DNA of 64,000 nucleotides, taken from Frondihabitans sp. PhB188 (GTDB lineage: Bacteria; Actinomycetota; Actinomycetes; Actinomycetales; Microbacteriaceae). The translations under genes were made by a program, and so were the position numbers. The DNA is taken from NCBI RefSeq assembly GCF_003752365.1, contig NZ_RJUO01000005.1:1-64000 (forward strand), given 5' to 3'. Under the pieces are notes generated by a model. The model saw only the letters and a list, made by a program, of their open reading frames with translations, had not been told where the DNA came from and did no database searches. Positions 1 through 64,000 of this stretch are shown here, piece after piece (the stretch's first letter is position 1; every line of letters starts with the position of its first letter).

Positions 1-43
1 GATCGGTGTTCGTTGGGCGTTTGCCCGATGTCATGTATTCGCC

Positions 44-60
44 ACCCTCCCCGGGAGGGT
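44..60 (+). terminator. Short GC hairpin, possible terminator of an upstream gene
   Basis: ACCCTCC (44-50) pairs with GGAGGGT (54-60) around a 3-nt loop and is followed by TTTGG. It may end a gene lying left of the window. The T run is short, so this is weak. Nothing else is recognisable in 1-149 except a TTGACG at 117 that could be a -35 box without a clear -10. Confidence 0.3.
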
Positions 61-149
61 TTGGTCCGGGTGCCCTCCGTTACCCGTTCGTGACCATCGG
101 CCCTCGACGTGGCAGGGTTGACGGACAGCCACACCGAATCGAGGACGAT

Positions 150-1295
150 ATGACGACGCTGCCCACCCCGACCGACACGACGGAGCTCCGAGTGGGGGTG
201 GTGGGGCTCGGCTTCGCGGGCACCACCCACCTCGACGCCTACACGGCCCTGCCGGGAGCGCGCGTCGTCGCCCTCGCCGGCCAGGAGGCCGGCCGCCTGG
301 CCGAGCTCGCCGAGACCCGCGGCGTGGAGGCGACGTACGCCGACTGGCAGGACCTCGTGGCGCGCGACGACCTCGACATCGTGTCGATCGGCGTGCCCAA
401 CGACCTCCACCATCCGATCGCCATGGCCGCGCTCGAATCGGGCAAGCACGTCTTCTGCGAGAAGCCGCTGGCCACGACGGGCGACCTCGCCGCCGAGATG
501 GTGGCGGCGGCCCGGGCGGCCGACCGCGTGCTGGAGGTGGCGTACAACCACCGGAGGCGCGCCGACGTGCAGTTCCTGCGCCGCGAGCTCGACGAGAACC
601 CCATCGGACGCGTCTACCACGCGCGGGCCAGCTGGCTGCGGCGGTCGGGGGTACCCGGCATCGACTCGTGGTTCACCAGCAAGGCCGCGGCGGGCGGCGG
701 GCCCCTGATCGACCTCGGGTCGCACGTGCTCGACATCGCGCTCTACCTGATGGGCGAGCCGACGGTCACCGCGGTCTCGGCCGTGGCCTACAACGAGCTC
801 GGCCGCGCCGGCCGGGGCGGCAGCACGCGCGGCGGGCCCGTCTCGGCGCGCGGAGGGCACGCGTTCGACGTCGAGGACTTCGCGAACGCGCTGCTCCGCT
901 TCGCCGACGGCTCGAGCCTGCAGCTGCAGGCGTCGTGGGCGTCGTACTCGAAGGCCCACGAGGACATCGAGGTCGAGCTGCTCGGCGCCGAGGGCGGCGT
1001 GCGGCTGCACGTCGACGACTACAGCACCGACGGGACGGTGACGCTGTACTCGGACGTCGCGGGCGCTCCGACGGTGTCGCGGCCCGACGTGCACGTTCCT
1101 GCGGGGCACCACCAGAGCGTGATCGAGGAGTTCCTGGCGACCATCCGCGAGGGTGCGGACGGTGCGGCTCCCCGGTACGCCGGCCACCACGGCGAGTACG
1201 CGCTGCACCGCTCGCGGGTGGTCGACGCCGTGTACGAGTCGGCGGCCGCCGGTCGCGAAGTGTCGGTCGAGAGCACCGAGGCGGTGGCCCGATGA
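150..1295 (+). CDS. Gfo/Idh/MocA family NAD(P)-dependent oxidoreductase
   Basis: A 381-aa oxidoreductase of the Gfo/Idh/MocA family, which oxidises or reduces sugars and polyols with NAD(P). The N-terminal Rossmann fold carries VVGLGFAG (about residues 17-24) and the family EKP motif in HVFCEKPLA near residue 105; the C-terminal half contains GSHVLDIAL, where the family keeps its active-site Asp/His helix. The ATG at 150 is chosen because GAGGA lies 5 nt upstream and homology-like sequence starts there; the frame is open back to position 6 but that part is low-complexity. The gene overlaps the ThuA gene by ATGA, so the two are translationally coupled and probably act on the same sugar-derived substrate. 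The substrate cannot be read from sequence. Confidence 0.9.
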
Positions 1296-2026
1296 CCCGG
1301 ATCGTGGTGTGGAACGAGTACGTCCACGAGACACGCGGCGACGAGGTGGTGCTCGGCAACTACCCCGACGGCATCCACGCGGTCGTCGCCGACGGGCTCC
1401 GCGAGCTGCTCGGCGCCGACGCCGACGTCACGACGGCGACCCTGCAGGAGCCCGAGCACGGCCTCACCGAGGAGCGCCTCGCGGCCACCGACGTGCTGTT
1501 CTGGTGGGGGCACATCGCGCACGACCAGGTCTCGGACGAGGTCGTCGACCGCGTGGTACGCCACGTGCACGCGGGCATGGGGCTCGTGGTGCTGCACTCC
1601 GGGCACTACTCGAAGCCGTTCACCCGGCTGATGGGCACGACCTGCTCGCTCAAGTGGCGCAACGACGGCGAGCGCGAGCTCGTCTGGACGATCGCGCCCG
1701 ACCACCCCATCGCCCAGGGCGTGCCGCACCCGATCGTCATCGACCGCCAGGAGATGTACGGCGAGCAGTTCGACATCCCCCGGCCCGACGAGGAGGTGTT
1801 CCTGTCGACGTTCGACGGCGGCGAGGTCTTCCGCTCGGGCGTCGCGTATCGCCGCGGTCTCGGGAAGGTGTTCTACTTCTCGCCCGGCGATCAGGAGTAC
1901 CCCGTCTACCACCACCCCGACATCCGCCGGGTGCTGGCCAACGCCGCCGAATGGGCCGCGCCGACCGCGCCGCGCCGCGACCTGACGGCCGATCAGCACC
2001 CGCGCGACTGGTTCCTGAACCGGTAG
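1292..2026 (+). CDS. ThuA-like (trehalose utilisation) domain protein
   Basis: A 244-aa ThuA/DUF1037-like protein with a class-I glutamine-amidotransferase-like fold. Visible family features are [14 protein letters not shown] in the middle, [10 protein letters not shown], and the C-terminal [31 protein letters not shown] block. In rhizobia ThuA, with the Gfo/Idh enzyme ThuB, converts trehalose to 3-keto products; here the same enzyme pair occurs without an ABC transporter. The start ATG at 1292 overlaps the oxidoreductase stop. The true in vivo sugar is unknown. A 60-bp palindrome follows 16 nt after the stop and may act as the terminator. Confidence 0.85.
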
Positions 2027-2041
2027 TCGCCCGGCGAGCCC

Positions 2042-2101
2042 GGTGAGGAGTCGCTCGTTGCTCGGGGCGGGCGGGGTCTCGACAACCAGCGACTCCTCAC
2101 C
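2042..2101. repeat. 60-bp palindromic element, family A, copy 1
   Basis: The left arm GGTGAGGAGTCGCTCGTTG is matched by an inverted right arm ending in GACTCCTCACC with one mismatch; flanking GCCC/GGGC extends the pairing to 2038-2105. It sits between two convergent genes and could serve as a bidirectional terminator. A second copy with the same 60-bp length lies at 8905-8964, so it is a dispersed repeat and not only a local hairpin. Confidence 0.75.
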
Positions 2102-2106
2102 GGGCT

Positions 2107-2162
2107 TTGGGGGGGGCTGGGGGAGGGGAGGGTAGGGAGGGAGGGAGGGAGGGACAGGGGGG
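2107..2162 (+). other. G-tract cluster with (GGGA)n, possible G-quadruplex
   Basis: From 2108 to 2162 the plus strand is almost all purine with at least eight runs of three or more G, including GGGAGGGAGGGAGGGA near 2136-2152. It directly follows palindrome A1 and abuts the stop codon of the leftward riboflavin kinase gene. Four or more G-triplets with 1-nt spacers is the classical G4-forming pattern; no function is shown. Confidence 0.5.
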
Positions 2163-2636
2163 CTAGAGGGCCTGGAGGTGGCGCTCGGCGAGGATGCCCC
2201 GGATGTTGGCGACGTCGGCGGCGATCTGCGCGACGAGCGCGTCGAGCCCCTCGAAGCGGACGTTGCCGCGGACGCGCCTCACGAAGTGCACCGAGATCTC
2301 GCGGTCGTACAGGTCGAGCGAGGCGTCGAGGATGTGCGCCTCGATCTGCCGCTCGGGGACGCCTTCGAACGTCGGGTTGTTGCCGACCGAGACGGCACCT
2401 CCGAAGACGCGGCCGTCGATGACGACCCAGGCGGCGTAGACGCCGTCGGCGGGCGTCACGCCCTCGGCCTTCGGGTCGAGGTTCGCGGTCGGGAACCCGA
2501 GTTCACGGCCGCGCATCTCGCCGTGCACGACCCGACCGGTGACCGTCGGGTACAGAGCGAGCCGCGCCGCCTCCGGGGAGTCGACGAGGGGCTCGCCGAG
2601 GAAGGCGGTTGCGGTGTTCGCGGGCAGTGCTCCCAT
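2163..2636 (-). CDS. Stand-alone riboflavin kinase (flavokinase domain)
   Basis: A 157-aa protein equal to the C-terminal flavokinase half of bifunctional RibF: it phosphorylates riboflavin to FMN. RGRELGFPTANL (riboflavin kinase PTAN motif, binding ATP/Mg), GVYAAWVV, VSVGNNPTF and the terminal EAHILD...VHFVRRVRGNVRFEGLDALVAQI block are all present; no FAD synthetase (HIGH-like) domain precedes it. The ATG at 2636 is preferred because AGGA lies 8 nt upstream; a TTG at 2705 would add 23 residues without family resemblance. It is monocistronic and leftward. The genome presumably has a full RibF elsewhere. The flavin-dependent monooxygenases near 28-32 kb are potential FMN consumers. Confidence 0.85.
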   Translation of the reverse strand: MGALPANTATAFLGEPLVDSPEAARLALYPTVTGRVVHGEMRGRELGFPTANLDPKAEGVTPADGVYAAWVVIDGRVFGGAVSVGNNPTFEGVPERQIEAHILDASLDLYDREISVHFVRRVRGNVRFEGLDALVAQIAADVANIRGILAERHLQAL

Positions 2637-2832
2637 TACGCGTCCTGTCAGTCGAATAGCTGTCTGTTCGAACGACCCCGGCGTCGTTCTCCTGACGCTA
2701 GTCAACGCGCGGCGTATTGCGCCTATTCGTACGCAGTGTTACGAGTTCATTGCGCCTGCGACGACGCCGCGACTCCCCCGGCGTTCCGGGGCAGTCGCGG
2801 CGTCACGCTGCCGATGAAGAGGCTGAGAGCGC

Positions 2833-3639
2833 CTAGACGGCGGAGTCGTTCTGCTTCAGCCAGGCGAGCGACGAGGCGATTCCCTCGAAGACGTCTCCGC
2901 TGTAGCCGTCGAACTCGACGACGCGGAGGGCCTGCGGGGCCGCCGCGAGGATGCCTGCGACGTCGACGTCGCCCTGGCCGGCGGGCGTCTGGTTCTCGAA
3001 GGCGGCCTTCAGCGCCTCGGGAACGACGAGAGCCGACTCGCTGCTGGGCAGCGCGTCGCGGATGTCGCCCGAGATCTTGCCGTCTTTCACGTGGATGGCG
3101 ACGGCTCGGTCGCCGAGGGCCTTCAGCACGGCCGGGGTGTCGGCGCCGCCGACGGTCGCCCAGAACGTGTCGAGCTCGAGGACGACCGCGTCGGAGAGCT
3201 GCGAGACGAAGAGCTCGTAGACGGTCTGGCCGTCGACCTTGTTCGTGAACTCCCACTGGTGATTGTGGTAGCCGAAGCGCAGGCCGAACGACTTGGCGGC
3301 CTCGGCGAGCTCGTTGACGCGCGCCGAGAGGCGGGCCACGTCGTCGGCGGTCTGCCAGCGGTCGGTCGGGATGAACGGGTCGATCACCGTCTCGATGCCG
3401 AGGCGGGCCGCGGCGTCGAAGACCACGGAAGGGTCGTCGACGTCGATGACCGGAGCGTGGCCGGACGGCGCGGCGAGGCCCGTCGCGGCGAACGCGCGCT
3501 CGTAGTCGGCGACGCGCTCGGGGAAGGAGTACGGCTCGACGAGCTCGAAGCCGATCTCGCGGACCCGCGCCAGCGCCGAGTCGAGGTCGGCAGCGACGGC
3601 GTCGCGCAGGGTGTACAGCTGGACGGAAGGGGTCGTCAT
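2833..3639 (-). CDS. Sugar phosphate isomerase/epimerase (AP2Ec TIM barrel)
   Basis: A 268-aa xylose-isomerase-like TIM-barrel protein. The order typical of this superfamily can be seen: SVQLYTLRD at the N-terminus, IGFELVEPYSF, then GLRFGYHNHQWEF in the middle with metal-ligand-like His residues, VVLELDTFW, and VAIHVKDGK followed by a terminal VVEFD. Members interconvert ketoses or cleave inositol-derived intermediates. ATG 3639 is chosen for the AAGGACC ribosome-binding site just upstream, excluding an 18-residue extension. It is separated from the racemase-family gene by 120 bp holding two CTCGxTCAGCCTAG direct repeats, so it probably has its own promoter. Confidence 0.85.
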   Translation of the reverse strand: MTTPSVQLYTLRDAVAADLDSALARVREIGFELVEPYSFPERVADYERAFAATGLAAPSGHAPVIDVDDPSVVFDAAARLGIETVIDPFIPTDRWQTADDVARLSARVNELAEAAKSFGLRFGYHNHQWEFTNKVDGQTVYELFVSQLSDAVVLELDTFWATVGGADTPAVLKALGDRAVAIHVKDGKISGDIRDALPSSESALVVPEALKAAFENQTPAGQGDVDVAGILAAAPQALRVVEFDGYSGDVFEGIASSLAWLKQNDSAV

Positions 3640-3675
3640 TGAGGGTCCTTTGAGTTGCCGAACGGTGGTAGGTTT

Positions 3676-3727
3676 CTCGATCAGCCTAGTCACGGCTGCT
3701 GTGCACGAGCCAACTCGCTCAGCCTAG
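3676..3727. promoter_or_regulatory. Direct repeats CTCG(A/C)TCAGCCTAG
   Basis: CTCGATCAGCCTAG at 3676-3689 recurs as CTCGCTCAGCCTAG at 3714-3727, one mismatch in 14, 38 bp apart; a weaker third match CTCGATCGGCCTCAG lies at 3749-3763. They lie upstream of the leftward isomerase gene and look like a regulator binding array. The regulator is not identified. Confidence 0.4.
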
Positions 3728-3759
3728 AACCTCGAGCGACGCTGGAACCTCGATCGGCC

Positions 3760-4476
3760 TCAGACCCCGGGCCAGCTCCTCGCCTTGGCGAGCGGCGCGG
3801 CGAACGACTCGACCTTGCTCGTCGTCAGCCCCTGCCGAACGAGGGTCTCGACCATGGCGGCCGCGGCGGCGACCCCGTCGATGACCGGGACCGGCAGACG
3901 GTCGCGGACGTGCACCTCGAGACCGGCCATGCCCGCGCAGCCGAGGCAGATGACCTCGGCGCCCTTGGCGATAGCGCGCTGACCGGCCTCGACGAACGCC
4001 TCGGCTGTGGCGAAGGCGTCCTCCTCGAGCTCGAGCACGCCGAGCCCCGTGTCTTCGATGGCTGCGCACTTGGCGATGAGGCCGGCGTTCGTCAGGCTGT
4101 CCTCGATCTGCCCGACGGCACGCCGCACGGTCGTGACGACGCCGAAACGGCGGCCGAGCGGCATGGCCAGATGCGCGGCGGCCTCGGTGATGTCGACCAC
4201 GGGTATGGACAGCAGCTCGCGCGCTCCCTCCCGGCCGTGCTCGCCGAAGCCGGCCATGACCACGCCGTCGATGTCGGCGGGCAGCGTCTCGAGCGTCTGC
4301 AGCACGGCGGCCGCGCTGATGAAGCTGTCGTACCAGCCCTCGGCCGATGCGACTCCCCAGCTCGGGGTGACCGCGACGATCTCGACGCCGGGCCCGACCG
4401 CCAGGCGGGCGCGCGCGGCGGCCGTCTCGGTCATCGACTCGGTGGTGTTGCAGTTGACGACGGCGATGCGGATCAT
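3760..4476 (-). CDS. Asp/Glu/hydantoin racemase family protein, one catalytic Cys missing
   Basis: A 238-aa member of the Asp/Glu/hydantoin racemase family, which invert alpha-carbons with two cysteines. The N-terminus MIRIAVVNCNTTESMT and the second-Cys motif VICLGCAGMAGL (around residue 177) are typical. The first-Cys motif, usually like ACFGDPG, reads VMAGFGEHGREGAREL here, so that Cys is Gly. It may therefore be a decarboxylase/isomerase-type relative instead of a true two-base racemase. ATG 4476 overlaps the stop of the upstream gene by 4 nt. It is the last gene of the leftward catabolic operon. Confidence 0.8.
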   Translation of the reverse strand: MIRIAVVNCNTTESMTETAAARARLAVGPGVEIVAVTPSWGVASAEGWYDSFISAAAVLQTLETLPADIDGVVMAGFGEHGREGARELLSIPVVDITEAAAHLAMPLGRRFGVVTTVRRAVGQIEDSLTNAGLIAKCAAIEDTGLGVLELEEDAFATAEAFVEAGQRAIAKGAEVICLGCAGMAGLEVHVRDRLPVPVIDGVAAAAAMVETLVRQGLTTSKVESFAAPLAKARSWPGV

Positions 4477-5480
4477 GCGGGCACCGCCCCCGAGACGCGC
4501 GCGAGGGCGACGGCCTGGCCGACTCCGCGCTCGGCGGCGAGGTCGATCACTCGGGCGGCGACGGCGAGGTCCTGGGCGGCGAGCCCCACGGAGTCGAAGA
4601 CCGTGATGTCGTCGGGTGCGGTGCGGCCGGCCGCAGTTCCTGCGATGACCTCGCCCAGCTCGCTGAATCGCGTGTCGGCCGACAGCGCCCCCTCGGCGAT
4701 CGCCTCGAGCAGGTCGCCGGACTTCGAGAAGGCGGTGGCGCGGCTGTCGACGATCACCGTGCCGCGGGCCATGGCCTCGCCGTCGAGCTCGCGGTGCGTC
4801 GGACGGGGCCGGGCGCCGACCGCGTTGACGTGCTGGCCCTCGTGCAGCCAGGCGCCCAGGACGACGGGGTCGATCGACGGGGTCAGCGTGCAGAGCACGT
4901 CGGCCTGCTCGACGACCTCGCGGGGGCTCGACGCGATGACGCAGCCGCCGGGGAGGTCGAAGCCGACGCCCTCCAGGAAGGCGTCGACCGTGGACCTCGA
5001 CCGCGACCAGACGACGATGCGCTCGAAGGGCATGGTCTCGGCGAACGCCCTGGCGTGCTCGATCGCGAGGTTGCCCGCGCCGATGAGGCCCAGGGTGCGG
5101 CCCCCGGGTGCGGCCAGGTGCCTCGTGGCGACGACCGAGGTCGCGGCCGTGCGGACGCGGGTGATGGAGGCGCCGTCGAGGATGGCGACGCACTCCCCCG
5201 TGACCGCCGACGACACGACGATGGTCGAGCGCTGCGTCGGCAGGCCGCGCTCGGCGTTGGCGGGGATGTCGGCCATCAGCTTCACGGCGACGAGGCCGAG
5301 GCGGTCGGAGCGCGAGGTCATCGGAAGGAAGATGGCCTCGTCGGCCCCGGTCAGGGCGCCCGGCGCGAGCTGCGTCATGGCACCCGAGCCGAGGTCGCGG
5401 TGGATGGCCTCGACGGCGTCGACGGCGTCGACCGAGGTGATCAGCGAGCCGATCTCGCTCGCACCGAGGACGACCGTCAC
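4473..5480 (-). CDS. Ornithine cyclodeaminase / mu-crystallin family protein
   Basis: A 335-aa OCD/mu-crystallin family protein; members are NAD(P)-dependent ornithine cyclodeaminases, alanine dehydrogenases or ketimine reductases. VAVKLMADIPANAERGLPTQ gives the conserved substrate-side Lys region, TRVRTAATS follows, and GLIGAGNLAIEHARAF (about residue 130) is the dinucleotide-binding turn. HVNAVGARPRPTHREL and VIVDSR are also family blocks. The GTG start at 5480 overlaps the stop of the NMT1-like gene (GTGA), and the end overlaps the racemase-family gene, so translation is coupled along the operon. It contains a CGCAGGAACT word at 4635-4644 on its coding strand as GCA GGA ACT. Exact substrate unknown. 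Confidence 0.85.
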   Translation of the reverse strand: MTVVLGASEIGSLITSVDAVDAVEAIHRDLGSGAMTQLAPGALTGADEAIFLPMTSRSDRLGLVAVKLMADIPANAERGLPTQRSTIVVSSAVTGECVAILDGASITRVRTAATSVVATRHLAAPGGRTLGLIGAGNLAIEHARAFAETMPFERIVVWSRSRSTVDAFLEGVGFDLPGGCVIASSPREVVEQADVLCTLTPSIDPVVLGAWLHEGQHVNAVGARPRPTHRELDGEAMARGTVIVDSRATAFSKSGDLLEAIAEGALSADTRFSELGEVIAGTAAGRTAPDDITVFDSVGLAAQDLAVAARVIDLAAERGVGQAVALARVSGAVPA

Positions 5481-6382
5481 GAGGCGGCGCCGACCGGAGC
5501 CGCGGCGCCCTGGAGCTCCTCGAGGGTGGGCACGTGCGCGAGCAGGCCGCCCTCGTCGAGGATGCGCATCCAGCGGTCCGACGCGTCGCGGTCGATGACT
5601 GCGGAGTCCCAGACGCCGCCCTCGGCCATCTCGGTCGCGGCGGAGCGGAGCAGCGCGTGGTCCTTGTCGGGCCAGCGGGCGGCCAGGACCGCGTCGATCT
5701 CGGCGTCGGCCTGCTTCGAGGTGATCTTCTCCATGGCTGTCGCGATGCCGTCCATGAAGCGGCCGAGGCGGTCGCCCAGCTCGTCGACGCGCTCGGAGAG
5801 GCAGTAGTAGACGCTGTTCGGCATGATGCCGCCGGCCTCGAGGTGCTGGAAGACGATGGTGCCGAAGCCGTCGGCGACGACCTCCTTGGCCGAGATCAGG
5901 TCGAGGATGATCGCGTCGCCGAGGCCGCCCTTGTAGAGCTCGATCAGCATGGCGGTCGAGAGGTCGCGGACGAAGCGGGTGGCCGAGACGTCGAAGCCGG
6001 CCTCGCGGATCAGGCCCGCGGTGAACTCGTAGGGGGCGCTGCCGCCGGCCCCGGGTGCCAGGACGACCTTGCCGGCGAGCTGGCCGAGGCTGATCGGAGC
6101 GGTCTCGGTGCGCGACACGATCGTCATCGGGAACCTGTGGTTGAGCTGGCCCACGACCGACAAACTGCGGTCCATGCCGGCGTACATGGCCGGGACCCAG
6201 AGTCCGCCGAGGGCCACGTCGGCTGCGCCCGACTCGATGTCGTCGAGGACGCCCGTCCACGGGTCGCGGGCCACGGCGGTGACCTGGAGGTCGTTCGCGG
6301 CGAAGATGCCGCCCTGCGCCGCGACGTACTCGGGCAGGTAGTTGAGGCCGTTGGCGGTCGCGGTGATCTTCAGGGTGTCCAT
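5477..6382 (-). CDS. NMT1/SsuA-like substrate-binding domain protein without signal peptide
   Basis: A 301-aa protein with the periplasmic-binding-protein-like II fold of NMT1/SsuA/THI5 proteins: ITATANGLNYLPEYVAAQGGIFAANDLQV at the start, GAADVALGGLWVPAMY, then GKVVLAPGAGGSAPYEFTAG. It begins directly with the fold; there is no signal peptide, lipobox or Tat motif, and no ABC permease or ATPase is adjacent, so it is predicted to be cytosolic. ATG 6382 has a strong GGAGGAA site. It is overlapped by the OCD-family gene and sits behind an MFS transporter, so it may be an intracellular ligand-binding or enzyme protein for the imported compound. Function not known. Confidence 0.75.
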   Translation of the reverse strand: MDTLKITATANGLNYLPEYVAAQGGIFAANDLQVTAVARDPWTGVLDDIESGAADVALGGLWVPAMYAGMDRSLSVVGQLNHRFPMTIVSRTETAPISLGQLAGKVVLAPGAGGSAPYEFTAGLIREAGFDVSATRFVRDLSTAMLIELYKGGLGDAIILDLISAKEVVADGFGTIVFQHLEAGGIMPNSVYYCLSERVDELGDRLGRFMDGIATAMEKITSKQADAEIDAVLAARWPDKDHALLRSAATEMAEGGVWDSAVIDRDASDRWMRILDEGGLLAHVPTLEELQGAAAPVGAAS

Positions 6383-6417
6383 GTGTTCCTCCAGGGAATC
6401 GGTTGCGGTGGGGCGGA

Positions 6418-6445
6418 GGCGGGGCCGGTGGTCACCGGCCCCGCC
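6418..6445 (-). terminator. Perfect 13-bp-stem hairpin inside the operon
   Basis: GGCGGGGCCGGTG (6418-6430) and CACCGGCCCCGCC (6433-6445) form a perfect 13-bp stem with a 2-nt loop, just after the MFS stop and before the NMT1-like gene. There is no T run. It could partly terminate or protect the transporter mRNA 3' end. Confidence 0.5.
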
Positions 6446-6451
6446 GGGTGG

Positions 6452-7900
6452 TCAGGAAGCGAGCACGTTCTCGTTGACGTCTTCGAGCGAGCGGCCGCGG
6501 GACTCCGGGGCGAAGCGCGAGGCGATGACGAGGATGGCGTACATGACTGCGGCGAGGCCGAAGACGCCGGCGAAGGCGAAGTGGCCGTAGAGGGCGATCG
6601 CGAGGAACGGCATGACCGCTCCGGCGATGTTGCCGATGCCGTTGACGATCGAGGCGCCGGAGGCGCGGATCGCGGTCGGGTAGACCTCGGCGGTCCAGGC
6701 GGCGAGCGTGGTGTTGGTCACCATGGTGAAGAACTGGAACAGGGCGCCGAGCACCAGGATCGCGCCGGTCGCGTTGCCGAAGCCGGCGAAGGCGAGGGCG
6801 GTGAGGCAGCCGAGGATCCCGGCCGTCGTGACCAGGGGTCGGCGGCCGACGCGGTTGGCGAGCAGCGCGGCCGCTGTGCAGCCGAGGAGCGAGCCCACGT
6901 TCATGATCATCGTGTACAGGAGGCTCTGCGAGACGGTGTAGCCGCGCTCGACGAGCAGGGTCGGCATGAGGAAGTTCAGCGTGACCTGCGAGCCGAAGGC
7001 CATCCACGAGGCGATGCCGATCGAGATGGTGCGACGGAGCACGAGCGGGTGGAAGACGGCGGCCGGCGACGAGTGCAGCGCGACCGGGGGCAGGTCGGCG
7101 GCGGTCAGCGTGAGGGGCGGCTTGACGTCGGCCGAGGGGCGGAGCGAGTTCGAGGCGAGGATGGCCAGCGAGCGGTTCGCCTCGTCGATGCGGCCCTTGG
7201 AGAGCAGCCAGCGCGGGGTCTCGGGCAGACGGCGGCGGTAGAGCACGACCAGCAGGGCCGGGAGGGCGAGGATCACGAAGGTCCAGCGCCAGACGTGGTC
7301 GTCGCCGCCCAGCGGGATGGCCAGGGGGCCGAGGAGCAGCAGGAAGAGGCCGTACGAGATGAAGTTGCCGATGCCTCCGGCGCCCACGTTGATCGTGGCG
7401 ATGAGCCCGCCCCGGAAGCGGGTCGCGACCATCTCGGAGAGCATCGCGATGCCGATCATGAACTCGCCGCCGACGCCGATGCCGACGATGAAGCGGCTGA
7501 CGAGGAGCATGTCGTAGTTGAACGAGATCGCCGACAGCAGGCCGCCGAGCGTGTAGATGAGGAGGTTGAGGCCGAGCGAGAAGCGGCGGCCGTACCGGTC
7601 GGCGAGGAAGCCGGCGAGGAGGCGGCCGACGAGGCCGCCCAGCACGGTGGCGGTGTTGATCGTGGTCAGCTGCACGTCGCCGATCTGGAGCGACGCCTTG
7701 ATGTTGGTGGCCATGGCGCCGACCGAGTTCTGCTCGAGCGTGTCGAAGAACTCGCCGGCGAGGATCAGCATGAGCACCCAGAACTGGGCGCGGGTGAAGC
7801 CGATCGAGTCGAGGGCGGAGGCGACGCCGTTGCCGGTGGCGGACTTCGTGGGAGGGGTCGTGGTGCCGGTGGAAGCTGTGGAGCGGGTTACAGCAGTCAT
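6452..7900 (-). CDS. MFS transporter, aromatic-acid/organic-acid symporter type
   Basis: A 482-aa major facilitator with about 12 hydrophobic segments. The loop 2-3 signature GRLLAGFLADRYGRR and the helix 4-5 stretch VSRFIVGIGVGGEFMIG are close to the AAHS/metabolite-H+ symporter group, as is AEVYPTAIRASGASIVNGIGN. A roughly 40-residue polar Thr/Ser-rich N-terminal tail precedes helix 1. ATG 7900 is chosen for the GGAG site 7 nt upstream and because the in-frame extension to 7960 overlaps the operator. First structural gene of the operon, probably importing the substrate handled by the downstream OCD- and racemase-family enzymes under GntR control. Confidence 0.85.
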   Translation of the reverse strand: MTAVTRSTASTGTTTPPTKSATGNGVASALDSIGFTRAQFWVLMLILAGEFFDTLEQNSVGAMATNIKASLQIGDVQLTTINTATVLGGLVGRLLAGFLADRYGRRFSLGLNLLIYTLGGLLSAISFNYDMLLVSRFIVGIGVGGEFMIGIAMLSEMVATRFRGGLIATINVGAGGIGNFISYGLFLLLLGPLAIPLGGDDHVWRWTFVILALPALLVVLYRRRLPETPRWLLSKGRIDEANRSLAILASNSLRPSADVKPPLTLTAADLPPVALHSSPAAVFHPLVLRRTISIGIASWMAFGSQVTLNFLMPTLLVERGYTVSQSLLYTMIMNVGSLLGCTAAALLANRVGRRPLVTTAGILGCLTALAFAGFGNATGAILVLGALFQFFTMVTNTTLAAWTAEVYPTAIRASGASIVNGIGNIAGAVMPFLAIALYGHFAFAGVFGLAAVMYAILVIASRFAPESRGRSLEDVNENVLAS

Positions 7901-7962
7901 TCGAGACTCCAGCGGGAAAAGAGGTGGCGGCGCCAGATTCATTCTGCACCGTGCGGACACTC

Positions 7963-7977
7963 TTTTGTATACGAAAA
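7963..7977. promoter_or_regulatory. GntR-type operator, proximal (GTATAC core)
   Basis: TTTTGTATACGAAAA, a near-perfect palindrome centred on GTATAC, lies 63 bp upstream of the transporter start. The core recurs at 8083. Such TnGTATACnA palindromes are typical targets of FCD-domain GntR regulators, and a GntR gene lies immediately upstream. Confidence 0.65.
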
Positions 7978-8078
7978 CGTGTTTCCGGCTGGTTTCGGGG
8001 AAGAAACGCTTGATTACGGGCGCCTGAGTAGCCCGACAATTAAACGATTTCAGCGCCTGACACGCCCGAAAAATCTAC

Positions 8079-8090
8079 TTTTCGTATACG
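8079..8090. promoter_or_regulatory. GntR-type operator, distal (GTATAC core)
   Basis: TTTTCGTATACG, containing the perfect 8-bp palindrome CGTATACG (8083-8090), abuts the stop codon of the GntR gene. With the copy at 7963 it brackets an unusually AT-rich stretch (7955-8090) that must hold the transporter promoter. Core-to-core distance is about 117 bp, which would allow looping. Confidence 0.6.
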
Positions 8091-8091
8091 T

Positions 8092-8718
8092 TCAGTCGCG
8101 AAATGCAGGCTCGAGGGCAGCGAAGATCGCCTCGTCGCGCCGCAGGTGCTCCTCCATCAGGAGCCCGGCCTGAACCACTGAGCCGCGCAGGATCGCGTTG
8201 GCGACGGCCGCATGGTCGCCGCCGCTGGACGCCACCTCGTCCTGCGTCACCCGCTCGAACGCCCACGATGTCTGGTGCACGAGGCGCTCGATCATCTGGT
8301 CGAGCCGGGCGTTGCCCGAGGCGGCTGCCACCAGGCGGTGGAAGGTGAACCGCGGCGACTGCACCTCGACCTCCTGGTCGGAGCGCTCCTCGTTCACCAC
8401 TGCGCGCAGCAGGTCGGCGCTCTCGCCGCCGCGACGCCCGGCGGCGAGCTGAGCCGCAAGCACCTCGAGACCGCGGCGGATCTGCATCAGCTCCACGACG
8501 GCCTCCGGCGACGAGTCGGCGACGCTGACGCCCTTGAACTTCTCGGCGACGACGAAGCCCTCGGTCTCCAGCTGGCGCAGGGCCTCGCGCACCGGCACCC
8601 GCGAGACGCCGAAGCGCTCCGCGAGCTGGTCTTCCTTCAGGCGCGTGCCCCGGGGCAGCGTGCCGGCGATGATCTCGGCGCGAAGGGCTCGGAGGACGGA
8701 CGCGGGCTTGGACTCCAC
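8092..8718 (-). CDS. GntR family transcriptional regulator (FadR/FCD subfamily)
   Basis: A 208-aa regulator with an N-terminal winged helix (LRAEIIAGTLPRGTRLKEDQLAERFGVSRVPVREALRQLETEGFV, about residues 11-56) and an all-helical FCD ligand domain (RRGLEVLAAQLAA, FHRLVAAASGNARLDQMIERL, HAAVANAILRGSVVQAGLLMEEHLRR), whose Asp/His residues usually hold a metal and a carboxylate ligand. Start is GTG at 8718. It lies in the same direction as, and 191 bp before, the MFS operon; the two GTATAC palindromes in that gap are its likely operators. It should repress the operon until the carboxylate substrate appears. Confidence 0.9.
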   Translation of the reverse strand: MESKPASVLRALRAEIIAGTLPRGTRLKEDQLAERFGVSRVPVREALRQLETEGFVVAEKFKGVSVADSSPEAVVELMQIRRGLEVLAAQLAAGRRGGESADLLRAVVNEERSDQEVEVQSPRFTFHRLVAAASGNARLDQMIERLVHQTSWAFERVTQDEVASSGGDHAAVANAILRGSVVQAGLLMEEHLRRDEAIFAALEPAFRD

Positions 8719-8764
8719 GAGGCCGATCGTATCGGTCGGGGCGCAGGAACTCCTGGCGGGCGCC

Positions 8765-8884
8765 TCAGTCGACCCAGACGACCGTGCCGTTGAGCTCGTT
8801 CACGAGAGCCGCCACCCCGGCCCGCAGGGCGCGTCCGGCCCGCTCCGGCGTGAACGAGTCGGGGTCGTAGTGCGTCGGCGGCAG
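8765..8884 (-). pseudogene. Possible C-terminal remnant of an unidentified gene
   Basis: Read leftward, this stretch gives a protein-like tail LPPTHYDPDSF...AALVNELNGTVVWVD with a stop at 8765-8767, but a TGA stands directly upstream of it and no start codon is available. The composition and codon pattern look coding, unlike the other frames. It lies directly against palindrome A2, so the 5' part may have been lost when the element arrived. I cannot name the family. Confidence 0.35.
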
Positions 8885-8904
8885 TCACGTTCGCGGTCGG
8901 GTCC

Positions 8905-8964
8905 GGTGAGGAGTCGCTCGTTGTCGCCCAGCTCGCTGGCCGGGACAACGAGCGACTTCTCACC
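8905..8964. repeat. 60-bp palindromic element, family A, copy 2
   Basis: GGTGAGGAGTCGCTCGTTGT is matched by the inverted arm ACAACGAGCGACTTCTCACC with a single mismatch and an 18-20 nt loop. Total length 60 bp equals copy 1 at 2042-2101 and the arms are nearly identical while the loops differ. Here it lies between a leftward gene remnant and a rightward MerR gene, so a terminator role is less natural. Confidence 0.75.
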
Positions 8965-9017
8965 ATCCCGGCCGGAGCAGTTGACTTCAAGCGCTCGAGG
9001 TGTGGTTCTGTGACGAC

Positions 9018-9458
9018 ATGACCACGATGACCATTCAGGACGCATCGCGCCGGACCAGGCTCAGCGAGCCGACCCTGCGCTATTACGAGGAGGTCGGGCT
9101 CGTCGGCCCGATCCTCCGCGACGACCGCAGCGGGCACCGCCGCTACCGAGAGACCGACGTCGACGACCTGCAGATTCTCGCCTGCCTGCGCGCCATGGGG
9201 ATGGGCATCGACGAGATGCGCACGTACCTGGCCAACCGAGCCCTCGGAAATGCCGCGGCCGGCGAGCAGCGCGACATCCTGACGAAGCACGCCACGCGGA
9301 TCGAGGGCGAGATCGCGACCCTGCACATCCACCTCGAGTACCTGAGCGCGAAGGCGGCCCTGTGGGATGCCCGCGACAAGGGCGACGTCGCGCTCGAGGC
9401 CGAGGCCAAGACCCGCGTCGACGCGATCCTGCCGCAGCTCGAGGGGGCGCTCCGATGA
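9018..9458 (+). CDS. MerR family transcriptional regulator
   Basis: A 146-aa MerR-type regulator. The N-terminal winged helix is clear: TIQDASRRTRLSEPTLRYYEEVGLV...RDDRSGHRRYRETDVDDLQILACLRAMGMGIDEMRTYL, followed by a dimerisation coiled coil (EGEIATLHIHLEYLSAKAALWD). There is no Cys pattern for metal binding, so it belongs to the organic-ligand/NmlR-like side of the family. ATG 9018 is chosen because the short in-frame extension to 9000 has no family match. It overlaps the following reductase gene by ATGA, a frequent pairing in which MerR controls an oxidoreductase induced by reactive compounds. Confidence 0.9.
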   Translation: MTTMTIQDASRRTRLSEPTLRYYEEVGLVGPILRDDRSGHRRYRETDVDDLQILACLRAMGMGIDEMRTYLANRALGNAAAGEQRDILTKHATRIEGEIATLHIHLEYLSAKAALWDARDKGDVALEAEAKTRVDAILPQLEGALR

Positions 9459-10387
9459 CGCGGGTGCTGGTGACCGGCGGCTCGGGCTACCTCGGCAGCC
9501 GGCTCGTCGCCGACCTGCTGCGCGCGGGGGTCGAGGTCCGCACCACGGTCCGCTCGCTCGACAGCGAACCCGAGCTGCGCGAGGCCGTGCGCTGCGGTGG
9601 GGCCGACGACTCGGGGCTGGAGGTCGTGACCGCGACGCTCACCGAAGACGACGGCTGGGCCGCGGCCGCCACCGGCATGGACGGCGTCTACCACGTCGCC
9701 TCGCCGATGATCCTCGCGACCGAGCCCGACGAGGTCGTGATCCCAGCGCGCGACGGCAGCCTGCGGGTGCTCCGCGCCGCCCGCGACGCCGGCGTGCCCC
9801 GGGTCGTCCTGACGTCGTCGTTCGCCGCTGTCGGCTACTCGCCCAAGCGCGTCCGCGACTACACCGAAGACGACTGGACCGACCCTTCGACCCCCGGGCT
9901 CCCGGCGTACCCGCTGTCGAAGGCGGTGGCCGAGCGTGCGGCCTGGGACTTCATCGAGGCAGAAGGTGCAGGAACTGAGCTGGTCACCGTCAACCCCACC
10001 TGGATCGCCGGACCCACCCTCACCCGCACCGCCCGCTCGTCGCTCCAGGTGTTCACGGCGATGATCGGCGGACACATGCCCGTGACGCCCCGTCAGCTGT
10101 TCGGGATCGCCGACGTGCGCGACGTGTCGCAGCTGCACATCGCCGCGATGACGACCGCGGCCGCTGCGGGCCGCCGCTACCTCGCCCTGGCCGACGGCCC
10201 GACGACGACGTTCCTCGCGGTTGCGACCGTGCTCCGCGAGCACTTCCCGGTGCTCGCCGAGAAGGCGCCGACCGAGGAGGCCCCGGGCGACGACCTCCCG
10301 CCGCTCGTGATCCACAACGAGCGGGCCAAGGCCGAGCTGGGCTTCCACCCGCGGCCCGTCGAGGCGACTCTGGTCGAGACCGTCTAG
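9455..10387 (+). CDS. NAD(P)-dependent epimerase/dihydroflavonol-4-reductase-like SDR
   Basis: A 310-aa extended short-chain dehydrogenase. The N-terminus has the glycine-rich VLVTGGSGYLGSRLVADLL; the active-site Ser is in VVLTSSFAAVGY and the YxxxK pair in YPLSKAVAERAAW; VNPTWIAGPTL is typical of the dihydroflavonol reductase / cinnamoyl-CoA reductase branch, which reduces ketones or aldehydes with NADPH. It starts inside the MerR stop codon, so the two genes form one transcript. Substrate unknown; a defence against reactive aldehydes fits the MerR partner but is inference. Confidence 0.88.
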   Translation: MTRVLVTGGSGYLGSRLVADLLRAGVEVRTTVRSLDSEPELREAVRCGGADDSGLEVVTATLTEDDGWAAAATGMDGVYHVASPMILATEPDEVVIPARDGSLRVLRAARDAGVPRVVLTSSFAAVGYSPKRVRDYTEDDWTDPSTPGLPAYPLSKAVAERAAWDFIEAEGAGTELVTVNPTWIAGPTLTRTARSSLQVFTAMIGGHMPVTPRQLFGIADVRDVSQLHIAAMTTAAAAGRRYLALADGPTTTFLAVATVLREHFPVLAEKAPTEEAPGDDLPPLVIHNERAKAELGFHPRPVEATLVETV

Positions 10388-10413
10388 AGCCTGGTCGAGC
10401 TCGGACTCGTCGG

Positions 10414-11004
10414 CTAGGGCCGGCGGGTGTAGCTCGTCACGGTCACGCCCGAGGGCAGCACGCGCACCTCGCCCTGGGCCAGCCTGGTGACGGGGAAGCC
10501 GTCGGAGAAGAGCCGCTTGCCGGTGCCCAGCACGACGGGGTAGGTCACGAGGCGGTACTCGTCGACCAGGTCGTGCTCGGCCAGGGTGCGGATGAGGCGG
10601 GTGCTGCCCCACACACGCAGCTCCCCGTCGGTCTCGTCGCGGACCCGGCGCACCTCGGCGGGCAGGTCGGCGCCGAGAAGGTGAGAGTTGGTCCAGCCCA
10701 GCTCGGTGAGGGTCGTCGAAGCGACGTACTTCGGCACGCGGTTGTAGCGGCGCGTGAACTCGCCCATGAACCCGGGGGCGTCCTCGGGCCAGACTCCCCA
10801 CGCGCCCGCCCAGATGTCGTACGTCTTGCGCCCGAGCAGCAGGGCCGCTGTCTTGGCCTCCCAGTCGGTGACGACGTCTCCCAGGTCGGCGTCGTCCTGC
10901 CAGCCGCCATGGCTGAAGCCGCCCTCGGTGTCCTCGTCCGAGCCGCCCGGCCCCTGCGCGACGCCATCGAGGGTGAGGAAGGTCTGCACGACGAGGGGGC
11001 TCAT
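10414..11004 (-). CDS. Dihydrofolate reductase family protein (RibD C-terminal-like)
   Basis: A 196-aa protein of the DHFR/RibD_C fold: VVQTFLTLDGVAQGPG at the N-terminus, AALLLGRKTYDIWAGAW, FTRRYNRVPKYVASTTL, then GELRVWGSTRLIRTLAEHDLVDEYRLVTYPVVLGTGKRLF, the typical block for the common actinobacterial YyaP-like reductases. These use NADPH but their substrates are mostly unknown; it is not the housekeeping FolA. It converges on the reductase gene before it, with only 26 bp between stops. Confidence 0.85.
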   Translation of the reverse strand: MSPLVVQTFLTLDGVAQGPGGSDEDTEGGFSHGGWQDDADLGDVVTDWEAKTAALLLGRKTYDIWAGAWGVWPEDAPGFMGEFTRRYNRVPKYVASTTLTELGWTNSHLLGADLPAEVRRVRDETDGELRVWGSTRLIRTLAEHDLVDEYRLVTYPVVLGTGKRLFSDGFPVTRLAQGEVRVLPSGVTVTSYTRRP

Positions 11005-11157
11005 GCGCGCGAGGCTACGCCGTGCACCGGCTCTTCCGTGCGAATCCGACGATTTGCCGCTACTGTCGCGGAAGTCATCGATACTCCGCCCGGCGCCTCA
11101 CCAGGCCGTGCGCAGCATCGCCGCCCGAGGGCGGCGCCGACCGGATCAGGACCACGC

Positions 11158-12357
11158 ATGCTCGACTCCCTCCGCCGACTCCTCGCGCGCCCCCTCGTCG
11201 CGCTCTGGCTCGCCTTCAGCCGCCACTCCTGGCGACGCCGCGTCCTCCCCCGTGACTCGCCGCACGTGCGCGCGCCGGGCACGAACCCCGATCGAGTCCT
11301 GATCGTGGGCGACGGCGCCGCCGCGGGGCGCGGCGTCCTGACTCACGATCTCGGTCTTCCCGGCTTCCTGGCCCGCAGCCTGACGGAGCGGACCGGCCGC
11401 GCCACCGACGTCGACGTCCTCGTCGACGACGAGATGGACACCGTCGCCTGTGTCGACGCACTGGCCGACGTCGACCTCTCCCAGTACGACATCGTGCTGC
11501 TCTCGACCGGCGCCCACGAGGCGCTCACACTTCTGGCGCCCGCCGAGTGGGAGGCATCGGTCGCGGCCCTCGTCGGCTTCGTACGGCAGCGGACACCGAG
11601 CGCCTCGCTCGTCTTCGTGCTGGCGGTGCCCCAGTTCGGCGTGAACCCGCACTTCCCGAGACGACTGGCCGACATCGTCGACTTCCACGTCGGACTGATG
11701 AACACCATCACCGAAGACCTGGCCACCCCGCGGTCGGGCATCGTCTTCGTGCCCGAGTCGAAGGGGCACGTCTACGAGACGGCCGAGGCCCGCGTCTACG
11801 AGCGCTGGGCCGACTCGATCGCCCAGCGCATCCACGAGAACCTCGATCCGAGCCGCCCCGCCGCTGCCGACACCTCGGAGGCCGATGAGCAGGAACGCCA
11901 GCACGCGTTCGAGGAGGTCGAGGCCGCGCTGCAGGCCGCCGACCCCGATCCCGTCCTCGACGGCCTCGCCGCCGACACCCGGCGCGCGCTGGGCACCGAG
12001 TTCGCCGCAGTCACCCTCGTCGGGCGCGACACGCAGAGCACGATGGCCAGCAGCGGCATCGATCTGGCGACCGTGCCGCGTGGGCAGTCGCTGTGCGACC
12101 TGACCGTGCGGCGAAGCAGCCACTTCGCCGTCGAGGACGCCAGCCGGGACTCCCGCTACGCCTGGTACTCGATGATCGCCGGGGAGCCGGGCATCCGCTT
12201 CTACGCCGGCTACCCGCTCGAGTCGCCGACGGGCCAGCGAATCGGCGCCCTCTGCGTCATGGACTCGAAGCCGCGGCGCTTCACCCCCGACGACGCAGCG
12301 GCCCTCCGCACGCTGGCGTCGAAGGTGCAGCAGCGCATCTACGAGGTCGCGTCATAG
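11158..12357 (+). CDS. Degenerate SGNH-hydrolase domain fused to a GAF domain
   Basis: A 399-aa two-domain protein. Residues about 40-230 have the SGNH/GDSL pattern (RVLIVGDGAAAGRGVL, DIVLLSTGAHEALTLL, VLAVPQFGVNPHFPRRL) and residues about 255-399 are a GAF domain (LGTEFAAVTLVGRD, PRGQSLCDLTVRR, FYAGYPLESPTGQRIGALCVMD). The block-I nucleophile is lost: GDS is GDG, and the usual GxND of block III is GAHE. The N-terminal domain is thus probably non-catalytic and may bind a ligand while the C-terminal GAF senses a second signal. ATG 11158 follows an AGGA. A short basic/aromatic N-terminus may be membrane-associated. Function unknown. Confidence 0.75.
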   Translation: MLDSLRRLLARPLVALWLAFSRHSWRRRVLPRDSPHVRAPGTNPDRVLIVGDGAAAGRGVLTHDLGLPGFLARSLTERTGRATDVDVLVDDEMDTVACVDALADVDLSQYDIVLLSTGAHEALTLLAPAEWEASVAALVGFVRQRTPSASLVFVLAVPQFGVNPHFPRRLADIVDFHVGLMNTITEDLATPRSGIVFVPESKGHVYETAEARVYERWADSIAQRIHENLDPSRPAAADTSEADEQERQHAFEEVEAALQAADPDPVLDGLAADTRRALGTEFAAVTLVGRDTQSTMASSGIDLATVPRGQSLCDLTVRRSSHFAVEDASRDSRYAWYSMIAGEPGIRFYAGYPLESPTGQRIGALCVMDSKPRRFTPDDAAALRTLASKVQQRIYEVAS

Positions 12358-12444
12358 GGAGCGCTCACTCGTCGGGAGACGCTGCTCCCAGGGCGGAGGC
12401 GATGACGCGGAAGTCGGCCTCGGGGAGGGACGTCTCGCCGCGGG

Positions 12445-13326
12445 CTACGCCGGGTAGTCGCCCGCCCGCAGGTCGTCGAGCAGCACGGGGTGCGACGGCG
12501 CCCAGCCGAAGGTGTCGCGCGTCCAGGCGCTCGACGCGGGCTGGTCGATGCCGAAGATGATGCCGAGAGGACCGAAGCTCTCGACCGGGACCTGCTGCAC
12601 GGGAACGCCGAGCTGCTCGCCGATGACCGTGGCGATCTCGAGCATGGTGTCGCCCTCGGAGCTGACGGCGTTCACCGCGGTCCCGGCCTCCGCGGTCTCG
12701 AGCGCGAGGCGGAACAGCGAGGCGGCGTCGCGGCGGTGCACCGCGGGCCAGCGCTGGCTGCCGTCGCCGACGTACGCCGAGAACCCCGACTGGCGTGCCG
12801 CACCGATCAGGATGCCCGCGAACCCGTAGGCCGCGTACCGCTCGTGGACGGAGCGCGGCAGGCGGACGGCCGACGTGCGGACTCCCTGATCGGAGAGCGC
12901 CAGGATGCGGTCGACGTTGATGCCGCGGCCGCCGACGGGGCCGTCGTGCGGCAGAGGGTCGTGCTCCGTCGCGAGCCGGCCTTCGACCCAGGTCGTGCCC
13001 GAGACGATGGTGAACGGCTTGCCCGTGCCTACGAGGGCGGCGCCGATGGCGTCCATGGCGAGGCCCTCCTCGGCGATGCTGGCCTCGAGGTCGCCGAAGT
13101 CGTTGCTGAACGCGAGGTGGATCGCGCCGTCGGCCTCCGTGGCCGCGTTCGTCAGCACGTCGAGGTCGCCGAGACCGCCGAGCATGGGCGTGCCCCCGGC
13201 GGCGACGACCTTCTGCGCCGACGACTCCGAACGGGCGAGGCCGAGCACCTCGTGGCCGTGGGCGACGAGCTCCTCTGTGACGACGGCACCGATGTGGCCG
13301 GATGCTCCGGTGATGAATACGCGCAT
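12445..13326 (-). CDS. NAD(P)-binding SDR / NAD-dependent epimerase
   Basis: A 293-aa extended SDR-like protein beginning MRVFITGASGHIGAVVTEELVAHGH, with GAIHLAF, VSGTTW, and C-terminal SSAWTRDTFGWAPSHPVLLDDL, as in the actinobacterial putative NAD-dependent epimerase group. The classical YxxxK pair is not evident, so it may bind nucleotide without standard SDR catalysis. ATG 13326 has GGGAGC upstream and stands opposite a TetR gene; the long palindrome between them suggests this is the regulated target. A neighbouring frame continues beyond the stop with protein-like sequence (RGETSLPEADFRVIASA), which could mark an old frameshift, but the family normally ends about here. Confidence 0.82.
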   Translation of the reverse strand: MRVFITGASGHIGAVVTEELVAHGHEVLGLARSESSAQKVVAAGGTPMLGGLGDLDVLTNAATEADGAIHLAFSNDFGDLEASIAEEGLAMDAIGAALVGTGKPFTIVSGTTWVEGRLATEHDPLPHDGPVGGRGINVDRILALSDQGVRTSAVRLPRSVHERYAAYGFAGILIGAARQSGFSAYVGDGSQRWPAVHRRDAASLFRLALETAEAGTAVNAVSSEGDTMLEIATVIGEQLGVPVQQVPVESFGPLGIIFGIDQPASSAWTRDTFGWAPSHPVLLDDLRAGDYPA

Positions 13327-13349
13327 TGCATGCTCCCTGGGTCGATGAT

Positions 13350-13402
13350 GATGCGACTGATGTCCCATCACCGTAGCACCGTGATGGGACTCGTGTCGCA
13401 TC
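13350..13402. promoter_or_regulatory. TetR operator: 22-bp inverted repeat arms
   Basis: The left arm GATGCGAC-TGATG-TCCCATCAC (13350-13371) is mirrored by GTGATGGGA-CTCGT-GTCGCATC (13381-13402), with mismatches only in the central pentamer and a 9-nt gap. It sits between the divergent SDR and TetR genes, 15 bp before the TetR start, the classic autoregulatory position. Confidence 0.75.
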
Positions 13403-13416
13403 GCTAGGATGAACCC

Positions 13417-13989
13417 ATGCCTCGATGGGAACCAGACGCACGCGAGCGCTTTGTGACGGCAGCCCTCGAGCTCTTCACCGACCAGGGCTACGACGAGACC
13501 ACGGTCGCCCAGATCGCCGACCGGGCAGGGTTGACGCGCAGCACGTTCTTCCGCCACTTCTCCGACAAGCGCGAGGTGCTCGCCGCAGGCCAGGCCACCC
13601 TGTCGCGCCTCTTCGCGGAGGGCATCGCGTCAGCCCCCGCCGAGGCGACGCCCCTCGAGGCCGTCGCCTCAGGGCTCGCCACCGCCGCCGCGTCGATGAC
13701 CCCGTTCAACCGCGAGCTCGGCCCGCGGCTCGAGGCCGTCATCGCGACCAGCGCCGAGCTGCGCGACCGGGCCCTCCTCAAGCAGGTGGGCATGGCCGCC
13801 GCGATGGCCGACGCCCTCCGCGCCCGCGGAGTCGTCGACCCCGTCGCGGCCACCGCGGCCGAGCTCGGCGTGCTCGCCTTCCACGACGCGTTCTCGGAGT
13901 GGATCGCCGACGCCGACGCCCCGCCCCTCGCCGACCTGCTGCAGACGGCTCTCGGTCGGCTCCGCGCCGCGGTGGCCCAGCTGGGCTGA
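13417..13989 (+). CDS. TetR family transcriptional regulator
   Basis: A 190-aa TetR-type repressor with the helix-turn-helix at residues about 8-55 ([46 protein letters not shown]) and a helical ligand domain that starts after [15 protein letters not shown] 13417 has AGGA 7 nt upstream. It is divergent from an SDR gene and the shared 91-bp spacer is mostly a long inverted repeat, so it probably represses both itself and the SDR. The inducer cannot be inferred. Confidence 0.92.
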
Positions 13990-14046
13990 TCGGCGGCCAC
14001 CCGCCGCCGGGCCCCACCGGGGGCTCCCGCCACGCTCGGCCCCCGC

Positions 14047-14096
14047 GTTAGGAAACCGTCAGGATCCTGCGAGCGCCCGCACGGGTCCTGTTAGGA
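14047..14096 (+). promoter_or_regulatory. Putative KdpE boxes (GT[TC]AGGA direct repeats)
   Basis: GTTAGGA at 14047 and GTCAGGA at 14058 are exactly 11 bp apart, the usual spacing for OmpR-family response regulators, and GTTAGGA recurs at 14090 (32 bp, three helical turns, further). They lie 40-90 bp upstream of kdpF. KdpE encoded at the end of the operon is the natural candidate to bind them. Confidence 0.5.
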
Positions 14097-14135
14097 CCGC
14101 CGTCGCAGCCCCGCAGCGGGTGTCTGATCGGATCC

Positions 14136-14225
14136 GTGATCGTCTTCAGCCTCATCGCGGCCGCCCTCGGGGTCGCCGCCCTCGTCTATCTCGTCGTCGC
14201 GCTCGTGAAACCCGAGCGGTTCTGA
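14136..14225 (+). CDS. kdpF: KdpF, small subunit of the Kdp K+ ATPase
   Basis: A 29-aa single-helix membrane peptide: [23 protein letters not shown] followed by KPERF, matching the standard KdpF form (one transmembrane helix and a short basic cytosolic tail) that stabilises the KdpABC complex. It is too short for routine gene calling. Start GTG 14136; the TGA overlaps the kdpA start as TGATG, so its translation feeds directly into kdpA. Upstream are the putative KdpE boxes. Confidence 0.88.
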
Positions 14226-15886
14226 TGACGATGCCCGACTCCGTCGCCGGCCTGCTCCAGATCATGACCGTCCTGGTCGTTCTGGTCGCCCTCCACCGTC
14301 CGATGGGCGCCTACCTCGCCTGGGTCTACAGCGCCCGTCGCGACTGGCGCCTCGAGCGCGGCTTCTACCGCGTGATCGGAGTCGACCCGTCGCGCGAGCA
14401 GTCGAGCGGCGCCTACCTGCGCGGCATCCTCGTCTTCTCGACCGTCGGCATCGCCTTCGTGTTCGCGTTGCAGAAGCTGCAGGCGCTCCTCCCCTACTCG
14501 CTCGGCTTCGGCTCGATCCCGAACGCGCTCAGCTTCAACACGGCGGTGTCGTTCGTGACGAACACGAACTGGCAGTCGTACTCCCCCGACGTCACCATGG
14601 GCTACGCCGTGCAGCTCGGCGGGCTGGTCGTGCAGAACTTCGTGTCGGCCGCCGTCGGCATGGCCGTCGCGGTCGCGCTGATCCGGGGCCTCGCGCGGGT
14701 CCGCTCGGGCACGCTCGGCAACTTCTGGGTCGACCTGACCCGCGGCCTCGCCCGCGTGCTGGTGCCGATGGCCGTCGTCGCGGCGGTGGTGCTCCTCGCG
14801 GGTGGCGTGATCCAGAACTTCGGCGGCTTCGAGCACGTCACGACCCTCACCGGCGGCAGCGCCGTGATCCCGGGCGGACCGGTGGCGTCCCAGGAGGCCA
14901 TCAAGATGCTCGGTACGAACGGCGGCGGCTTCTTCAACGCGAACTCCGCCCACCCGTTCGAGAACCCGAACGCCTTCACCAACCTGTTCGAGATCGTCCT
15001 GATGCTGATCATCCCGTTCTCGATGCCGCGCCTGTTCGGCCGCCTGGTCGGCGACACCCGCCAGGGCACCGCGATCGCGGCCGTCATGGCGACGATCTTC
15101 GCCGCCTCCCTCACCGCGATGACCATCTTCGAGACGCACGGCGCGACGGGCGCGATGGAGGGCAAGGAGACCCGCTTCGGCGTCTGGTCGTCGACCCTGT
15201 TCGCGACCGCGACGACCTCGACGTCGACCGGCGCGGTGAACTCGGCGCACGACTCGTACTCCGCGCTCGGCGGCATGATGGCGCTGCTCGACATGATGTT
15301 CGGCGAGATCTCGCCGGGCGGCGTCGGCTCGGGCCTCTACGGCATGCTCGTGCTCGCGATCATCACCGTGTTCATCGCGGGCCTGCTCGTCGGCCGCACG
15401 CCCGAGTACCTCGGCAAGAAGATCGGCCCGCGCCAGATCACGCTCGCCTCCCTCTACATCCTGGTCACGCCGACGCTCGCCCTGGCCGGCACGGCCCTGA
15501 GCTTCGCGCTGCCGGGAGTCCGCGACAGCGTCATCTCGACATCGATCTTCAACCCGGGCCTGCACGGGGTCACCGAGGTGCTCTACGCGTACACCTCCGC
15601 CGCCAACAACAACGGCTCGGCGTTCGCCGGCCTGACTGCGAACACCGACTGGATGAACATCTCGCTCGCCGTGGTCATGCTGCTCGGCCGCTTCGTGCCC
15701 ATCGCGTTCGTCCTGGCGCTCGCGTCGTCGTTCGCGGCTCAAGACAAGGTGCCCGCCACGGCCGGCACGCTCCCCACCCACCGGCCGCAGTTCGTCGGCC
15801 TCCTCCTCGGCGTGTCGATCGTCGTGACCGCCCTCACCTACTTCCCCGTGCTCGCACTGGGACCCCTCGCCGAAGGACTCAACTGA
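14225..15886 (+). CDS. kdpA: KdpA, K+-selective channel-like subunit
   Basis: A 553-aa polytopic membrane protein, the potassium-translocating subunit of the high-affinity KdpFABC ATPase. Four degenerate P-loop filters typical of the family are visible, for example [46 protein letters not shown] and [14 protein letters not shown]. Length matches the family (about 555). The ATG at 14225 shares its A with the kdpF stop; an in-frame extension upstream to 14120 runs through kdpF and is rejected. It ends 1 nt before kdpB. Expressed under potassium limitation in other bacteria. Confidence 0.97.
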
Positions 15887-15887
15887 C

Positions 15888-18059
15888 ATGACCACCCTCG
15901 AGACCCCCGATCGGGCGCAGGAACTCGCGCCCACCCCGTCGAAGAAGACCGCCTTCTCCGCCGCCCAGCTCGTCGAGGCCCTCCCCGGCGCCCTCCGCAA
16001 GCTCGATCCCCGCCTGATGTGGCGCAACCCGGTCATGTTCCTCGTCGAGGTCGGCGCCGCGTACACGACCGTCCTCGCCGTCGCCGAGCCGTTCACCGGC
16101 GGGCCCGGCGAGTCCGGCGGCTCGGTCGTCCCCGGCTCGTTCACCTGGGCGATCGCGGCGTGGCTGTGGCTGACCGTCGTCTTCGCCAACCTCGCCGAGT
16201 CGGTGGCGGAGGGCCGCGGCAAGGCGCAGGCCGAGACGCTCCGCAAGACCAGGACCTCGACGAGCGCCGTCCGGGTGCTCGACTACGACGCGTCGGGCGA
16301 CCCGGACGCGTCGACGTCGGCCACCGACGAGATCTCGTCGGCCGACCTCACCCTCGGCGACACGGTCGTCGTGGTGGCCGGCGAGCTGGTCCCCGGCGAC
16401 GGCGACATCGTCTGGGGCATCGCCAGCGTCGACGAGTCGGCCATCACGGGCGAGTCGGCCCCGGTCATCCGCGAGTCGGGAGGCGACCGCTCGGCCGTCA
16501 CCGGCGGCACGCGGGTGCTGTCCGACAGGATCGTCGTCCGCATCACGTCAAAGCCCGGCGAGACCTTCGTCGACCGGATGATCTCGCTGGTCGAGGGGGC
16601 CGCCCGGCAGAAGACCCCGAACGAGATCGCGCTGAACATCCTGCTCGCGTCTCTCTCGATCGTGTTCGTCGTCGTGGTGCTCACGCTCAACCCGATCGCC
16701 TCGCTCAGCGATGCCGCGGCGTCGATCCCGGTTCTGATCGCCCTGCTCGTCTGCCTGATCCCGACGACGATCGGCGCCCTGCTCTCGGCCATCGGCATCG
16801 CCGGGATGGACCGCCTCGTGCAGCGGAACGTGCTCGCCATGTCGGGGCGTGCCGTGGAGGCCGCGGGCGACGTGACGACGCTGCTGCTCGACAAGACGGG
16901 CACCATCACCTACGGCAACCGCCGCGCCAGCGAGTTCCTGCCCCTGGGCTCGGCGACCGAGGCCGAGCTGACGGAGGCCGCGGCCACGTCGTCGCTGGCC
17001 GACCCGACGCCCGAGGGACGCTCGATCGTCGACCTCGCCGTCGAGAACGGGTTCGCCGTGCCGTCGGCCCCGGCGGGCGCCGTCGTGCCGTTCACCGCCC
17101 AGACGCGCATGAGCGGCGTCGACTTCGCCGACGGCTCCGCCGTGAGGAAGGGCGCAGGAACCGCCCTCGCCGCCTGGGTCGCCGCCGCCCGCGAGCAGTC
17201 CGCCGCCTCCCTCGCGGGGACCGCCGCCGAGCGCGACGCCCTCGACCGGCTGGTCACCGGCGTCTCGAACGCGGGCGGGACCCCGCTCGTCGTGGCCACG
17301 CGCTCCGTCGACGGGGCCACCCGCATCCTCGGCGTCGTGCACCTGAAGGACGTCGTGAAGGACGGCCTCGCCGAGCGCTTCGCCGAGCTGCGCCTCATGG
17401 GCATCCGCACGGTGATGATCACCGGCGACAACCCGCTGACGGCCCGAGCCATCGCGGCCGAGGCCGGGGTCGACGACTTCCTCGCCGAGGCCACGCCCGA
17501 GGACAAGCTCGCTCTGATCAGGAAGGAGCAGGAGGGCGGCAACCTCGTGGCGATGACCGGCGACGGCACCAACGACGCTCCCGCTCTCGCCCAGGCCGAC
17601 GTCGGCGTCGCCATGAACACCGGCACGTCGGCGGCGAAGGAGGCCGGCAACATGGTCGACCTCGACTCCGATCCGACCAAGCTCATCGACATCGTCCGGA
17701 TCGGCAAGCAGCTGCTCATCACGCGCGGCGCCCTGACCACGTTCTCGATCGCGAACGACGTGGCCAAGTACTTCGCCATCATCCCGGCCATGTTCGCCGG
17801 CATCTTCCCCGGGCTCGGGCTGCTCAACATCATGCAGCTGCACTCGCCCGCGTCGGCGATCCTCTCGGCGATCGTGTTCAATGCGCTCGTCATCGTCGCG
17901 CTGATCCCGCTGGCGCTGCGCGGCGTGAAGTACCGCGCGGCGTCGGCATCGTCGATCCTGTCGCGCAACCTCCTGATCTACGGGCTCGGCGGCATCGTCG
18001 CCCCGTTCGTCGGGATCAAGCTCATCGACCTCATCGTCTCCTTCCTCCCCGGTTTCTAA
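15888..18059 (+). CDS. kdpB: KdpB, P-type ATPase catalytic subunit
   Basis: A 723-aa P-type ATPase. The phosphorylation motif DKTGTIT follows VTTLLL near residue 335; TGES appears in the actuator domain (SAITGESAP), [10 protein letters not shown] and the hinge [22 protein letters not shown] near residue 560-585 complete the signature. It hydrolyses ATP to drive K+ through KdpA. Compared with Escherichia coli KdpB (682 aa) it has a longer N-terminus and an Ala-rich insert around residue 425. It contains two copies of the recurrent CGCAGGAAC word (15916 and 17153), the second read with the codons GCA GGA ACC. Confidence 0.97.
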
Positions 18060-18070
18060 GGACCCGTCTC

Positions 18071-18679
18071 ATGTCTGTTCGCACCTCCGCGCGCCCCTGG
18101 TGGGTCGCACTCCGCGCCATGCTCGTCTTCACCGTCGTGCTCGGCGTCGCCTACACGGCCCTCCTCACCGGAGTGGGGCAGCTCGTGCTGCCGCACCAGG
18201 CGAACGGGTCGACCGTGAGCTCGGGCGGCTCGGTCGTCGGGTCGTCGCTCATCGGGCAGTCGTTCGCCGACGAGGACGGCAAGCCGCTGGCCCGGTGGTT
18301 CCAGTCGCGGCCCTCCGCCGCCGGCGACGGGTACGACGCGTCGGCGTCGAGCGCCAGCAACCTGGGGCCGTCGAACGCCGACCTCGCGTCGTCGATCAAG
18401 GATCGTCGCGCGGCGATCGCCGCCTTCGAGGGGGTCGCGCCGGCCGCTGTCCCCGACGACGCGCTCACCGCGTCGGGCTCCGGACTCGACCCGGCGATCA
18501 GCCCGGCGTACGCGCTGCTCCAGGTGAAGCGGGTCGCGGCCGCCACCGGACTCTCCGACGCGGTTGTCCACAGGCTGGTCGAATCGAGGATCAGCGGCCG
18601 CGAGGCCGGATACCTTGGGGAGCCCACGGTAAACGTGCTGGAGCTCAACGTCGCTCTGGCCGCACTGACGAAAGACTGA
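18071..18679 (+). CDS. kdpC: KdpC, accessory subunit of the Kdp K+ ATPase
   Basis: A 202-aa protein with one N-terminal transmembrane helix (ALRAMLVFTVVLGVAYTALLTGVGQ) and an extracytoplasmic domain carrying the family blocks GSSLIGQSF, WFQSRPSAAGDGYDASASSASNLGPSN, DPAISPAYALLQVKRVA and VNVLELNVAL. KdpC is needed for assembly and ATP affinity of the complex. The ATG at 18071 follows an AAGGA site 11 bp after kdpB. Length is normal. Confidence 0.96.
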   Translation: MSVRTSARPWWVALRAMLVFTVVLGVAYTALLTGVGQLVLPHQANGSTVSSGGSVVGSSLIGQSFADEDGKPLARWFQSRPSAAGDGYDASASSASNLGPSNADLASSIKDRRAAIAAFEGVAPAAVPDDALTASGSGLDPAISPAYALLQVKRVAAATGLSDAVVHRLVESRISGREAGYLGEPTVNVLELNVALAALTKD

Positions 18680-18683
18680 CGCA

Positions 18684-21235
18684 ATGGTTCGAGGGCGGCT
18701 CCGCGTGCTGCTCGGCGCCGCGCCCGGGGTGGGCAAGACGTACACGATGCTCGAAGAGGGCGCGCGACTGAAGGCCGAGGGGCGCGATGTCGTCGTGGCC
18801 GTCGTCGAGACCCACGGGCGCGCGGCCACGGCGGCCCTCGTGGGCGGCCTCGAGGTGCTGCCGCGGCTGGCCTCGCAGCACCGGGGCGTCGAGCTCACCG
18901 AGATGGACGCCGACGGGGTCGTCGCCCGGCGACCCGACATCGCCCTCGTCGACGAGCTCGCCCACACCAACGCGCCCGGCAGCCGCAACGAGAAGCGCTG
19001 GCAAGACGTGCTCGACCTGCTCGAGGCCGGGGTCGACGTGATCTCGACGGTCAACGTGCAGCACATCGAGTCGCTGAGCGATGTCGTCGAGCAGATCACC
19101 GGCGCTCCCCAGCGCGAGACGATCCCCGACGCGATCCTCCGATCGGCCGACCAGATCGAGGTCGTCGACCTCGCCCCGCAGGCCCTCCGCGACCGGCTGG
19201 CCGAGGGCAACGTCTACCCCGCCGCCCGCATCGACGCCGCGCTCTCGAACTACTTCCGCCTGGGCAACCTGACCGCGCTCCGCGAGCTGGCGCTGCTGTG
19301 GCTGGCCGACGAGGTCGAGTCGGCGCTCAAGGCCTATCGGGCCGAGAAGGGCATCGACTCGACGTGGGAGGCCCGCGAGCGCGTCGTCGTCGCCCTGACC
19401 GGCGGCCCCGAGGGCGAGACGCTCATCAAGCGCGGTGCCCGGATCGCGGCCCGCTCGGCCGGCGGCGACCTGATCGCCGTGCACGTCAGCCGACAGGACG
19501 GCCTCGCCGACTCGCACCCCGGCGCCCTCGCAGCCCAGCGCGCGCTCGTCGAGAAGCTCGGCGGCAGCTACCACCAGGTCGTCGGCGACGACGTGCCGCG
19601 CTCGCTCGTCGCGTTCGCCAAGTCGATGAACGCCACGCAGCTCGTCCTCGGCGTCAGCCGCCGCTCGCGGCTCGCCGCCCTGCTGACCGGGCCGGGCATC
19701 GGGGCGACGGTGATCCGCGAGTCGGGCTCCATCGACGTGCACATCGTGTCGCACTCGCGCGCCGGCGGCCGCTTCACCCTGCCTCGCCCCGGCGGAGCCC
19801 TCACGCTCCGCCGGCGAATCGTCGGCCTGGTGCTCGCGCTCGTGCTCGGCCCGCTCGTCACGCTGCTGCTGACGGCCGTCCGCTCGGACGACACCCTCAC
19901 CAGCGACGTGCTCGTCTACCAGCTGCTGGTCGTGATCGTCGCCCTCGTCGGCGGAATCTGGCCGGCGCTCATCGCGGCCGTCCTCTCGGGGCTCACCCTC
20001 GACTTCTTCTTCGTGCAGCCGATCCACAGCGTCACGATCGACCGGCCGCTGCACCTGCTCGCCCTGGCCCTGTACGTGGTCAACGGCCTGCTGGTGTCGT
20101 ACGTCGTCGACCAGGCCGCACGCCGGTCGCGGTCGGCGGCCCGCGCCCTGGCCGAGTCGGAGCTGCTGGCGACCGTCGCCGGCAGCGTTCTCCGCGGGCA
20201 GGACGCCCTGGCGGCGCTGGTGTCGCGCACCCGCGAGGTCTTCGGCCTGACGAGCGTGCGCGTGCTCGCCGAGGGGCGAGTCGTCACCGAGGTGGGTCAG
20301 GCCGACCGCGACGACCGGGTGACCACCCTGCCGACGGGCACGCACGGAACGCTCGAGCTGCGCGGCCCCGACCTCGCGGCCGCCGAGCAGCGGCTGCTCG
20401 CCGTCATCGCCGCCCAGGTCGACGCGGCGCTCGAGCGCTCCGCCCTGCGGCAGGCCGCCGACGAGGTCGAGCCGCTCGCGCAGGCCGACCAGATGCGCAC
20501 GGCGCTGCTAGCGGCCGTCGGCCACGACCTCCGCCGCCCGCTCGCCGCGGCCACCGCCGCCGTGACCGGCCTGCGCTCCCCCGGCGTCGAGTGGACCCCC
20601 GCCGACCGAGACGAGCTGCTGGCCACCGCCAGCGAGAGCCTCGAGTCGCTCGCGACCCTCGTCACGAACCTCCTCGACGTGTCGCGCGTGCAGGCCGGCG
20701 TGCTCGCCGTCTCGCTCGCCGCCGTCGACGTCGACGACGTCATCCTCGGCTCGCTCGACGAGCTCGGCCTCGGGCCCGACGAGGTCGAGCTCGGCCTCGC
20801 CTACGCGCTGCCCGCCGCCCTCGCCGACGGCGTGCTGCTGCAGCGCGTCGTCGTGAACCTGCTCGACAACGCGGTGCGGCACTCCCCCGCCGACGTGCGG
20901 GTCCGCGTCGCGGCCAGCCACTTCGACGGGCGTGTCGAGCTCCGCGTCGCCGACCACGGTCCCGGGATCGTTGCCGACCGCCGCGACGAGGTGTTCGTGC
21001 CGTTCCAGCGGCTCGGCGACACCGACAACACGACGGGTCTCGGCCTCGGCCTCGCTCTGTCGCGCGGCTTCACCGAGGGAATGGGCGGCACGCTCGACGC
21101 CGAGGACACCCCGGGCGGCGGGCTGACCATGGTGGTGTCGCTGCCGGTGGCGGGGGTTTCGGTGGCGGGGGTTTCGGTGGCGGGGGCGCCAGTGGCGGCT
21201 TCGCCTGATCCTGCGCCGCCCGAGGGGGCCGCCTC

Positions 21236-21239
<4 letters not shown>
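18684..21239 (+). CDS. kdpD: KdpD, K+/turgor sensor histidine kinase
   Basis: An 851-aa sensor kinase. Domains in order: KdpD N-terminal domain with Walker A GAAPGVGKT (residues 10-18) and LVDELAHTNAPGSRNEKRWQDV; a USP-like domain (VALTGGPEGETLIKRGARIAARS); a four-helix DUF4118 membrane region (about 375-475); a GAF-like region; HisKA with GHDLRRPLAAA (phospho-acceptor His about residue 614); and HATPase with RVVVNLLDNAVRHSP, DHGPGI and GLGLGLALS. The last 35 residues are a disordered VAGVS-type repeat coded by a 15-bp tandem array. It begins 4 nt after kdpC and overlaps kdpE by 4 nt. Confidence 0.95.
21147..21191 (+). repeat. 15-bp tandem repeat at the 3' end of kdpD
   Basis: Units GTGGCGGGGGTTTCG at 21147 and 21162 are identical; a third (GTGGCGGGGGCGCCA, 21177) and a partial fourth (21192) are diverged. 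Being 15 bp, it keeps frame and adds VAGVS/VAGVS/VAGAP to the KdpD tail. It is one of six 15-17 bp arrays in this window. Confidence 0.85.
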
Positions 21240-21907
<668 letters not shown>

Positions 21908-22177
21908 CGCGCCGGCCCGCTTATCCGGGCGCCGCGGACGCCCGCCCCGGGCGGCCGGCGGGCTGGCCCGAACCGGAGGGACTGCGCCGAACCCAAGGGT
22001 TCCCCTCTTCGGCGCCGGCGAGGTCTGCGGCTGGGCCCGCCGAATCGGCTCGGCCCCGCCGTCGCGTCGGCGGGTCCGAGCCGAAACGGCGGGGGCCGGG
22101 CCCGGGTCGGCGGGGCCGAGCCGAAACGGAGGGCCGCCCGAGCCCGCACTGCCGCAACCTCGCCCACACACCCCGCG
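21908..22177. repeat. GC-rich intergenic stretch with family C repeats
   Basis: No gene is supported between kdpE and the next coding region. The stretch contains GGCGGGGCCGAGCCGAAACGG-like repeats at about 22065-22092 and 22108-22133 and an inverted copy (CGGCTCGGCCCCGCC) at about 22046-22060. The same word family recurs at 44700-44790 and 63757-63815. Confidence 0.6.
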
Positions 22178-22243
22178 TGGGCGGGTGCTGGTCGGTTCGG
22201 GCGCGCCCCCGGAGACCCACCCGAACCGACCAGCCCCCGCCCA
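22178..22243. repeat. Long inverted repeat: 24-bp arms, 18-nt loop
   Basis: The arms 22178-22201 and 22220-22243 are complementary with one mismatch over 24 bp; the inner 15 bp GCTGGTCGGTTCGGG / CCCGAACCGACCAGC is perfect. At 66 bp it resembles the other 60-61 bp palindromes in size but not sequence. It lies 271 bp after kdpE and may terminate the kdp transcript. Confidence 0.7.
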
Positions 22244-22291
22244 TACACCCCGCCGCCCGCGCCGCGCGAGCCCCGCCGGTACGCTGGCCCC

Positions 22292-22606
22292 ATGACCGAC
22301 GTCGAGATCCGCACCGTCCAGCTCCGCCGCTACGCCCTGCGCGCCGGAGTGATGGCGGAGTTCCTGCCGTGGTGGCACTCCAAGCTCGTGCCCGTCCGAG
22401 AGAAGGCCGGGTTCGCCATCGAGTTCGCCTACGCGATCCCCGAGAGCAACGAGTTCGTCTGGGCCGTCAGCGCTCCCGGCGACGCCGCCGCGTTCGCGCA
22501 GATCGAGGCCGCGTACGTGGGCTCGCCCGAGCGCGCCGAGGCCTTCGAGGGCATCGACGGGTGGACCGACTCGCAGGTCATCACGCTCGTGAACGTCGAG
22601 GCGTAG
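22292..22606 (+). CDS. NIPSNAP-like dimeric alpha/beta barrel protein
   Basis: A 104-aa protein with the ferredoxin-like barrel pattern of the NIPSNAP/antibiotic-monooxygenase group: IRTVQLRRYALRAGVMAEFLPWWHSKLVPVREKAGFAIEFAYAIPESNEFVWAVSAPGDAAAFAQIEAAYVGSPE. Length is that of a single domain. Members are often of unknown role; some are small-molecule-degrading enzymes. It stands alone between kdpE and a convergent ABC operon. Start ATG 22292. Confidence 0.7.
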   Translation: MTDVEIRTVQLRRYALRAGVMAEFLPWWHSKLVPVREKAGFAIEFAYAIPESNEFVWAVSAPGDAAAFAQIEAAYVGSPERAEAFEGIDGWTDSQVITLVNVEA

Positions 22607-22733
22607 ACCCGCGCCAGAAGGCCCGGCGCGCACGCGACCGAACCCCGGCAGGGCACTGGGGCGCAGCTGCGACGAGCCCGCCGGGCGCTCCCGCGCGCCC
22701 CGGACTCCGCGAGCACGCCGCCGACCTCCGGGG

Positions 22734-23564
22734 CTACGGCTCGACCCGCGCCCGGAGCTCGTCGCGCTCGGCCCTCGACGTCGCTCCGCCGGTCAGCGTC
22801 GGCGCCGAGCCGACGAGCAGGCGGGTGTAGGCGTGCTGCGGCGTGTTGATGATCGACTCGGTGGAGCCCTCCTCGACGATGCGCCCGCGGTAGAGCACGA
22901 CGACGCGGTCGGTGATGCCGGCCACGGAGCCCAGGTCGTGCGAGATGAACAGGAGCGAGACGGCCGGGCCCGCGAGTTCCTGCATCAGCTCGAGGATCTG
23001 CACGCGGTTCGCGGAGTCGAGCGCGCTCACGGGCTCGTCGAGGATCAGCAGCCGGGGCTCCGTGATCAGCGCACGCGCGATGGCGGCCCGCTGGCGCTGG
23101 CCTCCCGAGACCTGGCCCGGAAGCCGTGACAGGAGCCCCTCGTCGAGGTGCACCCTGGCGAGGTACGTGCGCACTCGGCGGGCGATCTCGTCGGCGGCCA
23201 GCCCTCCCCCGGTGACGAGCGGCTCGGCGATCGACTGCTCGATCGTGAACTCCGGATCGAGGCTCCGCATCGGGTCCTGGAAGACGTACTGCACCTGGCC
23301 CGTCCGCCGAAACGCCCGCAGCTGAGCCGGCTTCAGGGTCGTCAGCTCGGTACCGCCGAACCGGACGCTGCCGTCGGAGGGCTCCACGAGTCCGAGGATC
23401 GCGCGAGCGAGGGTGGACTTGCCCGATCCGGTCTCGCCGATGAGCCCGACGACCTCGCCGGCTCGGATCCTGAGATCCGCGTCGAAGAGCACCTGCTTCT
23501 GCCGTGCGCCGCGGCCGTACGCGACCTGCAGCTTCTCGACGGTGAGGATCGTCTCGGCGGTCAT
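22734..23564 (-). CDS. Peptide/opine-type ABC transporter ATP-binding protein (OppF/DppF-like)
   Basis: A 276-aa ATPase with Walker A GLIGETGSGKST, Q-loop YVFQDPMRSLDPEF, signature VSGGQRQRAAIARAL, Walker B LLILDEPVSALD and H-loop FISHDLGSV, ending in HAYTRLLVGSAP, the oligopeptide-type C-terminal block. ATG 23564 overlaps the stop of the companion ATPase by 4 nt. It is the last gene of a leftward seven-gene operon (hydrolase, monooxygenase, binding protein, two permeases, two ATPases). Confidence 0.93.
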   Translation of the reverse strand: MTAETILTVEKLQVAYGRGARQKQVLFDADLRIRAGEVVGLIGETGSGKSTLARAILGLVEPSDGSVRFGGTELTTLKPAQLRAFRRTGQVQYVFQDPMRSLDPEFTIEQSIAEPLVTGGGLAADEIARRVRTYLARVHLDEGLLSRLPGQVSGGQRQRAAIARALITEPRLLILDEPVSALDSANRVQILELMQELAGPAVSLLFISHDLGSVAGITDRVVVLYRGRIVEEGSTESIINTPQHAYTRLLVGSAPTLTGGATSRAERDELRARVEP

Positions 23565-24388
23565 TCGGCGGCTCCTGCCGGTCGGAGGAACCGCTCCAGT
23601 CCGAAGCGGTGGTGCTCGTCGAGGAGCAGGCGCGTGTACTCGTGCTCGGGGTCGTGGAGCACGCGCTCGGTCGGCCCCTGCTCGACCACGGCGCCGGAGC
23701 GCATCACGAGAACGTCGTCGCAGATCTGCGCGACGACGGCCAGGTCGTGCGAGACGACGATGAGGGCCAGGCCGAGGCGGTCCTTCAGGTCGGTGAGCAG
23801 GTCGAGGATCTCGGCCTGGACCGTCACGTCGAGCGCTGTGGTCGCCTCGTCGGCGATGAGCACCGCCGGCTCGCACGCGACGGCGGCCGCGATCAGGACA
23901 CGCTGCAGCATGCCGCCGGAGAGCTCGAACGGGTACTGGAAGAAGACGTACTCGGCATCGCGGATCCGCACCGTCTCGAGAAGCGAGACGGCGGCCGCTC
24001 TCGCCTCGCGGCGCGGCAGCCCCTTCTTGACGCGCAGGATCTCCTCGATCTGCCGCCCGACCGGGATGGACGGGTTGAGGTAGGTCGCGGGGTCCTGGAA
24101 GACCGCCGAGATGGTGGTGCCCCGGAGGGCCGTCCACTGCCTGCGGCTGAGCGCCGCCGTGTCGCGGCCGTCGATCTCGATGCGTCCGGCCGTGACCTCG
24201 AACAGCTCGGGCAGGACCCCCAGGAGGGCGCGGCACGTGATGGTCTTGCCGCTTCCCGACTCGCCGACGATGCCGAGCGCCTGCCCGGGTCGCAGCGAGA
24301 ACGAGACGCTCTCGACGGCGACGTCGTCGTGCAGGTGGTTGTAGATGCTGAGGCCGTCCACGGTGATGACGGTACGATCCGCGGTCAT
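23561..24388 (-). CDS. Peptide-type ABC transporter ATP-binding protein (OppD/DppD-like)
   Basis: A 275-aa ATPase with Walker A GIVGESGSGKTIT, Q-loop AVFQDPATYLNP, signature LSGGMLQRVLIAAA, Walker B VLIADEATTALD and H-loop VVSHDLAVV, ending HEYTRLLLDEHHR. It pairs with the OppF-like ATPase to energise the two permeases upstream. It lacks the long C-terminal Fe-S/oligopeptide extension of classic OppD. ATG 24388 overlaps the permease stop. Confidence 0.93.
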   Translation of the reverse strand: MTADRTVITVDGLSIYNHLHDDVAVESVSFSLRPGQALGIVGESGSGKTITCRALLGVLPELFEVTAGRIEIDGRDTAALSRRQWTALRGTTISAVFQDPATYLNPSIPVGRQIEEILRVKKGLPRREARAAAVSLLETVRIRDAEYVFFQYPFELSGGMLQRVLIAAAVACEPAVLIADEATTALDVTVQAEILDLLTDLKDRLGLALIVVSHDLAVVAQICDDVLVMRSGAVVEQGPTERVLHDPEHEYTRLLLDEHHRFGLERFLRPAGAAE

Positions 24389-25281
24389 TCGACCCTCCCG
24401 GCGAGCTGCGGCTGAAGTCGGCGCCCACGGCGCCGGGCCTTGGCGAGCGCGCGCTTCTTCAGCAGGATCCGACCCGCCTCTCCGGAGGTGTCGCGGAGCA
24501 CGTCGGCGAGCAGGTTGAACGCCCACACGGTGAGCATGATGAGGACGATCGGGTAGGCCGGCGCGTACGGCTGATAGGCCAGGTAGCCGAGGTCGGAGGC
24601 GAGCATGCCTCCCCAGGTGGGAGCCGGGGGCTGCACGCCGATGCCGAGGAACGTCAGGCTGGCGACGATGACGAGGCCCACTCCCGCGGCGTTGGCGAAG
24701 GCGATGCCGATCGGGGCAAGCACCTTGGGCCCGATGTGGCGGCGCAGGACCCACCCCGTCGAGCCGCCGCTCAGGACCGCCGCTTCGACGTACTGCGAGC
24801 TCGACACCGTGAGGGCGGCGGCGCGCGACACCCGGTAGAACATGGGCGACAGCAGGATGCCGACGCTCAGCATGGCCTGGGTGAGGCCGTTGCCGAGAAG
24901 AGCGGTCAGCGCCACCGCGAAGACGAGAAAGGGCAGAGCGATCAGCGTGTCCATGATGCGGAGGGTGAGCCACTCGAAGACCCGGCCGAGGTAGACGGAC
25001 AGCAGGCCGGGGATGGTCCCGACGACCAGCGCGATGGCGGCGACCTCGAAGGCTCCGAGGATCGAGACGCGGGAGCCGGCGAGGAGTCGGCTGAGGACGT
25101 CTCGACCGAGGTAGTCGGTTCCCAGCAGGTGCGTCGCCGAGGGTGCCTGGAGGAGCGCGGAGCCGCCCGCGAGCGGGTCGTGCGGCGCGAGGGCCGAGCC
25201 GAGGATCCCGAGCAGGAGGACGAGCACCAGGAGCACGGACGCGATCCAGAAGGACGGCAGCCGGCGCAGTCGCGAGTACAT
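24385..25281 (-). CDS. Peptide-type ABC transporter permease (DppC-like)
   Basis: A 298-aa permease with an N-terminal helix (FWIASVLLVLVLLLGILGSALAPHDPL), the GTDYLGRDVLSRLLAGSRVSI segment diagnostic of DppC/OppC, and about five further helices; the EAA-like loop is VEAAVLSGGSTGWVLRRHI. It forms the channel with the DppB-like partner, from which it is separated by 1 nt. A basic C-terminal tail (KKRALAKARRRGRR) is cytosolic. Confidence 0.92.
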   Translation of the reverse strand: MYSRLRRLPSFWIASVLLVLVLLLGILGSALAPHDPLAGGSALLQAPSATHLLGTDYLGRDVLSRLLAGSRVSILGAFEVAAIALVVGTIPGLLSVYLGRVFEWLTLRIMDTLIALPFLVFAVALTALLGNGLTQAMLSVGILLSPMFYRVSRAAALTVSSSQYVEAAVLSGGSTGWVLRRHIGPKVLAPIGIAFANAAGVGLVIVASLTFLGIGVQPPAPTWGGMLASDLGYLAYQPYAPAYPIVLIMLTVWAFNLLADVLRDTSGEAGRILLKKRALAKARRRGRRLQPQLAGRVE

Positions 25282-25282
25282 G

Positions 25283-26320
25283 TCAGACGCCTCTCTTCGC
25301 GCTCGGCTCGATGCGGTTGAGCGCGATGTTGACGATCAGGTTGAAGGCGACGACGAGGACGATCGACACGACCAGCACGCCCTGGACCGCGGGGACGTCG
25401 CCGTGGAGGGCCGACGAGCTGGCGAACACGCCGTAGCCCGCGAGGCCGAACACGGTCTCCGTGACGACGGCGCCGCCGAGCAGGTTCGGCAGGCTCAGGC
25501 CCACGAGGGCCAGCGCCGGACCGCCGCCGTTGCGCAGCACGTGGACGAAGAAGATGCGCCTCGGGCTCAGGCCGTGCACGGTGGCTCCGAGCACGTAGTT
25601 CTGGCCGTAGGCCGAGACGAGGCCGGCCCGCAGCTGGCGCGCGACGCCCGCGACCATGTCGAAGCTGAGGGCGATGGCGGGGAGGATCACGTGACTGAAC
25701 CATGGCCAGAGCCCCTGGCTGAGCGAGATGTACCCGGCCGACGGCAGCACCTTGAGCTGCACCGCGAAGATCGCCACGAGGATGATCCCGACCGTGAACG
25801 GCGGCATGACCGACATCAGCGAGGTGAATCCCGTGATGGCGCGGTCGACCCAGGTGGTCTGCAGGATCGCGGCCACGCCGCCGAGAGCGGCGCCGACGAC
25901 GATGCCGATCACGAGGGCGAGCGCGGCGACCGACAGGCTGATGACGATCCGCTGGCCGATGAGGGTCGAGATCGAGATCCCGTCGATCCAGCTCGATCCG
26001 AGCGAGCCGTGGAGGAGCGCGCTGAACCAGGTCCAGTACTGAACCAGGAAGGGCTGGTCGAGCCCGTACTGGTGGTTCAGACGGGCCACGGCATCCGGTG
26101 TCGCGGCCTCGCCGAGCTGCACGTACGCGGGGTTGAGCCCCGTCAGCGTCCCGAGTAGGAAGGTGATGAACGTGCCGAAGAGGAACACCGGAACGAATAC
26201 GGCGAAGGGGCGCAGGATCGCGAGTCCGATCCGCTTCCAGCGGAGCGACCCGGCCGTCCGCGCCTCGGTCGGACGCGCCACGCGGGTGCGTCCGACCTCG
26301 ATCTCGGTTGCGGTGGCCAT
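25283..26320 (-). CDS. Peptide-type ABC transporter permease (DppB-like)
   Basis: A 345-aa permease with a polar 35-residue N-terminal extension, a first helix (LRPFAVFVPVFLFGTFITFLLGTL), then NHQYGLDQPFLVQYWTWFSALLHGSLGSSW, the conserved DppB periplasmic segment, and the cytosolic loop YVLGATVHGLSPRRIFFVHVLRNGGGP. Five nt separate it from the binding-protein gene. With the DppC-like partner it forms the membrane pore of the importer. Confidence 0.92.
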   Translation of the reverse strand: MATATEIEVGRTRVARPTEARTAGSLRWKRIGLAILRPFAVFVPVFLFGTFITFLLGTLTGLNPAYVQLGEAATPDAVARLNHQYGLDQPFLVQYWTWFSALLHGSLGSSWIDGISISTLIGQRIVISLSVAALALVIGIVVGAALGGVAAILQTTWVDRAITGFTSLMSVMPPFTVGIILVAIFAVQLKVLPSAGYISLSQGLWPWFSHVILPAIALSFDMVAGVARQLRAGLVSAYGQNYVLGATVHGLSPRRIFFVHVLRNGGGPALALVGLSLPNLLGGAVVTETVFGLAGYGVFASSSALHGDVPAVQGVLVVSIVLVVAFNLIVNIALNRIEPSAKRGV

Positions 26321-26324
26321 GCCG

Positions 26325-27875
26325 TTAGCGTCCGGTGATGGTGACGCCGGTCCAGGTGATGTACGCCGGTATCCTCGGGAGGTCCGAGACCGCCTTCGTC
26401 TTGACGAGGATGTTCGGCAGACTGTCCGTGAAGATCAGCCCGGTCGTGGCGAGACCGGCCGCGGTCGCGGCCTGGATGTTCTTCTCGTAGTCGTCCGAGT
26501 CGAGCGGCGTGGCGAGGGCGGTGGCGACGGCCTCGTCGAAGGCGCTGCCGGGCTCGGTGCCGGCGGAGTTGAGCGCGCCTGCTGGTCCGAAGTGGGCCTG
26601 CAGGGTCTGGATCGGCGAGTCGCGGCCGGTCGTCCCGTAGGTGGTCAGGGCGAGCTTCTTGGCGAAGAACGAGGTGGCCCAGTTCGTGTCGACCTTGAGG
26701 GCGGCCGTGATGCCCACCTTCTTCAGCTGCGCCTGGATGAGCTCGTTCGTCGGGGTGTCGGCCGAGACGACGAACTCGACCTCGAGGCCGTCGGCGTAGC
26801 CCGCGTCGGCGAGCAGCTGCCTGGCCTTCGTCGGGTCGTACGCGTAGCGCGCCGCCGACGACGGGTCGTAGGCGATGTACCCCTTCGGGAAGGGCTCCGT
26901 GGCAGCCGTCCCGTAGCCGAAGTCGATCTGCTTGACGATCGCCTCGCGGTCGATGGCGTAGTTGAGCGCCTGAAGCACCTCCGGCTTGTCGAACGGGGCG
27001 ATCGTCGTGTTGACGCTGAGGTTGTTGGCGTTGAAGCCCGGCTGCAGCACCACGTCGAGATTGGCGGCCTTCGCCGCCTTGACCTGGCTCGGCGTCAGGT
27101 CGGAGAAGTTGTAGACCCCGCTCTGCAGGCCGGAGACGATGCTGGACGCGTCGGCGCCGAACGACACCGTGACGTTCGCGATATGGATGTTGTCGGCGTC
27201 CCAGTAGTCCGGGTTCTTGACGAACGTCGCCTTCGATCCTGCGACGATCGTGACAGGGGTGAACGGCCCCGCCCCGTCGGGCTTCTCGTTGAGCTCGGCC
27301 GCCGACCTGCTCGGGTTGGTGATCTGCCCCACCCGCTGGGCGAGCACGAGCGGCAGCTGGAAGTCGGGCTGGCTCAGGTTTAGCCTGACGTCGGTGGCGC
27401 TCGGCGTCTCCACCGACTCGATCACCGAGATGCCCTCGCCGACCAGCGACGAGTTCTCCTGCGTCTGGGCACGCTCGATGTACTTCTTCACTGCGGTCGA
27501 GTCGAGGGCGGTCCCGTCGGCGAACGTGAGTCCCGGACGCAGGTGGAAGGTGACCTTCGTGCCCGCGTCGTTATAGGTCCAGCTCTCGGCGAGCCCGGGC
27601 GCCGCCTTGCCGTCCTCGTCGGTGTTGGTGAGCGACGCGTAGGCGAGCGCGGTGATGCGGAACGCCGCCCCGCTGCCGTTGACCACCGGGTCCCAGCTCG
27701 ACGGGGCGTACGACGAGGCCCAGCTGAGCGTGCCGGTCGCCGCTCCGGCGGCAGTCGACGCGCCGGTTCCGGTCGACGTCGTCGAGCAGCCGGCCAGCAC
27801 CAGGGCGAGTGAGGCGGCTCCCGTCGTCAGCAGGGTCCTGCGGCCGACGACGTGGTCGAGAATCGGTGGTGTCAC
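26325..27875 (-). CDS. ABC transporter substrate-binding lipoprotein, family 5
   Basis: A 516-aa solute-binding protein of the peptide/nickel family (SBP_bac_5). The N-terminus has a twin-Arg-like VVGRRTLLTTGAASLALVLAGC with a lipobox LAGC, so it is a membrane-anchored lipoprotein after cleavage at Cys. Family blocks include YASLTNTDEDGKAAPGLAESWTY, VTFHLRPGLTFADGTALDSTAV and LQALNYAIDREAIV. The start is GTG 27875, supported by AGGAG upstream; the reading frame is open much further but outside family similarity. Its ligand is unknown; the flanking flavin monooxygenases suggest a sulfur- or nitrogen-containing small organic molecule instead of a peptide. Confidence 0.92.
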   Translation of the reverse strand: MTPPILDHVVGRRTLLTTGAASLALVLAGCSTTSTGTGASTAAGAATGTLSWASSYAPSSWDPVVNGSGAAFRITALAYASLTNTDEDGKAAPGLAESWTYNDAGTKVTFHLRPGLTFADGTALDSTAVKKYIERAQTQENSSLVGEGISVIESVETPSATDVRLNLSQPDFQLPLVLAQRVGQITNPSRSAAELNEKPDGAGPFTPVTIVAGSKATFVKNPDYWDADNIHIANVTVSFGADASSIVSGLQSGVYNFSDLTPSQVKAAKAANLDVVLQPGFNANNLSVNTTIAPFDKPEVLQALNYAIDREAIVKQIDFGYGTAATEPFPKGYIAYDPSSAARYAYDPTKARQLLADAGYADGLEVEFVVSADTPTNELIQAQLKKVGITAALKVDTNWATSFFAKKLALTTYGTTGRDSPIQTLQAHFGPAGALNSAGTEPGSAFDEAVATALATPLDSDDYEKNIQAATAAGLATTGLIFTDSLPNILVKTKAVSDLPRIPAYITWTGVTITGR

Positions 27876-27940
27876 GGGTGTTCTCCTGGGGGTTCGGTCG
27901 TGAAGGAGCGAGAAGCGAGGTGAGGTCGGGAAGCGGCGGG

Positions 27941-29281
27941 TCAGGCGTCGACGAGAGCTCCGGAGTAGCGGTTCCGGGGCACCGGGATGCCGAGGTTGCC
28001 GCGGAGCGTGGTCGACTCGTAGTCGCGGCGGAACACGCCTCGCTCCTGCAGCAGCGGCACCACCTCGGCGACGAAGCGCCGGAACTGCGAGGGGTGGTCG
28101 ACGTGGAGGTTGTAGCCGTCGGTGCCGCCGCCCTCGAACCACTCGACGAGCAGATCGGCGACGGTCTCGGAGGATCCGACGAACACCCCGGGCCTGGGCG
28201 CCGAGACGCGCTCGACGACCTGACGCAGCGTGAGGCCCTCCGAGAGGGCCGTCTCGGTGATTCGGTCCGCCTGCGTCTTGAAGCTGAGCGCGGCGACGGC
28301 GCGGACGTCCGGGAACGCCGCGTCGGCGTCGTACTGCGAGAAGTCGTGCCAGCCGAACGGCCGACCCAGTTCTTTCACCGCCCGGTCGAAGTCGTACTCG
28401 ATGGCCTGGTACTCGCGCTCGATGCGCCGGGCGTCCGCGTCGGTGTCGCCGAGGTAGACGCTGATGCCGGGCAGGATCTTCACCGAATCGGGGTCGCGGC
28501 CCTTCTCGACGGCCCGGCTCCGGATGTCGTCGCGGAAGGCCCTGGCCTGCTCGAGCGAGGAGGCGTGGGTGAAGATGCCCTCGCCGATCGTCGCGCCCAG
28601 ATCGCGGCCCTGCTCCGAGTCGCCGGCCTGGAAGACGACGGGCTGACCCTGCGGGCTGCGCTCGATGTTCAACGGCCCGACGACGGAGAAGTGCTCGCCG
28701 CGGTGGTCGAGCCGGTGCTGCTTCGAGGGGTCGAGGAAGACGCCCGAGGCTCGGTCGCGCGGGAAGGCGTCGTCTTCGTACGAGTCCCAGAGCCCGCGGA
28801 TCACCTCGACGGACTCCCGCGCCCGCCCGTAGCGCGTGTCGTAGTCGTAGTGCTCGTCGCGACCGTAGTTGCCGGCGGTGCCCGCGTCGCCCGAGGTGAC
28901 GACGTTCCATCCGGCACGACCTCGGCTGATGAGGTCGAGCGACGCGAAGCGACGGGCGAGGTTGTACGGGTCGTTGTAGGAGGTCGTCGCGGTGCCGACG
29001 AGTCCGATGTGCGACGTCGTGACGGCGAGCGCCGAGAGCAGCGTCAGCGGCTCCAGGCGGTTGAGGTAGTGGGGCGGCGAGTCGGGCGTGATGAACTGGC
29101 TGTCGACGATGAAGACCAGGTCGAACTTCGCCCGCTCGGCCAGACGCGCGTACTCGATGTACCAGTCGACGTCGACGCTGGAGTCGAGCGGCAGATCGTC
29201 GTCGAGCCACGTCTTGGGGTGACCGGGGCCGCCGGCGCCGGTGAGGATGACGCCGAGGTGAAGCTTCGTCGAATCGGTCAT
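27941..29281 (-). CDS. FMN-dependent monooxygenase, NtaA/SnaA/DszA family
   Basis: A 446-aa luciferase-like monooxygenase of the NtaA/SnaA/DszA/SoxA group, which use FMNH2 from a separate reductase to oxidise nitrilotriacetate, pristinamycin or dibenzothiophene sulfone. Typical segments are LHLGVILTGAGGPGHPKTW, FDLVFIVDSQF, ISRGRAGWNVVTS, NYGRDEHYDYDTRYGRARESVEVIRGLWDSY, and PQGQPVVFQAGDSEQGRDLGA. ATG 29281 overlaps the hydrolase stop by one base. Operon context with an importer suggests it attacks the imported compound. Confidence 0.9.
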   Translation of the reverse strand: MTDSTKLHLGVILTGAGGPGHPKTWLDDDLPLDSSVDVDWYIEYARLAERAKFDLVFIVDSQFITPDSPPHYLNRLEPLTLLSALAVTTSHIGLVGTATTSYNDPYNLARRFASLDLISRGRAGWNVVTSGDAGTAGNYGRDEHYDYDTRYGRARESVEVIRGLWDSYEDDAFPRDRASGVFLDPSKQHRLDHRGEHFSVVGPLNIERSPQGQPVVFQAGDSEQGRDLGATIGEGIFTHASSLEQARAFRDDIRSRAVEKGRDPDSVKILPGISVYLGDTDADARRIEREYQAIEYDFDRAVKELGRPFGWHDFSQYDADAAFPDVRAVAALSFKTQADRITETALSEGLTLRQVVERVSAPRPGVFVGSSETVADLLVEWFEGGGTDGYNLHVDHPSQFRRFVAEVVPLLQERGVFRRDYESTTLRGNLGIPVPRNRYSGALVDA

Positions 29282-29985
29282 CAGATGCTCCTGAGTCCGT
29301 GGTCGGGGGTGCGGAGCCGCTCGGCGAACTGCACGATCTGCGCAGCCACCGACCGGTGAGAGAGGTCGTTCAAGACGTCGTGCAGTCCGCCCTCGAGGCC
29401 GAACGCGCGCACGTCGGGCAGGGCCCGGTAGACCGCCACGGCCGCATCGATGTCGCTCACGCCGTCGACCTCGCCGTGGAAGGCGAGCACGGGCGCAGGA
29501 ACTCGCCCGGCCAGCGCCGCATCCACCTCGTCGGCGGCGCCGTGGCTCGCCAGGGCACCCCTCTCGAGGACGCCGTCGATGCCGAGGCGGCCGCGGTGCA
29601 CCGGGCATGCGGTCCGCTCCGCGATCTCGGCGTCGCCCCCGACGTCATGGGAGCCCGAGGCGGTCAGCGCTCCGGCGACGACGAGACCGTCGACGACCAG
29701 GTCGCCGTCGGCCACGGCACGCCAGGCGGCGGCCACGCCCGAGTCGGAGGCGACGACGATGCGCGGCCCGGCCTCGGTGCGGTCGAGCTCGGCTCGTGCG
29801 GCCTCGACGGTCCCGGGCTCGACAGCGCCGAACGCGACCACCCGGTAGCCGTCGGCGGCGAGCCGGTCGGCGAGCCGGCGATAGACCTCGGGGGTCTCGC
29901 CGCGGCCGCCGAAGACGACCGCGGTTCCTCGGGCCGCTGCCACTGGCAGGGCTTCGATTCGGGCGGTGGTGGTTGATGTGGGCAT
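29281..29985 (-). CDS. Alpha/beta hydrolase (monoacylglycerol-lipase-like)
   Basis: A 234-aa alpha/beta hydrolase. TAVVFGGRGETPEVYRRLADRLAADGYRVVAFG is the N-terminal core, the nucleophile elbow reads VVASDSGVAAAW (a poor GxSxG), and the acid and base are recognisable in FHGEVDGVSD and GGLHDVLNDL, the latter as in Serine aminopeptidase S33/lysophospholipase members. It begins the leftward operon at ATG 29985. Whether it hydrolyses an ester of the imported compound is inference. It contains a CGCAGGAACT word at 29494, read leftward as GTT CCT GCG. Confidence 0.78.
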   Translation of the reverse strand: MPTSTTTARIEALPVAAARGTAVVFGGRGETPEVYRRLADRLAADGYRVVAFGAVEPGTVEAARAELDRTEAGPRIVVASDSGVAAAWRAVADGDLVVDGLVVAGALTASGSHDVGGDAEIAERTACPVHRGRLGIDGVLERGALASHGAADEVDAALAGRVPAPVLAFHGEVDGVSDIDAAVAVYRALPDVRAFGLEGGLHDVLNDLSHRSVAAQIVQFAERLRTPDHGLRSI

Positions 29986-30012
29986 GGTCCGATGCTCGTG
30001 CGGATCAGCCGA

Positions 30013-30026
30013 ACGAACCAGTTCGT
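30013..30026. promoter_or_regulatory. Palindrome ACGAAC-CA-GTTCGT in a divergent promoter region
   Basis: A perfect 6-2-6 inverted repeat lies in the 98-bp gap between the leftward importer/monooxygenase operon and the rightward sulfhydrylase operon. A further TCGTTCG follows at 30031. It is well placed to be a shared operator that couples both transcripts; the regulator is not in the neighbourhood. Confidence 0.45.
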
Positions 30027-30083
30027 GACGTCGTTCGACAGTGTGTTACGTCGCGAGTCAGGCCTCTTCGGCAGACTCGAAAG

Positions 30084-31421
30084 GTGAGTTCATCAGCCGA
30101 GTCCCCCAAGCCCCGCACCGCCACGACGCAGATCCACGGAGGCGTTCTGCCGCCGGTGGCGCAGAACACCGTCGCGACGCCGATCTACCAGACGGCGGCC
30201 TACGAGTTCGACGACCTGGCGAGCGCTCAGGCGATCTTCGCCCTCGAGAAGACGGGCAACCTGTACAGCCGCAACGGCAACCCGACGCAGTCGGTCTTCG
30301 AGCGTCGGCTCGCCGCCCTCGAGGGCGGCGTCGCGGCGCTCGGCACCGCGTCCGGGCAGGCGGCGGTCGCCATCACGCTGCTGTCGCTGGTCCGCACCGG
30401 GCAGCACGTCGTCGCGCCCGCCCAGCTCTACGGCGGCACGATCGACCTCCTCACCGACGCCTTCGCCGACTTCGGCATCGAGGTTACCCTCGTCGATCAA
30501 GACGACCTCGACGCCTGGCGCGCCGCCGTGCGCCCGACGACGCGCGCGTTCTTCGCCGAGGGGATCGGCAACCCGACCGCCACGGTGCTCCCGATGGCCG
30601 AGGTGGCGGCGATCGCGCACGAGGCCGGGGTGCCTCTCGTCATCGACTCGACGCTGGCGACCCCGGTGCTGCAGCGGCCGAAGGAGTTCGGGGCGGACTT
30701 CGTGGTGCACTCGGCCACGAAGTTCCTGGGCGGTCACGGCTCGTCTCTCGCGGGCGTCATCGTCGACCTCGGCACCTTCGACTTCGGCGCCGAGCCCGAG
30801 AAGTGGCCGCAGTTCACCCAGCCGTACAAGCGGGTCGGCGGCGTCGTGCTGTGGGAGCGGTTCGGCCGTGAGGGCAGCGCCTTCCTGGTCTACGCGAAGA
30901 CGAAGTGGGTGCACGACCTGGGGCCGTCGCTGTCGCCGTTCAACAGCTTCCAGATCTTGCAGGGGGTCGAGACGCTCGAGCTGCGGGTCGCTCGGCAGAC
31001 GCAGAGCGCGCTGGCGGTCGCGGAGTTCCTGAGCGCGCATCCCGCGGTGTCGAGGGTCAACCACCCGGGCCTCGCCTCGAGCCCATACCACGAGCTCGCC
31101 CGGCGGTACCTTCCCGACGGCGCCGGCGCCGTCTTCTCGTTCGACCTCGCTGCGGGCGAGAGCGCGGTCGCCCGGGTGATCGACTCGCTCGAGGTCTTCT
31201 CGCTCGTCGCCAACATCGGCGACGTCCGGAGCCTCGTCATCCAGCCGGCGACCACGACGCACAGCCACCTGAAGCCGCAGCAGCTCGAGGAGGCCGGATT
31301 CTCGCGGGCCACGATCCGCCTCTCGATCGGCCTCGAGGACGTCCGCGACCTGATCGCCGACCTCGACAGCTCGCTCACCGCCGTCATCCCCGCGGACGCG
31401 CTCGCGACGGAGGCGATCTGA
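30084..31421 (+). CDS. O-acetylhomoserine (thiol)-lyase family PLP enzyme
   Basis: A 445-aa Cys/Met-metabolism PLP enzyme of the MetY type, making homocysteine from O-acetylhomoserine and sulfide (or methionine from methanethiol). [36 protein letters not shown], the PLP Lys in [22 protein letters not shown], and C-terminal [35 protein letters not shown] are diagnostic. Start GTG 30084 is the best in-frame candidate, 29 residues before [12 protein letters not shown]. It is followed 2 nt later by an alkanesulfonate-type monooxygenase, so it probably assimilates the sulfur that enzyme releases. Confidence 0.9.
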
Positions 31422-31423
31422 CC

Positions 31424-32479
31424 GTGCACTTCGGCTACTGGACACCGGTCTACGGCGGCTTCCTCCGCAACGTCGGCGACGAGGGCATGCCCGCCGCCTG
31501 GGACTACATCAAGCGGATCTCTACCCAGGCCGACCGCCTCGGCTTCCACACGACGCTCGTGCCCGAGCTGTACCTCAACGACCGCAAGGGCATCGACGCC
31601 CCGTCGCTCGAAGCCTGGTCGCTGTCCACGGCGATCCTCGCCGTCACCGAGCGGCTCCGGGTGATGACCGCCGTGAGGCCCGGTTTCCACTACCCGGGCG
31701 TCATCGCGAAGGCGACCGCGACGATCACTGACATCGCCGGGCTCGGCCCGGACGCCGCCTCCCGGTTCGCCCTCAACGTCGTCGCCGCCTGGTGGGCGGA
31801 GGAGGCGAAGCAGTACGGCGGGGTCTTCACCACGCATGACCGCCGCTACGACCAGGCGACGGAGTTCGTCGAGATCCTCCGCGGGATGTGGACCGAGGAG
31901 CGCTTCACGCGGGCAGGCGACTTCTACAGCGTGGCCGACGCCATCCTGTCGCCCAAGCCCGAGGCGCTCCCCGCGATCTTCGCCGGCGGCGAGAGCGACG
32001 CTGGCCGCGAGGCCATCGCCGGGTTCGCCGACTCGTACGTTCTCCACGGCGGCACCGTCGACGAGGTGCGCGCGAAGGTCGCCGACATGAACGGGCGCCG
32101 CCTCCGCCTGCACGGCGAGCCGTTCCGCGAGTTCGGCATGGCCGCCTACGTCATCGTCCGCGACACCGAGGCCGAGGCGCAGCTCGAGCTGGAGAGGATC
32201 ACGACGGTCGACCCCGACTCCCCCGGGTACGCGTCGTTCGAGGAGTTCCGCGCCCACTCGAACCTCGACGTCGAGCTCTCGAAGCGCGAGTACTCCGTCG
32301 GCACCCGAGGGCTCCGTCCGAATCTGGTGGGCACGCCCGAGCAGGTCGCCGGGCGCATTCGCGAGTACCAGGACGCCGGGCTCACGCTCCTGCTGATCCA
32401 GTCGTCGCCGCTTCACGAGGAGCTCGAGCGGATCGCGCGCGACGTGTTCCCGCTGGTTCCTGCCCTGCAGTTCCGTTAG
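31424..32479 (+). CDS. LLM-class FMNH2-dependent monooxygenase (SfnG/SsuD-like)
   Basis: A 351-aa luciferase-like monooxygenase close to dimethylsulfone monooxygenase SfnG and alkanesulfonate monooxygenase SsuD: VHFGYWTPVYGGFLRN at the start, DYIKRISTQADRLGFHTTLVPE, ATITDIAGLGPDAASRFALNVVAAWW, LRGMWTEERFTRAGDFYSV and LPAIFAGGESDAGREAIA. These cleave C-S bonds using FMNH2 and O2 to give sulfite or sulfinate. GTG 31424 is 2 nt after the sulfhydrylase stop. Its TAG overlaps the TAA of the convergent FAD gene (32476-32479). Confidence 0.88.
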   Translation: MHFGYWTPVYGGFLRNVGDEGMPAAWDYIKRISTQADRLGFHTTLVPELYLNDRKGIDAPSLEAWSLSTAILAVTERLRVMTAVRPGFHYPGVIAKATATITDIAGLGPDAASRFALNVVAAWWAEEAKQYGGVFTTHDRRYDQATEFVEILRGMWTEERFTRAGDFYSVADAILSPKPEALPAIFAGGESDAGREAIAGFADSYVLHGGTVDEVRAKVADMNGRRLRLHGEPFREFGMAAYVIVRDTEAEAQLELERITTVDPDSPGYASFEEFRAHSNLDVELSKREYSVGTRGLRPNLVGTPEQVAGRIREYQDAGLTLLLIQSSPLHEELERIARDVFPLVPALQFR

Positions 32480-33795
32480 GCGGCGGCGGTCGCAGGAACT
32501 CCCAGCCGCGCGGCGATCTTCGACGCCATCAGCCGCACCTCGCCGATCGCCACGGTCTCCCACAGCGCGCCCTTGAGCGAGGCGCCGATGCCGAACAGCC
32601 GCCCTGAGGCCAGGCCCTCGGCGCCGAGCAGGGCACCGTCGGGGTCGGCGTCGAAGCCGAGGCCGGTGGGGTCGCCGGCCACCAGGCCGCGGTCGAGCAG
32701 GCGGTCGACGAGGGGGCTCCAGCCGCGTGATGCGACGGAGGCGGGGCCGGTGCAGTTGACGGCCACGTCGAATCCCGACGTGTCGACGTCGGCGGCGATG
32801 GTCAGGGTCTCGGCGTCGAGCAGGCCCGACAGCTCGGCCCACACGGCCTGCGCCATGCGGTGGCGGTGGACGTCCCAGCGCCGCGCCCCGTGGGCGAGGA
32901 ACCGCTCGCGGTCGGCCTGGTCGAGCGCCAGCCACAGCGCCTGGGTCTGCGGGCGCACGCCGTCGACGACGGCCTGCCACGGGGTCCCCTCCGCCTCGGC
33001 CCGGTGCAGCCGCGCCGAGAAGGCCGACATCATGCCGCCGAGGGTCGAGAGGCCGTCGCCGAGGCCCGGGCCGGGAGCGGCCGGGACGCTCGGGTGCACC
33101 GCCGGGAGGAGCAGGTGCCGGCTCGTCGCGGTCATCCGGATGCCCGGCAGGCGCCGAGCCAGCGAGGTCGCGACGTCGATCATGGTGAGGCCTGTGCCGA
33201 TCAGCAGCACATGGTCGGAGGCGTCGATGCCGTCGAGCGCCCCGACGGCCCACGGGTCGTCGATCGCACGGGCTGCCCCGGTCGGGACGCGCCCGGGCGC
33301 GGGATTGCCGAGTGCGAGCACGACGGCGTCCGCGGCGAGCGCCGTGCCGTCGGCGAGCGTCACGAAGGGGCCCGTGCCCGAGTCGTCGACGTCGGCGACC
33401 TCACCCTGCTCGAAGGCCACGCCCGAGGCCGGGTCGTCGACCAGCGCGCGGAAGGCCGCCTCGACGTAGTCGCCGAAGACCTCCCGGGGCACGAACGCGC
33501 CCGGAGTCGCGGACGACCCGTCGACGTCGCGCCACCCGGTCTCGTCGAGGTGGCGGAGGAAGCCGTCGGCGTCAGACGCCGTGAGGCTCATCTTGCCGGC
33601 CGGACTGTTCAACCGGTGGTGCGCGTCGGCGCGCCCGTAGGCGAGGCCGCGCCCCACGACCTCCTCGCGGCCGACGACCGTGATGCGGGGCGGCTCCACG
33701 CCGTCCGCGACGGCCCGCTCGCGCAAGGCGACGGTGGCGAAGACGGCCGAGGCGCCGCCTCCGACGATGATCACGGAGGAGGGCTTGGACGTCAT
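32476..33795 (-). CDS. FAD/NAD(P)-binding protein (NAD_binding_9 type)
   Basis: A 439-aa flavoprotein-like protein with an N-terminal Rossmann motif SVIIVGGGASAVFATVAL, a second dinucleotide motif in HVLLIGTGLTMIDVATSLARRLP near residue 205, and AVNCTGPASVAS near the C-terminus. It resembles the FAD-NAD(P)-binding (HopQ/YdhS-like) family often found beside flavin-dependent monooxygenases and sulfur importers. A role in supplying reduced flavin is possible but unproven. ATG 33795 opens it. A CGCAGGAACT word lies at its 3' end (32491), read as GTT CCT GCG. Confidence 0.82.
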   Translation of the reverse strand: MTSKPSSVIIVGGGASAVFATVALRERAVADGVEPPRITVVGREEVVGRGLAYGRADAHHRLNSPAGKMSLTASDADGFLRHLDETGWRDVDGSSATPGAFVPREVFGDYVEAAFRALVDDPASGVAFEQGEVADVDDSGTGPFVTLADGTALAADAVVLALGNPAPGRVPTGAARAIDDPWAVGALDGIDASDHVLLIGTGLTMIDVATSLARRLPGIRMTATSRHLLLPAVHPSVPAAPGPGLGDGLSTLGGMMSAFSARLHRAEAEGTPWQAVVDGVRPQTQALWLALDQADRERFLAHGARRWDVHRHRMAQAVWAELSGLLDAETLTIAADVDTSGFDVAVNCTGPASVASRGWSPLVDRLLDRGLVAGDPTGLGFDADPDGALLGAEGLASGRLFGIGASLKGALWETVAIGEVRLMASKIAARLGVPATAAA

Positions 33796-33901
33796 GGGTT
33801 CACCGTAGCGACGGCGGCCGCGAGCGGCCCGCACGCGGCTCCGCCTCGGCCTCCGACTCCGCGTCCGCGTCCGTGTCCGCCTCGGCGTCCGACTCCGCCT
33901 C

Positions 33902-33962
33902 CGCGAGATGGCCCTCGTCGTCGGCCGCGCCGCGTCGTGCCGACCGGCACGGCCATCTCGCG
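33902..33962 (-). repeat. 61-bp palindromic element, family B, inverted copy
   Basis: Arms CGCGAGATGGCC and GGCCATCTCGCG flank a 37-nt centre. Read on the minus strand it aligns closely, without gaps, with the copies at 36137-36197 and 42157-42217 (same 61-bp length). It lies between two leftward genes. Confidence 0.8.
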
Positions 33963-33994
33963 AGGGCTACCCGACGGGCACGGCCATCTCGCGG
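33963..33994 (-). repeat. Half copy of family B element
   Basis: Immediately after the full inverted copy, GGGCACGGCCATCTCGCGG repeats the right half of the element (33977-33995 region) without its left arm, as if a partial tandem duplication had taken place. Confidence 0.6.
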
Positions 33995-34011
33995 ACCGGC
34001 AGAGCCCGGCC

Positions 34012-34737
34012 TCAGCCGACGAAGCCGCGCACCAGGCCGAGCGTCGCGGCCGGCTGCTCCAGGTGCGGCAGATGCCCCGCGTCTGCGACGACCTCGAACC
34101 GGGCGCCGGGGATCGCACTCGCCAGCGCTCGCCCGTAGGCCGGCGTGACGATGCGGTCGGCCTCGCCCCAGAGGACGAGGGTGTCGGCCGCGACGCCGCC
34201 GAGCCGCACGAGCAGGGTCGAGTCGCGCATCTCCGGGCCGCCGGAGTACGCCTGCAGCGAGGCCATGTTGCCGCGGGTCGCGGCGAGCTGCTCGGGCGTT
34301 CGCGTCGCCGGATCGACGTAGCCGCGATCGGGGTCGGCCCAGGCGAGCTCGGCGAGCCCGCGGGCGTCGAGGCCCGAGACGTCACGCGCGGGCTCCCCCG
34401 CGACGTCGACGCCCACCGAGTCGATCAGCACGAGCCGGCCGACGACCCGCTCGGCCTCGGGCACGGCTCCGTCCTGCACGGCGACCTCGGCCGCGATCCA
34501 GCCGCCGATCGACGAGCCGACCACGACGGCGTCGCGCACGCCGCGATCCCGCAGCTCGGCGAGGTAGCGGCCGGCGAGTGCGGCGATCGTGTCGCCCGGC
34601 ACGCTCGGCGTGCCCTCCCACCCCGGGTGCACCGGCGCGTCGACGGAGAACCCCTCGCCGAGGGAGGCGACGATCGGGGTCATCGTGGCGGGGCCTCCGC
34701 CGCCGTGAAGGACGAGGGCGGTGCGGGTGCTGCTCAT
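34012..34737 (-). CDS. Alpha/beta hydrolase fold protein
   Basis: A 241-aa alpha/beta hydrolase: TALVLHGGGGPATMTPIVASL (oxyanion-hole region), nucleophile elbow VVVGSSIGGWIAAE (GSSIG, Ser about residue 75), acid in LVLWGEADRIVTP and base in DAGHLPHLEQP. The full catalytic triad is present, as in haloperoxidase/carboxylesterase-like members. It is divergent from a MarR regulator across a 66-bp AT-rich spacer with a perfect TTGATATCAA, which suggests that MarR represses it. Substrate unknown. Confidence 0.88.
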   Translation of the reverse strand: MSSTRTALVLHGGGGPATMTPIVASLGEGFSVDAPVHPGWEGTPSVPGDTIAALAGRYLAELRDRGVRDAVVVGSSIGGWIAAEVAVQDGAVPEAERVVGRLVLIDSVGVDVAGEPARDVSGLDARGLAELAWADPDRGYVDPATRTPEQLAATRGNMASLQAYSGGPEMRDSTLLVRLGGVAADTLVLWGEADRIVTPAYGRALASAIPGARFEVVADAGHLPHLEQPAATLGLVRGFVG

Positions 34738-34773
34738 GGGGTCTCCTGACGCCGGATGCCAATTGTAAACATA

Positions 34774-34783
34774 TTGATATCAA
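34774..34783. promoter_or_regulatory. MarR-type operator TTGATATCAA
   Basis: A perfect 10-bp palindrome within the locally AT-rich sequence AACATATTGATATCAACATC, centred between the divergent hydrolase and MarR genes (20 bp before the MarR start). Its form is typical of MarR-family sites. Confidence 0.65.
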
Positions 34784-34803
34784 CATCCTGATACGCTGAC
34801 GCC

Positions 34804-35226
34804 ATGCCTGTCAAGCTCGATCTCCTCGGACTCGCCATCAAGCGCGCCCAGGACCGCGACCACCGCGCCATGGACTCCGCCCTCCGCGCCATCGGCGTCA
34901 CCCTCGTCCAGTGGGACGCCCTCCGCGCCATCGACGCCGCCCCGGCGGCATCCGCGCACGACCTGGCGGTGACGACGTTCCAGAGCGACCAGGCGTTCGG
35001 CACCCTCGGCACCCGGCTCGTCGCGGCCGGCTGGGTCGAGCGCTCCCCCGGCGTCGGGCGTCGCCTCGAGCACCGCCTCACCGACGCCGGCCGCAGCATG
35101 CTCGCCGACGGGCGCGCCGTCACCGCCCGCGTCCTGCCCGAGCTGTTCGCGCCCCTCGTCGAGACGGAGCGCGCCGTGCTGCTCGAACTCCTGGCGAGGC
35201 TGACGGGCGGTGCGTCCCGGCCGTGA
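34804..35226 (+). CDS. MarR family transcriptional regulator
   Basis: A 140-aa winged-helix regulator: DSALRAIGVTLVQWDALRAIDAAPAASAHDLAVTTFQSDQAFGTLGTRLVAAGWVERSPGVGRRLEHRLTDAG gives recognition helix and beta-wing, with dimerising helices at both ends. ATG 34804 lies next to the TTGATATCAA palindrome. It likely represses itself and the divergent alpha/beta hydrolase, relieved by a small aromatic or oxidised ligand, as usual in the family. Confidence 0.9.
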   Translation: MPVKLDLLGLAIKRAQDRDHRAMDSALRAIGVTLVQWDALRAIDAAPAASAHDLAVTTFQSDQAFGTLGTRLVAAGWVERSPGVGRRLEHRLTDAGRSMLADGRAVTARVLPELFAPLVETERAVLLELLARLTGGASRP

Positions 35227-35314
35227 TCCCGGGGGCGCGGCTGCGGCGTGGCAGGCCGGGCGCTCCCGCGCGGCCCGGCGCTCGGCACGCACCCCGCTTC
35301 GACTGAGGGAAAGT

Positions 35315-35333
35315 ACTTGCCGAATTGGCAAGT
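35315..35333. promoter_or_regulatory. Perfect palindrome ACTTGCC-N5-GGCAAGT
   Basis: A 7-5-7 perfect inverted repeat 35 bp before the start of the membrane protein gene. It is the likely operator for the small winged-helix regulator encoded second in the same two-gene operon. Confidence 0.65.
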
Positions 35334-35367
35334 CCATGAGAGGCTCGAGTCGACGAAAGGGGACACC

Positions 35368-35799
35368 ATGACCGACCGAACCGACATCACCCCCGCCGCG
35401 GCTCGCCGCCTGCTCAGCCACGCCGACTCGCTGAGCCGGCGCACGCACGACGCCGTGCGCTGGCCCTACATCGCCTTCCTGCTCGGGCTCGGCTCGACCA
35501 CGTCGTTCGGCACAGCCGCCATGACCCTCACCGAGGGTCGCGCGTTCGGCCTCGTCTACGTCGGGACGCTCGCCGCGACCTTCGCGCTGCTGCTGTTCTT
35601 CCTCGTGACGACGCAGGGCCGCCGCGCCTTCGCGTGGAGCCGGCGCTGGACCGTCTACATGGCGTGCTGGTCGACCGCCTACGCGGGCGCGATCGCCGCC
35701 GTCGCCCTCGCGCACGGATCAGTCGCGTGGGCCGGCACGACATCGGGGCTGGTCCTTCTCGTGACGCTCGTGTGCGCCGCCGTCGAGGCCCGGCGATGA
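35368..35799 (+). CDS. Small four-helix membrane protein
   Basis: A 143-aa integral membrane protein of unknown function. After a 28-residue polar N-terminus there are about four hydrophobic segments (YIAFLLGLGSTTSFGTAAM, FGLVYVGTLAATFALLLFFLV, VYMACWSTAYAGAIAAVALA, GTTSGLVLLVTLVCAAVEA). ATG 35368 has AAAGGGG upstream. It overlaps the winged-helix gene by ATGA, and the pair resembles the widespread actinobacterial membrane-protein plus MarR-like regulator modules. No catalytic motifs are visible. Confidence 0.8.
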   Translation: MTDRTDITPAAARRLLSHADSLSRRTHDAVRWPYIAFLLGLGSTTSFGTAAMTLTEGRAFGLVYVGTLAATFALLLFFLVTTQGRRAFAWSRRWTVYMACWSTAYAGAIAAVALAHGSVAWAGTTSGLVLLVTLVCAAVEARR

Positions 35800-36101
35800 C
35801 CATGACGGAGCATCCCCGCCACCGCCTGGCCGACCCCCTCCTGAATCCCGTGCGCTTCTCGATCGTCGCGGCCCTCGACCGGGCCGAGAAGCTCAGCTTC
35901 GGCGAGGTGCGCGACGCCGTCGAGATCACCGACTCCGCACTGAGCAAGCAGGTGTCGCTGCTCGAGGCGGCGGGGTTCCTCGCCGTCGGCAAGGGGTTCG
36001 TCGGCAAGACGCCGCGCACGACGCTCTCGCTGACGCGTCGCGGCCGCGCGGCTTGGCGGGGGCACCTCGACGCGCTCCGGGAGATCGCCGGCGAGGGCTG
36101 A
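35796..36101 (+). CDS. Winged-helix transcriptional regulator (HTH_34 type)
   Basis: A 101-aa DNA-binding protein: LLNPVRFSIVAALDRAEKLSFGEVRDAVEITDSALSKQVSLLEAAGFLAVGKGFVGKTPRTTLSLTRRGRAAWRGHL is a textbook winged-helix DNA-binding domain (PF13601 type), with almost nothing else. ATG 35796 overlaps the membrane-protein stop; a second ATG 6 nt later is an alternative. Predicted to bind the ACTTGCC palindrome in front of the operon as an autorepressor. Confidence 0.88.
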   Translation: MTMTEHPRHRLADPLLNPVRFSIVAALDRAEKLSFGEVRDAVEITDSALSKQVSLLEAAGFLAVGKGFVGKTPRTTLSLTRRGRAAWRGHLDALREIAGEG

Positions 36102-36136
36102 GCCCGCTCGGCCCCGCGCGAGCGCGGCGCCCCCGC

Positions 36137-36197
36137 CGCGAGATGGCCGTGCCGGTAGGCGCGCCGGGGCGGCAGCGACGACGCGGGCCACCTCGCG
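36137..36197 (+). repeat. 61-bp palindromic element, family B, copy 2
   Basis: CGCGAGATGGCC (36137-36148) is mirrored by GGCCACCTCGCG (36186-36197) with one mismatch. Aligned without gaps to the copy at 42157-42217, roughly 50 of 61 positions agree. It lies between the winged-helix gene and the DUF2510 gene. Confidence 0.8.
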
Positions 36198-36247
36198 GCG
36201 GGCCGCGACCGGCCCGCAGCGGGTGCACCACCGGCACTCCCGCCCTA

Positions 36248-36281
36248 GACTCTCCGGGCATGAGGACTCTCCGGGCATGAG
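36248..36281 (+). repeat. 17-bp perfect tandem duplication over a start codon
   Basis: GACTCTCCGGGCATGAG occurs twice head to tail (36248-36264, 36265-36281). The duplication copies the start region of the following gene; because 17 is not a multiple of three, the upstream ATG is out of frame. Confidence 0.9.
36260..36280 (+). CDS. Six-codon leader ORF MRTLRA
   Basis: The upstream ATG created by the 17-bp duplication opens ATG AGG ACT CTC CGG GCA TGA. Its stop overlaps the start of the DUF2510 gene as ATGA (36277-36280), the same coupling geometry used by many genes here. It may modulate translation of the next gene or be a by-product of the duplication. Confidence 0.35.
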   Translation: MRTLRA

Positions 36282-36729
36282 CGCGAATTCGTCCGGACTC
36301 GATCGTCCCGCTCCGAAGACGCCCTCGGGCTGGTACCCCGACGAGGATCCCGGACGGCTCCGCTGGTGGGACGGCGACGCCTGGACCGAGCGGACGCGCA
36401 CCGGCGACGAGCCGCCGGCACCGACGGGGCCCCTCGCCGTGCGCGGGACGACGGGCGTGGCCGAGCTCGACGGGTGGATCCTGCGCTACCGGCAGAAGCC
36501 GGATCGGCCGGCCCTTCAGGAGATCGATCTGCGCGAGGTCGACGGCCTCGTGGTCTCGCGGAACGGCGACGCGTTCGACGTGACCCTGGCCGGAGCGCGC
36601 CCGAGGTCACGGCCGAGCTTCTTCTCGGAGACGAGCCTGCGGCGCAGCTCCAAGACCAGCGCCGCAGACTGGCGGGTCTTCCTCGACGCCCTGGGATCAG
36701 CCATCCGGGCCGCCCGCCACCCCGCGTAG
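36277..36729 (+). CDS. DUF2510 domain protein
   Basis: A 150-aa protein with an N-terminal DUF2510 module (PSGWYPDEDPGRLRWWDGDAWTERT, about residues 16-40), a short tryptophan-rich motif common in actinobacterial membrane or surface-associated proteins. The rest (ELDGWILRYRQKPDRPALQEIDLREVDGLVVSRNGDAFDVTLAG) is a predicted beta-rich domain without recognised family, and no transmembrane helix is present. ATG 36277 is the second copy of a tandemly duplicated start region. Function unknown. Confidence 0.8.
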   Translation: MSANSSGLDRPAPKTPSGWYPDEDPGRLRWWDGDAWTERTRTGDEPPAPTGPLAVRGTTGVAELDGWILRYRQKPDRPALQEIDLREVDGLVVSRNGDAFDVTLAGARPRSRPSFFSETSLRRSSKTSAADWRVFLDALGSAIRAARHPA

Positions 36730-36783
36730 CCCGCCTCAGCGCCTCGCCGAGAAGGCCCGTTACCGAAACGAGACAGTCCTAGC

Positions 36784-36811
36784 TTGCGATTCGCTGAGCG
36801 ATGCCTAGTAT
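36784..36811 (+). promoter_or_regulatory. Promoter of the sugar ABC operon
   Basis: TTGCGA (36784-36789) and TAGTAT (36806-36811) with a 16-bp spacer form a plausible sigma70-type promoter. Transcription would begin near 36818, directly in front of the LacI operator at 36823. Confidence 0.5.
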
Positions 36812-36822
36812 TGACCCCGGAT

Positions 36823-36836
36823 TGTGAACGTTCACA
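36823..36836. promoter_or_regulatory. LacI-family operator TGTGAACGTTCACA
   Basis: A perfect 14-bp palindrome with the central CG typical of LacI/GalR sites, placed just downstream of the -10 box and 86 bp before the binding-protein start. The LacI regulator encoded after the transporter (41076) is the obvious candidate. Confidence 0.8.
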
Positions 36837-36921
36837 CTCTCGAAACGCCAGAAGACATCGGAGTCCACATCGACGCTCCGAGCCTTTGCACCTCACGATC
36901 ACCACACGAAAAAGGAACACC

Positions 36922-38046
36922 ATGAAGACAAAGAAGTTCTTCGTCGGCGCAGCAGCCATCGGCCTCGCCTTCAGCCTCGCGGCCTGCTCGGGAGGCCGCG
37001 CTGGCGGCTCGAGCGACGACGCCGGCAGCAACAAGGGCGCCCTCGTCGGCGTCGCGATGCCGACCAAGGTGTCGGAGCGCTGGATCAAGGACGGCAACGC
37101 CGTCAAGAGCGACCTCGAGAAGAAGGGCTACAAGGTCGACCTCGAGTACGCCGACAACAAGATCCCGACGCAGGCCCAGCAGGTCAGCAACATGATCACC
37201 AAGGGCGCGAAGGTCCTCATCGTCGCCTCGATCGACGGCGGGTCGCTCAGCGACCAGCTCGACGCCGCCGCCAAGGCCGGCATCAAGGTCATCTCGTACG
37301 ACCGCCTCCTCACCGGCTCGAAGAACGTCGACTACTACGTGTCGTTCGACAACTACAAGGTCGGCGTCGACCAGGCCACCAGCCTGCTGACGGGCCTCGG
37401 CGTCCTCGACGCCGACGGCAAGAAGACGGGATCGAAGAAGGGCCTCAACATCGAGCTCTTCGCCGGAAGCCCCGACGACAACAACGCCACCTTCTTCTTC
37501 AACGGCGCCATGGCGACCCTCAAGCCCTACATCGCCGACGGCACGCTCGTCGTGGGCTCGGGACAGACCGGCTTCACGCAGGCCGCGACGCTGCAGTGGG
37601 ACCCGGCTACCGCCAAGGCCCGCATGCAGAACCTGATCGCCAAGTCGTACTCGGCCGGCAAGAACGTCGACGGCGTCCTCTCGCCCTACGACGGCATGTC
37701 GATCGGCATCATCTCCGCTCTCCAGGGTGCCGGCTACGGCACCTCGTCGAAGCCGCTCCCGACCATCACCGGACAGGACGCCGAAGCGGCGTCGGTCAAG
37801 TCGATCATCGCGGGTGAGCAGTACTCCACCATCTACAAGGACACCCGCCAGCTGGCGACCGAGTCCGTCACGATGGCCGACGACCTGCTCAACGGCAAGA
37901 AGCCCGAGGTCAACGACACGAAGAGCTACAACAACAAGGTTAAGGTCGTCCCGACCTACCTGTTCCAGCCGACCGTCGTCACCAAGGACAACTACAAGAA
38001 GGTCCTGATCGACAGCGGCTACTACACGGCAGCCGACCTCAAGTAG
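36922..38046 (+). CDS. chvE: Multiple-monosaccharide ABC transporter binding lipoprotein
   Basis: A 374-aa periplasmic-binding protein of the ChvE/XylF group. The leader [19 protein letters not shown] with lipobox LAAC marks a lipoprotein. [85 protein letters not shown] and [31 protein letters not shown] are all hallmarks. ATG 36922 has AAAGGAA upstream. A strong hairpin after the stop (38062-38087) probably limits read-through into the ATPase gene, giving more binding protein than transporter. Likely sugars are glucose, galactose, xylose or arabinose. Confidence 0.93.
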
Positions 38047-38061
38047 CACCGGCACCATCGC

Positions 38062-38087
38062 GGCGGCGGCCCCAGCGGGCCGCCGCC
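38062..38087 (+). terminator. Attenuating hairpin between binding-protein and ATPase genes
   Basis: GGCGGCGGCCC and GGGCCGCCGCC form a perfect 11-bp stem with loop CAGC, followed by CCCTTTTCCC. It is 15 nt after the chvE stop and 38 nt before mmsA, the usual place for a partial terminator in binding-protein-dependent sugar operons. Confidence 0.75.
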
Positions 38088-38124
38088 CCCTTTTCCCGAC
38101 CATCCACGGAAGTAAGGACCCACT

Positions 38125-39678
38125 GTGTCCAACACCATCCTCGAGATGCGTGACATCACCAAGACGTTCCCCGGGGTGAAGGCCCTGCAAGACGTCACGC
38201 TGGAAGTCGAGCGCGGGCAGGTCCACGCGATCTGCGGCGAGAACGGCGCCGGCAAGTCGACGCTCATGAAGGTGCTCTCCGGCGTCTACCCCGCGAGCAC
38301 GTTCGACGGGCAGATCCTTCTCGACGGCCAGCCGGTCGAGTTCAAGAACATCAACGACTCCGAGGCGGCCGGCGTCGTGATCATCCACCAGGAGCTGGCG
38401 CTCAGCCCGTTCCTGTCGATCGCCGAGAACATCTTCCTGGGCAACGAGCGCTCGAAGCGCGGCTTCATCAACTGGAACGACACCAACCTCGAGGCCGCGA
38501 AGCTGCTCGCCCGGGTCGGTCTCCGCGACAACCCGGTCACCAAGATCGTGGACATCGGGGTCGGCAAGCAGCAGCTCGTCGAGATCGCCAAGGCCCTCTC
38601 CAAGAAGGTCAAGATCCTGATCCTGGATGAGCCGACCGCCGCTCTGAACGACGACGACTCGGCGCACCTGCTCGACCTCATCAAGAGCCTGCAGAGCCAG
38701 GGCATCACGTCGATCATCATCAGCCACAAGCTGAACGAGATCAAGGCGATCGCCGACAAGGTCACGATCATCCGCGACGGCAAGACCATCGAGACGCTCG
38801 ACATGCACGCCGACGAGGTGTCGGAAGACCGGATCATCAAGGCGATGGTGGGGCGCGACCTCGAGAGCCGCTACCCCGAGCACGAGTCCACGATCGGCGA
38901 GGAGCTCCTCCGGATCGAGGACTGGACCGTCCACCACCCCCTCGACGCCTCCCGCGAGATCGTCCACCAGGCCAATCTCAGCGTGAAGGCCGGCGAGATC
39001 GTGGGCATCGCCGGGCTCATGGGCGCCGGGCGCACCGAGCTGGCGATGAGCGTCTTCGGTCACAGCTACGGGACGCGGATCTCCGGAACCGTCTACAAGC
39101 GCGGCGTGCCGATTCAGACCAACACCGTCTCGAACGCGATCAAGAACGGCCTCGCCTACGCGACCGAGGACCGCAAGCGCTACGGCCTCAACCTCATCGA
39201 CGACATCAAGCGCAACGTCTCCGGCGCCGCGCTCGGCAAGCTCGAGCACCTCGGATTCGTCGACGCGTCGAAAGAGACGACCGTCGCCGAGGGCTACCGC
39301 AAGAGCATGAACATCAAGGCTCCGAACGTCTCGGTGCTCACGGGAAAGCTCTCCGGCGGCAACCAGCAGAAGGTCGTCCTGTCGAAGTGGATGTACTCCG
39401 ACCCGGAGGTCCTCATCCTCGACGAGCCGACCCGCGGCATCGACGTCGGTGCGAAGTACGAGATCTACACGATCATCAATGCGCTCGCCGACCAGGGGAA
39501 GGGCGTCATCGTCATCTCCTCCGAGCTGCCCGAGCTCCTCGGCATCTGCGACCGCATCTACACGCTCTCGGAAGGGCGCATCACGGCGGACGTCCCCCGT
39601 GACCAGGCGACCCCCGAGTACCTGCTCAAATACATGACTCAAGAACGAGAGGCCCCCGTCAATGAGCGCGACATCTGA
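38125..39678 (+). CDS. mmsA: Multiple-monosaccharide ABC transporter ATP-binding protein
   Basis: A 517-aa tandem ATPase of the RbsA/XylG/GguA type. The first domain has Walker [11 protein letters not shown] and [12 protein letters not shown]; the second has the degenerate [11 protein letters not shown], signature [14 protein letters not shown] and [19 protein letters not shown]. It energises sugar uptake with MmsB and ChvE. GTG 38125 has AAGGA upstream. Its 3' end overlaps the permease gene by 17 nt. The symbol follows the usual name for this subfamily (also gguA). Confidence 0.93.
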
Positions 39679-40900
39679 CCTCAAGAACCCCCGCCAGGAC
39701 CTCGTGCCCGGCAAGCAGCCCGGACCCCTCGGGTCCGCAGCGACCTATCTCGCGGGCCAGCTCCGCCAGATCGGCCTGTTCATAGCCCTCCTGGTGATCG
39801 TGATCTTCTTCCAGATCGCGACGAACGGCATCACGCTGCGTCCGATCAACGTGTCGAACCTGGTCATCCAGAACAGCTACATCCTCATCCTGGCCATCGG
39901 CATGGTCATGATCATCATCGCCGGCCACATCGACCTGTCGGTCGGATCGGTGGTCGCCTTCATCGGCGCGATGTCCGGTGTGATGATCACGCAGTGGGGC
40001 CTCCCCTGGTGGGTGGCGATCATCCTGTGCCTGATCCTGGGTGCTCTGGTCGGAGCCTGGCAGGGCTTCTGGGTGGCCTACTTCGGGATACCGGCGTTCA
40101 TCGTGACGCTGGCCGGAATGCTGGCATTCCGTGGAGCGGCTCAGATCGCGCTCCAGAACCAGCAGATCTCGCCGTTCCCGTCGCAGTTCCGCGCCCTCGG
40201 CTCCGGATTCCTGCCGGCGTTCGGCACGTCGGGCTACGAGCCGCTGACCCTGATCATCGGAGCCGTGGCCGCTATCGCCATCGTGCTCAGCGGGTTCCGC
40301 GGGCGCGCGGTCCGCCGCAAGTACGAGCTCGAGGACGAGCCCTTCGCGTGGTTCATCGTCAAGATGGCCTTCACCGTGGCGCTCGTCGTCTACGTGGCCT
40401 TCCTTCTCGCGAGCTACAGCGGCACGCCCATCGTCCTGGTGGTCCTCGGTGCGCTCGTCGTGATCTACGCGTCCGTCATGCGCAACTCGGTCTTCGGCCG
40501 CCACACCTACGCCATCGGCGGCAACCTGCAGGCGGCGTCCCTGTCGGGCGTCAAGACCAAGCGCGTGACCTTCCTGCTGTTCGTCAACATGGGCGTCATC
40601 TCGGCTCTGGCCGGCCTGGTCTTCACCGGCCAGCTCAACCTCGCCAGCCCCAGCGCTGGCACCGGGTTCGAGCTCGACGCCATCGCGGCCGTCTTCATCG
40701 GCGGCGCCGCCGTCACCGGCGGCATCGGAACCGTCCCCGGGGCGATCGTCGGCGGTCTCATCATCGGTATCCTGAACAACGGAATGTCGATCCTGGGTGT
40801 GGGCACGGAGTACCAGTCGCTCATCAAGGGCCTGGTCCTGCTCGCGGCTGTCGCCTTCGACGTCTTCAACAAGCGTCGCGCGGCCAGCTCGATCAAGTAG
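39662..40900 (+). CDS. mmsB: Multiple-monosaccharide ABC transporter permease
   Basis: A 412-aa permease with about ten hydrophobic segments. Diagnostic blocks include [72 protein letters not shown] and [33 protein letters not shown], matching GguB/XylH-type proteins with their long middle loop. ATG 39662 lies inside the end of mmsA. A strong hairpin at 40932-40957 ends the operon. Confidence 0.93.
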
Positions 40901-40931
40901 CACTCGACACGCAGCGTCGAGCAGACGGCGG

Positions 40932-40957
40932 GGCCCGCGGGATCATTCCCGCGGGCC
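40932..40957 (+). terminator. Terminator of the sugar ABC operon
   Basis: GGCCCGCGGGA and TCCCGCGGGCC form a perfect 11-bp stem with loop TCAT, 31 nt after the permease stop. There is no T run, as is common in high-GC actinobacteria. Confidence 0.75.
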
Positions 40958-41075
40958 TCCGTCGTCACTACCCGACGGCTCCCCGACTCGGCTCGGCGCC
41001 CCAGCGGCTGGCGCGATAATGAGCCACGGCGCCTCCCCCACCCCGCCGCCATCCACCTCATCGAACGGGCACGCC

Positions 41076-42116
41076 ATGGTCACGGGCAGCAGCACCCGAG
41101 CAGCGACGATCCTCGACGTCGCGCGACTCGCGGGCGTCTCGTACCAGACCGTCTCGCGGGTCCTGAACGACATGCCCAACGTCGCGGACAAGACGCGGGA
41201 GAAGGTCGAGAAGGCCATCGAGGAGCTCCAGTACACCCCCTCGGTCGCCGCCCGGGCTCTCGTGACCCGCCGTTCGCGCACCATCGGCGTCATCAACACC
41301 GGGGCGACGGACTTCGGGCCGGCGAGCATCGCCAACGGCTTCAGCGTCGCGGCCGACGCCGCGAACTACGCCGTGACCCTCGCCTCCGTCGCGGACGCCA
41401 GCGCCGACGCCGTCCGGGCCGCCTTCGCCCTCCTGATGCGGCAGAACGTCGAGGCGATCGTGCTGATCGCCGTCCGCACCAGCGCCTACGAGGCCATCGC
41501 CGGAGTCGACCTCGCGGTTCCCCTCGTCTCGATCGACCCGGTCGGGCACTCCGGCTTCCACAGCCTCTCCCTCGACCAGTACCACGGTGCTCGACGCGCC
41601 GTCGGCCATCTGGTGGCGCTCGGCCATCGCGAGATCCTGCACGTCAGCGGACCGCCGGACTCCCTCGACGCGACCGAGCGCGCGCGCGGCTGGCGGGACG
41701 AGCTCGCCGCCCACGGCCTCACCGCACGCGACGTGGTCTGCGGAGCCTGGACTCCGCAGAGCGGGTTCGAGGCGGGGAAGATCGTCGTCCCCCTCATCCG
41801 CGACGTCACCGCGGTGTTCGTCGCCAACGATCAGATGGCGCTCGGCCTCCTCCATGCGTTCGAGGACGCCGGCATCAGCGTGCCCGAGGACATCTCCCTG
41901 GTCGGCTTCGACGACATCCCCGAGGCCGCCCACTACACGCCTCCCCTCACGACGATGCGGCAGGACTTCGACGCGCTCGGGCGTCAGCTGATGGACGACC
42001 TCGTCGGGATCCTGGCGGGAGGTCCGGCCTCGGAGCGCGAGCGGACGATCCCGGCGCTCGTGGCCCGCTCGTCGTCGACCGCGCCCCGGACTCATCCGGT
42101 CGGGCGCAACGGCTGA
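41076..42116 (+). CDS. LacI family transcriptional regulator
   Basis: A 346-aa LacI/GalR regulator: HTH TILDVARLAGVSYQTVSRVLNDMPNVADKTREKVEKAIEELQYTPSVAARALVTRRS (residues about 11-67), then a sugar-binding domain (TIGVINTGATDFG, VAADAANYAVTLAS, AVFVANDQMALGLLHAFEDAGISVPEDISLVGFDDIPEAAHYTPPLTTMRQDF). ATG 41076 gives the normal ten residues before the HTH; ATG 41019 is an alternative that would add a proline-rich tail. It probably represses the chvE-mmsAB operon through TGTGAACGTTCACA. The gene is separated from mmsB by the operon terminator. Confidence 0.9.
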   Translation: MVTGSSTRAATILDVARLAGVSYQTVSRVLNDMPNVADKTREKVEKAIEELQYTPSVAARALVTRRSRTIGVINTGATDFGPASIANGFSVAADAANYAVTLASVADASADAVRAAFALLMRQNVEAIVLIAVRTSAYEAIAGVDLAVPLVSIDPVGHSGFHSLSLDQYHGARRAVGHLVALGHREILHVSGPPDSLDATERARGWRDELAAHGLTARDVVCGAWTPQSGFEAGKIVVPLIRDVTAVFVANDQMALGLLHAFEDAGISVPEDISLVGFDDIPEAAHYTPPLTTMRQDFDALGRQLMDDLVGILAGGPASERERTIPALVARSSSTAPRTHPVGRNG

Positions 42117-42156
42117 GCCCGCCCCGTCGCCGGCCGTGATCGGCACCGGCCGAGAC

Positions 42157-42217
42157 CGCGAGATGGCCGTGCCGGTCGGCGTACGAGGGCGGGGCCGACG
42201 ACGCGGGCCATCTCGCG
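42157..42217 (+). repeat. 61-bp palindromic element, family B, copy 3
   Basis: CGCGAGATGGCC (42157-42168) and GGCCATCTCGCG (42206-42217) are perfectly complementary, with CCGGTCGGC and GCCGACG giving further pairing inside. It lies between the LacI gene and the FUSC gene, 40 nt after the LacI stop. Confidence 0.8.
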
Positions 42218-42328
42218 ACAGGGGGGCAAGCCGCCGGCGCACCCGGCGCCGGGCTCCCGCCTGCCCCGGAGGCCGTCCGGCACGGCGCGCGACGCCGTCG
42301 AGCAATAGCCTGGGGGCAGGAGGTCCGC

Positions 42329-44674
42329 ATGGCAGTCGACACGGCGACGACGGCGATCCCGGTCGGCGAGTCGTCGTCGGCGAGGGTGCGCCGGGCGGTG
42401 ACGCGTCCGCTGCGCCGGGCCGTGCGGTTCGTCGCGACGTCCGACCCCGACCTGTCGAGGCTGCGGCACGCCGGCACGACGATCACCTGCCTCATCGTGG
42501 TCGCGATCATCCTGTTCGGGCTCGCGGCGCTGACCGGGCTGTCGGCCGCGGGGGCGATCCCCGGGCTGATCCTGACGATGCTCGCCTGCAACGCGGTGCG
42601 CGACACCCGGCCGAAGCCGCGCGCGGTGTCGATCCTGCTGATGATCCCGTCGTCGCTGGTCGCCGTGACCCTGGCGGCACTCACGCACGACGTCACACTG
42701 GTGGCCGACATCGTGTTCGTCGCCGTGGCCATGGCGGCGGTGTTCGCCCGCGTCATCGGCCAGCGGGGCGTGCCGATCGGCATGGTCGCGTTCATGTCGT
42801 ACTTCATCGCGATCTTCACGCGCGTGACCCCGGCCGAGATCCCGGTCGTCGCGGTCGCCGTGAGCATCGCCGCCATCGTCGTGATCGCGCTCCGCTGGCT
42901 GCTGCGGCCGAAGCACCCGGACCGCGACCTGCGCCGGCTGATCCGCGCGCTGGGAGTCCGGGCGGGGCGAGTGCTCGACGTCGTCGACGACGGGGTGCGC
43001 GAGGGCGTCATCGACGAGCGCCTGCACCGCACGGCGACGTCGCGCCTGGCGGCCTCGAGCTCGACCGCCGTCGGAGCCGAGCAGGCCCTGGCGAGTGCCG
43101 ACCACCCGCTCGTCGAGGGGCTCGCGAACGACGAGCTCAGCGTGCGCATCTTCGACTTCCAGCTGACGCTCGAGCGCCTGCACAGCATCGTGCGGCGCGT
43201 GCTGCTCGACGGGAGCATGACCGACGAGCAGCGCGAGCAGCTCTCGGGGCGGCTCCGCGAGCTGCGCCGGGCGGTCCACGCGCCCGTGGAGCTCAGCCGC
43301 GAGAGCGCGCCGCCGCATCCCGCTGAAGCCGCTCCCGACGCCGACGCGGCCGTCGCGCTCGACACGACGGCGACGCCGATCGTCAGCGGTCACGGCGCGC
43401 ACGTGTCGCCCGGCGGGGTCTCCGACAGCGACGACCGGCTCGAGGCCCTCGCGCGCGTCGTGCGCTTCGGCTTCACGTCGTGGCAGGGCATCGTCGCGCG
43501 CGGCGGCGACGCCGCGCCGAGCCACGCCGACCCGGCCGACGTCGATCCCGCCGGCGATCTCCCGCCCGGGCCCGACGACGCGGCGGTTCCGGCTGGGCCG
43601 CCCACAGGACGCTCCGCGCTCCCCCAGCTGGCGCGGACCGCCGTGCAGGTGGGCCTCGCGGCGGCACTGTCGATCGCGGCGGGCACGGCGCTCTCGTCGA
43701 CGCGCTGGTTCTGGGCCGTCATCGCGGCGTTCGTCGTCTACGTCGGCACCTCGACGCGCGGCGAGATCCTCACGAAGGGCTGGCAGCGCGTGGTGGGCAC
43801 GCTCGGCGGCGTGGTCCTCGGCGTCCTGATCGCCGGGCTTGTCGGCGGCAACCTCGTCGTCTCCCTGATACTGATCCTGCTGTCGCTGTTCCTCGGCTTC
43901 TACTTCATGCAGGTGTCGTCAGCGTGGATGATCTTCGGCATCACGACGATGCTCGCGCTCCTGTACGGGCTGCTCGGCGAGTTCAGCGTCGACCTCCTGC
44001 TGGTCCGCCTCGAAGAGACGGCGGCCGGGGCCGCGATCGGCATCCTGGTCTCGTACGTGGTGTTCCCCAACAGCACTCGCGACGCGATGCGGTCGGCGAC
44101 GCGGGTGTTCCTCGGCGAGCTGGCTGCGACGCTCCGGACCGCCGAGCAGCGGCTCGCGATCCCCACTCCCCGTGCCGGGGCCGCAGCCGCCGCACCCGAC
44201 GACGCCCGCGCCCTCCGCGACGCCTACGTGGCGCTGACGACGACGAGCAAGCCGATCACGCAGGGCTGGGCCGGCGTCTCGAACCGGTCGGGGTCGCGGC
44301 GGACGCTCGTGATCCTCGGCGCCTGCGAGTACCACGGCCGCGCCCTCATGAGACGCGCCGACGGAGCCCTCGGCGCCGCCGACACCGCGGGGCTCCGCGA
44401 AGCGCTCGACCGGGCCATGCGGGCGGTGCAGGCTGACATCGACACCTTCCGCGGTGCCCTCGACGGCGGGATCGCCGACATCGTGTTCCACCCGGCCGGC
44501 GACGTGATCGACCAGCTCGAGAACCACCCCGACCTCACCGGATCACGCCGCCACCGCTCGCTCATCGGCGTCGCGCGCCACCTCCACGCGATCGACCAGT
44601 CGCTGTGCGGGCGCGGGGCCGAGCTGGGGGCGGCGCAGGAGCCGCTCGCCGCCGACGTTCGCCCGACCCGCTGA
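42329..44674 (+). CDS. FUSC family inner-membrane protein
   Basis: A 781-aa membrane protein of the FUSC/aromatic-acid exporter type. Two membrane blocks of about five to six helices (residues about 45-190 and 435-560) flank a soluble helical middle, and a soluble C-terminal domain follows. The second block contains STRWFWAVIAAFVVYVGTSTRGEILTKGWQRVVGTLGGVVLGVLIAGL, the typical FUSC signature, and ends VSYVVFPN. An excellent AGGAGG site precedes ATG 42329. Such proteins are proposed to export aromatic or amphipathic compounds. It converges with nrtR over a repeat-filled spacer. Confidence 0.88.
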   Translation: MAVDTATTAIPVGESSSARVRRAVTRPLRRAVRFVATSDPDLSRLRHAGTTITCLIVVAIILFGLAALTGLSAAGAIPGLILTMLACNAVRDTRPKPRAVSILLMIPSSLVAVTLAALTHDVTLVADIVFVAVAMAAVFARVIGQRGVPIGMVAFMSYFIAIFTRVTPAEIPVVAVAVSIAAIVVIALRWLLRPKHPDRDLRRLIRALGVRAGRVLDVVDDGVREGVIDERLHRTATSRLAASSSTAVGAEQALASADHPLVEGLANDELSVRIFDFQLTLERLHSIVRRVLLDGSMTDEQREQLSGRLRELRRAVHAPVELSRESAPPHPAEAAPDADAAVALDTTATPIVSGHGAHVSPGGVSDSDDRLEALARVVRFGFTSWQGIVARGGDAAPSHADPADVDPAGDLPPGPDDAAVPAGPPTGRSALPQLARTAVQVGLAAALSIAAGTALSSTRWFWAVIAAFVVYVGTSTRGEILTKGWQRVVGTLGGVVLGVLIAGLVGGNLVVSLILILLSLFLGFYFMQVSSAWMIFGITTMLALLYGLLGEFSVDLLLVRLEETAAGAAIGILVSYVVFPNSTRDAMRSATRVFLGELAATLRTAEQRLAIPTPRAGAAAAAPDDARALRDAYVALTTTSKPITQGWAGVSNRSGSRRTLVILGACEYHGRALMRRADGALGAADTAGLREALDRAMRAVQADIDTFRGALDGGIADIVFHPAGDVIDQLENHPDLTGSRRHRSLIGVARHLHAIDQSLCGRGAELGAAQEPLAADVRPTR

Positions 44675-44693
44675 TTCGGCAGGATCCCGCCCG

Positions 44694-44812
44694 AACTGCG
44701 GCGGGGCCGAGCCGATCCGGCGGGGCCGAGCCGGCGGAGCCGAACTGATCCGGCGGGCCGAGCCGATCCGGCGGGGCCGAGCCGGCGGGGCCGAGCCGAG
44801 CCCGAACCGCCG
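44694..44812. repeat. Family C GC-rich repeat cluster
   Basis: Between convergent FUSC and nrtR genes the word GGCGGGGCCGAGCCGATCC occurs at least twice in full (from 44700 and 44759) with several partial copies (GGCGGGGCCGAGCC at 44717 and 44776). The same word family is found at 22041-22134 and 63757-63815. No gene is supported here. Confidence 0.7.
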
Positions 44813-44825
44813 CACCCGCGACGGC

Positions 44826-45509
44826 TCAGCGCCAGGCCCAGACGCGCGACGGGGTGCCCCGCGCCGGCACCGTCTCGTCGGTCTGGACCACGCCGCTCGC
44901 CGGTGCGAGCAGCTGCCGCCGCAGGCTGGCCGTATGCGGGGCCGAGCCGGTGAGCGCCGCCGAGAGGTCGCTGGCCCCGGCGAGCGTGAAGGTGTCGCCG
45001 GTCAGCGCCCGCGTCACGCCGTGATCGTGCCAGAGCCGGGCGGCCATCCACTCGCGCGCGAAGTCGATGATCGCCTCGTGGTCGAACGGCAGGTTGAGGT
45101 TCCGGACACTCGCGAGCTTCCAGTCGGCGGGCGACGCCAGGGCCGGCCCGGGTGCGACGACCGCCAGGTACGCGACGCTCACCGAGTGCTCGCGCGACTC
45201 CCGCCCGGGCTCGTCGAACGTGTGGAGCTGCGCGAGCGTGCGCACGGCGTCGGCGGCGATCCCCGCTTTGACCTCCAGTGCCCGGTGGGCCGCCTCGCGC
45301 AGGCGCTCGCCCTCGCCGAGCAGGACGCCCGGCAGCGCGAGCTGGCCCTTCGCGGGGTCCGCCGCGCGCACGGCCGTGCCGAAGTGGAGCCCCGTCGCCG
45401 CGTCGAAGAACGCCGGCACCACGTCGACCGCGATCAGCGGCTGTCGCGGCCGGCCGCCGGGGCCGGGCGCACCGACCCCGGCCCCTCCTGCGGGTGCACC
45501 CATCATCAT
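44826..45509 (-). CDS. nrtR: NrtR-type Nudix-related NAD-biosynthesis regulator
   Basis: A 227-aa protein with an N-terminal Nudix-like domain and a C-terminal winged helix, the NrtR layout. The Nudix box is degenerate (GVLLGEGERLREAAHRALEVKAGI lacks the catalytic REUxEE glutamates), so it should bind ADP-ribose without hydrolysing it. The C-terminus FTLAGASDLSAALTGSAPHTASLRRQLL...TPSRVWAWR matches the NrtR wing. ATG 45509 overlaps the nadV stop. It is cotranscribed with the NAD-salvage genes it is expected to repress through the palindrome at 47961. A glycine/proline-rich 25-residue N-terminus is unusual. Confidence 0.82.
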   Translation of the reverse strand: MMMGAPAGGAGVGAPGPGGRPRQPLIAVDVVPAFFDAATGLHFGTAVRAADPAKGQLALPGVLLGEGERLREAAHRALEVKAGIAADAVRTLAQLHTFDEPGRESREHSVSVAYLAVVAPGPALASPADWKLASVRNLNLPFDHEAIIDFAREWMAARLWHDHGVTRALTGDTFTLAGASDLSAALTGSAPHTASLRRQLLAPASGVVQTDETVPARGTPSRVWAWR

Positions 45510-47089
45510 GCCCCGGCGCGGGCCGCCCGAGCCGTGCGCTCGGCGGCCAGCGTGGCCCGGACGTCGGCGAACGACTGGAGCGTCGTGAACGCCCCGTCGA
45601 TCCACACCGTCTGCAGCAGGCTGTCGGCCTCCTGCTCCGGCGTCGCCTGGTCGGTCTGGACGATCTCGCCGCTCGCGTCGCGGTGGAGGGCGATGCGGCC
45701 CTTGGCGCTCTTCTTGCCGCCGCCGGTCTTCGGGTCCTTCTGGATGTCGACCGGCTCTCCGTCGACGAGCGCCCAGGTGGCCTTGACGGCCGAGCCGAGG
45801 TTGTCGCGGGTGAGGTACTGGTACGTGAACGACCCGACGCCGAGCACGATGTTGTCGCTCGAGTAGCCCTTCGCCGCGAGGCGCTCGAAGATGCGGGTCG
45901 CGCGGTCGATCGTGATGCTGTCGCCGTAGATGACTCCGACGTGGCTGTCGAGGACCTTGAAGCCGGCCTCGTTCACGGTGTGGCCGAACTCCTCGTCGAG
46001 CAGCTCGACGACGCCCTTCTCCTCCGGGCTGCGGTCGCGGTCGCCCGCGGCCGCGAGCTCGTCGCCGAAGTGGCTGCCGGTGACGATGTCGACGGGGTCG
46101 CCCGAGTCGGGGCGGATGACGAGCTTGCCGTCGCGACCCAGGATCCGTGCTCTGAGCGCCGGCTCGGTCAGCACGTCGGTGAGCACCTTGAACAGGTCGT
46201 AGCCGTCGCTGACCGCCGACACGATGCCGGTCGGGAACTCGTCCAGGATCGCGTTGAACGTCTCGAGCTCGCCCTGCTCGCCGCGGATGCACATGACCGA
46301 GTGCTCCGTCGCCGGGACCGACGCCCCGAGCAGTCCGTTCTCGCCGGGGTAGTAGCGGCGGATCCAGTCGAACGTCGGCATCGAGTCGGTGCCGAGGAAC
46401 GACAGCAGGTGCCCGGCGCCCGACGCGGTGGCCGATCCGAGCGACGACTGGCCGCGCATCGAGAAGTCGTGCGCCTGGAAGTCGATTCCGGCCACGGCGC
46501 CCCCGGTGGCCGCGGCCCACTTCTCGATGAGGTCGCGGTACTCGAGGGCGATGGTCGCGACTGTGCCGGGGTGCCAGACGCTGGCCGACAGGGCGGTCTC
46601 GATGTAGTTCGGCAGCCAGTAGAACTCGTCGACGGTGTTCTCGATCGTGAGGGTCGCGACGCCGATGGGGGCGAGGGTGCCCTCGGGCAGGGCCTTGATG
46701 TCGAGCGGCAGGTAGCCGAGGCGGTGGAGCGCGCGGACGTGCTCGCTGCCGATCGCGTTCGGCCCGAAGTAGTCGCGCAGTTCCTGCTCGAACAGCTCTG
46801 CGACCTCGTCTTCGGAAGCGGCGAAGAAGGGAGCCCACGCCTCGGTGAGGTACTCCTGCGCGAATGCCTGGAGGCCGAACACGACGGCGTGGCTCGAGCC
46901 CGGCAGGAGGCGGTTGCTGCGGTTGGTCCAGTTGATCAGGATCCGCGTGGTGCCGGCGGGGTAGAGCTGGCGGTGCGACTGCTTGTAGCCGTCGGTCGTG
47001 AGGAGCGCCTGGATCGGGCTGGCCGTGGTGAGGCGCGGGGCGATGGTGGTCACGGGGTGTGCGGCGGTCGCTGGGTGTGCGGAAGTCAC
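45506..47089 (-). CDS. nadV: Nicotinamide phosphoribosyltransferase (NAMPT)
   Basis: A 527-aa enzyme converting nicotinamide and PRPP to NMN in the short NAD salvage route. Family sequence is strong: LLTTDGYKQSHRQLYPAGTTRILINWTNRSNR, VVFGLQAF, FYWLPNYIETALSASVWHPGTVATIA, IDFQAHDFSMRGQSSLGSATASGAGHLLSFLGTDSMP, KLVIRPDSGDPVDIVTG and VGVIYGDSIT. GTG 47089 has AGGAG 7 nt upstream and overlaps the PRPP-synthetase-like gene by 4 nt. A downstream NrtR confirms the pathway. Confidence 0.95.
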   Translation of the reverse strand: MTSAHPATAAHPVTTIAPRLTTASPIQALLTTDGYKQSHRQLYPAGTTRILINWTNRSNRLLPGSSHAVVFGLQAFAQEYLTEAWAPFFAASEDEVAELFEQELRDYFGPNAIGSEHVRALHRLGYLPLDIKALPEGTLAPIGVATLTIENTVDEFYWLPNYIETALSASVWHPGTVATIALEYRDLIEKWAAATGGAVAGIDFQAHDFSMRGQSSLGSATASGAGHLLSFLGTDSMPTFDWIRRYYPGENGLLGASVPATEHSVMCIRGEQGELETFNAILDEFPTGIVSAVSDGYDLFKVLTDVLTEPALRARILGRDGKLVIRPDSGDPVDIVTGSHFGDELAAAGDRDRSPEEKGVVELLDEEFGHTVNEAGFKVLDSHVGVIYGDSITIDRATRIFERLAAKGYSSDNIVLGVGSFTYQYLTRDNLGSAVKATWALVDGEPVDIQKDPKTGGGKKSAKGRIALHRDASGEIVQTDQATPEQEADSLLQTVWIDGAFTTLQSFADVRATLAAERTARAARAGA

Positions 47090-47940
47090 TGGATTGCTCC
47101 TGTCAGGGCGGGGTGGAGGTCGATGACGCGCAGGCCGGGGATCTCGGTCTGGGCGGGGTAGCTGTCGGTGGTGACGATCTCGCCGAAGTGGTCGGCGAGG
47201 GCGGGCGCACGCCCCGAGAAGACGCCGTGGCTGACGAAGAGGCCGAGGCGCTCCCTGGGGAGGCCGGTCGACTCGGCGAGGCCCATGAAGGTGCCGCCGC
47301 CGTCGCAGATGTCGTCGACCACGAGGAACCTCCCGGTCTCGGGGAGCTCTTCGCAGGTGAAGCCGTCGAGCTTGCCGGTGTCGGGGTTGCGGTGCTTCTC
47401 GGCCCGGAAGACGGGGAGGTGGCAGATCGTCGCGACCTCGGTGGCCCGGGCGATCGCGCCCTTGTCGGGGGCGATGATGCCGGCGTAGCGCTGCGGGGCC
47501 GTGTCGCGGTCGGCTCGGCCGACCACGTGCTGGCGGACGAGGTGCGCCGGGTCGACGATGGTGAGCCGATCGATCAGCGACGGCATGACCGGCGAGTGCG
47601 GGTCGAGGCACACGATCTGGTCGATGCCGAAGCCGTTGATGATCGTCGCGTAGACGTTGGCCCCGAACGGGAGTCCGCGGTCTTGGCGGGCACCGGGCAG
47701 GTACGGGATGAGGGCGACGGTGCGGGCGGCGCGCTGCTTGGCGGCGTCGGCCCACATGCCCAGGAGCACGAGATCGTTGGCGTCGGCGCCGGTGAGGGTC
47801 GCGACCTCGGTGAGGTCGCCCTTGCCGGTGTTGTCGTGCGCGACCTTGACGTGGCCTTCGCCGGCCGGGAAGCGCATGCTCTCGAATGTCGGCGTGGTGA
47901 CGAAGCCCGGTCCGATCCGGGTAGCGAATGTGATTGCCAT
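47086..47940 (-). CDS. Ribose-phosphate pyrophosphokinase-like protein
   Basis: A 284-aa phosphoribosyltransferase-fold protein of the PRPP synthetase family, slightly short of the 310 aa usual for housekeeping Prs. VALIPYLPGARQDRGLPFGANVYATIINGFGIDQIVCLDPHSPVMP corresponds to the ribose-5-phosphate/ATP region, and FLVVDDICDGGGTFMGLAE is the PRPP loop. Placed directly before nadV it probably supplies PRPP for nicotinamide salvage, an arrangement known in other bacteria and some phages. ATG 47940 is preferred to the ATG 15 nt upstream since it is followed by the conserved start. First gene of the operon. Confidence 0.88.
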   Translation of the reverse strand: MAITFATRIGPGFVTTPTFESMRFPAGEGHVKVAHDNTGKGDLTEVATLTGADANDLVLLGMWADAAKQRAARTVALIPYLPGARQDRGLPFGANVYATIINGFGIDQIVCLDPHSPVMPSLIDRLTIVDPAHLVRQHVVGRADRDTAPQRYAGIIAPDKGAIARATEVATICHLPVFRAEKHRNPDTGKLDGFTCEELPETGRFLVVDDICDGGGTFMGLAESTGLPRERLGLFVSHGVFSGRAPALADHFGEIVTTDSYPAQTEIPGLRVIDLHPALTGAIQ

Positions 47941-47960
47941 ACCCCGACCATACAACTAAC

Positions 47961-47975
47961 TGTGCACATTGCACA
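47961..47975. promoter_or_regulatory. Predicted NrtR operator TGTGCA-CAT-TGCACA
   Basis: A perfect 6-3-6 inverted repeat 21 nt before the first gene of the NAD-salvage operon, inside the only AT-rich stretch nearby (47943-47990, including AATTATTATTT). Position and symmetry fit an NrtR repressor site; the sequence is not the well-known consensus of other phyla, so it is a prediction. Confidence 0.55.
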
Positions 47976-48082
47976 ATTATTATTTAGAGAGCACGTGCTG
48001 GACGCCGCGATTCGACTGAGCACACTCCGCCGGCGCCCGCTACCCCCTGGCGCTCAGCCGCGCCACCCGCCAGGATTGGTGC

Positions 48083-48274
48083 ATGTATCTGGTCGAAGTG
48101 CAGGCCCGGCTGGCCAACGGCGCGATCGTCCCGGTGTCGGCGACGAGCCACGACCGGTCGATCGCCATCCGTCGCGCGCTCGACTCGATGCCGCTGAGCA
48201 GCGTCGCGGTCCGGACCGTCGTGACCGCCTCGGCACCCGCGCCGGCTTCGGCCTCGCAGAGCGTCTCGGCGTGA
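48083..48274 (+). CDS. Small hypothetical protein leading a glycoconjugate-like operon
   Basis: A 63-aa protein, MYLVEVQARLANGAIVPVSATSHDRSIAIRRALDSMPLSS then an Ala/Ser-rich tail. AGGA lies 6 nt before the ATG, and the stop overlaps the methyltransferase start as GTGA, which supports it as real. It has no signal peptide or helix long enough for a membrane and no recognised family. Confidence 0.6.
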   Translation: MYLVEVQARLANGAIVPVSATSHDRSIAIRRALDSMPLSSVAVRTVVTASAPAPASASQSVSA

Positions 48275-48876
48275 GGGCCGAGAACGTCCAGCGCCACTTC
48301 GACGAAGCGCACGCACGTGACGACGACCCGTGGGGCGTCGCGACGCGCTGGTACGAGGTGCGCAAGCGCGCCATCCTGCTCGCCGCGCTGCCCCGCGAGC
48401 GGTTCGGCAGCGCACTCGAGGTGGGCTGCTCCAACGGCGTCCTGACAGCCGAGCTCGCCGAGCGCTGCGATCGGGTCACCGCCGTCGACTTCTCCGCCGA
48501 GGCGGTGCGCCTCGCACGCCGCCGCACGGCCGGCCAGGGCAACGTCGCCGTGCTCGAGGGCGACGCCGTCGACGGCTTCCCGACGGGCCATCACGACCTG
48601 GTCGTCGTGTCGGAGGTCGGCTACTACCTCGAACCGGACCGCCTGGGCCGCCTGCTCGACCTGATCGCCGGATCGCTCACGCCGCAGGGCACCGTCGTCG
48701 CCTGCCACTGGCGACACCCCGAGGGCGACTTCGCGCAGCCCGGAGACACCGTGAACGCGGTGTTCCGACGGCGGCCCGGCTGGTACCTGCTGGCGCATCA
48801 CGCCGAAGACGACTTCGTGCTCGACGTGCTCTCGCCCGACGGCCGGTCGATAGCGGCCCGAACGGGGCTCCGGTGA
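48271..48876 (+). CDS. SAM-dependent methyltransferase, NodS-like
   Basis: A 201-aa class I methyltransferase of the NodS-like type: VQRHFDEAHARDDDPWGVATRWYEVRKRAILLAALPRERFGSALEVGCSNGVLTAELAERCDRVTAVDFSAEAVRLARRR contains the SAM motif I (EVGCSNG, about residue 52) and the N-terminal F-D-DPW-YE pattern of the NodS family, whose founder N-methylates chitooligosaccharides. LVVVSEVGYYLEPD follows as motif II/III. GTG 48271 and the end both overlap neighbours by 4 nt. It is part of a five-gene coupled cluster with GT2, acyl-CoA dehydrogenase and PIG-L deacetylase. Confidence 0.85.
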   Translation: MRAENVQRHFDEAHARDDDPWGVATRWYEVRKRAILLAALPRERFGSALEVGCSNGVLTAELAERCDRVTAVDFSAEAVRLARRRTAGQGNVAVLEGDAVDGFPTGHHDLVVVSEVGYYLEPDRLGRLLDLIAGSLTPQGTVVACHWRHPEGDFAQPGDTVNAVFRRRPGWYLLAHHAEDDFVLDVLSPDGRSIAARTGLR

Positions 48877-49613
48877 CCGCGGACCCGACGGCGAACGGGA
48901 TCCAGGTCGAAGGCACAGGCTATATCGGACGGGTGCTCGTCGTGATCCCCGCCCGCGACGAGGAGGCGCTGATCGGCCGGGCGCTCGAGGCCGTCGGCCG
49001 CGCCCGCGCGGCTCTCCGGGGCGCCTGCCCCGACGTCGGGGTCGACGTGGTCGTCGTGGCGGATGCCTCGACGGACGCGACCGCGGCGACGGCGGCGGGA
49101 TTCGAGGGGGTCCGCGTGCTCGAGTCGACGGCCGGGCGCGTGGGAGCGGCGCGCGCGCACGGAATCCGGGTGCTGCTGGGCGGCGTGGGGCCCGTTCCTG
49201 CGCCCGAGTCCATCTGGATCGCCAACACCGACGCCGACTCGGTGGTCCCCGAGCGATGGCTCGCCGACCAGGTGTCGATGGCGGATCGCGGCGTCGACGT
49301 GATGGTCGGCACCGTCCGGCCCGACCCCGACGACCTGACCGACGAGCAGAACGCCGCGTGGCTCGAGACCCACGTGCTGGGGCGGCCCAACGGACACGTG
49401 CACGGTGCGAACCTCGGGCTGCGCGCCTCCGCCTACCTCGCGGCCGGCGGCTTCGACCCGGTCGACGAGCACGAGGACAACCGGCTCGTCGACCGGCTGC
49501 GGCGCGGTCCGTGGGTCATCGCGGCCTCCGACGTCTGCCAGGTCGTGACCTCGGGCCGCCGAGTCGGCCGCACGCCGGGCGGGTACGCCGGCTACCTGGC
49601 GGAGACCCTGTGA
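48873..49613 (+). CDS. Family 2 glycosyltransferase
   Basis: A 246-aa GT2 glycosyltransferase: VLVVIPARDEEALIGRALEAV is the nucleotide-sugar-binding start, VVVVADASTDATAA the second beta-alpha unit, IANTDADSVVPERWL supplies the DxD motif, and HGANLGLRASAYLAAGGFDPVDEHEDNRLVDRL contains the acceptor/ED motif. No membrane helices, so it is cytosolic. Start GTG 48873 and stop 49613 overlap both neighbours. It transfers an unknown sugar, probably to the product modified by the adjacent methyltransferase and deacetylase. Confidence 0.88.
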   Translation: MTADPTANGIQVEGTGYIGRVLVVIPARDEEALIGRALEAVGRARAALRGACPDVGVDVVVVADASTDATAATAAGFEGVRVLESTAGRVGAARAHGIRVLLGGVGPVPAPESIWIANTDADSVVPERWLADQVSMADRGVDVMVGTVRPDPDDLTDEQNAAWLETHVLGRPNGHVHGANLGLRASAYLAAGGFDPVDEHEDNRLVDRLRRGPWVIAASDVCQVVTSGRRVGRTPGGYAGYLAETL

Positions 49614-50665
49614 GGCGCGTGGCCCTCGGGGACGTCGTCGGTCCCGTCACCGCACGGGTTCTGGACGACTCCCCCGCGACGGTCGACGAGGCCCTCCGAA
49701 CTGCTGTCGCCCTCGGCGAACTCGCACCCTACGTCGGCGAGGGCACGACCCCCGACGTCTTCCCGACGGCCGCCGGCAGCACGACCCTCGACGTGTGGGA
49801 GGCGCTCGCCACCCTGGGAGCCGCCGACGTCGCCCTCGCGCGTGCCGTCGAGCCCCATCTCGACGCGGTCACGATCCTGCACCAGGCCGAGCGGGCCGTG
49901 CGCGACGGCTCGACCTGGGGCGTGTTCGCCGCCGAGGGTCCGGGCGTGAGGTTGGAGGCCGAATCGACCCCGACCGGATGGACGCTCACGGGCACCAAGC
50001 CCTGGTGCTCTCTCGCCGGGACCGTCTCGCACGCCCTCGTCACAGCCTGGGTCGACGACGCCCGCCGCGGGCTCTTCGCCGTCGAGCTGGCCGACCCGCG
50101 CACGACCGTCGAGCCCGCGTGGGCGGCGCGCGGCCTCCAGGAGATCCCGAGCGGCCCGGTCTCGTTCGCCGCCTCGCCCGCTCTGCCCATCGGCGACCCC
50201 GGCTGGTACCTGCACCGCCCCGGATTCGCGTGGGGCGGCATCAGCGTCGCCGCCTGCTGGCTCGGCGGGGCCACCGGCGTCGCGCGGACCCTGCTCGCCG
50301 CCGCCCGCGAACCCGCCCGGGCCGACGACGCCATCCTGCTGATGCACCTCGGCCAGGTCGACGCCCGCCTCGCCGAAGGCCGTGCCGCCCTCGTCACGGC
50401 CGCAGCGCAGATCGACACGGGCGGGCCCGGCTCGACCGGAACCGCGGCATCCCTGCTGGCCAAGCGCGTGCGCACCACGATCGCCGACGCCGCCGAAGCC
50501 GTGCTGCGATCGGTCGGCCACGCGCTCGGACCCGCACCCCTGGTCAACGATCCGGCCCACGCCAAGCGGGTCGCCGACCTCGAGCTCTACCTGCGCCAGC
50601 ACCACGGCGAGCGCGACGCCGTCTCGGAGGGTCGGGCGGTCCGCGACTCCGAGGCGCAATGGTGA
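49610..50665 (+). CDS. Acyl-CoA dehydrogenase-like protein
   Basis: A 351-aa acyl-CoA dehydrogenase family protein, a little shorter than normal. FAAEGPGVRLEAESTPTGWTLTGTKPWCSLAGTVSHALVTAWV corresponds to the FAD-binding beta domain, and the C-terminal helices run through GISVAACWLGGATGVARTLL to DLELYLRQHHGERD. The usual N-terminal helices are reduced (VDEALRTAVALGELAPYVGEG). It could oxidise an acyl-CoA or acyl carrier intermediate, or act in another flavin reaction. GTG 49610 overlaps the GT2 stop. The 3' end is covered by a 17-bp tandem array that adds AQW. Confidence 0.8.
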   Translation: MRRVALGDVVGPVTARVLDDSPATVDEALRTAVALGELAPYVGEGTTPDVFPTAAGSTTLDVWEALATLGAADVALARAVEPHLDAVTILHQAERAVRDGSTWGVFAAEGPGVRLEAESTPTGWTLTGTKPWCSLAGTVSHALVTAWVDDARRGLFAVELADPRTTVEPAWAARGLQEIPSGPVSFAASPALPIGDPGWYLHRPGFAWGGISVAACWLGGATGVARTLLAAAREPARADDAILLMHLGQVDARLAEGRAALVTAAAQIDTGGPGSTGTAASLLAKRVRTTIADAAEAVLRSVGHALGPAPLVNDPAHAKRVADLELYLRQHHGERDAVSEGRAVRDSEAQW

Positions 50666-50704
50666 AGACGGCGCAGTGGTGAAGACGGCGCAATGGTGAC
50701 GACG
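50654..50704 (+). repeat. 17-bp tandem repeat across a gene junction
   Basis: Units GCGCAATGGTGAAGACG (50654), GCGCAGTGGTGAAGACG (50671) and GCGCAATGGTGACGACG (50688) stand head to tail, with a degenerate fourth (50705). The first unit holds the acyl-CoA dehydrogenase stop (TGA 50663-50665); the fourth yields the GTG starts of the PIG-L gene. The array has pushed apart a junction that was probably once a GTGA overlap. Confidence 0.9.
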
Positions 50705-50709
50705 ACGTC

Positions 50710-51426
50710 GTGGTGAGCTTCGACTCGAGCGACCCGGGCACCGCGAACAGCGACTGGGCGCAGGAACTCCGCCTCACCGCCGCCCCTCCCCTGACCCCGC
50801 CCGCCGACCTCCCCCTCGTCGTGCTCGCTGCGCATCCCGACGACGAGACGCTCGGCGCCGGCGGGCTCCTCCACGGTGCGGCCGCCGCGGGTCGGCCGGT
50901 GACGGTGGTGCTGGTCACCGACGGCCGCGCGTCGCACGCGTCCGACTCGATCGCCGCCGTCCGGGCGGCCGAGTTCGACGCCGCCCTGGCCGCGCTGGGA
51001 GTGGTCGGCTCGCACTCGCTCGGGTACCCCGACGGCACGGTCCGCGAGGCCCGCGACGCGGTGCTCGCCGACGTCGCCGCGATCCTGCGCCCCCTGCCTC
51101 GGGCTCAGCTCGTCGCCCCGTGGCGCGGCGACGGCCACCGCGACCACCGCGTGCTCGGCGAGGTCGCAGCGGAGCTGGCCGATGCCCGGGGCGACGTGCT
51201 CTGGGAGTACCCGATCTGGCTGTGGCACTGGGGGTCGCCCGCCCACCCCGATGTGCCATGGGACCGTCTGGGGCGGCTGCCCCTCGCGCCGGCGGCGCAG
51301 GCGGCGAAACGGGACGCGCTCGACGCCTACGGATCGCAGACGACACCGCGGGGCGATGAGCCGCCGCAGCTGCACGCGCGATTCCTCGAGAACTTCGACC
51401 GCGCGTTCGAGACGTTCGTGGTGTGA
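50710..51426 (+). CDS. PIG-L/LmbE family deacetylase
   Basis: A 238-aa zinc deacetylase of the PIG-L/LmbE family: VVLAAHPDDETLGAGG holds the AHPDDE metal motif (about residues 41-46) and WRGDGHRDHRVLGE supplies the second His ligand region. Members remove N-acetyl groups from GlcNAc-type sugars (GlcNAc-PI, mycothiol precursors, lincosamides). GTG 50710 or the GTG 3 nt later may start it, both within the end of a 17-bp tandem array. With GT2 and NodS-like genes it suggests that an N-acetylated sugar is transferred, deacetylated and methylated. Confidence 0.9.
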   Translation: MVSFDSSDPGTANSDWAQELRLTAAPPLTPPADLPLVVLAAHPDDETLGAGGLLHGAAAAGRPVTVVLVTDGRASHASDSIAAVRAAEFDAALAALGVVGSHSLGYPDGTVREARDAVLADVAAILRPLPRAQLVAPWRGDGHRDHRVLGEVAAELADARGDVLWEYPIWLWHWGSPAHPDVPWDRLGRLPLAPAAQAAKRDALDAYGSQTTPRGDEPPQLHARFLENFDRAFETFVV

Positions 51427-52553
51427 CCGGCTCGCCCGACGCCCAGCAGGAACCCCGTACGCTCGTCCAGATGTCCCGTTCCGCCCTCGCGCCGGCCTGG
51501 CGCACGGCCACCGCCCGGCCGCGCCTTCTGCTCGCCGCCAAGACCGCGGTCGCCGTCGGGATCGCCTGGGCCGTCGGCCCGCACATGCCCGGCACCACCG
51601 ACGACTATCCGTACTACGCGCCCCTCGGCGCCCTGATCAGCATGTATCCGACGCTGATGGGCTCGGCGCGCACGGGCCTGCAGACGCTCCTCGGGCTCGT
51701 CGCCGGGATCGGCCTCGCCGCCGTCGCGATGCTGACGGTGGGCCCGACCTGGTGGAGCATCCCGCTCGTCGTCGGGATCGGCGTGCTCCTCTCGGGCACG
51801 GGGTGGTTCGGCGCCGGACGCGAGTACGTGCCGATGGCCGCCCTGTTCGTGCTGATCATCGGCGGGAGCCGGGCCGAGAGCTTCTCGCTCGGCTACCTCG
51901 CGCAGATGGGCGTGGGGGTCGCCATCGGCCTGGCCGTCAACTTCGTGGTCGCGCCGGCCGTGACGAGCCGGGCCGCCGAGGCGCGCGTCGGCGAGCTCGA
52001 GCGCGAGATCGCCGAGCACCTGCACGACGTCGGGCAGGCGCTGTCGGAGCCCTGGCCGCCGGAGCACGAGGCGTGGTCGCGCGGCTCGGACCGCCTGGCG
52101 GCCACGTCGGCGTCGGTGCGTCAGGCCCTGGCCGACGGGGCCGAGAGCCGCAAGGGCAACCCGCGGGCGCTCTGGCGGAAGCACGACCCGAGCGACGGGG
52201 CAGAGCGGCTCGAGGTGCTCGACACGGTGCTGTTCCACGTGCGCGACATCACCGGCGCTCTCACCGACACCATCTGGGGCCGTCACGGGGCGCTCACATT
52301 CGACCCCGTGCTCGCCGCGCCCCTCGCTGAGGCGTGCCACGGGGTCGCCGACACCGTCGACCGGGGCGACGCGACCGAGGCCGAGCGGCACCGGGCGGTG
52401 GGCCGAGCGGCGCGCTCGGTGCGTCAGCTGGTGACGATCGTGGACGCCCGCACGCTGGCCGACGGCTCGTCGATGGGGCCCGGGGTGCTCTGCGCGATGC
52501 ACCTTCGCAGGATCCTGCTGCACCTGCAGCCCGTCGGCCCCACCCGCTTCTAG
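51423..52553 (+). CDS. FUSC-like membrane protein
   Basis: A 376-aa membrane protein with an N-terminal block of about five helices (LLLAAKTAVAVGIAWAVGPHM, YYAPLGALISMYPTLMGSARTGLQTLLGLVAGIGLAAVAML, YVPMAALFVLIIGG, GVGVAIGLAVNFVVAP) and a soluble helical C-terminus, i.e. half of a FUSC protein. GTG 51423 overlaps the PIG-L stop as GTGA; ATG 51471 is an alternative start. Its coupling to the glycoconjugate-like genes raises the possibility that it exports their product. Its stop TAG shares CTAG with the convergent AraC gene. Confidence 0.82.
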   Translation: MTGSPDAQQEPRTLVQMSRSALAPAWRTATARPRLLLAAKTAVAVGIAWAVGPHMPGTTDDYPYYAPLGALISMYPTLMGSARTGLQTLLGLVAGIGLAAVAMLTVGPTWWSIPLVVGIGVLLSGTGWFGAGREYVPMAALFVLIIGGSRAESFSLGYLAQMGVGVAIGLAVNFVVAPAVTSRAAEARVGELEREIAEHLHDVGQALSEPWPPEHEAWSRGSDRLAATSASVRQALADGAESRKGNPRALWRKHDPSDGAERLEVLDTVLFHVRDITGALTDTIWGRHGALTFDPVLAAPLAEACHGVADTVDRGDATEAERHRAVGRAARSVRQLVTIVDARTLADGSSMGPGVLCAMHLRRILLHLQPVGPTRF

Positions 52554-53506
52554 CGGCGGCGGCTCGCCAGCGTCTCGCTCGGGTACTGGCCGTGGCGCTG
52601 GGCGTAGGCCGCGGCGAAGCGCCCGGCGTGGGCCATGCCCCACTTCTGGGCGATGCCGGCGACGGTCGCCGTGGAGGGATCCGACAGGAGGAGCTCCTCG
52701 TGGATGCTGTCGAGGCGGATCTGCCTGAGGTAGCTGTTGGGGCTCATGTCGAAGTGGCGGACGAAGGCCTGCTGCAGAGTGCGGAGGCTGACGTTGGCGA
52801 TGCGGGCGAGGTCGGCCGTCGTGATCGGCAGGTGCGCGTGCTCGTGGGCGTACTCGACGGCACGGCGCACGTGGGCGTACCGCGGAAGCAGCAGCTCGGC
52901 GGGCAGCTCGGCCGCGGTCAGCGGATACAGCTCGATGAGCGACACCGCGGCGATCCGCCCCATCTCGGCCTGGAGCAGTGGGCTGGCGTGCCGGTCGAGC
53001 ACGGTCGCCGAGATGAGCGAGACCGTCTGCCGCCAGCGCTGGAGCGCCTGGTCGGTGGGCCGCGCGGTGTGGTCGAAGGCGAGGTGGCCGGTGTACACGC
53101 CCCGCTCGCCGAGGATCGTCTCGACGGTGGTCCGGTTGACCTGGACGAGGCGCTGATCCCACTGCTCGAAGCCGAAGGTGAACGGGTCGGTCGGCCACAG
53201 CTGCGGGACACCCGGCTCGGCCACGACCTCGCGACGCCCGTCGTCGAATCGACCCGTTCCGCGACTGAGCGAGGTGACGACGAAATCGTCGCCGGCGGGC
53301 ATCTCGCCCTCCATGTGCCCCTCGAAGCGCAGCGCCCGGACGGTCATCGACGAATCGCCGGCCGCCGCGTACCGGAAGGAGAAGGGCGCGTCGCACTCTC
53401 CGGCTCGCCACTCGACGCCGTTGTAGGCGCTCGCAAGCATCTCGCGGGCTTCGACGATGTCGGTGCCGCTCGTGTCGACCTCGAGACGGTCCGGATTCTC
53501 TCTCAA
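52550..53506 (-). CDS. AraC family transcriptional regulator
   Basis: A 318-aa AraC-type regulator with an AraC_binding_2-like N-terminal domain and two C-terminal HTH motifs (HLPITTADLARIANVSLRTLQQAFVRHFDMSPNSYLRQIRLDSIHEELL and VAGIAQKWGMAHAGRFAAAYAQRHGQYPSETL, about residues 220-315). The start is placed at TTG 53506 because the frame closes soon upstream; a shorter start cannot be excluded. An inverted repeat CTGTTC-N7-GAACAG sits directly at this start. Target genes are not obvious. Confidence 0.88.
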   Translation of the reverse strand: MRENPDRLEVDTSGTDIVEAREMLASAYNGVEWRAGECDAPFSFRYAAAGDSSMTVRALRFEGHMEGEMPAGDDFVVTSLSRGTGRFDDGRREVVAEPGVPQLWPTDPFTFGFEQWDQRLVQVNRTTVETILGERGVYTGHLAFDHTARPTDQALQRWRQTVSLISATVLDRHASPLLQAEMGRIAAVSLIELYPLTAAELPAELLLPRYAHVRRAVEYAHEHAHLPITTADLARIANVSLRTLQQAFVRHFDMSPNSYLRQIRLDSIHEELLLSDPSTATVAGIAQKWGMAHAGRFAAAYAQRHGQYPSETLASRRR

Positions 53507-53525
53507 CTGTTCACCGTGAGAACAG
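53507..53525. promoter_or_regulatory. Inverted repeat CTGTTC-N7-GAACAG
   Basis: A perfect 6-7-6 inverted repeat that abuts the AraC gene start and is 50 bp from the end of the TetR gene. It may be an autoregulatory operator. Confidence 0.45.
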
Positions 53526-53574
53526 TCGCACGGCGGTACCTCGACGAGGCTGGCCTATCCGGAATACGTCGGAG

Positions 53575-54186
53575 TCAGAATCGGTCGTCGACCGTCTCGC
53601 CGTTCTGGTAGACCGACATCAGCATCGCGGCAGCGAGACGGGCGGAGCGCGCGGGCTTGGCCGTGTGGTGGATCCCGGCCTCGGCGCGAGCGCCCTGGAT
53701 CAGGATCGTGAGGGCGTCCGACACGTAGTCGGGCAGCCCCGCGCGAGCGCAGAGCACCGACATGTGACGCTCGACCTCCTCGAAGTGCTGCACGGCCAGT
53801 GCGGCGATCCCCTCGTCTTCGCGGCCGACCTCGGCGTACGCGTTGACGAAGCAGCAGCCGCGCCACGTGGTGTCGGCGAAGCACTCCTCCATGTACGAGA
53901 AGACCTCGAGGATCTCGTCGCGGGGGTCGTCGACACGCGTGCCGTTCTTCTCGAGCCGAGCCACCCAGCCCTGGTGCTTGTAGGCGAGGACGGCGACGAG
54001 GATCTCGCGCTTGGTCGCGTAGCGGCGCGTGATCTCGCCGACCGACGACTCCGCCCTGTCGGCGATGGCATCGAGGGTCACCCAGTCGATGCTGTGCTCG
54101 GTGAAGAGGGAGTCTGCGGCTCGGAGGATCGCGCGCTCGGCGTCGGTGTCGATGACGACGGACGTCAGGGAGAGAGAGGAGGCCAT
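53575..54186 (-). CDS. TetR family transcriptional regulator
   Basis: A 203-aa TetR regulator with HTH in AERAILRAADSLFTEHSIDWVTLDAIADRAESSVGEITRRYATKREILVAVLAYKHQ and a TetR_C domain resembling the group with FVNAYAEVGREDEGIAALAVQHFEEVERHMSVLCARAGLPD. ATG 54186 is preferred; GTG 54210 would add eight residues. Upstream, TATCGGGTGA-CAC-TCACGATA (54198-54218) is an imperfect inverted repeat that may be its own operator. Same strand as the AraC gene. Confidence 0.88.
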   Translation of the reverse strand: MASSLSLTSVVIDTDAERAILRAADSLFTEHSIDWVTLDAIADRAESSVGEITRRYATKREILVAVLAYKHQGWVARLEKNGTRVDDPRDEILEVFSYMEECFADTTWRGCCFVNAYAEVGREDEGIAALAVQHFEEVERHMSVLCARAGLPDYVSDALTILIQGARAEAGIHHTAKPARSARLAAAMLMSVYQNGETVDDRF

Positions 54187-54419
54187 GAACCGTTTCTTAT
54201 CGGGTGACACTCACGATAGGTCTGCCCGGGCACGGCTGCACCCCGGCTGTCCCGTTTCCGCACGCGGACCGGGTGCGGTTATCCGATTTGCGCACGCTCC
54301 GTGAGGATGAACGACTCAGCCGGTCTCCGGGCCGTCACGGCGATCTAGATTCATGCCATCGAGCCGCACGGCCGACCGAAGAAGGACCGGGGCACACACC
54401 CCGAGGAGGAGCAACCAGC

Positions 54420-54650
54420 ATGGACATCACCACCGACCTCAAGCAGGGCCGCTCGGCGACCACGGCCTCATCGCGGCTCGTGCCGCGCGGACGCTCCTCC
54501 TACCGCCCCAAGGGCCGGGAGACGCTCAAGGCCATTCCGGGGCACCGCCACGCGAAGACGACGAGCACCATCGGCACAGCCGGCAGCGTCATGGCCCTCG
54601 CCGGCACGTCGGCCGCCGCGATCGCCCTCATGCTCGGCCTCGGTCAGTGA
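54420..54650 (+). CDS. Small basic protein with C-terminal transmembrane helix
   Basis: A 76-aa protein: 48 basic/polar residues (RGRSSYRPKGRETLKAIPGHRHAKTT) followed by one hydrophobic helix (AGSVMALAGTSAAAIALMLGLG) ending at the C-terminus. A very good GAGGAGGAG site precedes the ATG. It overlaps the next small gene by GTGA. Not recognised; the layout suggests a tail-anchored membrane peptide. Confidence 0.7.
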   Translation: MDITTDLKQGRSATTASSRLVPRGRSSYRPKGRETLKAIPGHRHAKTTSTIGTAGSVMALAGTSAAAIALMLGLGQ

Positions 54651-54829
54651 GCCTGTACGTGCGGCACGCCTCGGCGATGCCCGCCCGCATCGAGGTCTAC
54701 CCGAAGCGTCGTCGCACCCTCGTGGTGGACGTCTTCGCGGCGACCCCGACCAGGCGCGACGAACCGACGGCTCCCGACGTCTGCTACGCCGACTTCTTCG
54801 TCGACGCCGCCGGCCTGATCGCGTCCTGA
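54647..54829 (+). CDS. Small hypothetical protein coupled to the upstream gene
   Basis: A 60-aa protein (YVRHASAMPARIEVYPKRRRTLVVDVFAATPTRRDEPTAPDVCYADFFVDAAGLIAS) whose GTG start overlaps the upstream stop by 4 nt. The alternating hydrophobic pattern suggests a small beta-rich fold. Only the coupling and codon pattern support it as a gene. No family recognised. Confidence 0.55.
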   Translation: MSLYVRHASAMPARIEVYPKRRRTLVVDVFAATPTRRDEPTAPDVCYADFFVDAAGLIAS

Positions 54830-54835
54830 GCCCTG

Positions 54836-54903
54836 GGGGCCGGTCGCTCTTCGGGGCCGGTCGGTTTTCAGGGCCGGTCGGTCTTCCGGGTCAGTCGCTC
54901 TTC
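54836..54903 (+). repeat. 17-bp tandem repeat, four units
   Basis: GGGGCCGGTCGCTCTTC (54836), GGGGCCGGTCGGTTTTC (54853), AGGGCCGGTCGGTCTTC (54870) and CGGGTCAGTCGCTCTTC (54887). The fourth unit contains the stop codon and last codons of the leftward DUF2945 gene, so the array seems to have grown outward from the gene end. Confidence 0.85.
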
Positions 54904-55109
54904 AGCTTCCGGAGCGCCGAGCCCTTGTGGGCGGCCTCCGCGGACGACTTCTCGGACTCGACGATGTAGGTCGGCTCGTCGTCCGACGCCGTGAACTTCT
55001 GCCCGTCGAACTCGAAGTCCTTGACGCGTCGTTCCTTGACGACGCCGGTCGTCCGGCCCTGCGGGGTGTTCCACGACACGCGGTCGCCCTTCTCAATGGA
55101 GTCGCTCAT
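54891..55109 (-). CDS. DUF2945 (HVA1/Tudor-like) protein
   Basis: A 72-aa small basic protein matching the DUF2945/hypervirulence-associated Tudor-like family: KGDRVSWNTPQGRTTGVVKERRVKDFEFDGQKFTASDDEPTYIVESEKSSAEAAHKGSALRKLK, covering the family end to end. It forms a small SH3/Tudor-like barrel of unknown role and is often found with stress genes. ATG 55109 is chosen since the family starts there. A 17-bp tandem array overlaps its 3' end. Confidence 0.88.
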   Translation of the reverse strand: MSDSIEKGDRVSWNTPQGRTTGVVKERRVKDFEFDGQKFTASDDEPTYIVESEKSSAEAAHKGSALRKLKSD

Positions 55110-55224
55110 GGACGACACCGTAGGCCGGGCTGCCTGACGGGGGACAAAGCGTGGCGACCGGGGGCACACTCGGGCGAGTGACCATCACTTCTCAACTCAC
55201 CTCCCACGAATATGGCGGCCGCTC

Positions 55225-55899
55225 GTGAAGAAGCCTGTCGCCGTCCTGTTCGACATCGACGAGACCCTCGTCCACACCGGCGGAGCGGGCGGTCGCAGCT
55301 GGAAGGCCGCGTTCCTCGACCTGCACGGCGTCCCCGCCGACATCGGCGAGCACACCTCGTCGGGCGAGACCGACCCCGCAGTCGGTCGCGAGACGTTCCA
55401 GGGCGTCCTCCACCGCGAGCCGACCCCGGATGAGCTCGCCCGCCTCTACGCGCGCTACCTCTGGCACCTCGCCGCCGACATCCGCACGTCGCCCGGCTAC
55501 CGGGTCGAGGCCGGAGCTGACGATCTGCTCCACCGCCTTGCGGACGAGGGCGTCGTGCTGGGCGTCATCTCCGGCGCGATGGAGGGGGCCGCCCGCGCCA
55601 AGATGGAGCCCGGCGACCTCGGCCGCTACTTCGTGTTCGGCGGCTACGGCTCCGACTCCCCGGATCGCGACGAGGCGACCCGCGCCGCGATCCGCAAGGC
55701 GTCGCTCATCGTCGGCCACGACCTGGAGCCCGACGAGGTCCTCGTCGTCGGCGACACCCCGCGCGATATCGCGTCGGCGCACGCCGCAGGCGCCCTGGGC
55801 ATCGGCGTCGCCACCGGGCACTTCACGGCGCAGGAACTCGCAGCCGCCGGCGCGGACGCCGTTCTCGGCGACCTCACCGAGGCGTTCCCCGGCCTCTGA
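55225..55899 (+). CDS. HAD superfamily hydrolase (phosphoglycolate-phosphatase-like)
   Basis: A 224-aa HAD phosphatase: motif I VAVLFDIDETLVHTGG (DxD, residues 10-12), a helical cap, motif II VLGVISGAMEG, motif III region IRKASLIVGHDLEPDE and motif IV VLVVGDTPRDIASAHAAG. This is the beta-phosphoglucomutase/PGP-like subgroup; the phosphate ester it cleaves is unknown. Start GTG 55225. It contains one CGCAGGAACT word (55829, read as AQEL). Confidence 0.9.
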   Translation: MKKPVAVLFDIDETLVHTGGAGGRSWKAAFLDLHGVPADIGEHTSSGETDPAVGRETFQGVLHREPTPDELARLYARYLWHLAADIRTSPGYRVEAGADDLLHRLADEGVVLGVISGAMEGAARAKMEPGDLGRYFVFGGYGSDSPDRDEATRAAIRKASLIVGHDLEPDEVLVVGDTPRDIASAHAAGALGIGVATGHFTAQELAAAGADAVLGDLTEAFPGL

Positions 55900-55910
55900 C
55901 GCCGTCGCGA

Positions 55911-56006
55911 CCGCGGCTTCGAGACAGCTCGGCCTCGAGACAGCGCGGCTTCGAGACAGCGCGGCTCCGAGACGGCGCGGCGTCCAGACTGCGCGGCGTA
56001 CTGTCG
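55911..56006 (+). repeat. 16-bp tandem repeat, five to six units
   Basis: Head-to-tail units of GCGCGGCTTCGAGACA type begin at 55911, 55927, 55943, 55959, 55975 and 55991, diverging progressively to the right. The array starts 12 nt after the HAD stop and fills half the spacer before the acidic-protein gene. Confidence 0.85.
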
Positions 56007-56106
56007 CGCGGGTGACGATCAACTGTCACCACGGACCTGGCGAAGCAGCGGCTTTCCCCCGGATCCGAAGCCCCAAGGCCGACCCGTATCGACAAGGACT
56101 CACGAC

Positions 56107-56430
56107 ATGAGCGACTCAGCAGCAACCGATTCCGACCTCCCGACCGACGCGACCGATCCGAAGCCAGGAATCGAGACCGCGCCCGATCGCCGCGACAGCG
56201 ACGACCCCACCGTCGACAGCCCGCGGTCCGAGGCGGTCACGCGCGACCTGCAGGACAGCGACGTCGAGGAGTCCGCAGCCGTCGACGACGACATCGACAC
56301 GGACGACATCGTAGCTCTGCCTGGAACCGGCGGACCAGACGACGGCGGCGACATCGAGGTCGACGAATCGGAGCTGAACCTCTCGGGCGACTCGATCCCC
56401 GGCCACCCCAAGCCGTCGGCCGGCCGCTGA
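56107..56430 (+). CDS. Small acidic, probably disordered protein
   Basis: A 107-aa protein very rich in Asp, Glu, Ser and Thr and almost free of aromatic residues (for example SAAVDDDIDTDDIVALPGTGG), predicted to be soluble and intrinsically disordered. No signal peptide. ATG 56107 follows CAAGGA. Similar short acidic proteins are common in Microbacteriaceae beside stress genes but have no assigned role. Confidence 0.7.
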   Translation: MSDSAATDSDLPTDATDPKPGIETAPDRRDSDDPTVDSPRSEAVTRDLQDSDVEESAAVDDDIDTDDIVALPGTGGPDDGGDIEVDESELNLSGDSIPGHPKPSAGR

Positions 56431-56442
56431 CGACGACTCCCT

Positions 56443-56481
56443 GTACCCCGACTGATCGACGCCGGAGACCGATCGGGGTAC
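56443..56481 (+). promoter_or_regulatory. Hairpin directly before the alcohol dehydrogenase RBS
   Basis: GTACCCCGA (56443-56451) pairs with TCGGGGTAC (56473-56481), with an inner GATCG/CGATC. It ends 2 nt before the GGGAGG site of the next gene, so it could terminate the acidic-protein transcript or affect translation of the dehydrogenase. Confidence 0.4.
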
Positions 56482-56490
56482 GAGGGAGGT

Positions 56491-57666
56491 ATGAAGGCAC
56501 TCACCTACCAGTCGATCACGAACGTCAGCGTCGAAGACGTCCCCAACCCCGAGATCCGCGAGCCCGGTGATGCGATCATCAAGGTCACCTCAGCGGCGAT
56601 CTGCGGCAGCGACCTCCACCTCTACGACGTCTTCGACCCTTACCTCGACAAGGGCGACGTGCTCGGTCACGAGACCATGGGCGTCGTCACCGAGGTCGGA
56701 CCCGGCGTCGAGCGCATCAAGGTCGGCGACCGCGTCGTCGTGCCGTTCGTCATCGCGTGCGGAGACTGCTTCATGTGCGACCGCGGCCTGTTCTCGCAGT
56801 GCGAGACCACGCAGGTCACCGAGTACGACTCCGGTGCGACGCTCTACGGCTACACGAAGCTCTACGGCCAGGTGCCCGGCGGCCAGGCCGAGTACCTGGG
56901 CATCAAGCGCGCCGACGCGAACCTGATCGTCGTCGGCGACGAGCTTCCCGACGAGCGCTACCTCTTCCTCAGCGACATCCTGCCTACCGCGTGGCAGGGC
57001 GTCGAGTACGCGAACGTGCCCGATGGCGGCACCCTCGTCGTGCTCGGCCTCGGCCCGGTCGGCCAGTTCGCCTCGCGCATCGGCGTGCACAAGGGCTTCC
57101 GCGTCATCGCGGTCGACCCGGTGCCCGAGCGACGCGACATGGCGAAGCGGCACGGGGTCGAGACCCTCGACCTCACGAAGGGCGTCGCCGACGAGATCAA
57201 GCGGATGACGGACGGCCGTGGGCCGGACTCCGTCGTGGACGCCGTCGGCATGGAGGCGCACGACCACGGCGGAGTCAGCCTCGTTCAGAAGTTCGCAGCC
57301 GCCCTGCCGGACGCCATCTCTCAGCCGCTCATCCAGAAGGCCGGCATCGACTCGCTGTCGGCGATGCACCTGGCCTTCGAGATCGTGCGCCGCGGCGGCA
57401 CGGTGTCTCTGAGCGGCGTCTACGGGGGCACCGCCGACCCCACGCCGTTCCTGTCGCTCTTCGACAAGCAGATCGCGATCCGCATGGGCCAGTGCAACGT
57501 CCACCACTGGATCGACACGCTGATGCCTCTCGTCGAAGACGCATCCGACCCGCTCGGCACCGAGGACCTCGTGACCCACCCGGTGCCGCTCGACCGCGCC
57601 GCCGAGATGTACGAGGTGTTCAAGAAGAAGGAGGACGGCTGCATCAAGGTCGTCCTCAAGCCCTAG
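56491..57666 (+). CDS. Zinc-dependent alcohol dehydrogenase, formaldehyde-dehydrogenase-like
   Basis: A 391-aa medium-chain dehydrogenase. Catalytic-zinc ligands are in AAICGSDLHLYD and GHETMG; the structural-zinc Cys cluster in CGDCFMCDRGLFSQC; the NAD motif is VVLGLGPVGQFASRI near residue 190. The long segment after AVGMEAHDHGG and the EYDSGATLYGYTKLYGQVPGGQAEYL insert are typical of the FDH-like group found widely in actinobacteria, acting on aldehydes or hemithioacetals. Substrate uncertain. A perfect terminator hairpin follows at 57701. Confidence 0.92.
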   Translation: MKALTYQSITNVSVEDVPNPEIREPGDAIIKVTSAAICGSDLHLYDVFDPYLDKGDVLGHETMGVVTEVGPGVERIKVGDRVVVPFVIACGDCFMCDRGLFSQCETTQVTEYDSGATLYGYTKLYGQVPGGQAEYLGIKRADANLIVVGDELPDERYLFLSDILPTAWQGVEYANVPDGGTLVVLGLGPVGQFASRIGVHKGFRVIAVDPVPERRDMAKRHGVETLDLTKGVADEIKRMTDGRGPDSVVDAVGMEAHDHGGVSLVQKFAAALPDAISQPLIQKAGIDSLSAMHLAFEIVRRGGTVSLSGVYGGTADPTPFLSLFDKQIAIRMGQCNVHHWIDTLMPLVEDASDPLGTEDLVTHPVPLDRAAEMYEVFKKKEDGCIKVVLKP

Positions 57667-57700
57667 GGCGCAGCGCCTCAGCGCACAGCGCACGCCGAAA

Positions 57701-57724
57701 GCCCCCGGTCGTCTGACCGGGGGC
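57701..57724. terminator. Bidirectional terminator
   Basis: GCCCCCGGTC (57701-57710) and GACCGGGGGC (57715-57724) form a perfect 10-bp stem with loop GTCT between the convergent dehydrogenase and SDR genes, flanked by GAAA and CTTCG. Confidence 0.85.
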
Positions 57725-57746
57725 CTTCGCACAAGGGTCGCAGGAA

Positions 57747-58646
57747 CTACGGAGTCACCATCCCGCCGTTCACGTTCAGGGTCTCTCCCGCGACGAAGCT
57801 CGACTCGCCCGAAGTCAGGAAGACGTACGCGGGTGCGATCTCGGCGGGCTGTCCGGCCCGCCCCATCGGCGACTCGCTCGAGCCGAACTCGGGCAGCGTC
57901 TCGGGGTCGACTCCCCCGGTCACCTGCAGCACGCTCCAGGTCGGGCCGGGGGCCACGACGTTGACGCGGATGCCGCGCTTCACGAGCTGCTGCGCCAGCC
58001 CCTTCGAGAAGTTGTTGATCGCCCCCTTGGTGGTGGCGTAGTCGAGGCGGTCGGGCGCGGGCACGTAGGCCTCGAGCGAAGCCGTGTTCACGATCGTCGA
58101 CCCGGGCTGGAGGTGCGGGAGCGCCGCCTTGACGATGCGGAACGGCGCGTACACGTTCGTCTTGAACGTCGTGTCGAACTGCTCGTCGGAGATCTCCTCG
58201 ATCGTCTCCTTCCACACCTGCTTGCCCGCCACGTTCACGACGGCGTCGAGGCCGCCGAGGCCGTCGACCGCGCGCTGCACGAGCTCGCTGCAGAACGCGG
58301 CGTCGGTGATATCGCCCGGAATCGGCACGGCCACGCGGCCTGCCGCCTCGATCAGGTCGATGACGTGCTGGGCGTCCTCCTGCTCCTCCGGCAGGTACGA
58401 GAGGGCGACGTCGGCGCCTTCGCGCGCGAACGCGATGGCGACCGCGGCGCCGATGCCGGAGTCGGCTCCGGTGATGAGCGCGCGGCGTCCCGTCAGTCGG
58501 CCAGTGCCGCGATAGGACTCCTCGCCGAGGTCGGGAACGGGCGTCATCTGCGACTGGAGGCCCGGCTCCGGCTGCTGCTGCACCTCGGGCGAGATGTTCG
58601 GGTAGCGGGTGCGGGGGTCTTCGAAGCTGTACTGGTCGTTGCTCAT
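57747..58646 (-). CDS. Short-chain dehydrogenase, YhdF/YhxC-like
   Basis: A 299-aa classical SDR with the extended N-terminus of the YhdF/YdaD/YhxC group (PRTRYPNISPEVQQQPEPGLQSQMTPVPDLGEESYRGTGRL). NAD site ALITGADSGIGAAVAIAFA, NVAGKQ, active-site Ser in IVNTASLEAY and YATTKGAINNFSKGLAQQL. In Bacillus such proteins belong to the general stress regulon. ATG 58646. Its stop overlaps a CGCAGGAACT word (57739). Substrate unknown. Confidence 0.9.
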   Translation of the reverse strand: MSNDQYSFEDPRTRYPNISPEVQQQPEPGLQSQMTPVPDLGEESYRGTGRLTGRRALITGADSGIGAAVAIAFAREGADVALSYLPEEQEDAQHVIDLIEAAGRVAVPIPGDITDAAFCSELVQRAVDGLGGLDAVVNVAGKQVWKETIEEISDEQFDTTFKTNVYAPFRIVKAALPHLQPGSTIVNTASLEAYVPAPDRLDYATTKGAINNFSKGLAQQLVKRGIRVNVVAPGPTWSVLQVTGGVDPETLPEFGSSESPMGRAGQPAEIAPAYVFLTSGESSFVAGETLNVNGGMVTP

Positions 58647-58791
58647 CGCAGGTGTCTCCTCTGCTCGGGTCACGGCGCCCGGGCTCAGAGGACGCCTCGG
58701 TCGCGACGGTATGCGCCGGGGCCTGCGTGGCCGCAGAGGTTGCACGGCACGGGGTACAGGGCGGGCGCCGCTGCACCCGCCCACCCGCCCG

Positions 58792-60261
58792 CTACTTGTT
58801 GCGCACCAGCGGCTTGATGTAGATCGCGCCGGTGGAGACGTCCTCTTCGAGCTTCTCGAGGGTGCGGCCGCGCGTCTCGGGGACGGCCCGCCACACGAAG
58901 AGCAGCGCGAGGGCGTTGACCACCGCGAACCCGAAGAACGTGCCGGTGATGCCGAACGCCGCGATGATCGTCGGGAAGTACAGGCCCAGGAACGCGTTGG
59001 CGATCCAGAGGCAGAACACCGAGACGCCGATTCCGAAGCCGCGCATCTTGAGCGGGAAGATCTCGGACAGGGTGACCCAGACGGCGACGTTCAGGAAGGT
59101 CTGCATCGATCCGACGAACAGGATGATCAGCACGAGCAGCACCCACGGGCGAGCAGCGTTGCCGACGGGCAGGGCGACCGAGCCGATGCCGATGAGCAGG
59201 TGGCAGATCGTGGTCAGGGTGAAGCCGATGATGAACGTGAGGCGACGCGGGAAGTGGTCCATCATGCGCAGGGCGATGACGGCGCCGATGACCGCGACGA
59301 TGCCGGGGCCGATGTTCACGATCAGCGCCGTCTGAGCGCCGAAGCCGGCCTCGCGGAGCACGCTCTGGCCGTAGTACATGACCGCGTTGATGCCGGTGAG
59401 CTGCTGGGCGACACCCAGGCCGATGCCGACCAGGATGATGCGGACGAACCACTTGTTGCGCAGGATCTCGCCGATCGACAGGGTCTGGCGCTTCGACTCC
59501 TCGGAGGTGACCTCGTCGATCTCCTTCAGCTCGGCGACGGCGCGCTCCTTGGTGCGAAGCGTCGACAGGACCGTGAGAGCCTCTTCGTCGCGGCCCTTGC
59601 TGACGAGCCAGCGCGGCGACTCGGGCATGCGCAGCATTCCGATGAACAGCGCGATGGCGGGCAGCGCCTCGATCGACAGCATGATGCGCCAGACGCCGTT
59701 GCCCTCGCCCCAGATGTTGCCGATGATCGCGTTGATGATGAAGGCGGCGAGCTGGCCCGAGACGATCATGAGCTCGTTGCGGCCGGCGAGCGAGCCGCGG
59801 ATCTCGAACGGCGCGAGCTCGGCGAGGAAGACGGGGACGACCGTCGAGGCCGCACCGACGGCGAGGCCGAGGATCACACGGCCGACGAGCATCACTCCGA
59901 ACGTCGGTGCGACCACGCAGACCATGGCGCCGATGAAGAACAGCACGCTCATGAGGATGATCGACTTGCGACGGCCCCAGGCGTCCGAGAGACGGCCACC
60001 CGTGATGGCGCCGATCGCGGCGCCGAAGAGGAGGCCCGACGTCACAGCGCCCTCGGTGAGGTTGGTGAGGCCGAGCTCCTTGACCATCGGGCTGAGTGCG
60101 CCGTTGATGACCGAGGTGTCGTAACCGAAGAGGAGGCCGCCGAAGGTGGCAATCAGGGCGACCTGGCCGAGGCGCCTCGAGTGCGGTCCGGTCGTGAGCG
60201 GGGGCAGAGCCGAGGCGGCGCTGCCCGTCGCTGAGTCGGTGGGGCGGGTGGTCGAGGTCAT
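58792..60261 (-). CDS. Sugar porter MFS transporter
   Basis: A 489-aa MFS transporter of the sugar-porter family with 12 predicted helices: GGLLFGYDTSVINGAL in helix 1, GGRLSDAWGRRKSI between helices 2 and 3, PESPRWLVSKGR after helix 6, QQLTGINAVMYYGQSVL in helix 7 and VPETRGRTLEKLEED after helix 12, all classical. This resembles myo-inositol or xylose/H+ symporters (IolT/XylE). ATG 60261. Downstream of an inositol-dehydrogenase-like and a TIM-barrel isomerase gene, so myo-inositol or a related polyol is a plausible substrate. Confidence 0.92.
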   Translation of the reverse strand: MTSTTRPTDSATGSAASALPPLTTGPHSRRLGQVALIATFGGLLFGYDTSVINGALSPMVKELGLTNLTEGAVTSGLLFGAAIGAITGGRLSDAWGRRKSIILMSVLFFIGAMVCVVAPTFGVMLVGRVILGLAVGAASTVVPVFLAELAPFEIRGSLAGRNELMIVSGQLAAFIINAIIGNIWGEGNGVWRIMLSIEALPAIALFIGMLRMPESPRWLVSKGRDEEALTVLSTLRTKERAVAELKEIDEVTSEESKRQTLSIGEILRNKWFVRIILVGIGLGVAQQLTGINAVMYYGQSVLREAGFGAQTALIVNIGPGIVAVIGAVIALRMMDHFPRRLTFIIGFTLTTICHLLIGIGSVALPVGNAARPWVLLVLIILFVGSMQTFLNVAVWVTLSEIFPLKMRGFGIGVSVFCLWIANAFLGLYFPTIIAAFGITGTFFGFAVVNALALLFVWRAVPETRGRTLEKLEEDVSTGAIYIKPLVRNK

Positions 60262-60285
60262 GGGAACTCCTTTGTTCTGGTGAAA

Positions 60286-60330
60286 GGCGGTTCTGTGAAG
60301 GGCGGTTCTGTGAAGGTCGGTTCTGTGAGC
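60286..60330 (+). repeat. 15-bp tandem repeat in the MFS leader region
   Basis: GGCGGTTCTGTGAAG at 60286 and 60301 is perfect; a third unit GTCGGTTCTGTGAGC at 60316 has three changes. It lies between the oxidoreductase stop (60348) and the MFS start (60261), i.e. within the intercistronic leader of the transporter mRNA. Confidence 0.9.
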
Positions 60331-60347
60331 GGAGACGGAGCAGAGGG

Positions 60348-61343
60348 TCAGTACGAGACGGTCTCGGTCCTTCCACTCATGAGGGCCGCCGTCGCGGCCT
60401 CGGCGATCGCCTGGGCCTTGAGCCCGTCGCGGAGCGGTGCCGGAGCCGGCAGCCCTGCTTCTAGGGCGCCGACGAATGCGCCGAGCGCGGCTGAATAGGT
60501 CGGCTCGACTCGCGCGAACCAACCGTCGTGGAGTGCGTCGAGCACGATACCCGAGCCACCGTAGACCGCGACATTGCCGCTCGACTGGCGCCTCGACTCG
60601 ACGAGCCCCGTCGAGCCCATCACCTCGATGCGCTCGTCGTAGCCGTAGCCGGTGCGCCGGACGCTGTCGATCTGCACGAGTGCGCCCGACGGGAGTGTCA
60701 GGGTCGCGACTGAGGTGTCGACGTCGCCGAACTCGGCTATCGCCGGATCGACGAGCGCAGATCCGGCCACGGAGACCGAGACGGGGTCTTCTCCGGTAAT
60801 CCATCGGCAGAGGTCGAAGAAGTGCACGGTCTGGTCGCGCATCTGCCCTCCCGAGCTACGCAGGTACTCGATCGGCGGCAGTGAGGGTCCGCGGGAGCTC
60901 ATCTGGACGAGTTCGACCGAGCCGACGCCGCCCTCGTCGACCACGCGCCTCAGAGCCGCGTGGTCACGGTCGTATCGGCGGTTGAAATCGACCATCGCAG
61001 GAACTCCGGATGCCTCCACGTGCTCCACCACCGCGACCGCCTCGGCCAGGGTCGACCCGACCGGCTTCTCGCACATCACGGCGAGTCCGGCGTCGGCCGC
61101 ACTCCGCAGGTGCTGCGCGTGGGTGTCGGTCGATGAGGCGATGAACACGGCGTCGACGAGGGACGGGTCGAAGACCTCGGCGAGGTCGTCGGTGGCGCGG
61201 GCGCCGTGCTTGCCGGCGAGGGCCGCCGAGCGCTCGCCGTCGATGTCGTACACGAGCACGAAGTCGACGTCGGGATTTGCCGTGAGGCTGCGAGCGTGGA
61301 CCGCGCCGATGAAGCCTGCCCCGACCAGGGCGAAGCGTTGCAT
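60348..61343 (-). CDS. Gfo/Idh/MocA oxidoreductase, inositol 2-dehydrogenase-like
   Basis: A 331-aa oxidoreductase with FALVGAGFIGAVHARSL at the N-terminus, AVFIASSTDTHAQHLRSAADAGLAVMCEKPVGSTLAEA (EKP motif), MVDFNRRYDRDHAALRR and the catalytic GGQMRDQTVHFFDLCRWITGE, all as in IolG-type inositol dehydrogenases. It begins at ATG 61343 on the last base of the upstream isomerase stop (TGATG). The TIM-barrel isomerase, sugar porter and divergent LacI regulator support a polyol catabolic operon. A CGCAGGAACT word lies at 60996, read leftward as GTT CCT GCG. Confidence 0.9.
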   Translation of the reverse strand: MQRFALVGAGFIGAVHARSLTANPDVDFVLVYDIDGERSAALAGKHGARATDDLAEVFDPSLVDAVFIASSTDTHAQHLRSAADAGLAVMCEKPVGSTLAEAVAVVEHVEASGVPAMVDFNRRYDRDHAALRRVVDEGGVGSVELVQMSSRGPSLPPIEYLRSSGGQMRDQTVHFFDLCRWITGEDPVSVSVAGSALVDPAIAEFGDVDTSVATLTLPSGALVQIDSVRRTGYGYDERIEVMGSTGLVESRRQSSGNVAVYGGSGIVLDALHDGWFARVEPTYSAALGAFVGALEAGLPAPAPLRDGLKAQAIAEAATAALMSGRTETVSY

Positions 61344-62230
61344 CAGCCGACCATCGTCGCGATGAGGGTGCGCATCGCCGATGCGATGGCCTGGGGATCC
61401 TGCTCGTCGGCGCGCGTCGAGAACATCTCCGACACCCACCAGCCGTCGTAGCCGGTCGACTTGACCGCATCGACCCACTGCTGCAGCGGGATCGCGCCGC
61501 CGCCGATGACGACGTCGCGGTGGTGGCTCTGGTCGGGGACGTCGTTCTCGCGATCGAGGTCGAGGCCGTCTGACAGGTGGACCGCCTTGATGAGCTCTTT
61601 CGGCAGCGCGCGCACCTCGTCGAGGGTGTCGCCGGTGGTCCAGAAGTGCCAGGTGTCCAGGGCGATGCCGACGTTGTCGCGGCCGGCCTCGTCGATGAGC
61701 TGCAGAGCGTGTCGGCACCGGTTGAGGTGCGCCCAGGCGAGCGGCTCGAGGTAGAGCTCGAGGCCGAGGCCCGCGGCGATATCGGCGGCGTCACGGACGT
61801 TGGAGCCCGCCAGGCGGATGGCGTCGACCTCGCCGAGACCGAGAGTGGCCCGGTAGCGGCCGTCTTCGGCAGCGAGATGCCCCGCCCGGAAGTCCTTCAC
61901 GACGTTCCAGTCGACGGGCCCCGTGCACAGCTGGACGATGGGGGCACCCACGACGACGGCGATCTCGCACATGCGACGGACCTCGGCGAGGTACTCGTCG
62001 CGGGCGGAGCCCTGGCGCTCGATGTCGAGCACAGCGCCGAGGCCGGTCACCTCGATGCCCTCCAGCATCTCCGGCAGGGTCTCGACCGCGTAGCCGGCAT
62101 CGAGATACCGGTAGAGCTTCGGACTCTGCAGCTCGATCCCCGCGTACCCGGCGGCCTTCGCGTGCTGGATGTCGGTCGCGACGTTTCCGTGGAAGGTCGT
62201 CGTCACGTTCATCGAGATCTTGGGGGGCAT
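61343..62230 (-). CDS. Sugar phosphate isomerase/epimerase (IolE/IolH-like TIM barrel)
   Basis: A 295-aa xylose-isomerase-like TIM-barrel protein: GYAGIELQSPKLYRYLDAG, GLELYLEPLAWAHLNRCRHALQLIDEAGRDNVGIALDTWHFW, then IKAVHLSDGLDLDREN and a C-terminal GYDGWWVSEMF. Metal-ligand positions (Glu, Asp, His, Glu) are visible in these segments. Probably acts on a keto-inositol or similar intermediate in the operon. ATG 62230 stands 122 bp from a divergent LacI gene with a palindromic operator between. Confidence 0.88.
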   Translation of the reverse strand: MPPKISMNVTTTFHGNVATDIQHAKAAGYAGIELQSPKLYRYLDAGYAVETLPEMLEGIEVTGLGAVLDIERQGSARDEYLAEVRRMCEIAVVVGAPIVQLCTGPVDWNVVKDFRAGHLAAEDGRYRATLGLGEVDAIRLAGSNVRDAADIAAGLGLELYLEPLAWAHLNRCRHALQLIDEAGRDNVGIALDTWHFWTTGDTLDEVRALPKELIKAVHLSDGLDLDRENDVPDQSHHRDVVIGGGAIPLQQWVDAVKSTGYDGWWVSEMFSTRADEQDPQAIASAMRTLIATMVG

Positions 62231-62295
62231 GCTGTCCACTTCGTCGTGAGGCTCAGTCCGATTATGCCAGGCTGTTGTCATTTTGTCCTGACATG

Positions 62296-62311
62296 TCTGG
62301 ACCGGTCCAGA
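62296..62311. promoter_or_regulatory. LacI-family operator TCTGGACCGGTCCAGA
   Basis: A perfect 16-bp palindrome with central CCGG in the 122-bp spacer between the divergent isomerase and LacI genes (42 bp before the LacI start). The standard site for autoregulation and control of the leftward polyol operon. Confidence 0.8.
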
Positions 62312-62352
62312 ATACAGCCCGGTCGACAGATCGCAACCCCTACGCTGGACGA

Positions 62353-63384
62353 ATGACCGTCGACAGATCCTCACCGGGGTCTCGGCGAGCGCCGACGATC
62401 CGCGATGTGGCCCAGCGGGCGGGCGTCTCGAAGTCGCTCGTCTCGATGGTCCTCCGTTCCGAACCGGGTGTCAGCCCCGAGCGCAGGACGGCTGTCCTGC
62501 AGGCCGTTTCACAGCTCGGCTACGAGCCGAACCGCCTCGCTCGCGCGCTGGCAGGAAACGGCACAGGGGCGGTCGGGATCCTGATCAACGACCTGCGCAA
62601 CCCCTGGTACGTCGAGCTCCTCGACGGAATCAGCACAGCCTTCGAGCCTGCCGGTGTCGCACCCCTCATCGTCGACTCGGCGACCAACCAGCGGGTCGGT
62701 CGCTCGTCGATCCAGATTCTCATGCGACAGCGCGTCGACGCGATCATCGCCCTCGGTACCTCGGGCGAGGAGGCCGGCCTGACGACGCTCTCTGCGCGCA
62801 CTCCGGTCGTCCTCGCGGGCACGTACGACCCTGCGAGCATCGACGCGGATGTCGTCGTGGGCGACGATGTCGCAGGGGCCCGGCTCGCGACGGAGCATCT
62901 GATCGCTCTCGGCCACCGCCGCATCGCCTACCTGCGCGGCCCGGAGCTGGTCGGCGAACTGCGCGAGCAGGGGTACCGCGAGGCGATCACGGACGCCGGT
63001 CTCGTCGACATGATCGTCGCCGACGAGGCAGGCGCGATGGAGGAGTCCGGCTATGCGAGCGCCAGACGAGTGCTCGAGGCCATCGTCCGGCCGACCGGTA
63101 TCGTCGCGTACAACGACCTCACGGCGATCGGCGCTCTCTCGGCCGCGCAGGACCTCGGACTCTCATGCCCGGATGACGTGTCGGTGGTGGGCTATGACGA
63201 CACGTACATCGCCGGCATCGGGCGGCTGTCTCTGTCGTCGGTCCGGAACGGCACATTCGACATCGGCGCCATGGCGGCGACATTCGCTCTGGAGCGGATC
63301 GGCGGGTTCGACGGAACAGGGCGGCTGCACCGGGTCCCGTCGTCAGTGGTTGCGAGGCGGACGAGCGGCCCAGCTCCTCTCTAG
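62353..63384 (+). CDS. LacI family transcriptional regulator
   Basis: A 343-aa LacI regulator: HTH TIRDVAQRAGVSKSLVSMVLRSEPGVSPERRTAVLQAVSQLGYEPNRLARAL (residues about 15-66), then a ligand domain with GAVGILINDLRNPWYVELLDGI, DDVAGARLATEHLIALGHRRIAYL, GIVAYNDLTAIGALSAAQDLGLSCPDDVSVVGYDDTYIAGI and SLSSVRNGTFDIG. ATG 62353. It is expected to repress the divergent isomerase/dehydrogenase/sugar-porter operon through TCTGGACCGGTCCAGA. Confidence 0.93.
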   Translation: MTVDRSSPGSRRAPTIRDVAQRAGVSKSLVSMVLRSEPGVSPERRTAVLQAVSQLGYEPNRLARALAGNGTGAVGILINDLRNPWYVELLDGISTAFEPAGVAPLIVDSATNQRVGRSSIQILMRQRVDAIIALGTSGEEAGLTTLSARTPVVLAGTYDPASIDADVVVGDDVAGARLATEHLIALGHRRIAYLRGPELVGELREQGYREAITDAGLVDMIVADEAGAMEESGYASARRVLEAIVRPTGIVAYNDLTAIGALSAAQDLGLSCPDDVSVVGYDDTYIAGIGRLSLSSVRNGTFDIGAMAATFALERIGGFDGTGRLHRVPSSVVARRTSGPAPL

Positions 63385-63394
63385 CCGCGGGGCG

Positions 63395-63556
63395 TCAGCT
63401 GGCGCGCGCAGCGGCCTCCTCGCGGGCCTTCGCCTCCGAGTCGTAGCGCTCCCAGGCCTCGACGGCGAAGGGGTCGGGACGCATCCCCGCGTGGACCGCC
63501 CGGGCGATCTCGTTCGCGTAGGAATCCCTCATGGCCTCGGCTGCTTTCAACGGCAC
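63395..63556 (-). CDS. Small hypothetical protein
   Basis: A 53-aa predicted protein (RDSYANEIARAVHAGMRPDPFAVEAWERYDSEAKAREEAAARAS at its C-terminal part) with a helical, charged pattern. GTG 63556 or ATG 63532 may start it. It converges on the LacI gene with 10 bp between stops. No family recognised; supported mainly by coding-like amino acid pattern. Confidence 0.5.
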   Translation of the reverse strand: MPLKAAEAMRDSYANEIARAVHAGMRPDPFAVEAWERYDSEAKAREEAAARAS

Positions 63557-63904
63557 GACTACCCCCGGTGTTCGGTGTTCTCGACTCGGAGCCGGTCCCG
63601 CACGGCCCGCAACGTGTCTCTCAGGATCGTCCTCCACCACGCCTGGCCGCGACCCCCAAGCCGGGTCGCACCCGCGGGTGAGCGCGCCCCCACCCGTCGT
63701 ACCCGCGAGGGGTGGGTGTCGAACCCGCCGGATCGGCGCCAACGCGCCGCACCTTCGGAGGGGCTGAGCCGATCCGGCGGGGGCCCAGACCACAACGGAG
63801 GGGCTGAACCGATCCGGCGGGGGCCCTCAGCACGAGACCCCCGACGGAGGCGGATCCCCCGCCCGGGCGACTCCAGCCCCGACCCGGCCCGGCAGGCTGG
63901 AGGC
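63557..63904. repeat. Gene-free stretch with family C repeats
   Basis: No coding region is supported. GGGGCTGAGCCGATCCGGCG at about 63760 and GGGGCTGAACCGATCCGGCG at about 63802 are near-identical 20-mers about 42 bp apart and belong to the family seen at 44700 and 22065. The rest is GC-rich without other visible signals. Confidence 0.6.
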
Positions 63905-64000
63905 ATGACGTCGCGCCGCCGCTCCCGCCCCCTGCTCGTCGCTGCCGGCGTGGGGGTCGTCGCGCTGGGCGTCGCCGCCAAGCTGGCGGTGCCGGGCCTC
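63905..64000 (+). CDS. Start of an exported or membrane-anchored protein (cut by window end)
   Basis: The first 32 codons after ATG 63905 read MTSRRRSRPLLVAAGVGVVALGVAAKLAVPGL: a basic start followed by one hydrophobic segment, i.e. a signal peptide or anchor helix. GGAGG lies just upstream. The remaining sequence is outside the window, so the product is unknown. Confidence 0.55.
   Translation, partial: MTSRRRSRPLLVAAGVGVVALGVAAKLAVPGL

Follow-up and report, generated by a model that had tools for sequence, protein, structure and literature searches.

A species-specific short DNA word in Frondihabitans, with related words across Microbacteriaceae: possible counterparts of DNA uptake sequences

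A recurrent word in the window

The window, the whole 64-kb stretch of Frondihabitans DNA that was analysed, is strewn with copies of a 10-mer, CGCAGGAACT, which lie both in predicted genes and in the gaps between them (Table 1). A sequence-only reading of this DNA had counted ten exact copies and three further copies of the core CGCAGGAAC, and every one of them was verified at its position. The same reading had put the chance expectation for a 10-mer well below one. In 100 dinucleotide shuffles the expected numbers were 0.12 for CGCAGGAACT and 0.69 for CGCAGGAAC, and no shuffle matched the observed count of either. A maximal-order Markov k-mer ranking of the window alone was uninformative because the data are too sparse. 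As to the suggested excess on the plus strand, it stands for the exact copies (8/10) but not for the larger sample, since the 9-mer GCAGGAACT is balanced in 400 kb elsewhere in the genome (48/48). Within the window, GCAGGAACT has 9 copies on the plus and 6 on the minus strand, and CAGGAACT has 9 on each.

Table 1. Copies of the word and of its shorter forms in the 64-kb window
Position	Strand	Copy	Location
571..580	-	CGCAGGAACT	antisense in oxidoreductase-type gene (6..1295 +)
1095..1103	-	CGCAGGAAC, last base differs	
4635..4644	-	CGCAGGAACT	
8742..8751	+	CGCAGGAACT	between predicted genes 8092..8718 and 9000..9458
9968..9976	+	GCAGGAACT (9-mer)	
15916..15925	+	CGCAGGAACT	sense in E1-E2 ATPase gene (15888..18059 +)
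16933..16941	-	GCAGGAACT (9-mer)	
17153..17161	+	CGCAGGAAC, last base differs	
22359..22367	-	GCAGGAACT (9-mer)	
22975..22983	-	GCAGGAACT (9-mer)	
29494..29503	+	CGCAGGAACT	antisense in luciferase-like monooxygenase gene (27941..29608 -)
32491..32500	+	CGCAGGAACT	antisense in FAD-NAD(P)-binding protein gene (32476..33834 -)
46779..46787	-	GCAGGAACT (9-mer)	
49194..49202	-	CGCAGGAAC, last base differs	
50759..50768	+	CGCAGGAACT	sense in PIG-L deacetylase gene (50710..51426 +)
55829..55838	+	CGCAGGAACT	sense in HAD hydrolase gene (55225..55899 +)
57739..57748	+	CGCAGGAACT	gap between genes 56491..57666 + and 57747..58784 -, touching end of second
60996..61005	+	CGCAGGAACT	between predicted genes 58792..60804 - and 61343..62374 -

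Abundance, codon use and placement in the genome

The excess holds over the whole 3.79-Mb genome and exceeds the size first claimed for it: CGCAGGAACT occurs 701 times (373 + 328) and the reversed word 23 times (11 + 12). The improved consensus is ggGCGCAGGAACTC. In 464 kb of this genome CAGGAACT was found 133 times against 12 expected, and 78 perfect copies of GCAGGAACTC compare with 112 summed across all its 30 one-base neighbours, about 47 of the 112 being expected. Overrepresentation on this scale of a word so short and sharply defined is a feature of uptake sequences.

The excess is independent of codon use in Frondihabitans, the genus whose genomes the control covers. In 530 kb of coding sequence, as called by a purpose-made simple gene finder, GCAGGAACT was observed 110 times and only 15–23 times in eight synonymous-codon shuffles, a generous null because the rare codons brought in by the word itself are retained. 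The word is met within genes in several frames, as had been noticed in the window, and on both strands, with 53 sense and 57 antisense placements. The proposal that it spreads at the DNA level is thus supported by the shuffles, by this balance and by the absence of the word from most orthologous places. A by-product of codon use or of recurring protein motifs might be suspected, given that the Markov expectation is blind to codons and that the CAGGATGCC counts in other genera are probably codon-borne in part, but the shuffles, the frames and strands, and the absence of CGCAGGAACT from congeners with similar proteins leave this reading practically no room in Frondihabitans.

Stretch L151 was excluded from the sense/antisense and intergenic counts because it overlaps other stretches. 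Intergenic copies are slightly in excess (26/136, with 12.2% of bases intergenic), and the position of the word within genes showed no clear trend. Between 380 and 500 kb of contig C1, words lay near conserved sequence in 15/19 cases, slightly less often than random places (0.85), and there was no sign in this region of a preference for core over accessory DNA. Paired inverted copies serving as terminators are common among known uptake sequences. Copies within 150 bases of each other are rare here, with just four close pairs in 604 kb (three inverted and one direct), and a terminator function of the word was rejected. Such pairs are not strictly defining, and their role is disputed even for known USS in the account of PMC2346458.

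Another word, GGGGGAGT, is strand-polar on contig C1 (plus 10/10 in 0–260 kb, minus 32/32 in the stretches sampled at 300 kb and beyond) and looks like a segregation motif. Relative to its polarity, CAGGAACT in like blocks runs 62 with and 89 against, a weak regional strand bias (p = 0.03); this aside, general strand bias is absent, as in uptake sequences. Hundreds of copies around the chromosome could recall a segregation word of the KOPS type, strongly strand-polar towards dif and steering FtsK, but with GGGGGAGT far better suited to that task we give this explanation of the word next to no credence.

Versions of the word among species and its turnover

A count in relatives had been proposed as a check. 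In six congeners CGCAGGAACT is at background level (3–21 copies), and these genomes are rich in related words of their own, GCAGGATCC, GCAGGATGC and GCGCAGGATCG. Words with the AGGA core exceed eight codon shuffles in each of the seven Frondihabitans genomes; thus GCAGGATCC occurs 46 times in G001 against 2–5 in eight shuffles, and CGCAGGATC 107 times in G006 against a shuffle mean of 6. Altogether the seven genomes carry six or so versions. The dialect comparison with congeners used 7/20 of our own stretches and a further one four stretches per genome. Over whole genomes, CAGGATCC has 384 copies in our own, 623–1431 in the congeners and 43–257 in 16 other Microbacteriaceae. The dialect of G003 separates poorly by its CAGGATGCC count because the background of that word in other genera is high (62–477). 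Species whose dialects differ are about 84% identical in aligned DNA, and dialects of species or clades around a common core are also found among uptake sequences.

Sites of the word turn over rapidly. CAGGAACT was kept in 12/98 aligned cells and the word in 284/1544, against 637/1876 for letter-shuffled words. Mismatch amounts to 0.207–0.266 inside words, 0.185–0.217 in their flanks and 0.122–0.191 for shuffled words. A foreign dialect stands in exact register at 45/1672 places, compared with 32/5920 in a position-permuted control. Copies thus originate through point mutation, at sites that are not conserved, as uptake sequences do. Amino-acid differences were counted in 1110/5335 cells for word codons and 6510/35570 for flanks, and in 1077/6744 and 5928/43308, respectively, for shuffled words. 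Since shuffled words give the same word/flank ratio, there is no special effect on proteins, and selection strong enough to bend them was rejected.

Beyond the genus, CGGATGCC is enriched in many other Microbacteriaceae, with 4041 copies against 116 of the reversed word in one example. It reaches at least 8 times the reversed word in 29/84 genera and at least 4 times in 49/84, and stays below twice the control in 12/84, so that some Microbacteriaceae have no excess. This tally took the first genome per genus from the first 89 of 249 genome rows and comprises 84 of 85 genera; the genus omitted, g54, has genomes with 2791 vs 132 (G313) and 313 vs 122 (G479). Among 139 genomes outside the family, from 19 other families, none reached 4 times the control (10 inside-family rows were set aside). 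Comparisons across the family and with other actinobacterial families covered 80-kb samples or a single word. Two species of one genus differ in their word ends, CGGATGCCtCG in G281 and CGGATGCCGCGG in G324. We found no earlier report of such words in Actinomycetota in the open-access literature; exact-word matches, judged by titles among the matches listed, concern unrelated work and are probably primers.

A possible mark of self DNA

What accounts for the excess, the species and genus pattern, the two-strandedness, the rapid turnover and the absence of the word from the sampled part of a contig with a conjugation gene? This last is contig C6, a plasmid or integrated element carrying a TrwC relaxase gene and an ArdC-like gene, where three 20-kb samples (60 kb) hold no GCAGGAACT against 14.5 expected. 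The 10 low-GC 5-kb bins tell the same, holding 4 words compared with 164 across 110 bins. The G+C of C6 and of the other word-free stretch is below that of the chromosome, and the word expectation is therefore somewhat reduced there. Scarcity in mobile DNA is another property of uptake sequences.

Of the four analogies named in the sequence-only reading, uptake sequences fit best; the segregation motif is contradicted, Chi of the RecBCD type is unlikely, and HIP1 is palindromic, unlike the word. We favour, with a probability of roughly 0.6, the reading that the family shares a mark of self DNA acting in the manner of the uptake sequences known from Neisseriaceae and Pasteurellaceae, CGCAGGAACT being its dialect in this species. 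Uptake during transformation may be the driver, and one receptor would read the word. The competence machine would favour word-bearing DNA in uptake or recombination, and alleles gaining the word by point mutation would be over-transmitted between cells of the species. Perfect copies might in this way accumulate on either strand, genic and intergenic alike, and DNA bypassing the uptake route would remain word-free. If the recognising protein shifted its preference, a new dialect would accumulate and the old one decay.

Competence genes are at hand: comEC occurs in 7/7 Frondihabitans genomes and in our own is adjoined by comEA with SLBB and HHH domains. The presence of comEC does not discriminate, because 28/30 genomes of families without these words have it too. 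In the congener G002 the comEC match is in two pieces in different frames, yet this genome is rich in CAGGATCC (1251). Two simple patterns detected no pilus ATPase or Flp-like pilin in the sampled stretches (about 16% of our own genome), and the uptake machine is therefore incomplete as seen. Two other Microbacteriaceae, Rhodoluna lacicola and Aurantimicrobium photophilum, are described as naturally transformable in PMC11577799.

The strongest competitors are two, and both are unlikely. A Chi-like recombination hot spot, read by the family's helicase-nuclease (presumably of AdnAB type), would let alleles with the word be repaired or transmitted better, and drive during recombination would accumulate a short, sharp, abundant word just as well; the weak strand bias of 62 vs 89 is in keeping with it. 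However, RecC (PF04257) was not found in the seven Frondihabitans or in 12 other Microbacteriaceae genomes, which together with the weakness of the strand bias makes Chi of the RecBCD type improbable. Established Chi words show a clear co-orientation with replication, unlike GCAGGAACT with its even strands, and seven dialects within one genus would be unusual for Chi. No better are the chances of a HIP1-like process, in which methylation, mismatch repair or a replication bias would favour the word locally without DNA transfer. HIP1 of cyanobacteria is likewise a very abundant short word that fills genomes for reasons not understood, and few near-misses could result from local conversion. HIP1 is a palindromic octamer that is not known to form such dialects, though, whereas our word is non-palindromic, and a cell-wide bias should also reach C6 unless this element arrived recently. 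Recognition by a regulator or a nucleoid protein, to which the slight intergenic excess could point, is a more distant prospect still: most copies are genic and in both orientations, the sites are not conserved between species, and dialects differ between genomes about 84% identical in aligned DNA.

Should the uptake reading be extended to the family, Microbacteriaceae would possess a DNA self-recognition system whose dialects change quickly, the monoderm equivalent of DUS and USS, with a putative receptor. In Frondihabitans nearly every species would then have its own word, which would hinder genes from passing from one species to another; we give this even odds. To our knowledge, uptake sequences are known from Neisseriaceae and Pasteurellaceae only. 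These are also just the families named for them in the accounts of PMC7811141 and PMC1939737. If they evolved in a monoderm actinobacterial family too, the trait would be convergent, one phylum could be set beside another to weigh its costs and benefits, and a novel type of sequence-specific DNA receptor would await discovery. The shift from dialect to dialect within a single genus would allow the replacement of a DNA word to be watched, and the right word on donor DNA might render these bacteria transformable.

The DUS of Neisseriaceae, as described in PMC3630211, are likewise short non-palindromic words in hundreds to thousands of copies; each species or group has its own dialect built on a small common core, dialects change rapidly within the family, and some genomes hold two of them together. 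N. meningitidis has about 1900 DUS 10-mers by that account; our genome has fewer, 701 in 3.79 Mb, and some other genera here about 4000. Integrative and conjugative elements of Neisseriaceae that are poor in DUS (PMC7371117) resemble C6 in their atypical word density, a comparison that rests here on one contig and three 20-kb samples. The USS of Pasteurellaceae, according to PMC1626085, likewise have a core of about 9 bp, few single-mismatch relative to perfect copies, and subclade-specific versions arising by mutation and not by copying. Their flanks are AT-rich, whereas the flanking sequence here is G-rich on the upstream side in our own genome and only weakly A-rich in G004, and that account gives two USS types where the genomes sampled here hold at least seven versions. 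From the DUS our word differs in phylum, cell envelope and sequence; the two have in common a short word whose dialects change rapidly within a family.

Abundance and placement of the word

The sequence-only reading had located ten exact and three partial copies of a 10-mer in the window, all at correct positions, and had suggested that the word is selected or spread at DNA level. This suggestion stood up to two counts: the word occurs 701 times in the whole 3.79-Mb source genome against 23 for its reversed form, and GCAGGAACT was observed 110 times compared with 15-23 after synonymous-codon shuffling. In 464 kb (the window plus 400 kb of sampled stretches), the strongest part of the word was CAGGAACT, found 133 times where a third-order Markov model predicts 12. 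Base preferences began at roughly GGG on the upstream side and ended at C on the downstream side (ggGCGCAGGAACTC). Perfect GCAGGAACTC appeared 78 times in this sample versus 112 for all one-base neighbours summed, about 47 of which are expected from the sum of the listed expectations; the last base was the sole difference in 33 of the 112.

Across 604 kb of the source genome, 110 copies of GCAGGAACT lay inside genes predicted with a simple codon-score finder written for this analysis and 26 outside or at gene edges, the non-genic share of bases being 12.2%. Genic copies were divided between sense (53) and antisense (57), and stretches of contig C1 and other contigs of this genome carried 48 words on each strand. 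Words sit in sequence of lower conservation: in interspecies alignments, mismatch was 0.185-0.217 in their flanks versus 0.150-0.196 in the flanks of shuffled words, and 0.207-0.266 within the words, which were retained at 284 of 1544 aligned places (shuffled words, 637 of 1876).

Contig C6 (194.8 kb) carries genes for a TrwC relaxase and an ArdC-like protein and is a candidate conjugative plasmid or element. GCAGGAACT was absent from three 20-kb samples of it (L119, which is C6:1-20000, L250 and L251) versus 14.5 copies predicted from the chromosomal rate of 136 in 564 kb, and it was also absent from a stretch of low GC with which contig C2 begins, though part of this deficit may be compositional because both regions are lower in G+C than the rest (0.62-0.66 in the C6 samples). 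CAGGAACT had one copy in the C6 samples. C6 also carries a tandem array of an approximately 8-base unit with AAGCCGCAA. Separately, long G and C runs of 18, 13, 31 and 28 bases were seen in sampled stretches, the first three of which, at a contig end, may be assembly artefacts.

Dialects in Frondihabitans and other Microbacteriaceae

The six congeners (G001-G006) hold 3-21 copies of CGCAGGAACT, equal to the frequency of its reversed form; further genomes reach at most 54 in one set and 85 in a second, this last in a genome of 9.9 Mb where the reversed form occurs 125 times. Every congener has words of its own that exceed codon shuffles: GCAGGATCC and GCAGGAGCC in G001, CAGGATCCT and, like it more weakly, CGCAGGATC in G002, GCAGGATGC and GCAGGAGCC in G003, AGGATCCGA and GCAGGATCC in G004, and CGCAGGATC in G005 and, strongly, G006. 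Whole-genome counts of CAGGATCC were 623-1431 in congeners, 384 in the source genome and 43-257 in 16 other Microbacteriaceae; CAGGATGCC reached 668 in G002 and 580 in G003, with a high background, as it occurs up to 477 times in others. The palindromic AACCGGTT is in excess in G001 stretches (12 vs 1.0). Another species' own dialect stood in exact register at 45 of 1672 places compared with 32 of 5920 for position-permuted words, nearly all such swaps being among TCC, TGC and TCG versions. The source genome's word took part at one place only (counted from both sides), which argues that its dialect arose mostly at new places.

In other Microbacteriaceae genera, the sampled stretches contain CGGATGCC with varying ends. 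By expectations that are not codon-aware, G281 has CGGATGCCTC (28 in 80 kb vs 0.6), G007 CGGATGCCGC (24 vs 1.4) and G012 CGGATGCCCG (15 in 60 kb vs 0.9), and G324, congeneric with G281, favours CGGATGCCG. Over 249 family genomes, CGGATGCC ranged from below its reversed-word control up to 4041 vs 116 (G377) and 4093 vs 230 (G324). Taking the first listed genome of each of 84 genera, the ratio was at least 2 in 72, at least 4 in 49, at least 8 in 29 and below 2 in 12; among 139 genomes from the same order but outside the family, representing 19 families, its median was 1.56 and its maximum 3.76. Frondihabitans lacks a marked CGGATGCC excess (374 vs 203 reversed in the source genome), and the genus has apparently switched to other words. 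A different word, AACACCGATG (12 in 80 kb vs 0.33 expected; L236-L239), is a candidate for the small genome G015 (1.43 Mb, GC 0.51).

Other repeats were also seen: in 60 kb of G324 (L247-L249), 12-13 copies of TACAGCCCTA and of words related to it, where almost none are expected, and 10 of TTTCACGTGA, which is similar to half a parS site; in G012, the palindromic AATCGATT (10 vs 0.09).

A second, strand-polar word

GGGGGAGT, often as CGGGGGAGT, is also in excess in the source genome, with 57 copies in 604 kb; CGGGGGAGT occurs 46 times versus 8.75 after codon shuffling. All 10 copies of GGGGGAGT in C1:0-260 kb are on the plus strand and all 32 in sampled C1 stretches from 300 kb on are on the minus strand, so that polarity flips at about 260-300 kb. 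It is polar in congeners too, one G005 stretch being mixed. Words guiding FtsK to dif show such strand polarity, and GGGGGAGT is likely a KOPS-type word of Frondihabitans; if it guides FtsK to dif, the replication terminus would lie near C1:260-300 kb. Relative to this polarity, the main word runs 62 with and 89 against (p = 0.034), and its strand bias is weak at most.

Coordinates of GGGGGAGT in the window and of other features in sampled stretches
Feature	Location	Positions	Strand
GGGGGAGT	window	2772, 5192, 14580, 20881, 32217, 49668, 57910	minus, 7/7
Tandem array with AAGCCGCAA	L119 (C6)	13088-13198	
G and C runs, 18, 13 and 31 bases	L116 (G000:C2)	57-119	
G and C run, 28 bases	L103	454-481	
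Split comEC match	L211 (G002:C1:2976001-2988000)	4210-7274	

Competence genes and known uptake sequences

comEC was found in 28 of 30 relatives searched, including all seven Frondihabitans, and in the source genome it is adjoined by comEA, with SLBB and helix-hairpin-helix domains. ComEC of the source genome is 46-58% identical to that of congeners in the main matches, compared with 87-92% for the upstream neighbour, which we take to be leucyl-tRNA synthetase; the G002 match is split in two in different frames, which may reflect either genuine disruption of the gene or an error in the sequence. No pilus genes were seen in the sampled stretches, and RecC was not found in the seven Frondihabitans genomes.

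Natural transformation is described for two Microbacteriaceae, Rhodoluna lacicola and Aurantimicrobium photophilum (PMC11577799), and for another actinobacterium, Micrococcus luteus, which requires Flp pili and has comEA and comEC (PMC6370729). Together with these transformable species, the DNA-level drive, species dialects, use of two strands, rapid turnover and word-free conjugative contig suggest that the word is most probably an uptake-like self mark, a reading to which we give a probability of roughly 0.6, and we do not claim membership among uptake sequences because preferential uptake, their defining feature, lies outside sequence analysis. The uptake sequences of Neisseriaceae show the same pattern of DNA-level drive, dialects, both strands, turnover and word-free conjugative DNA (PMC3630211; PMC7371117), and those of Pasteurellaceae likewise match the pattern seen here (PMC1626085).
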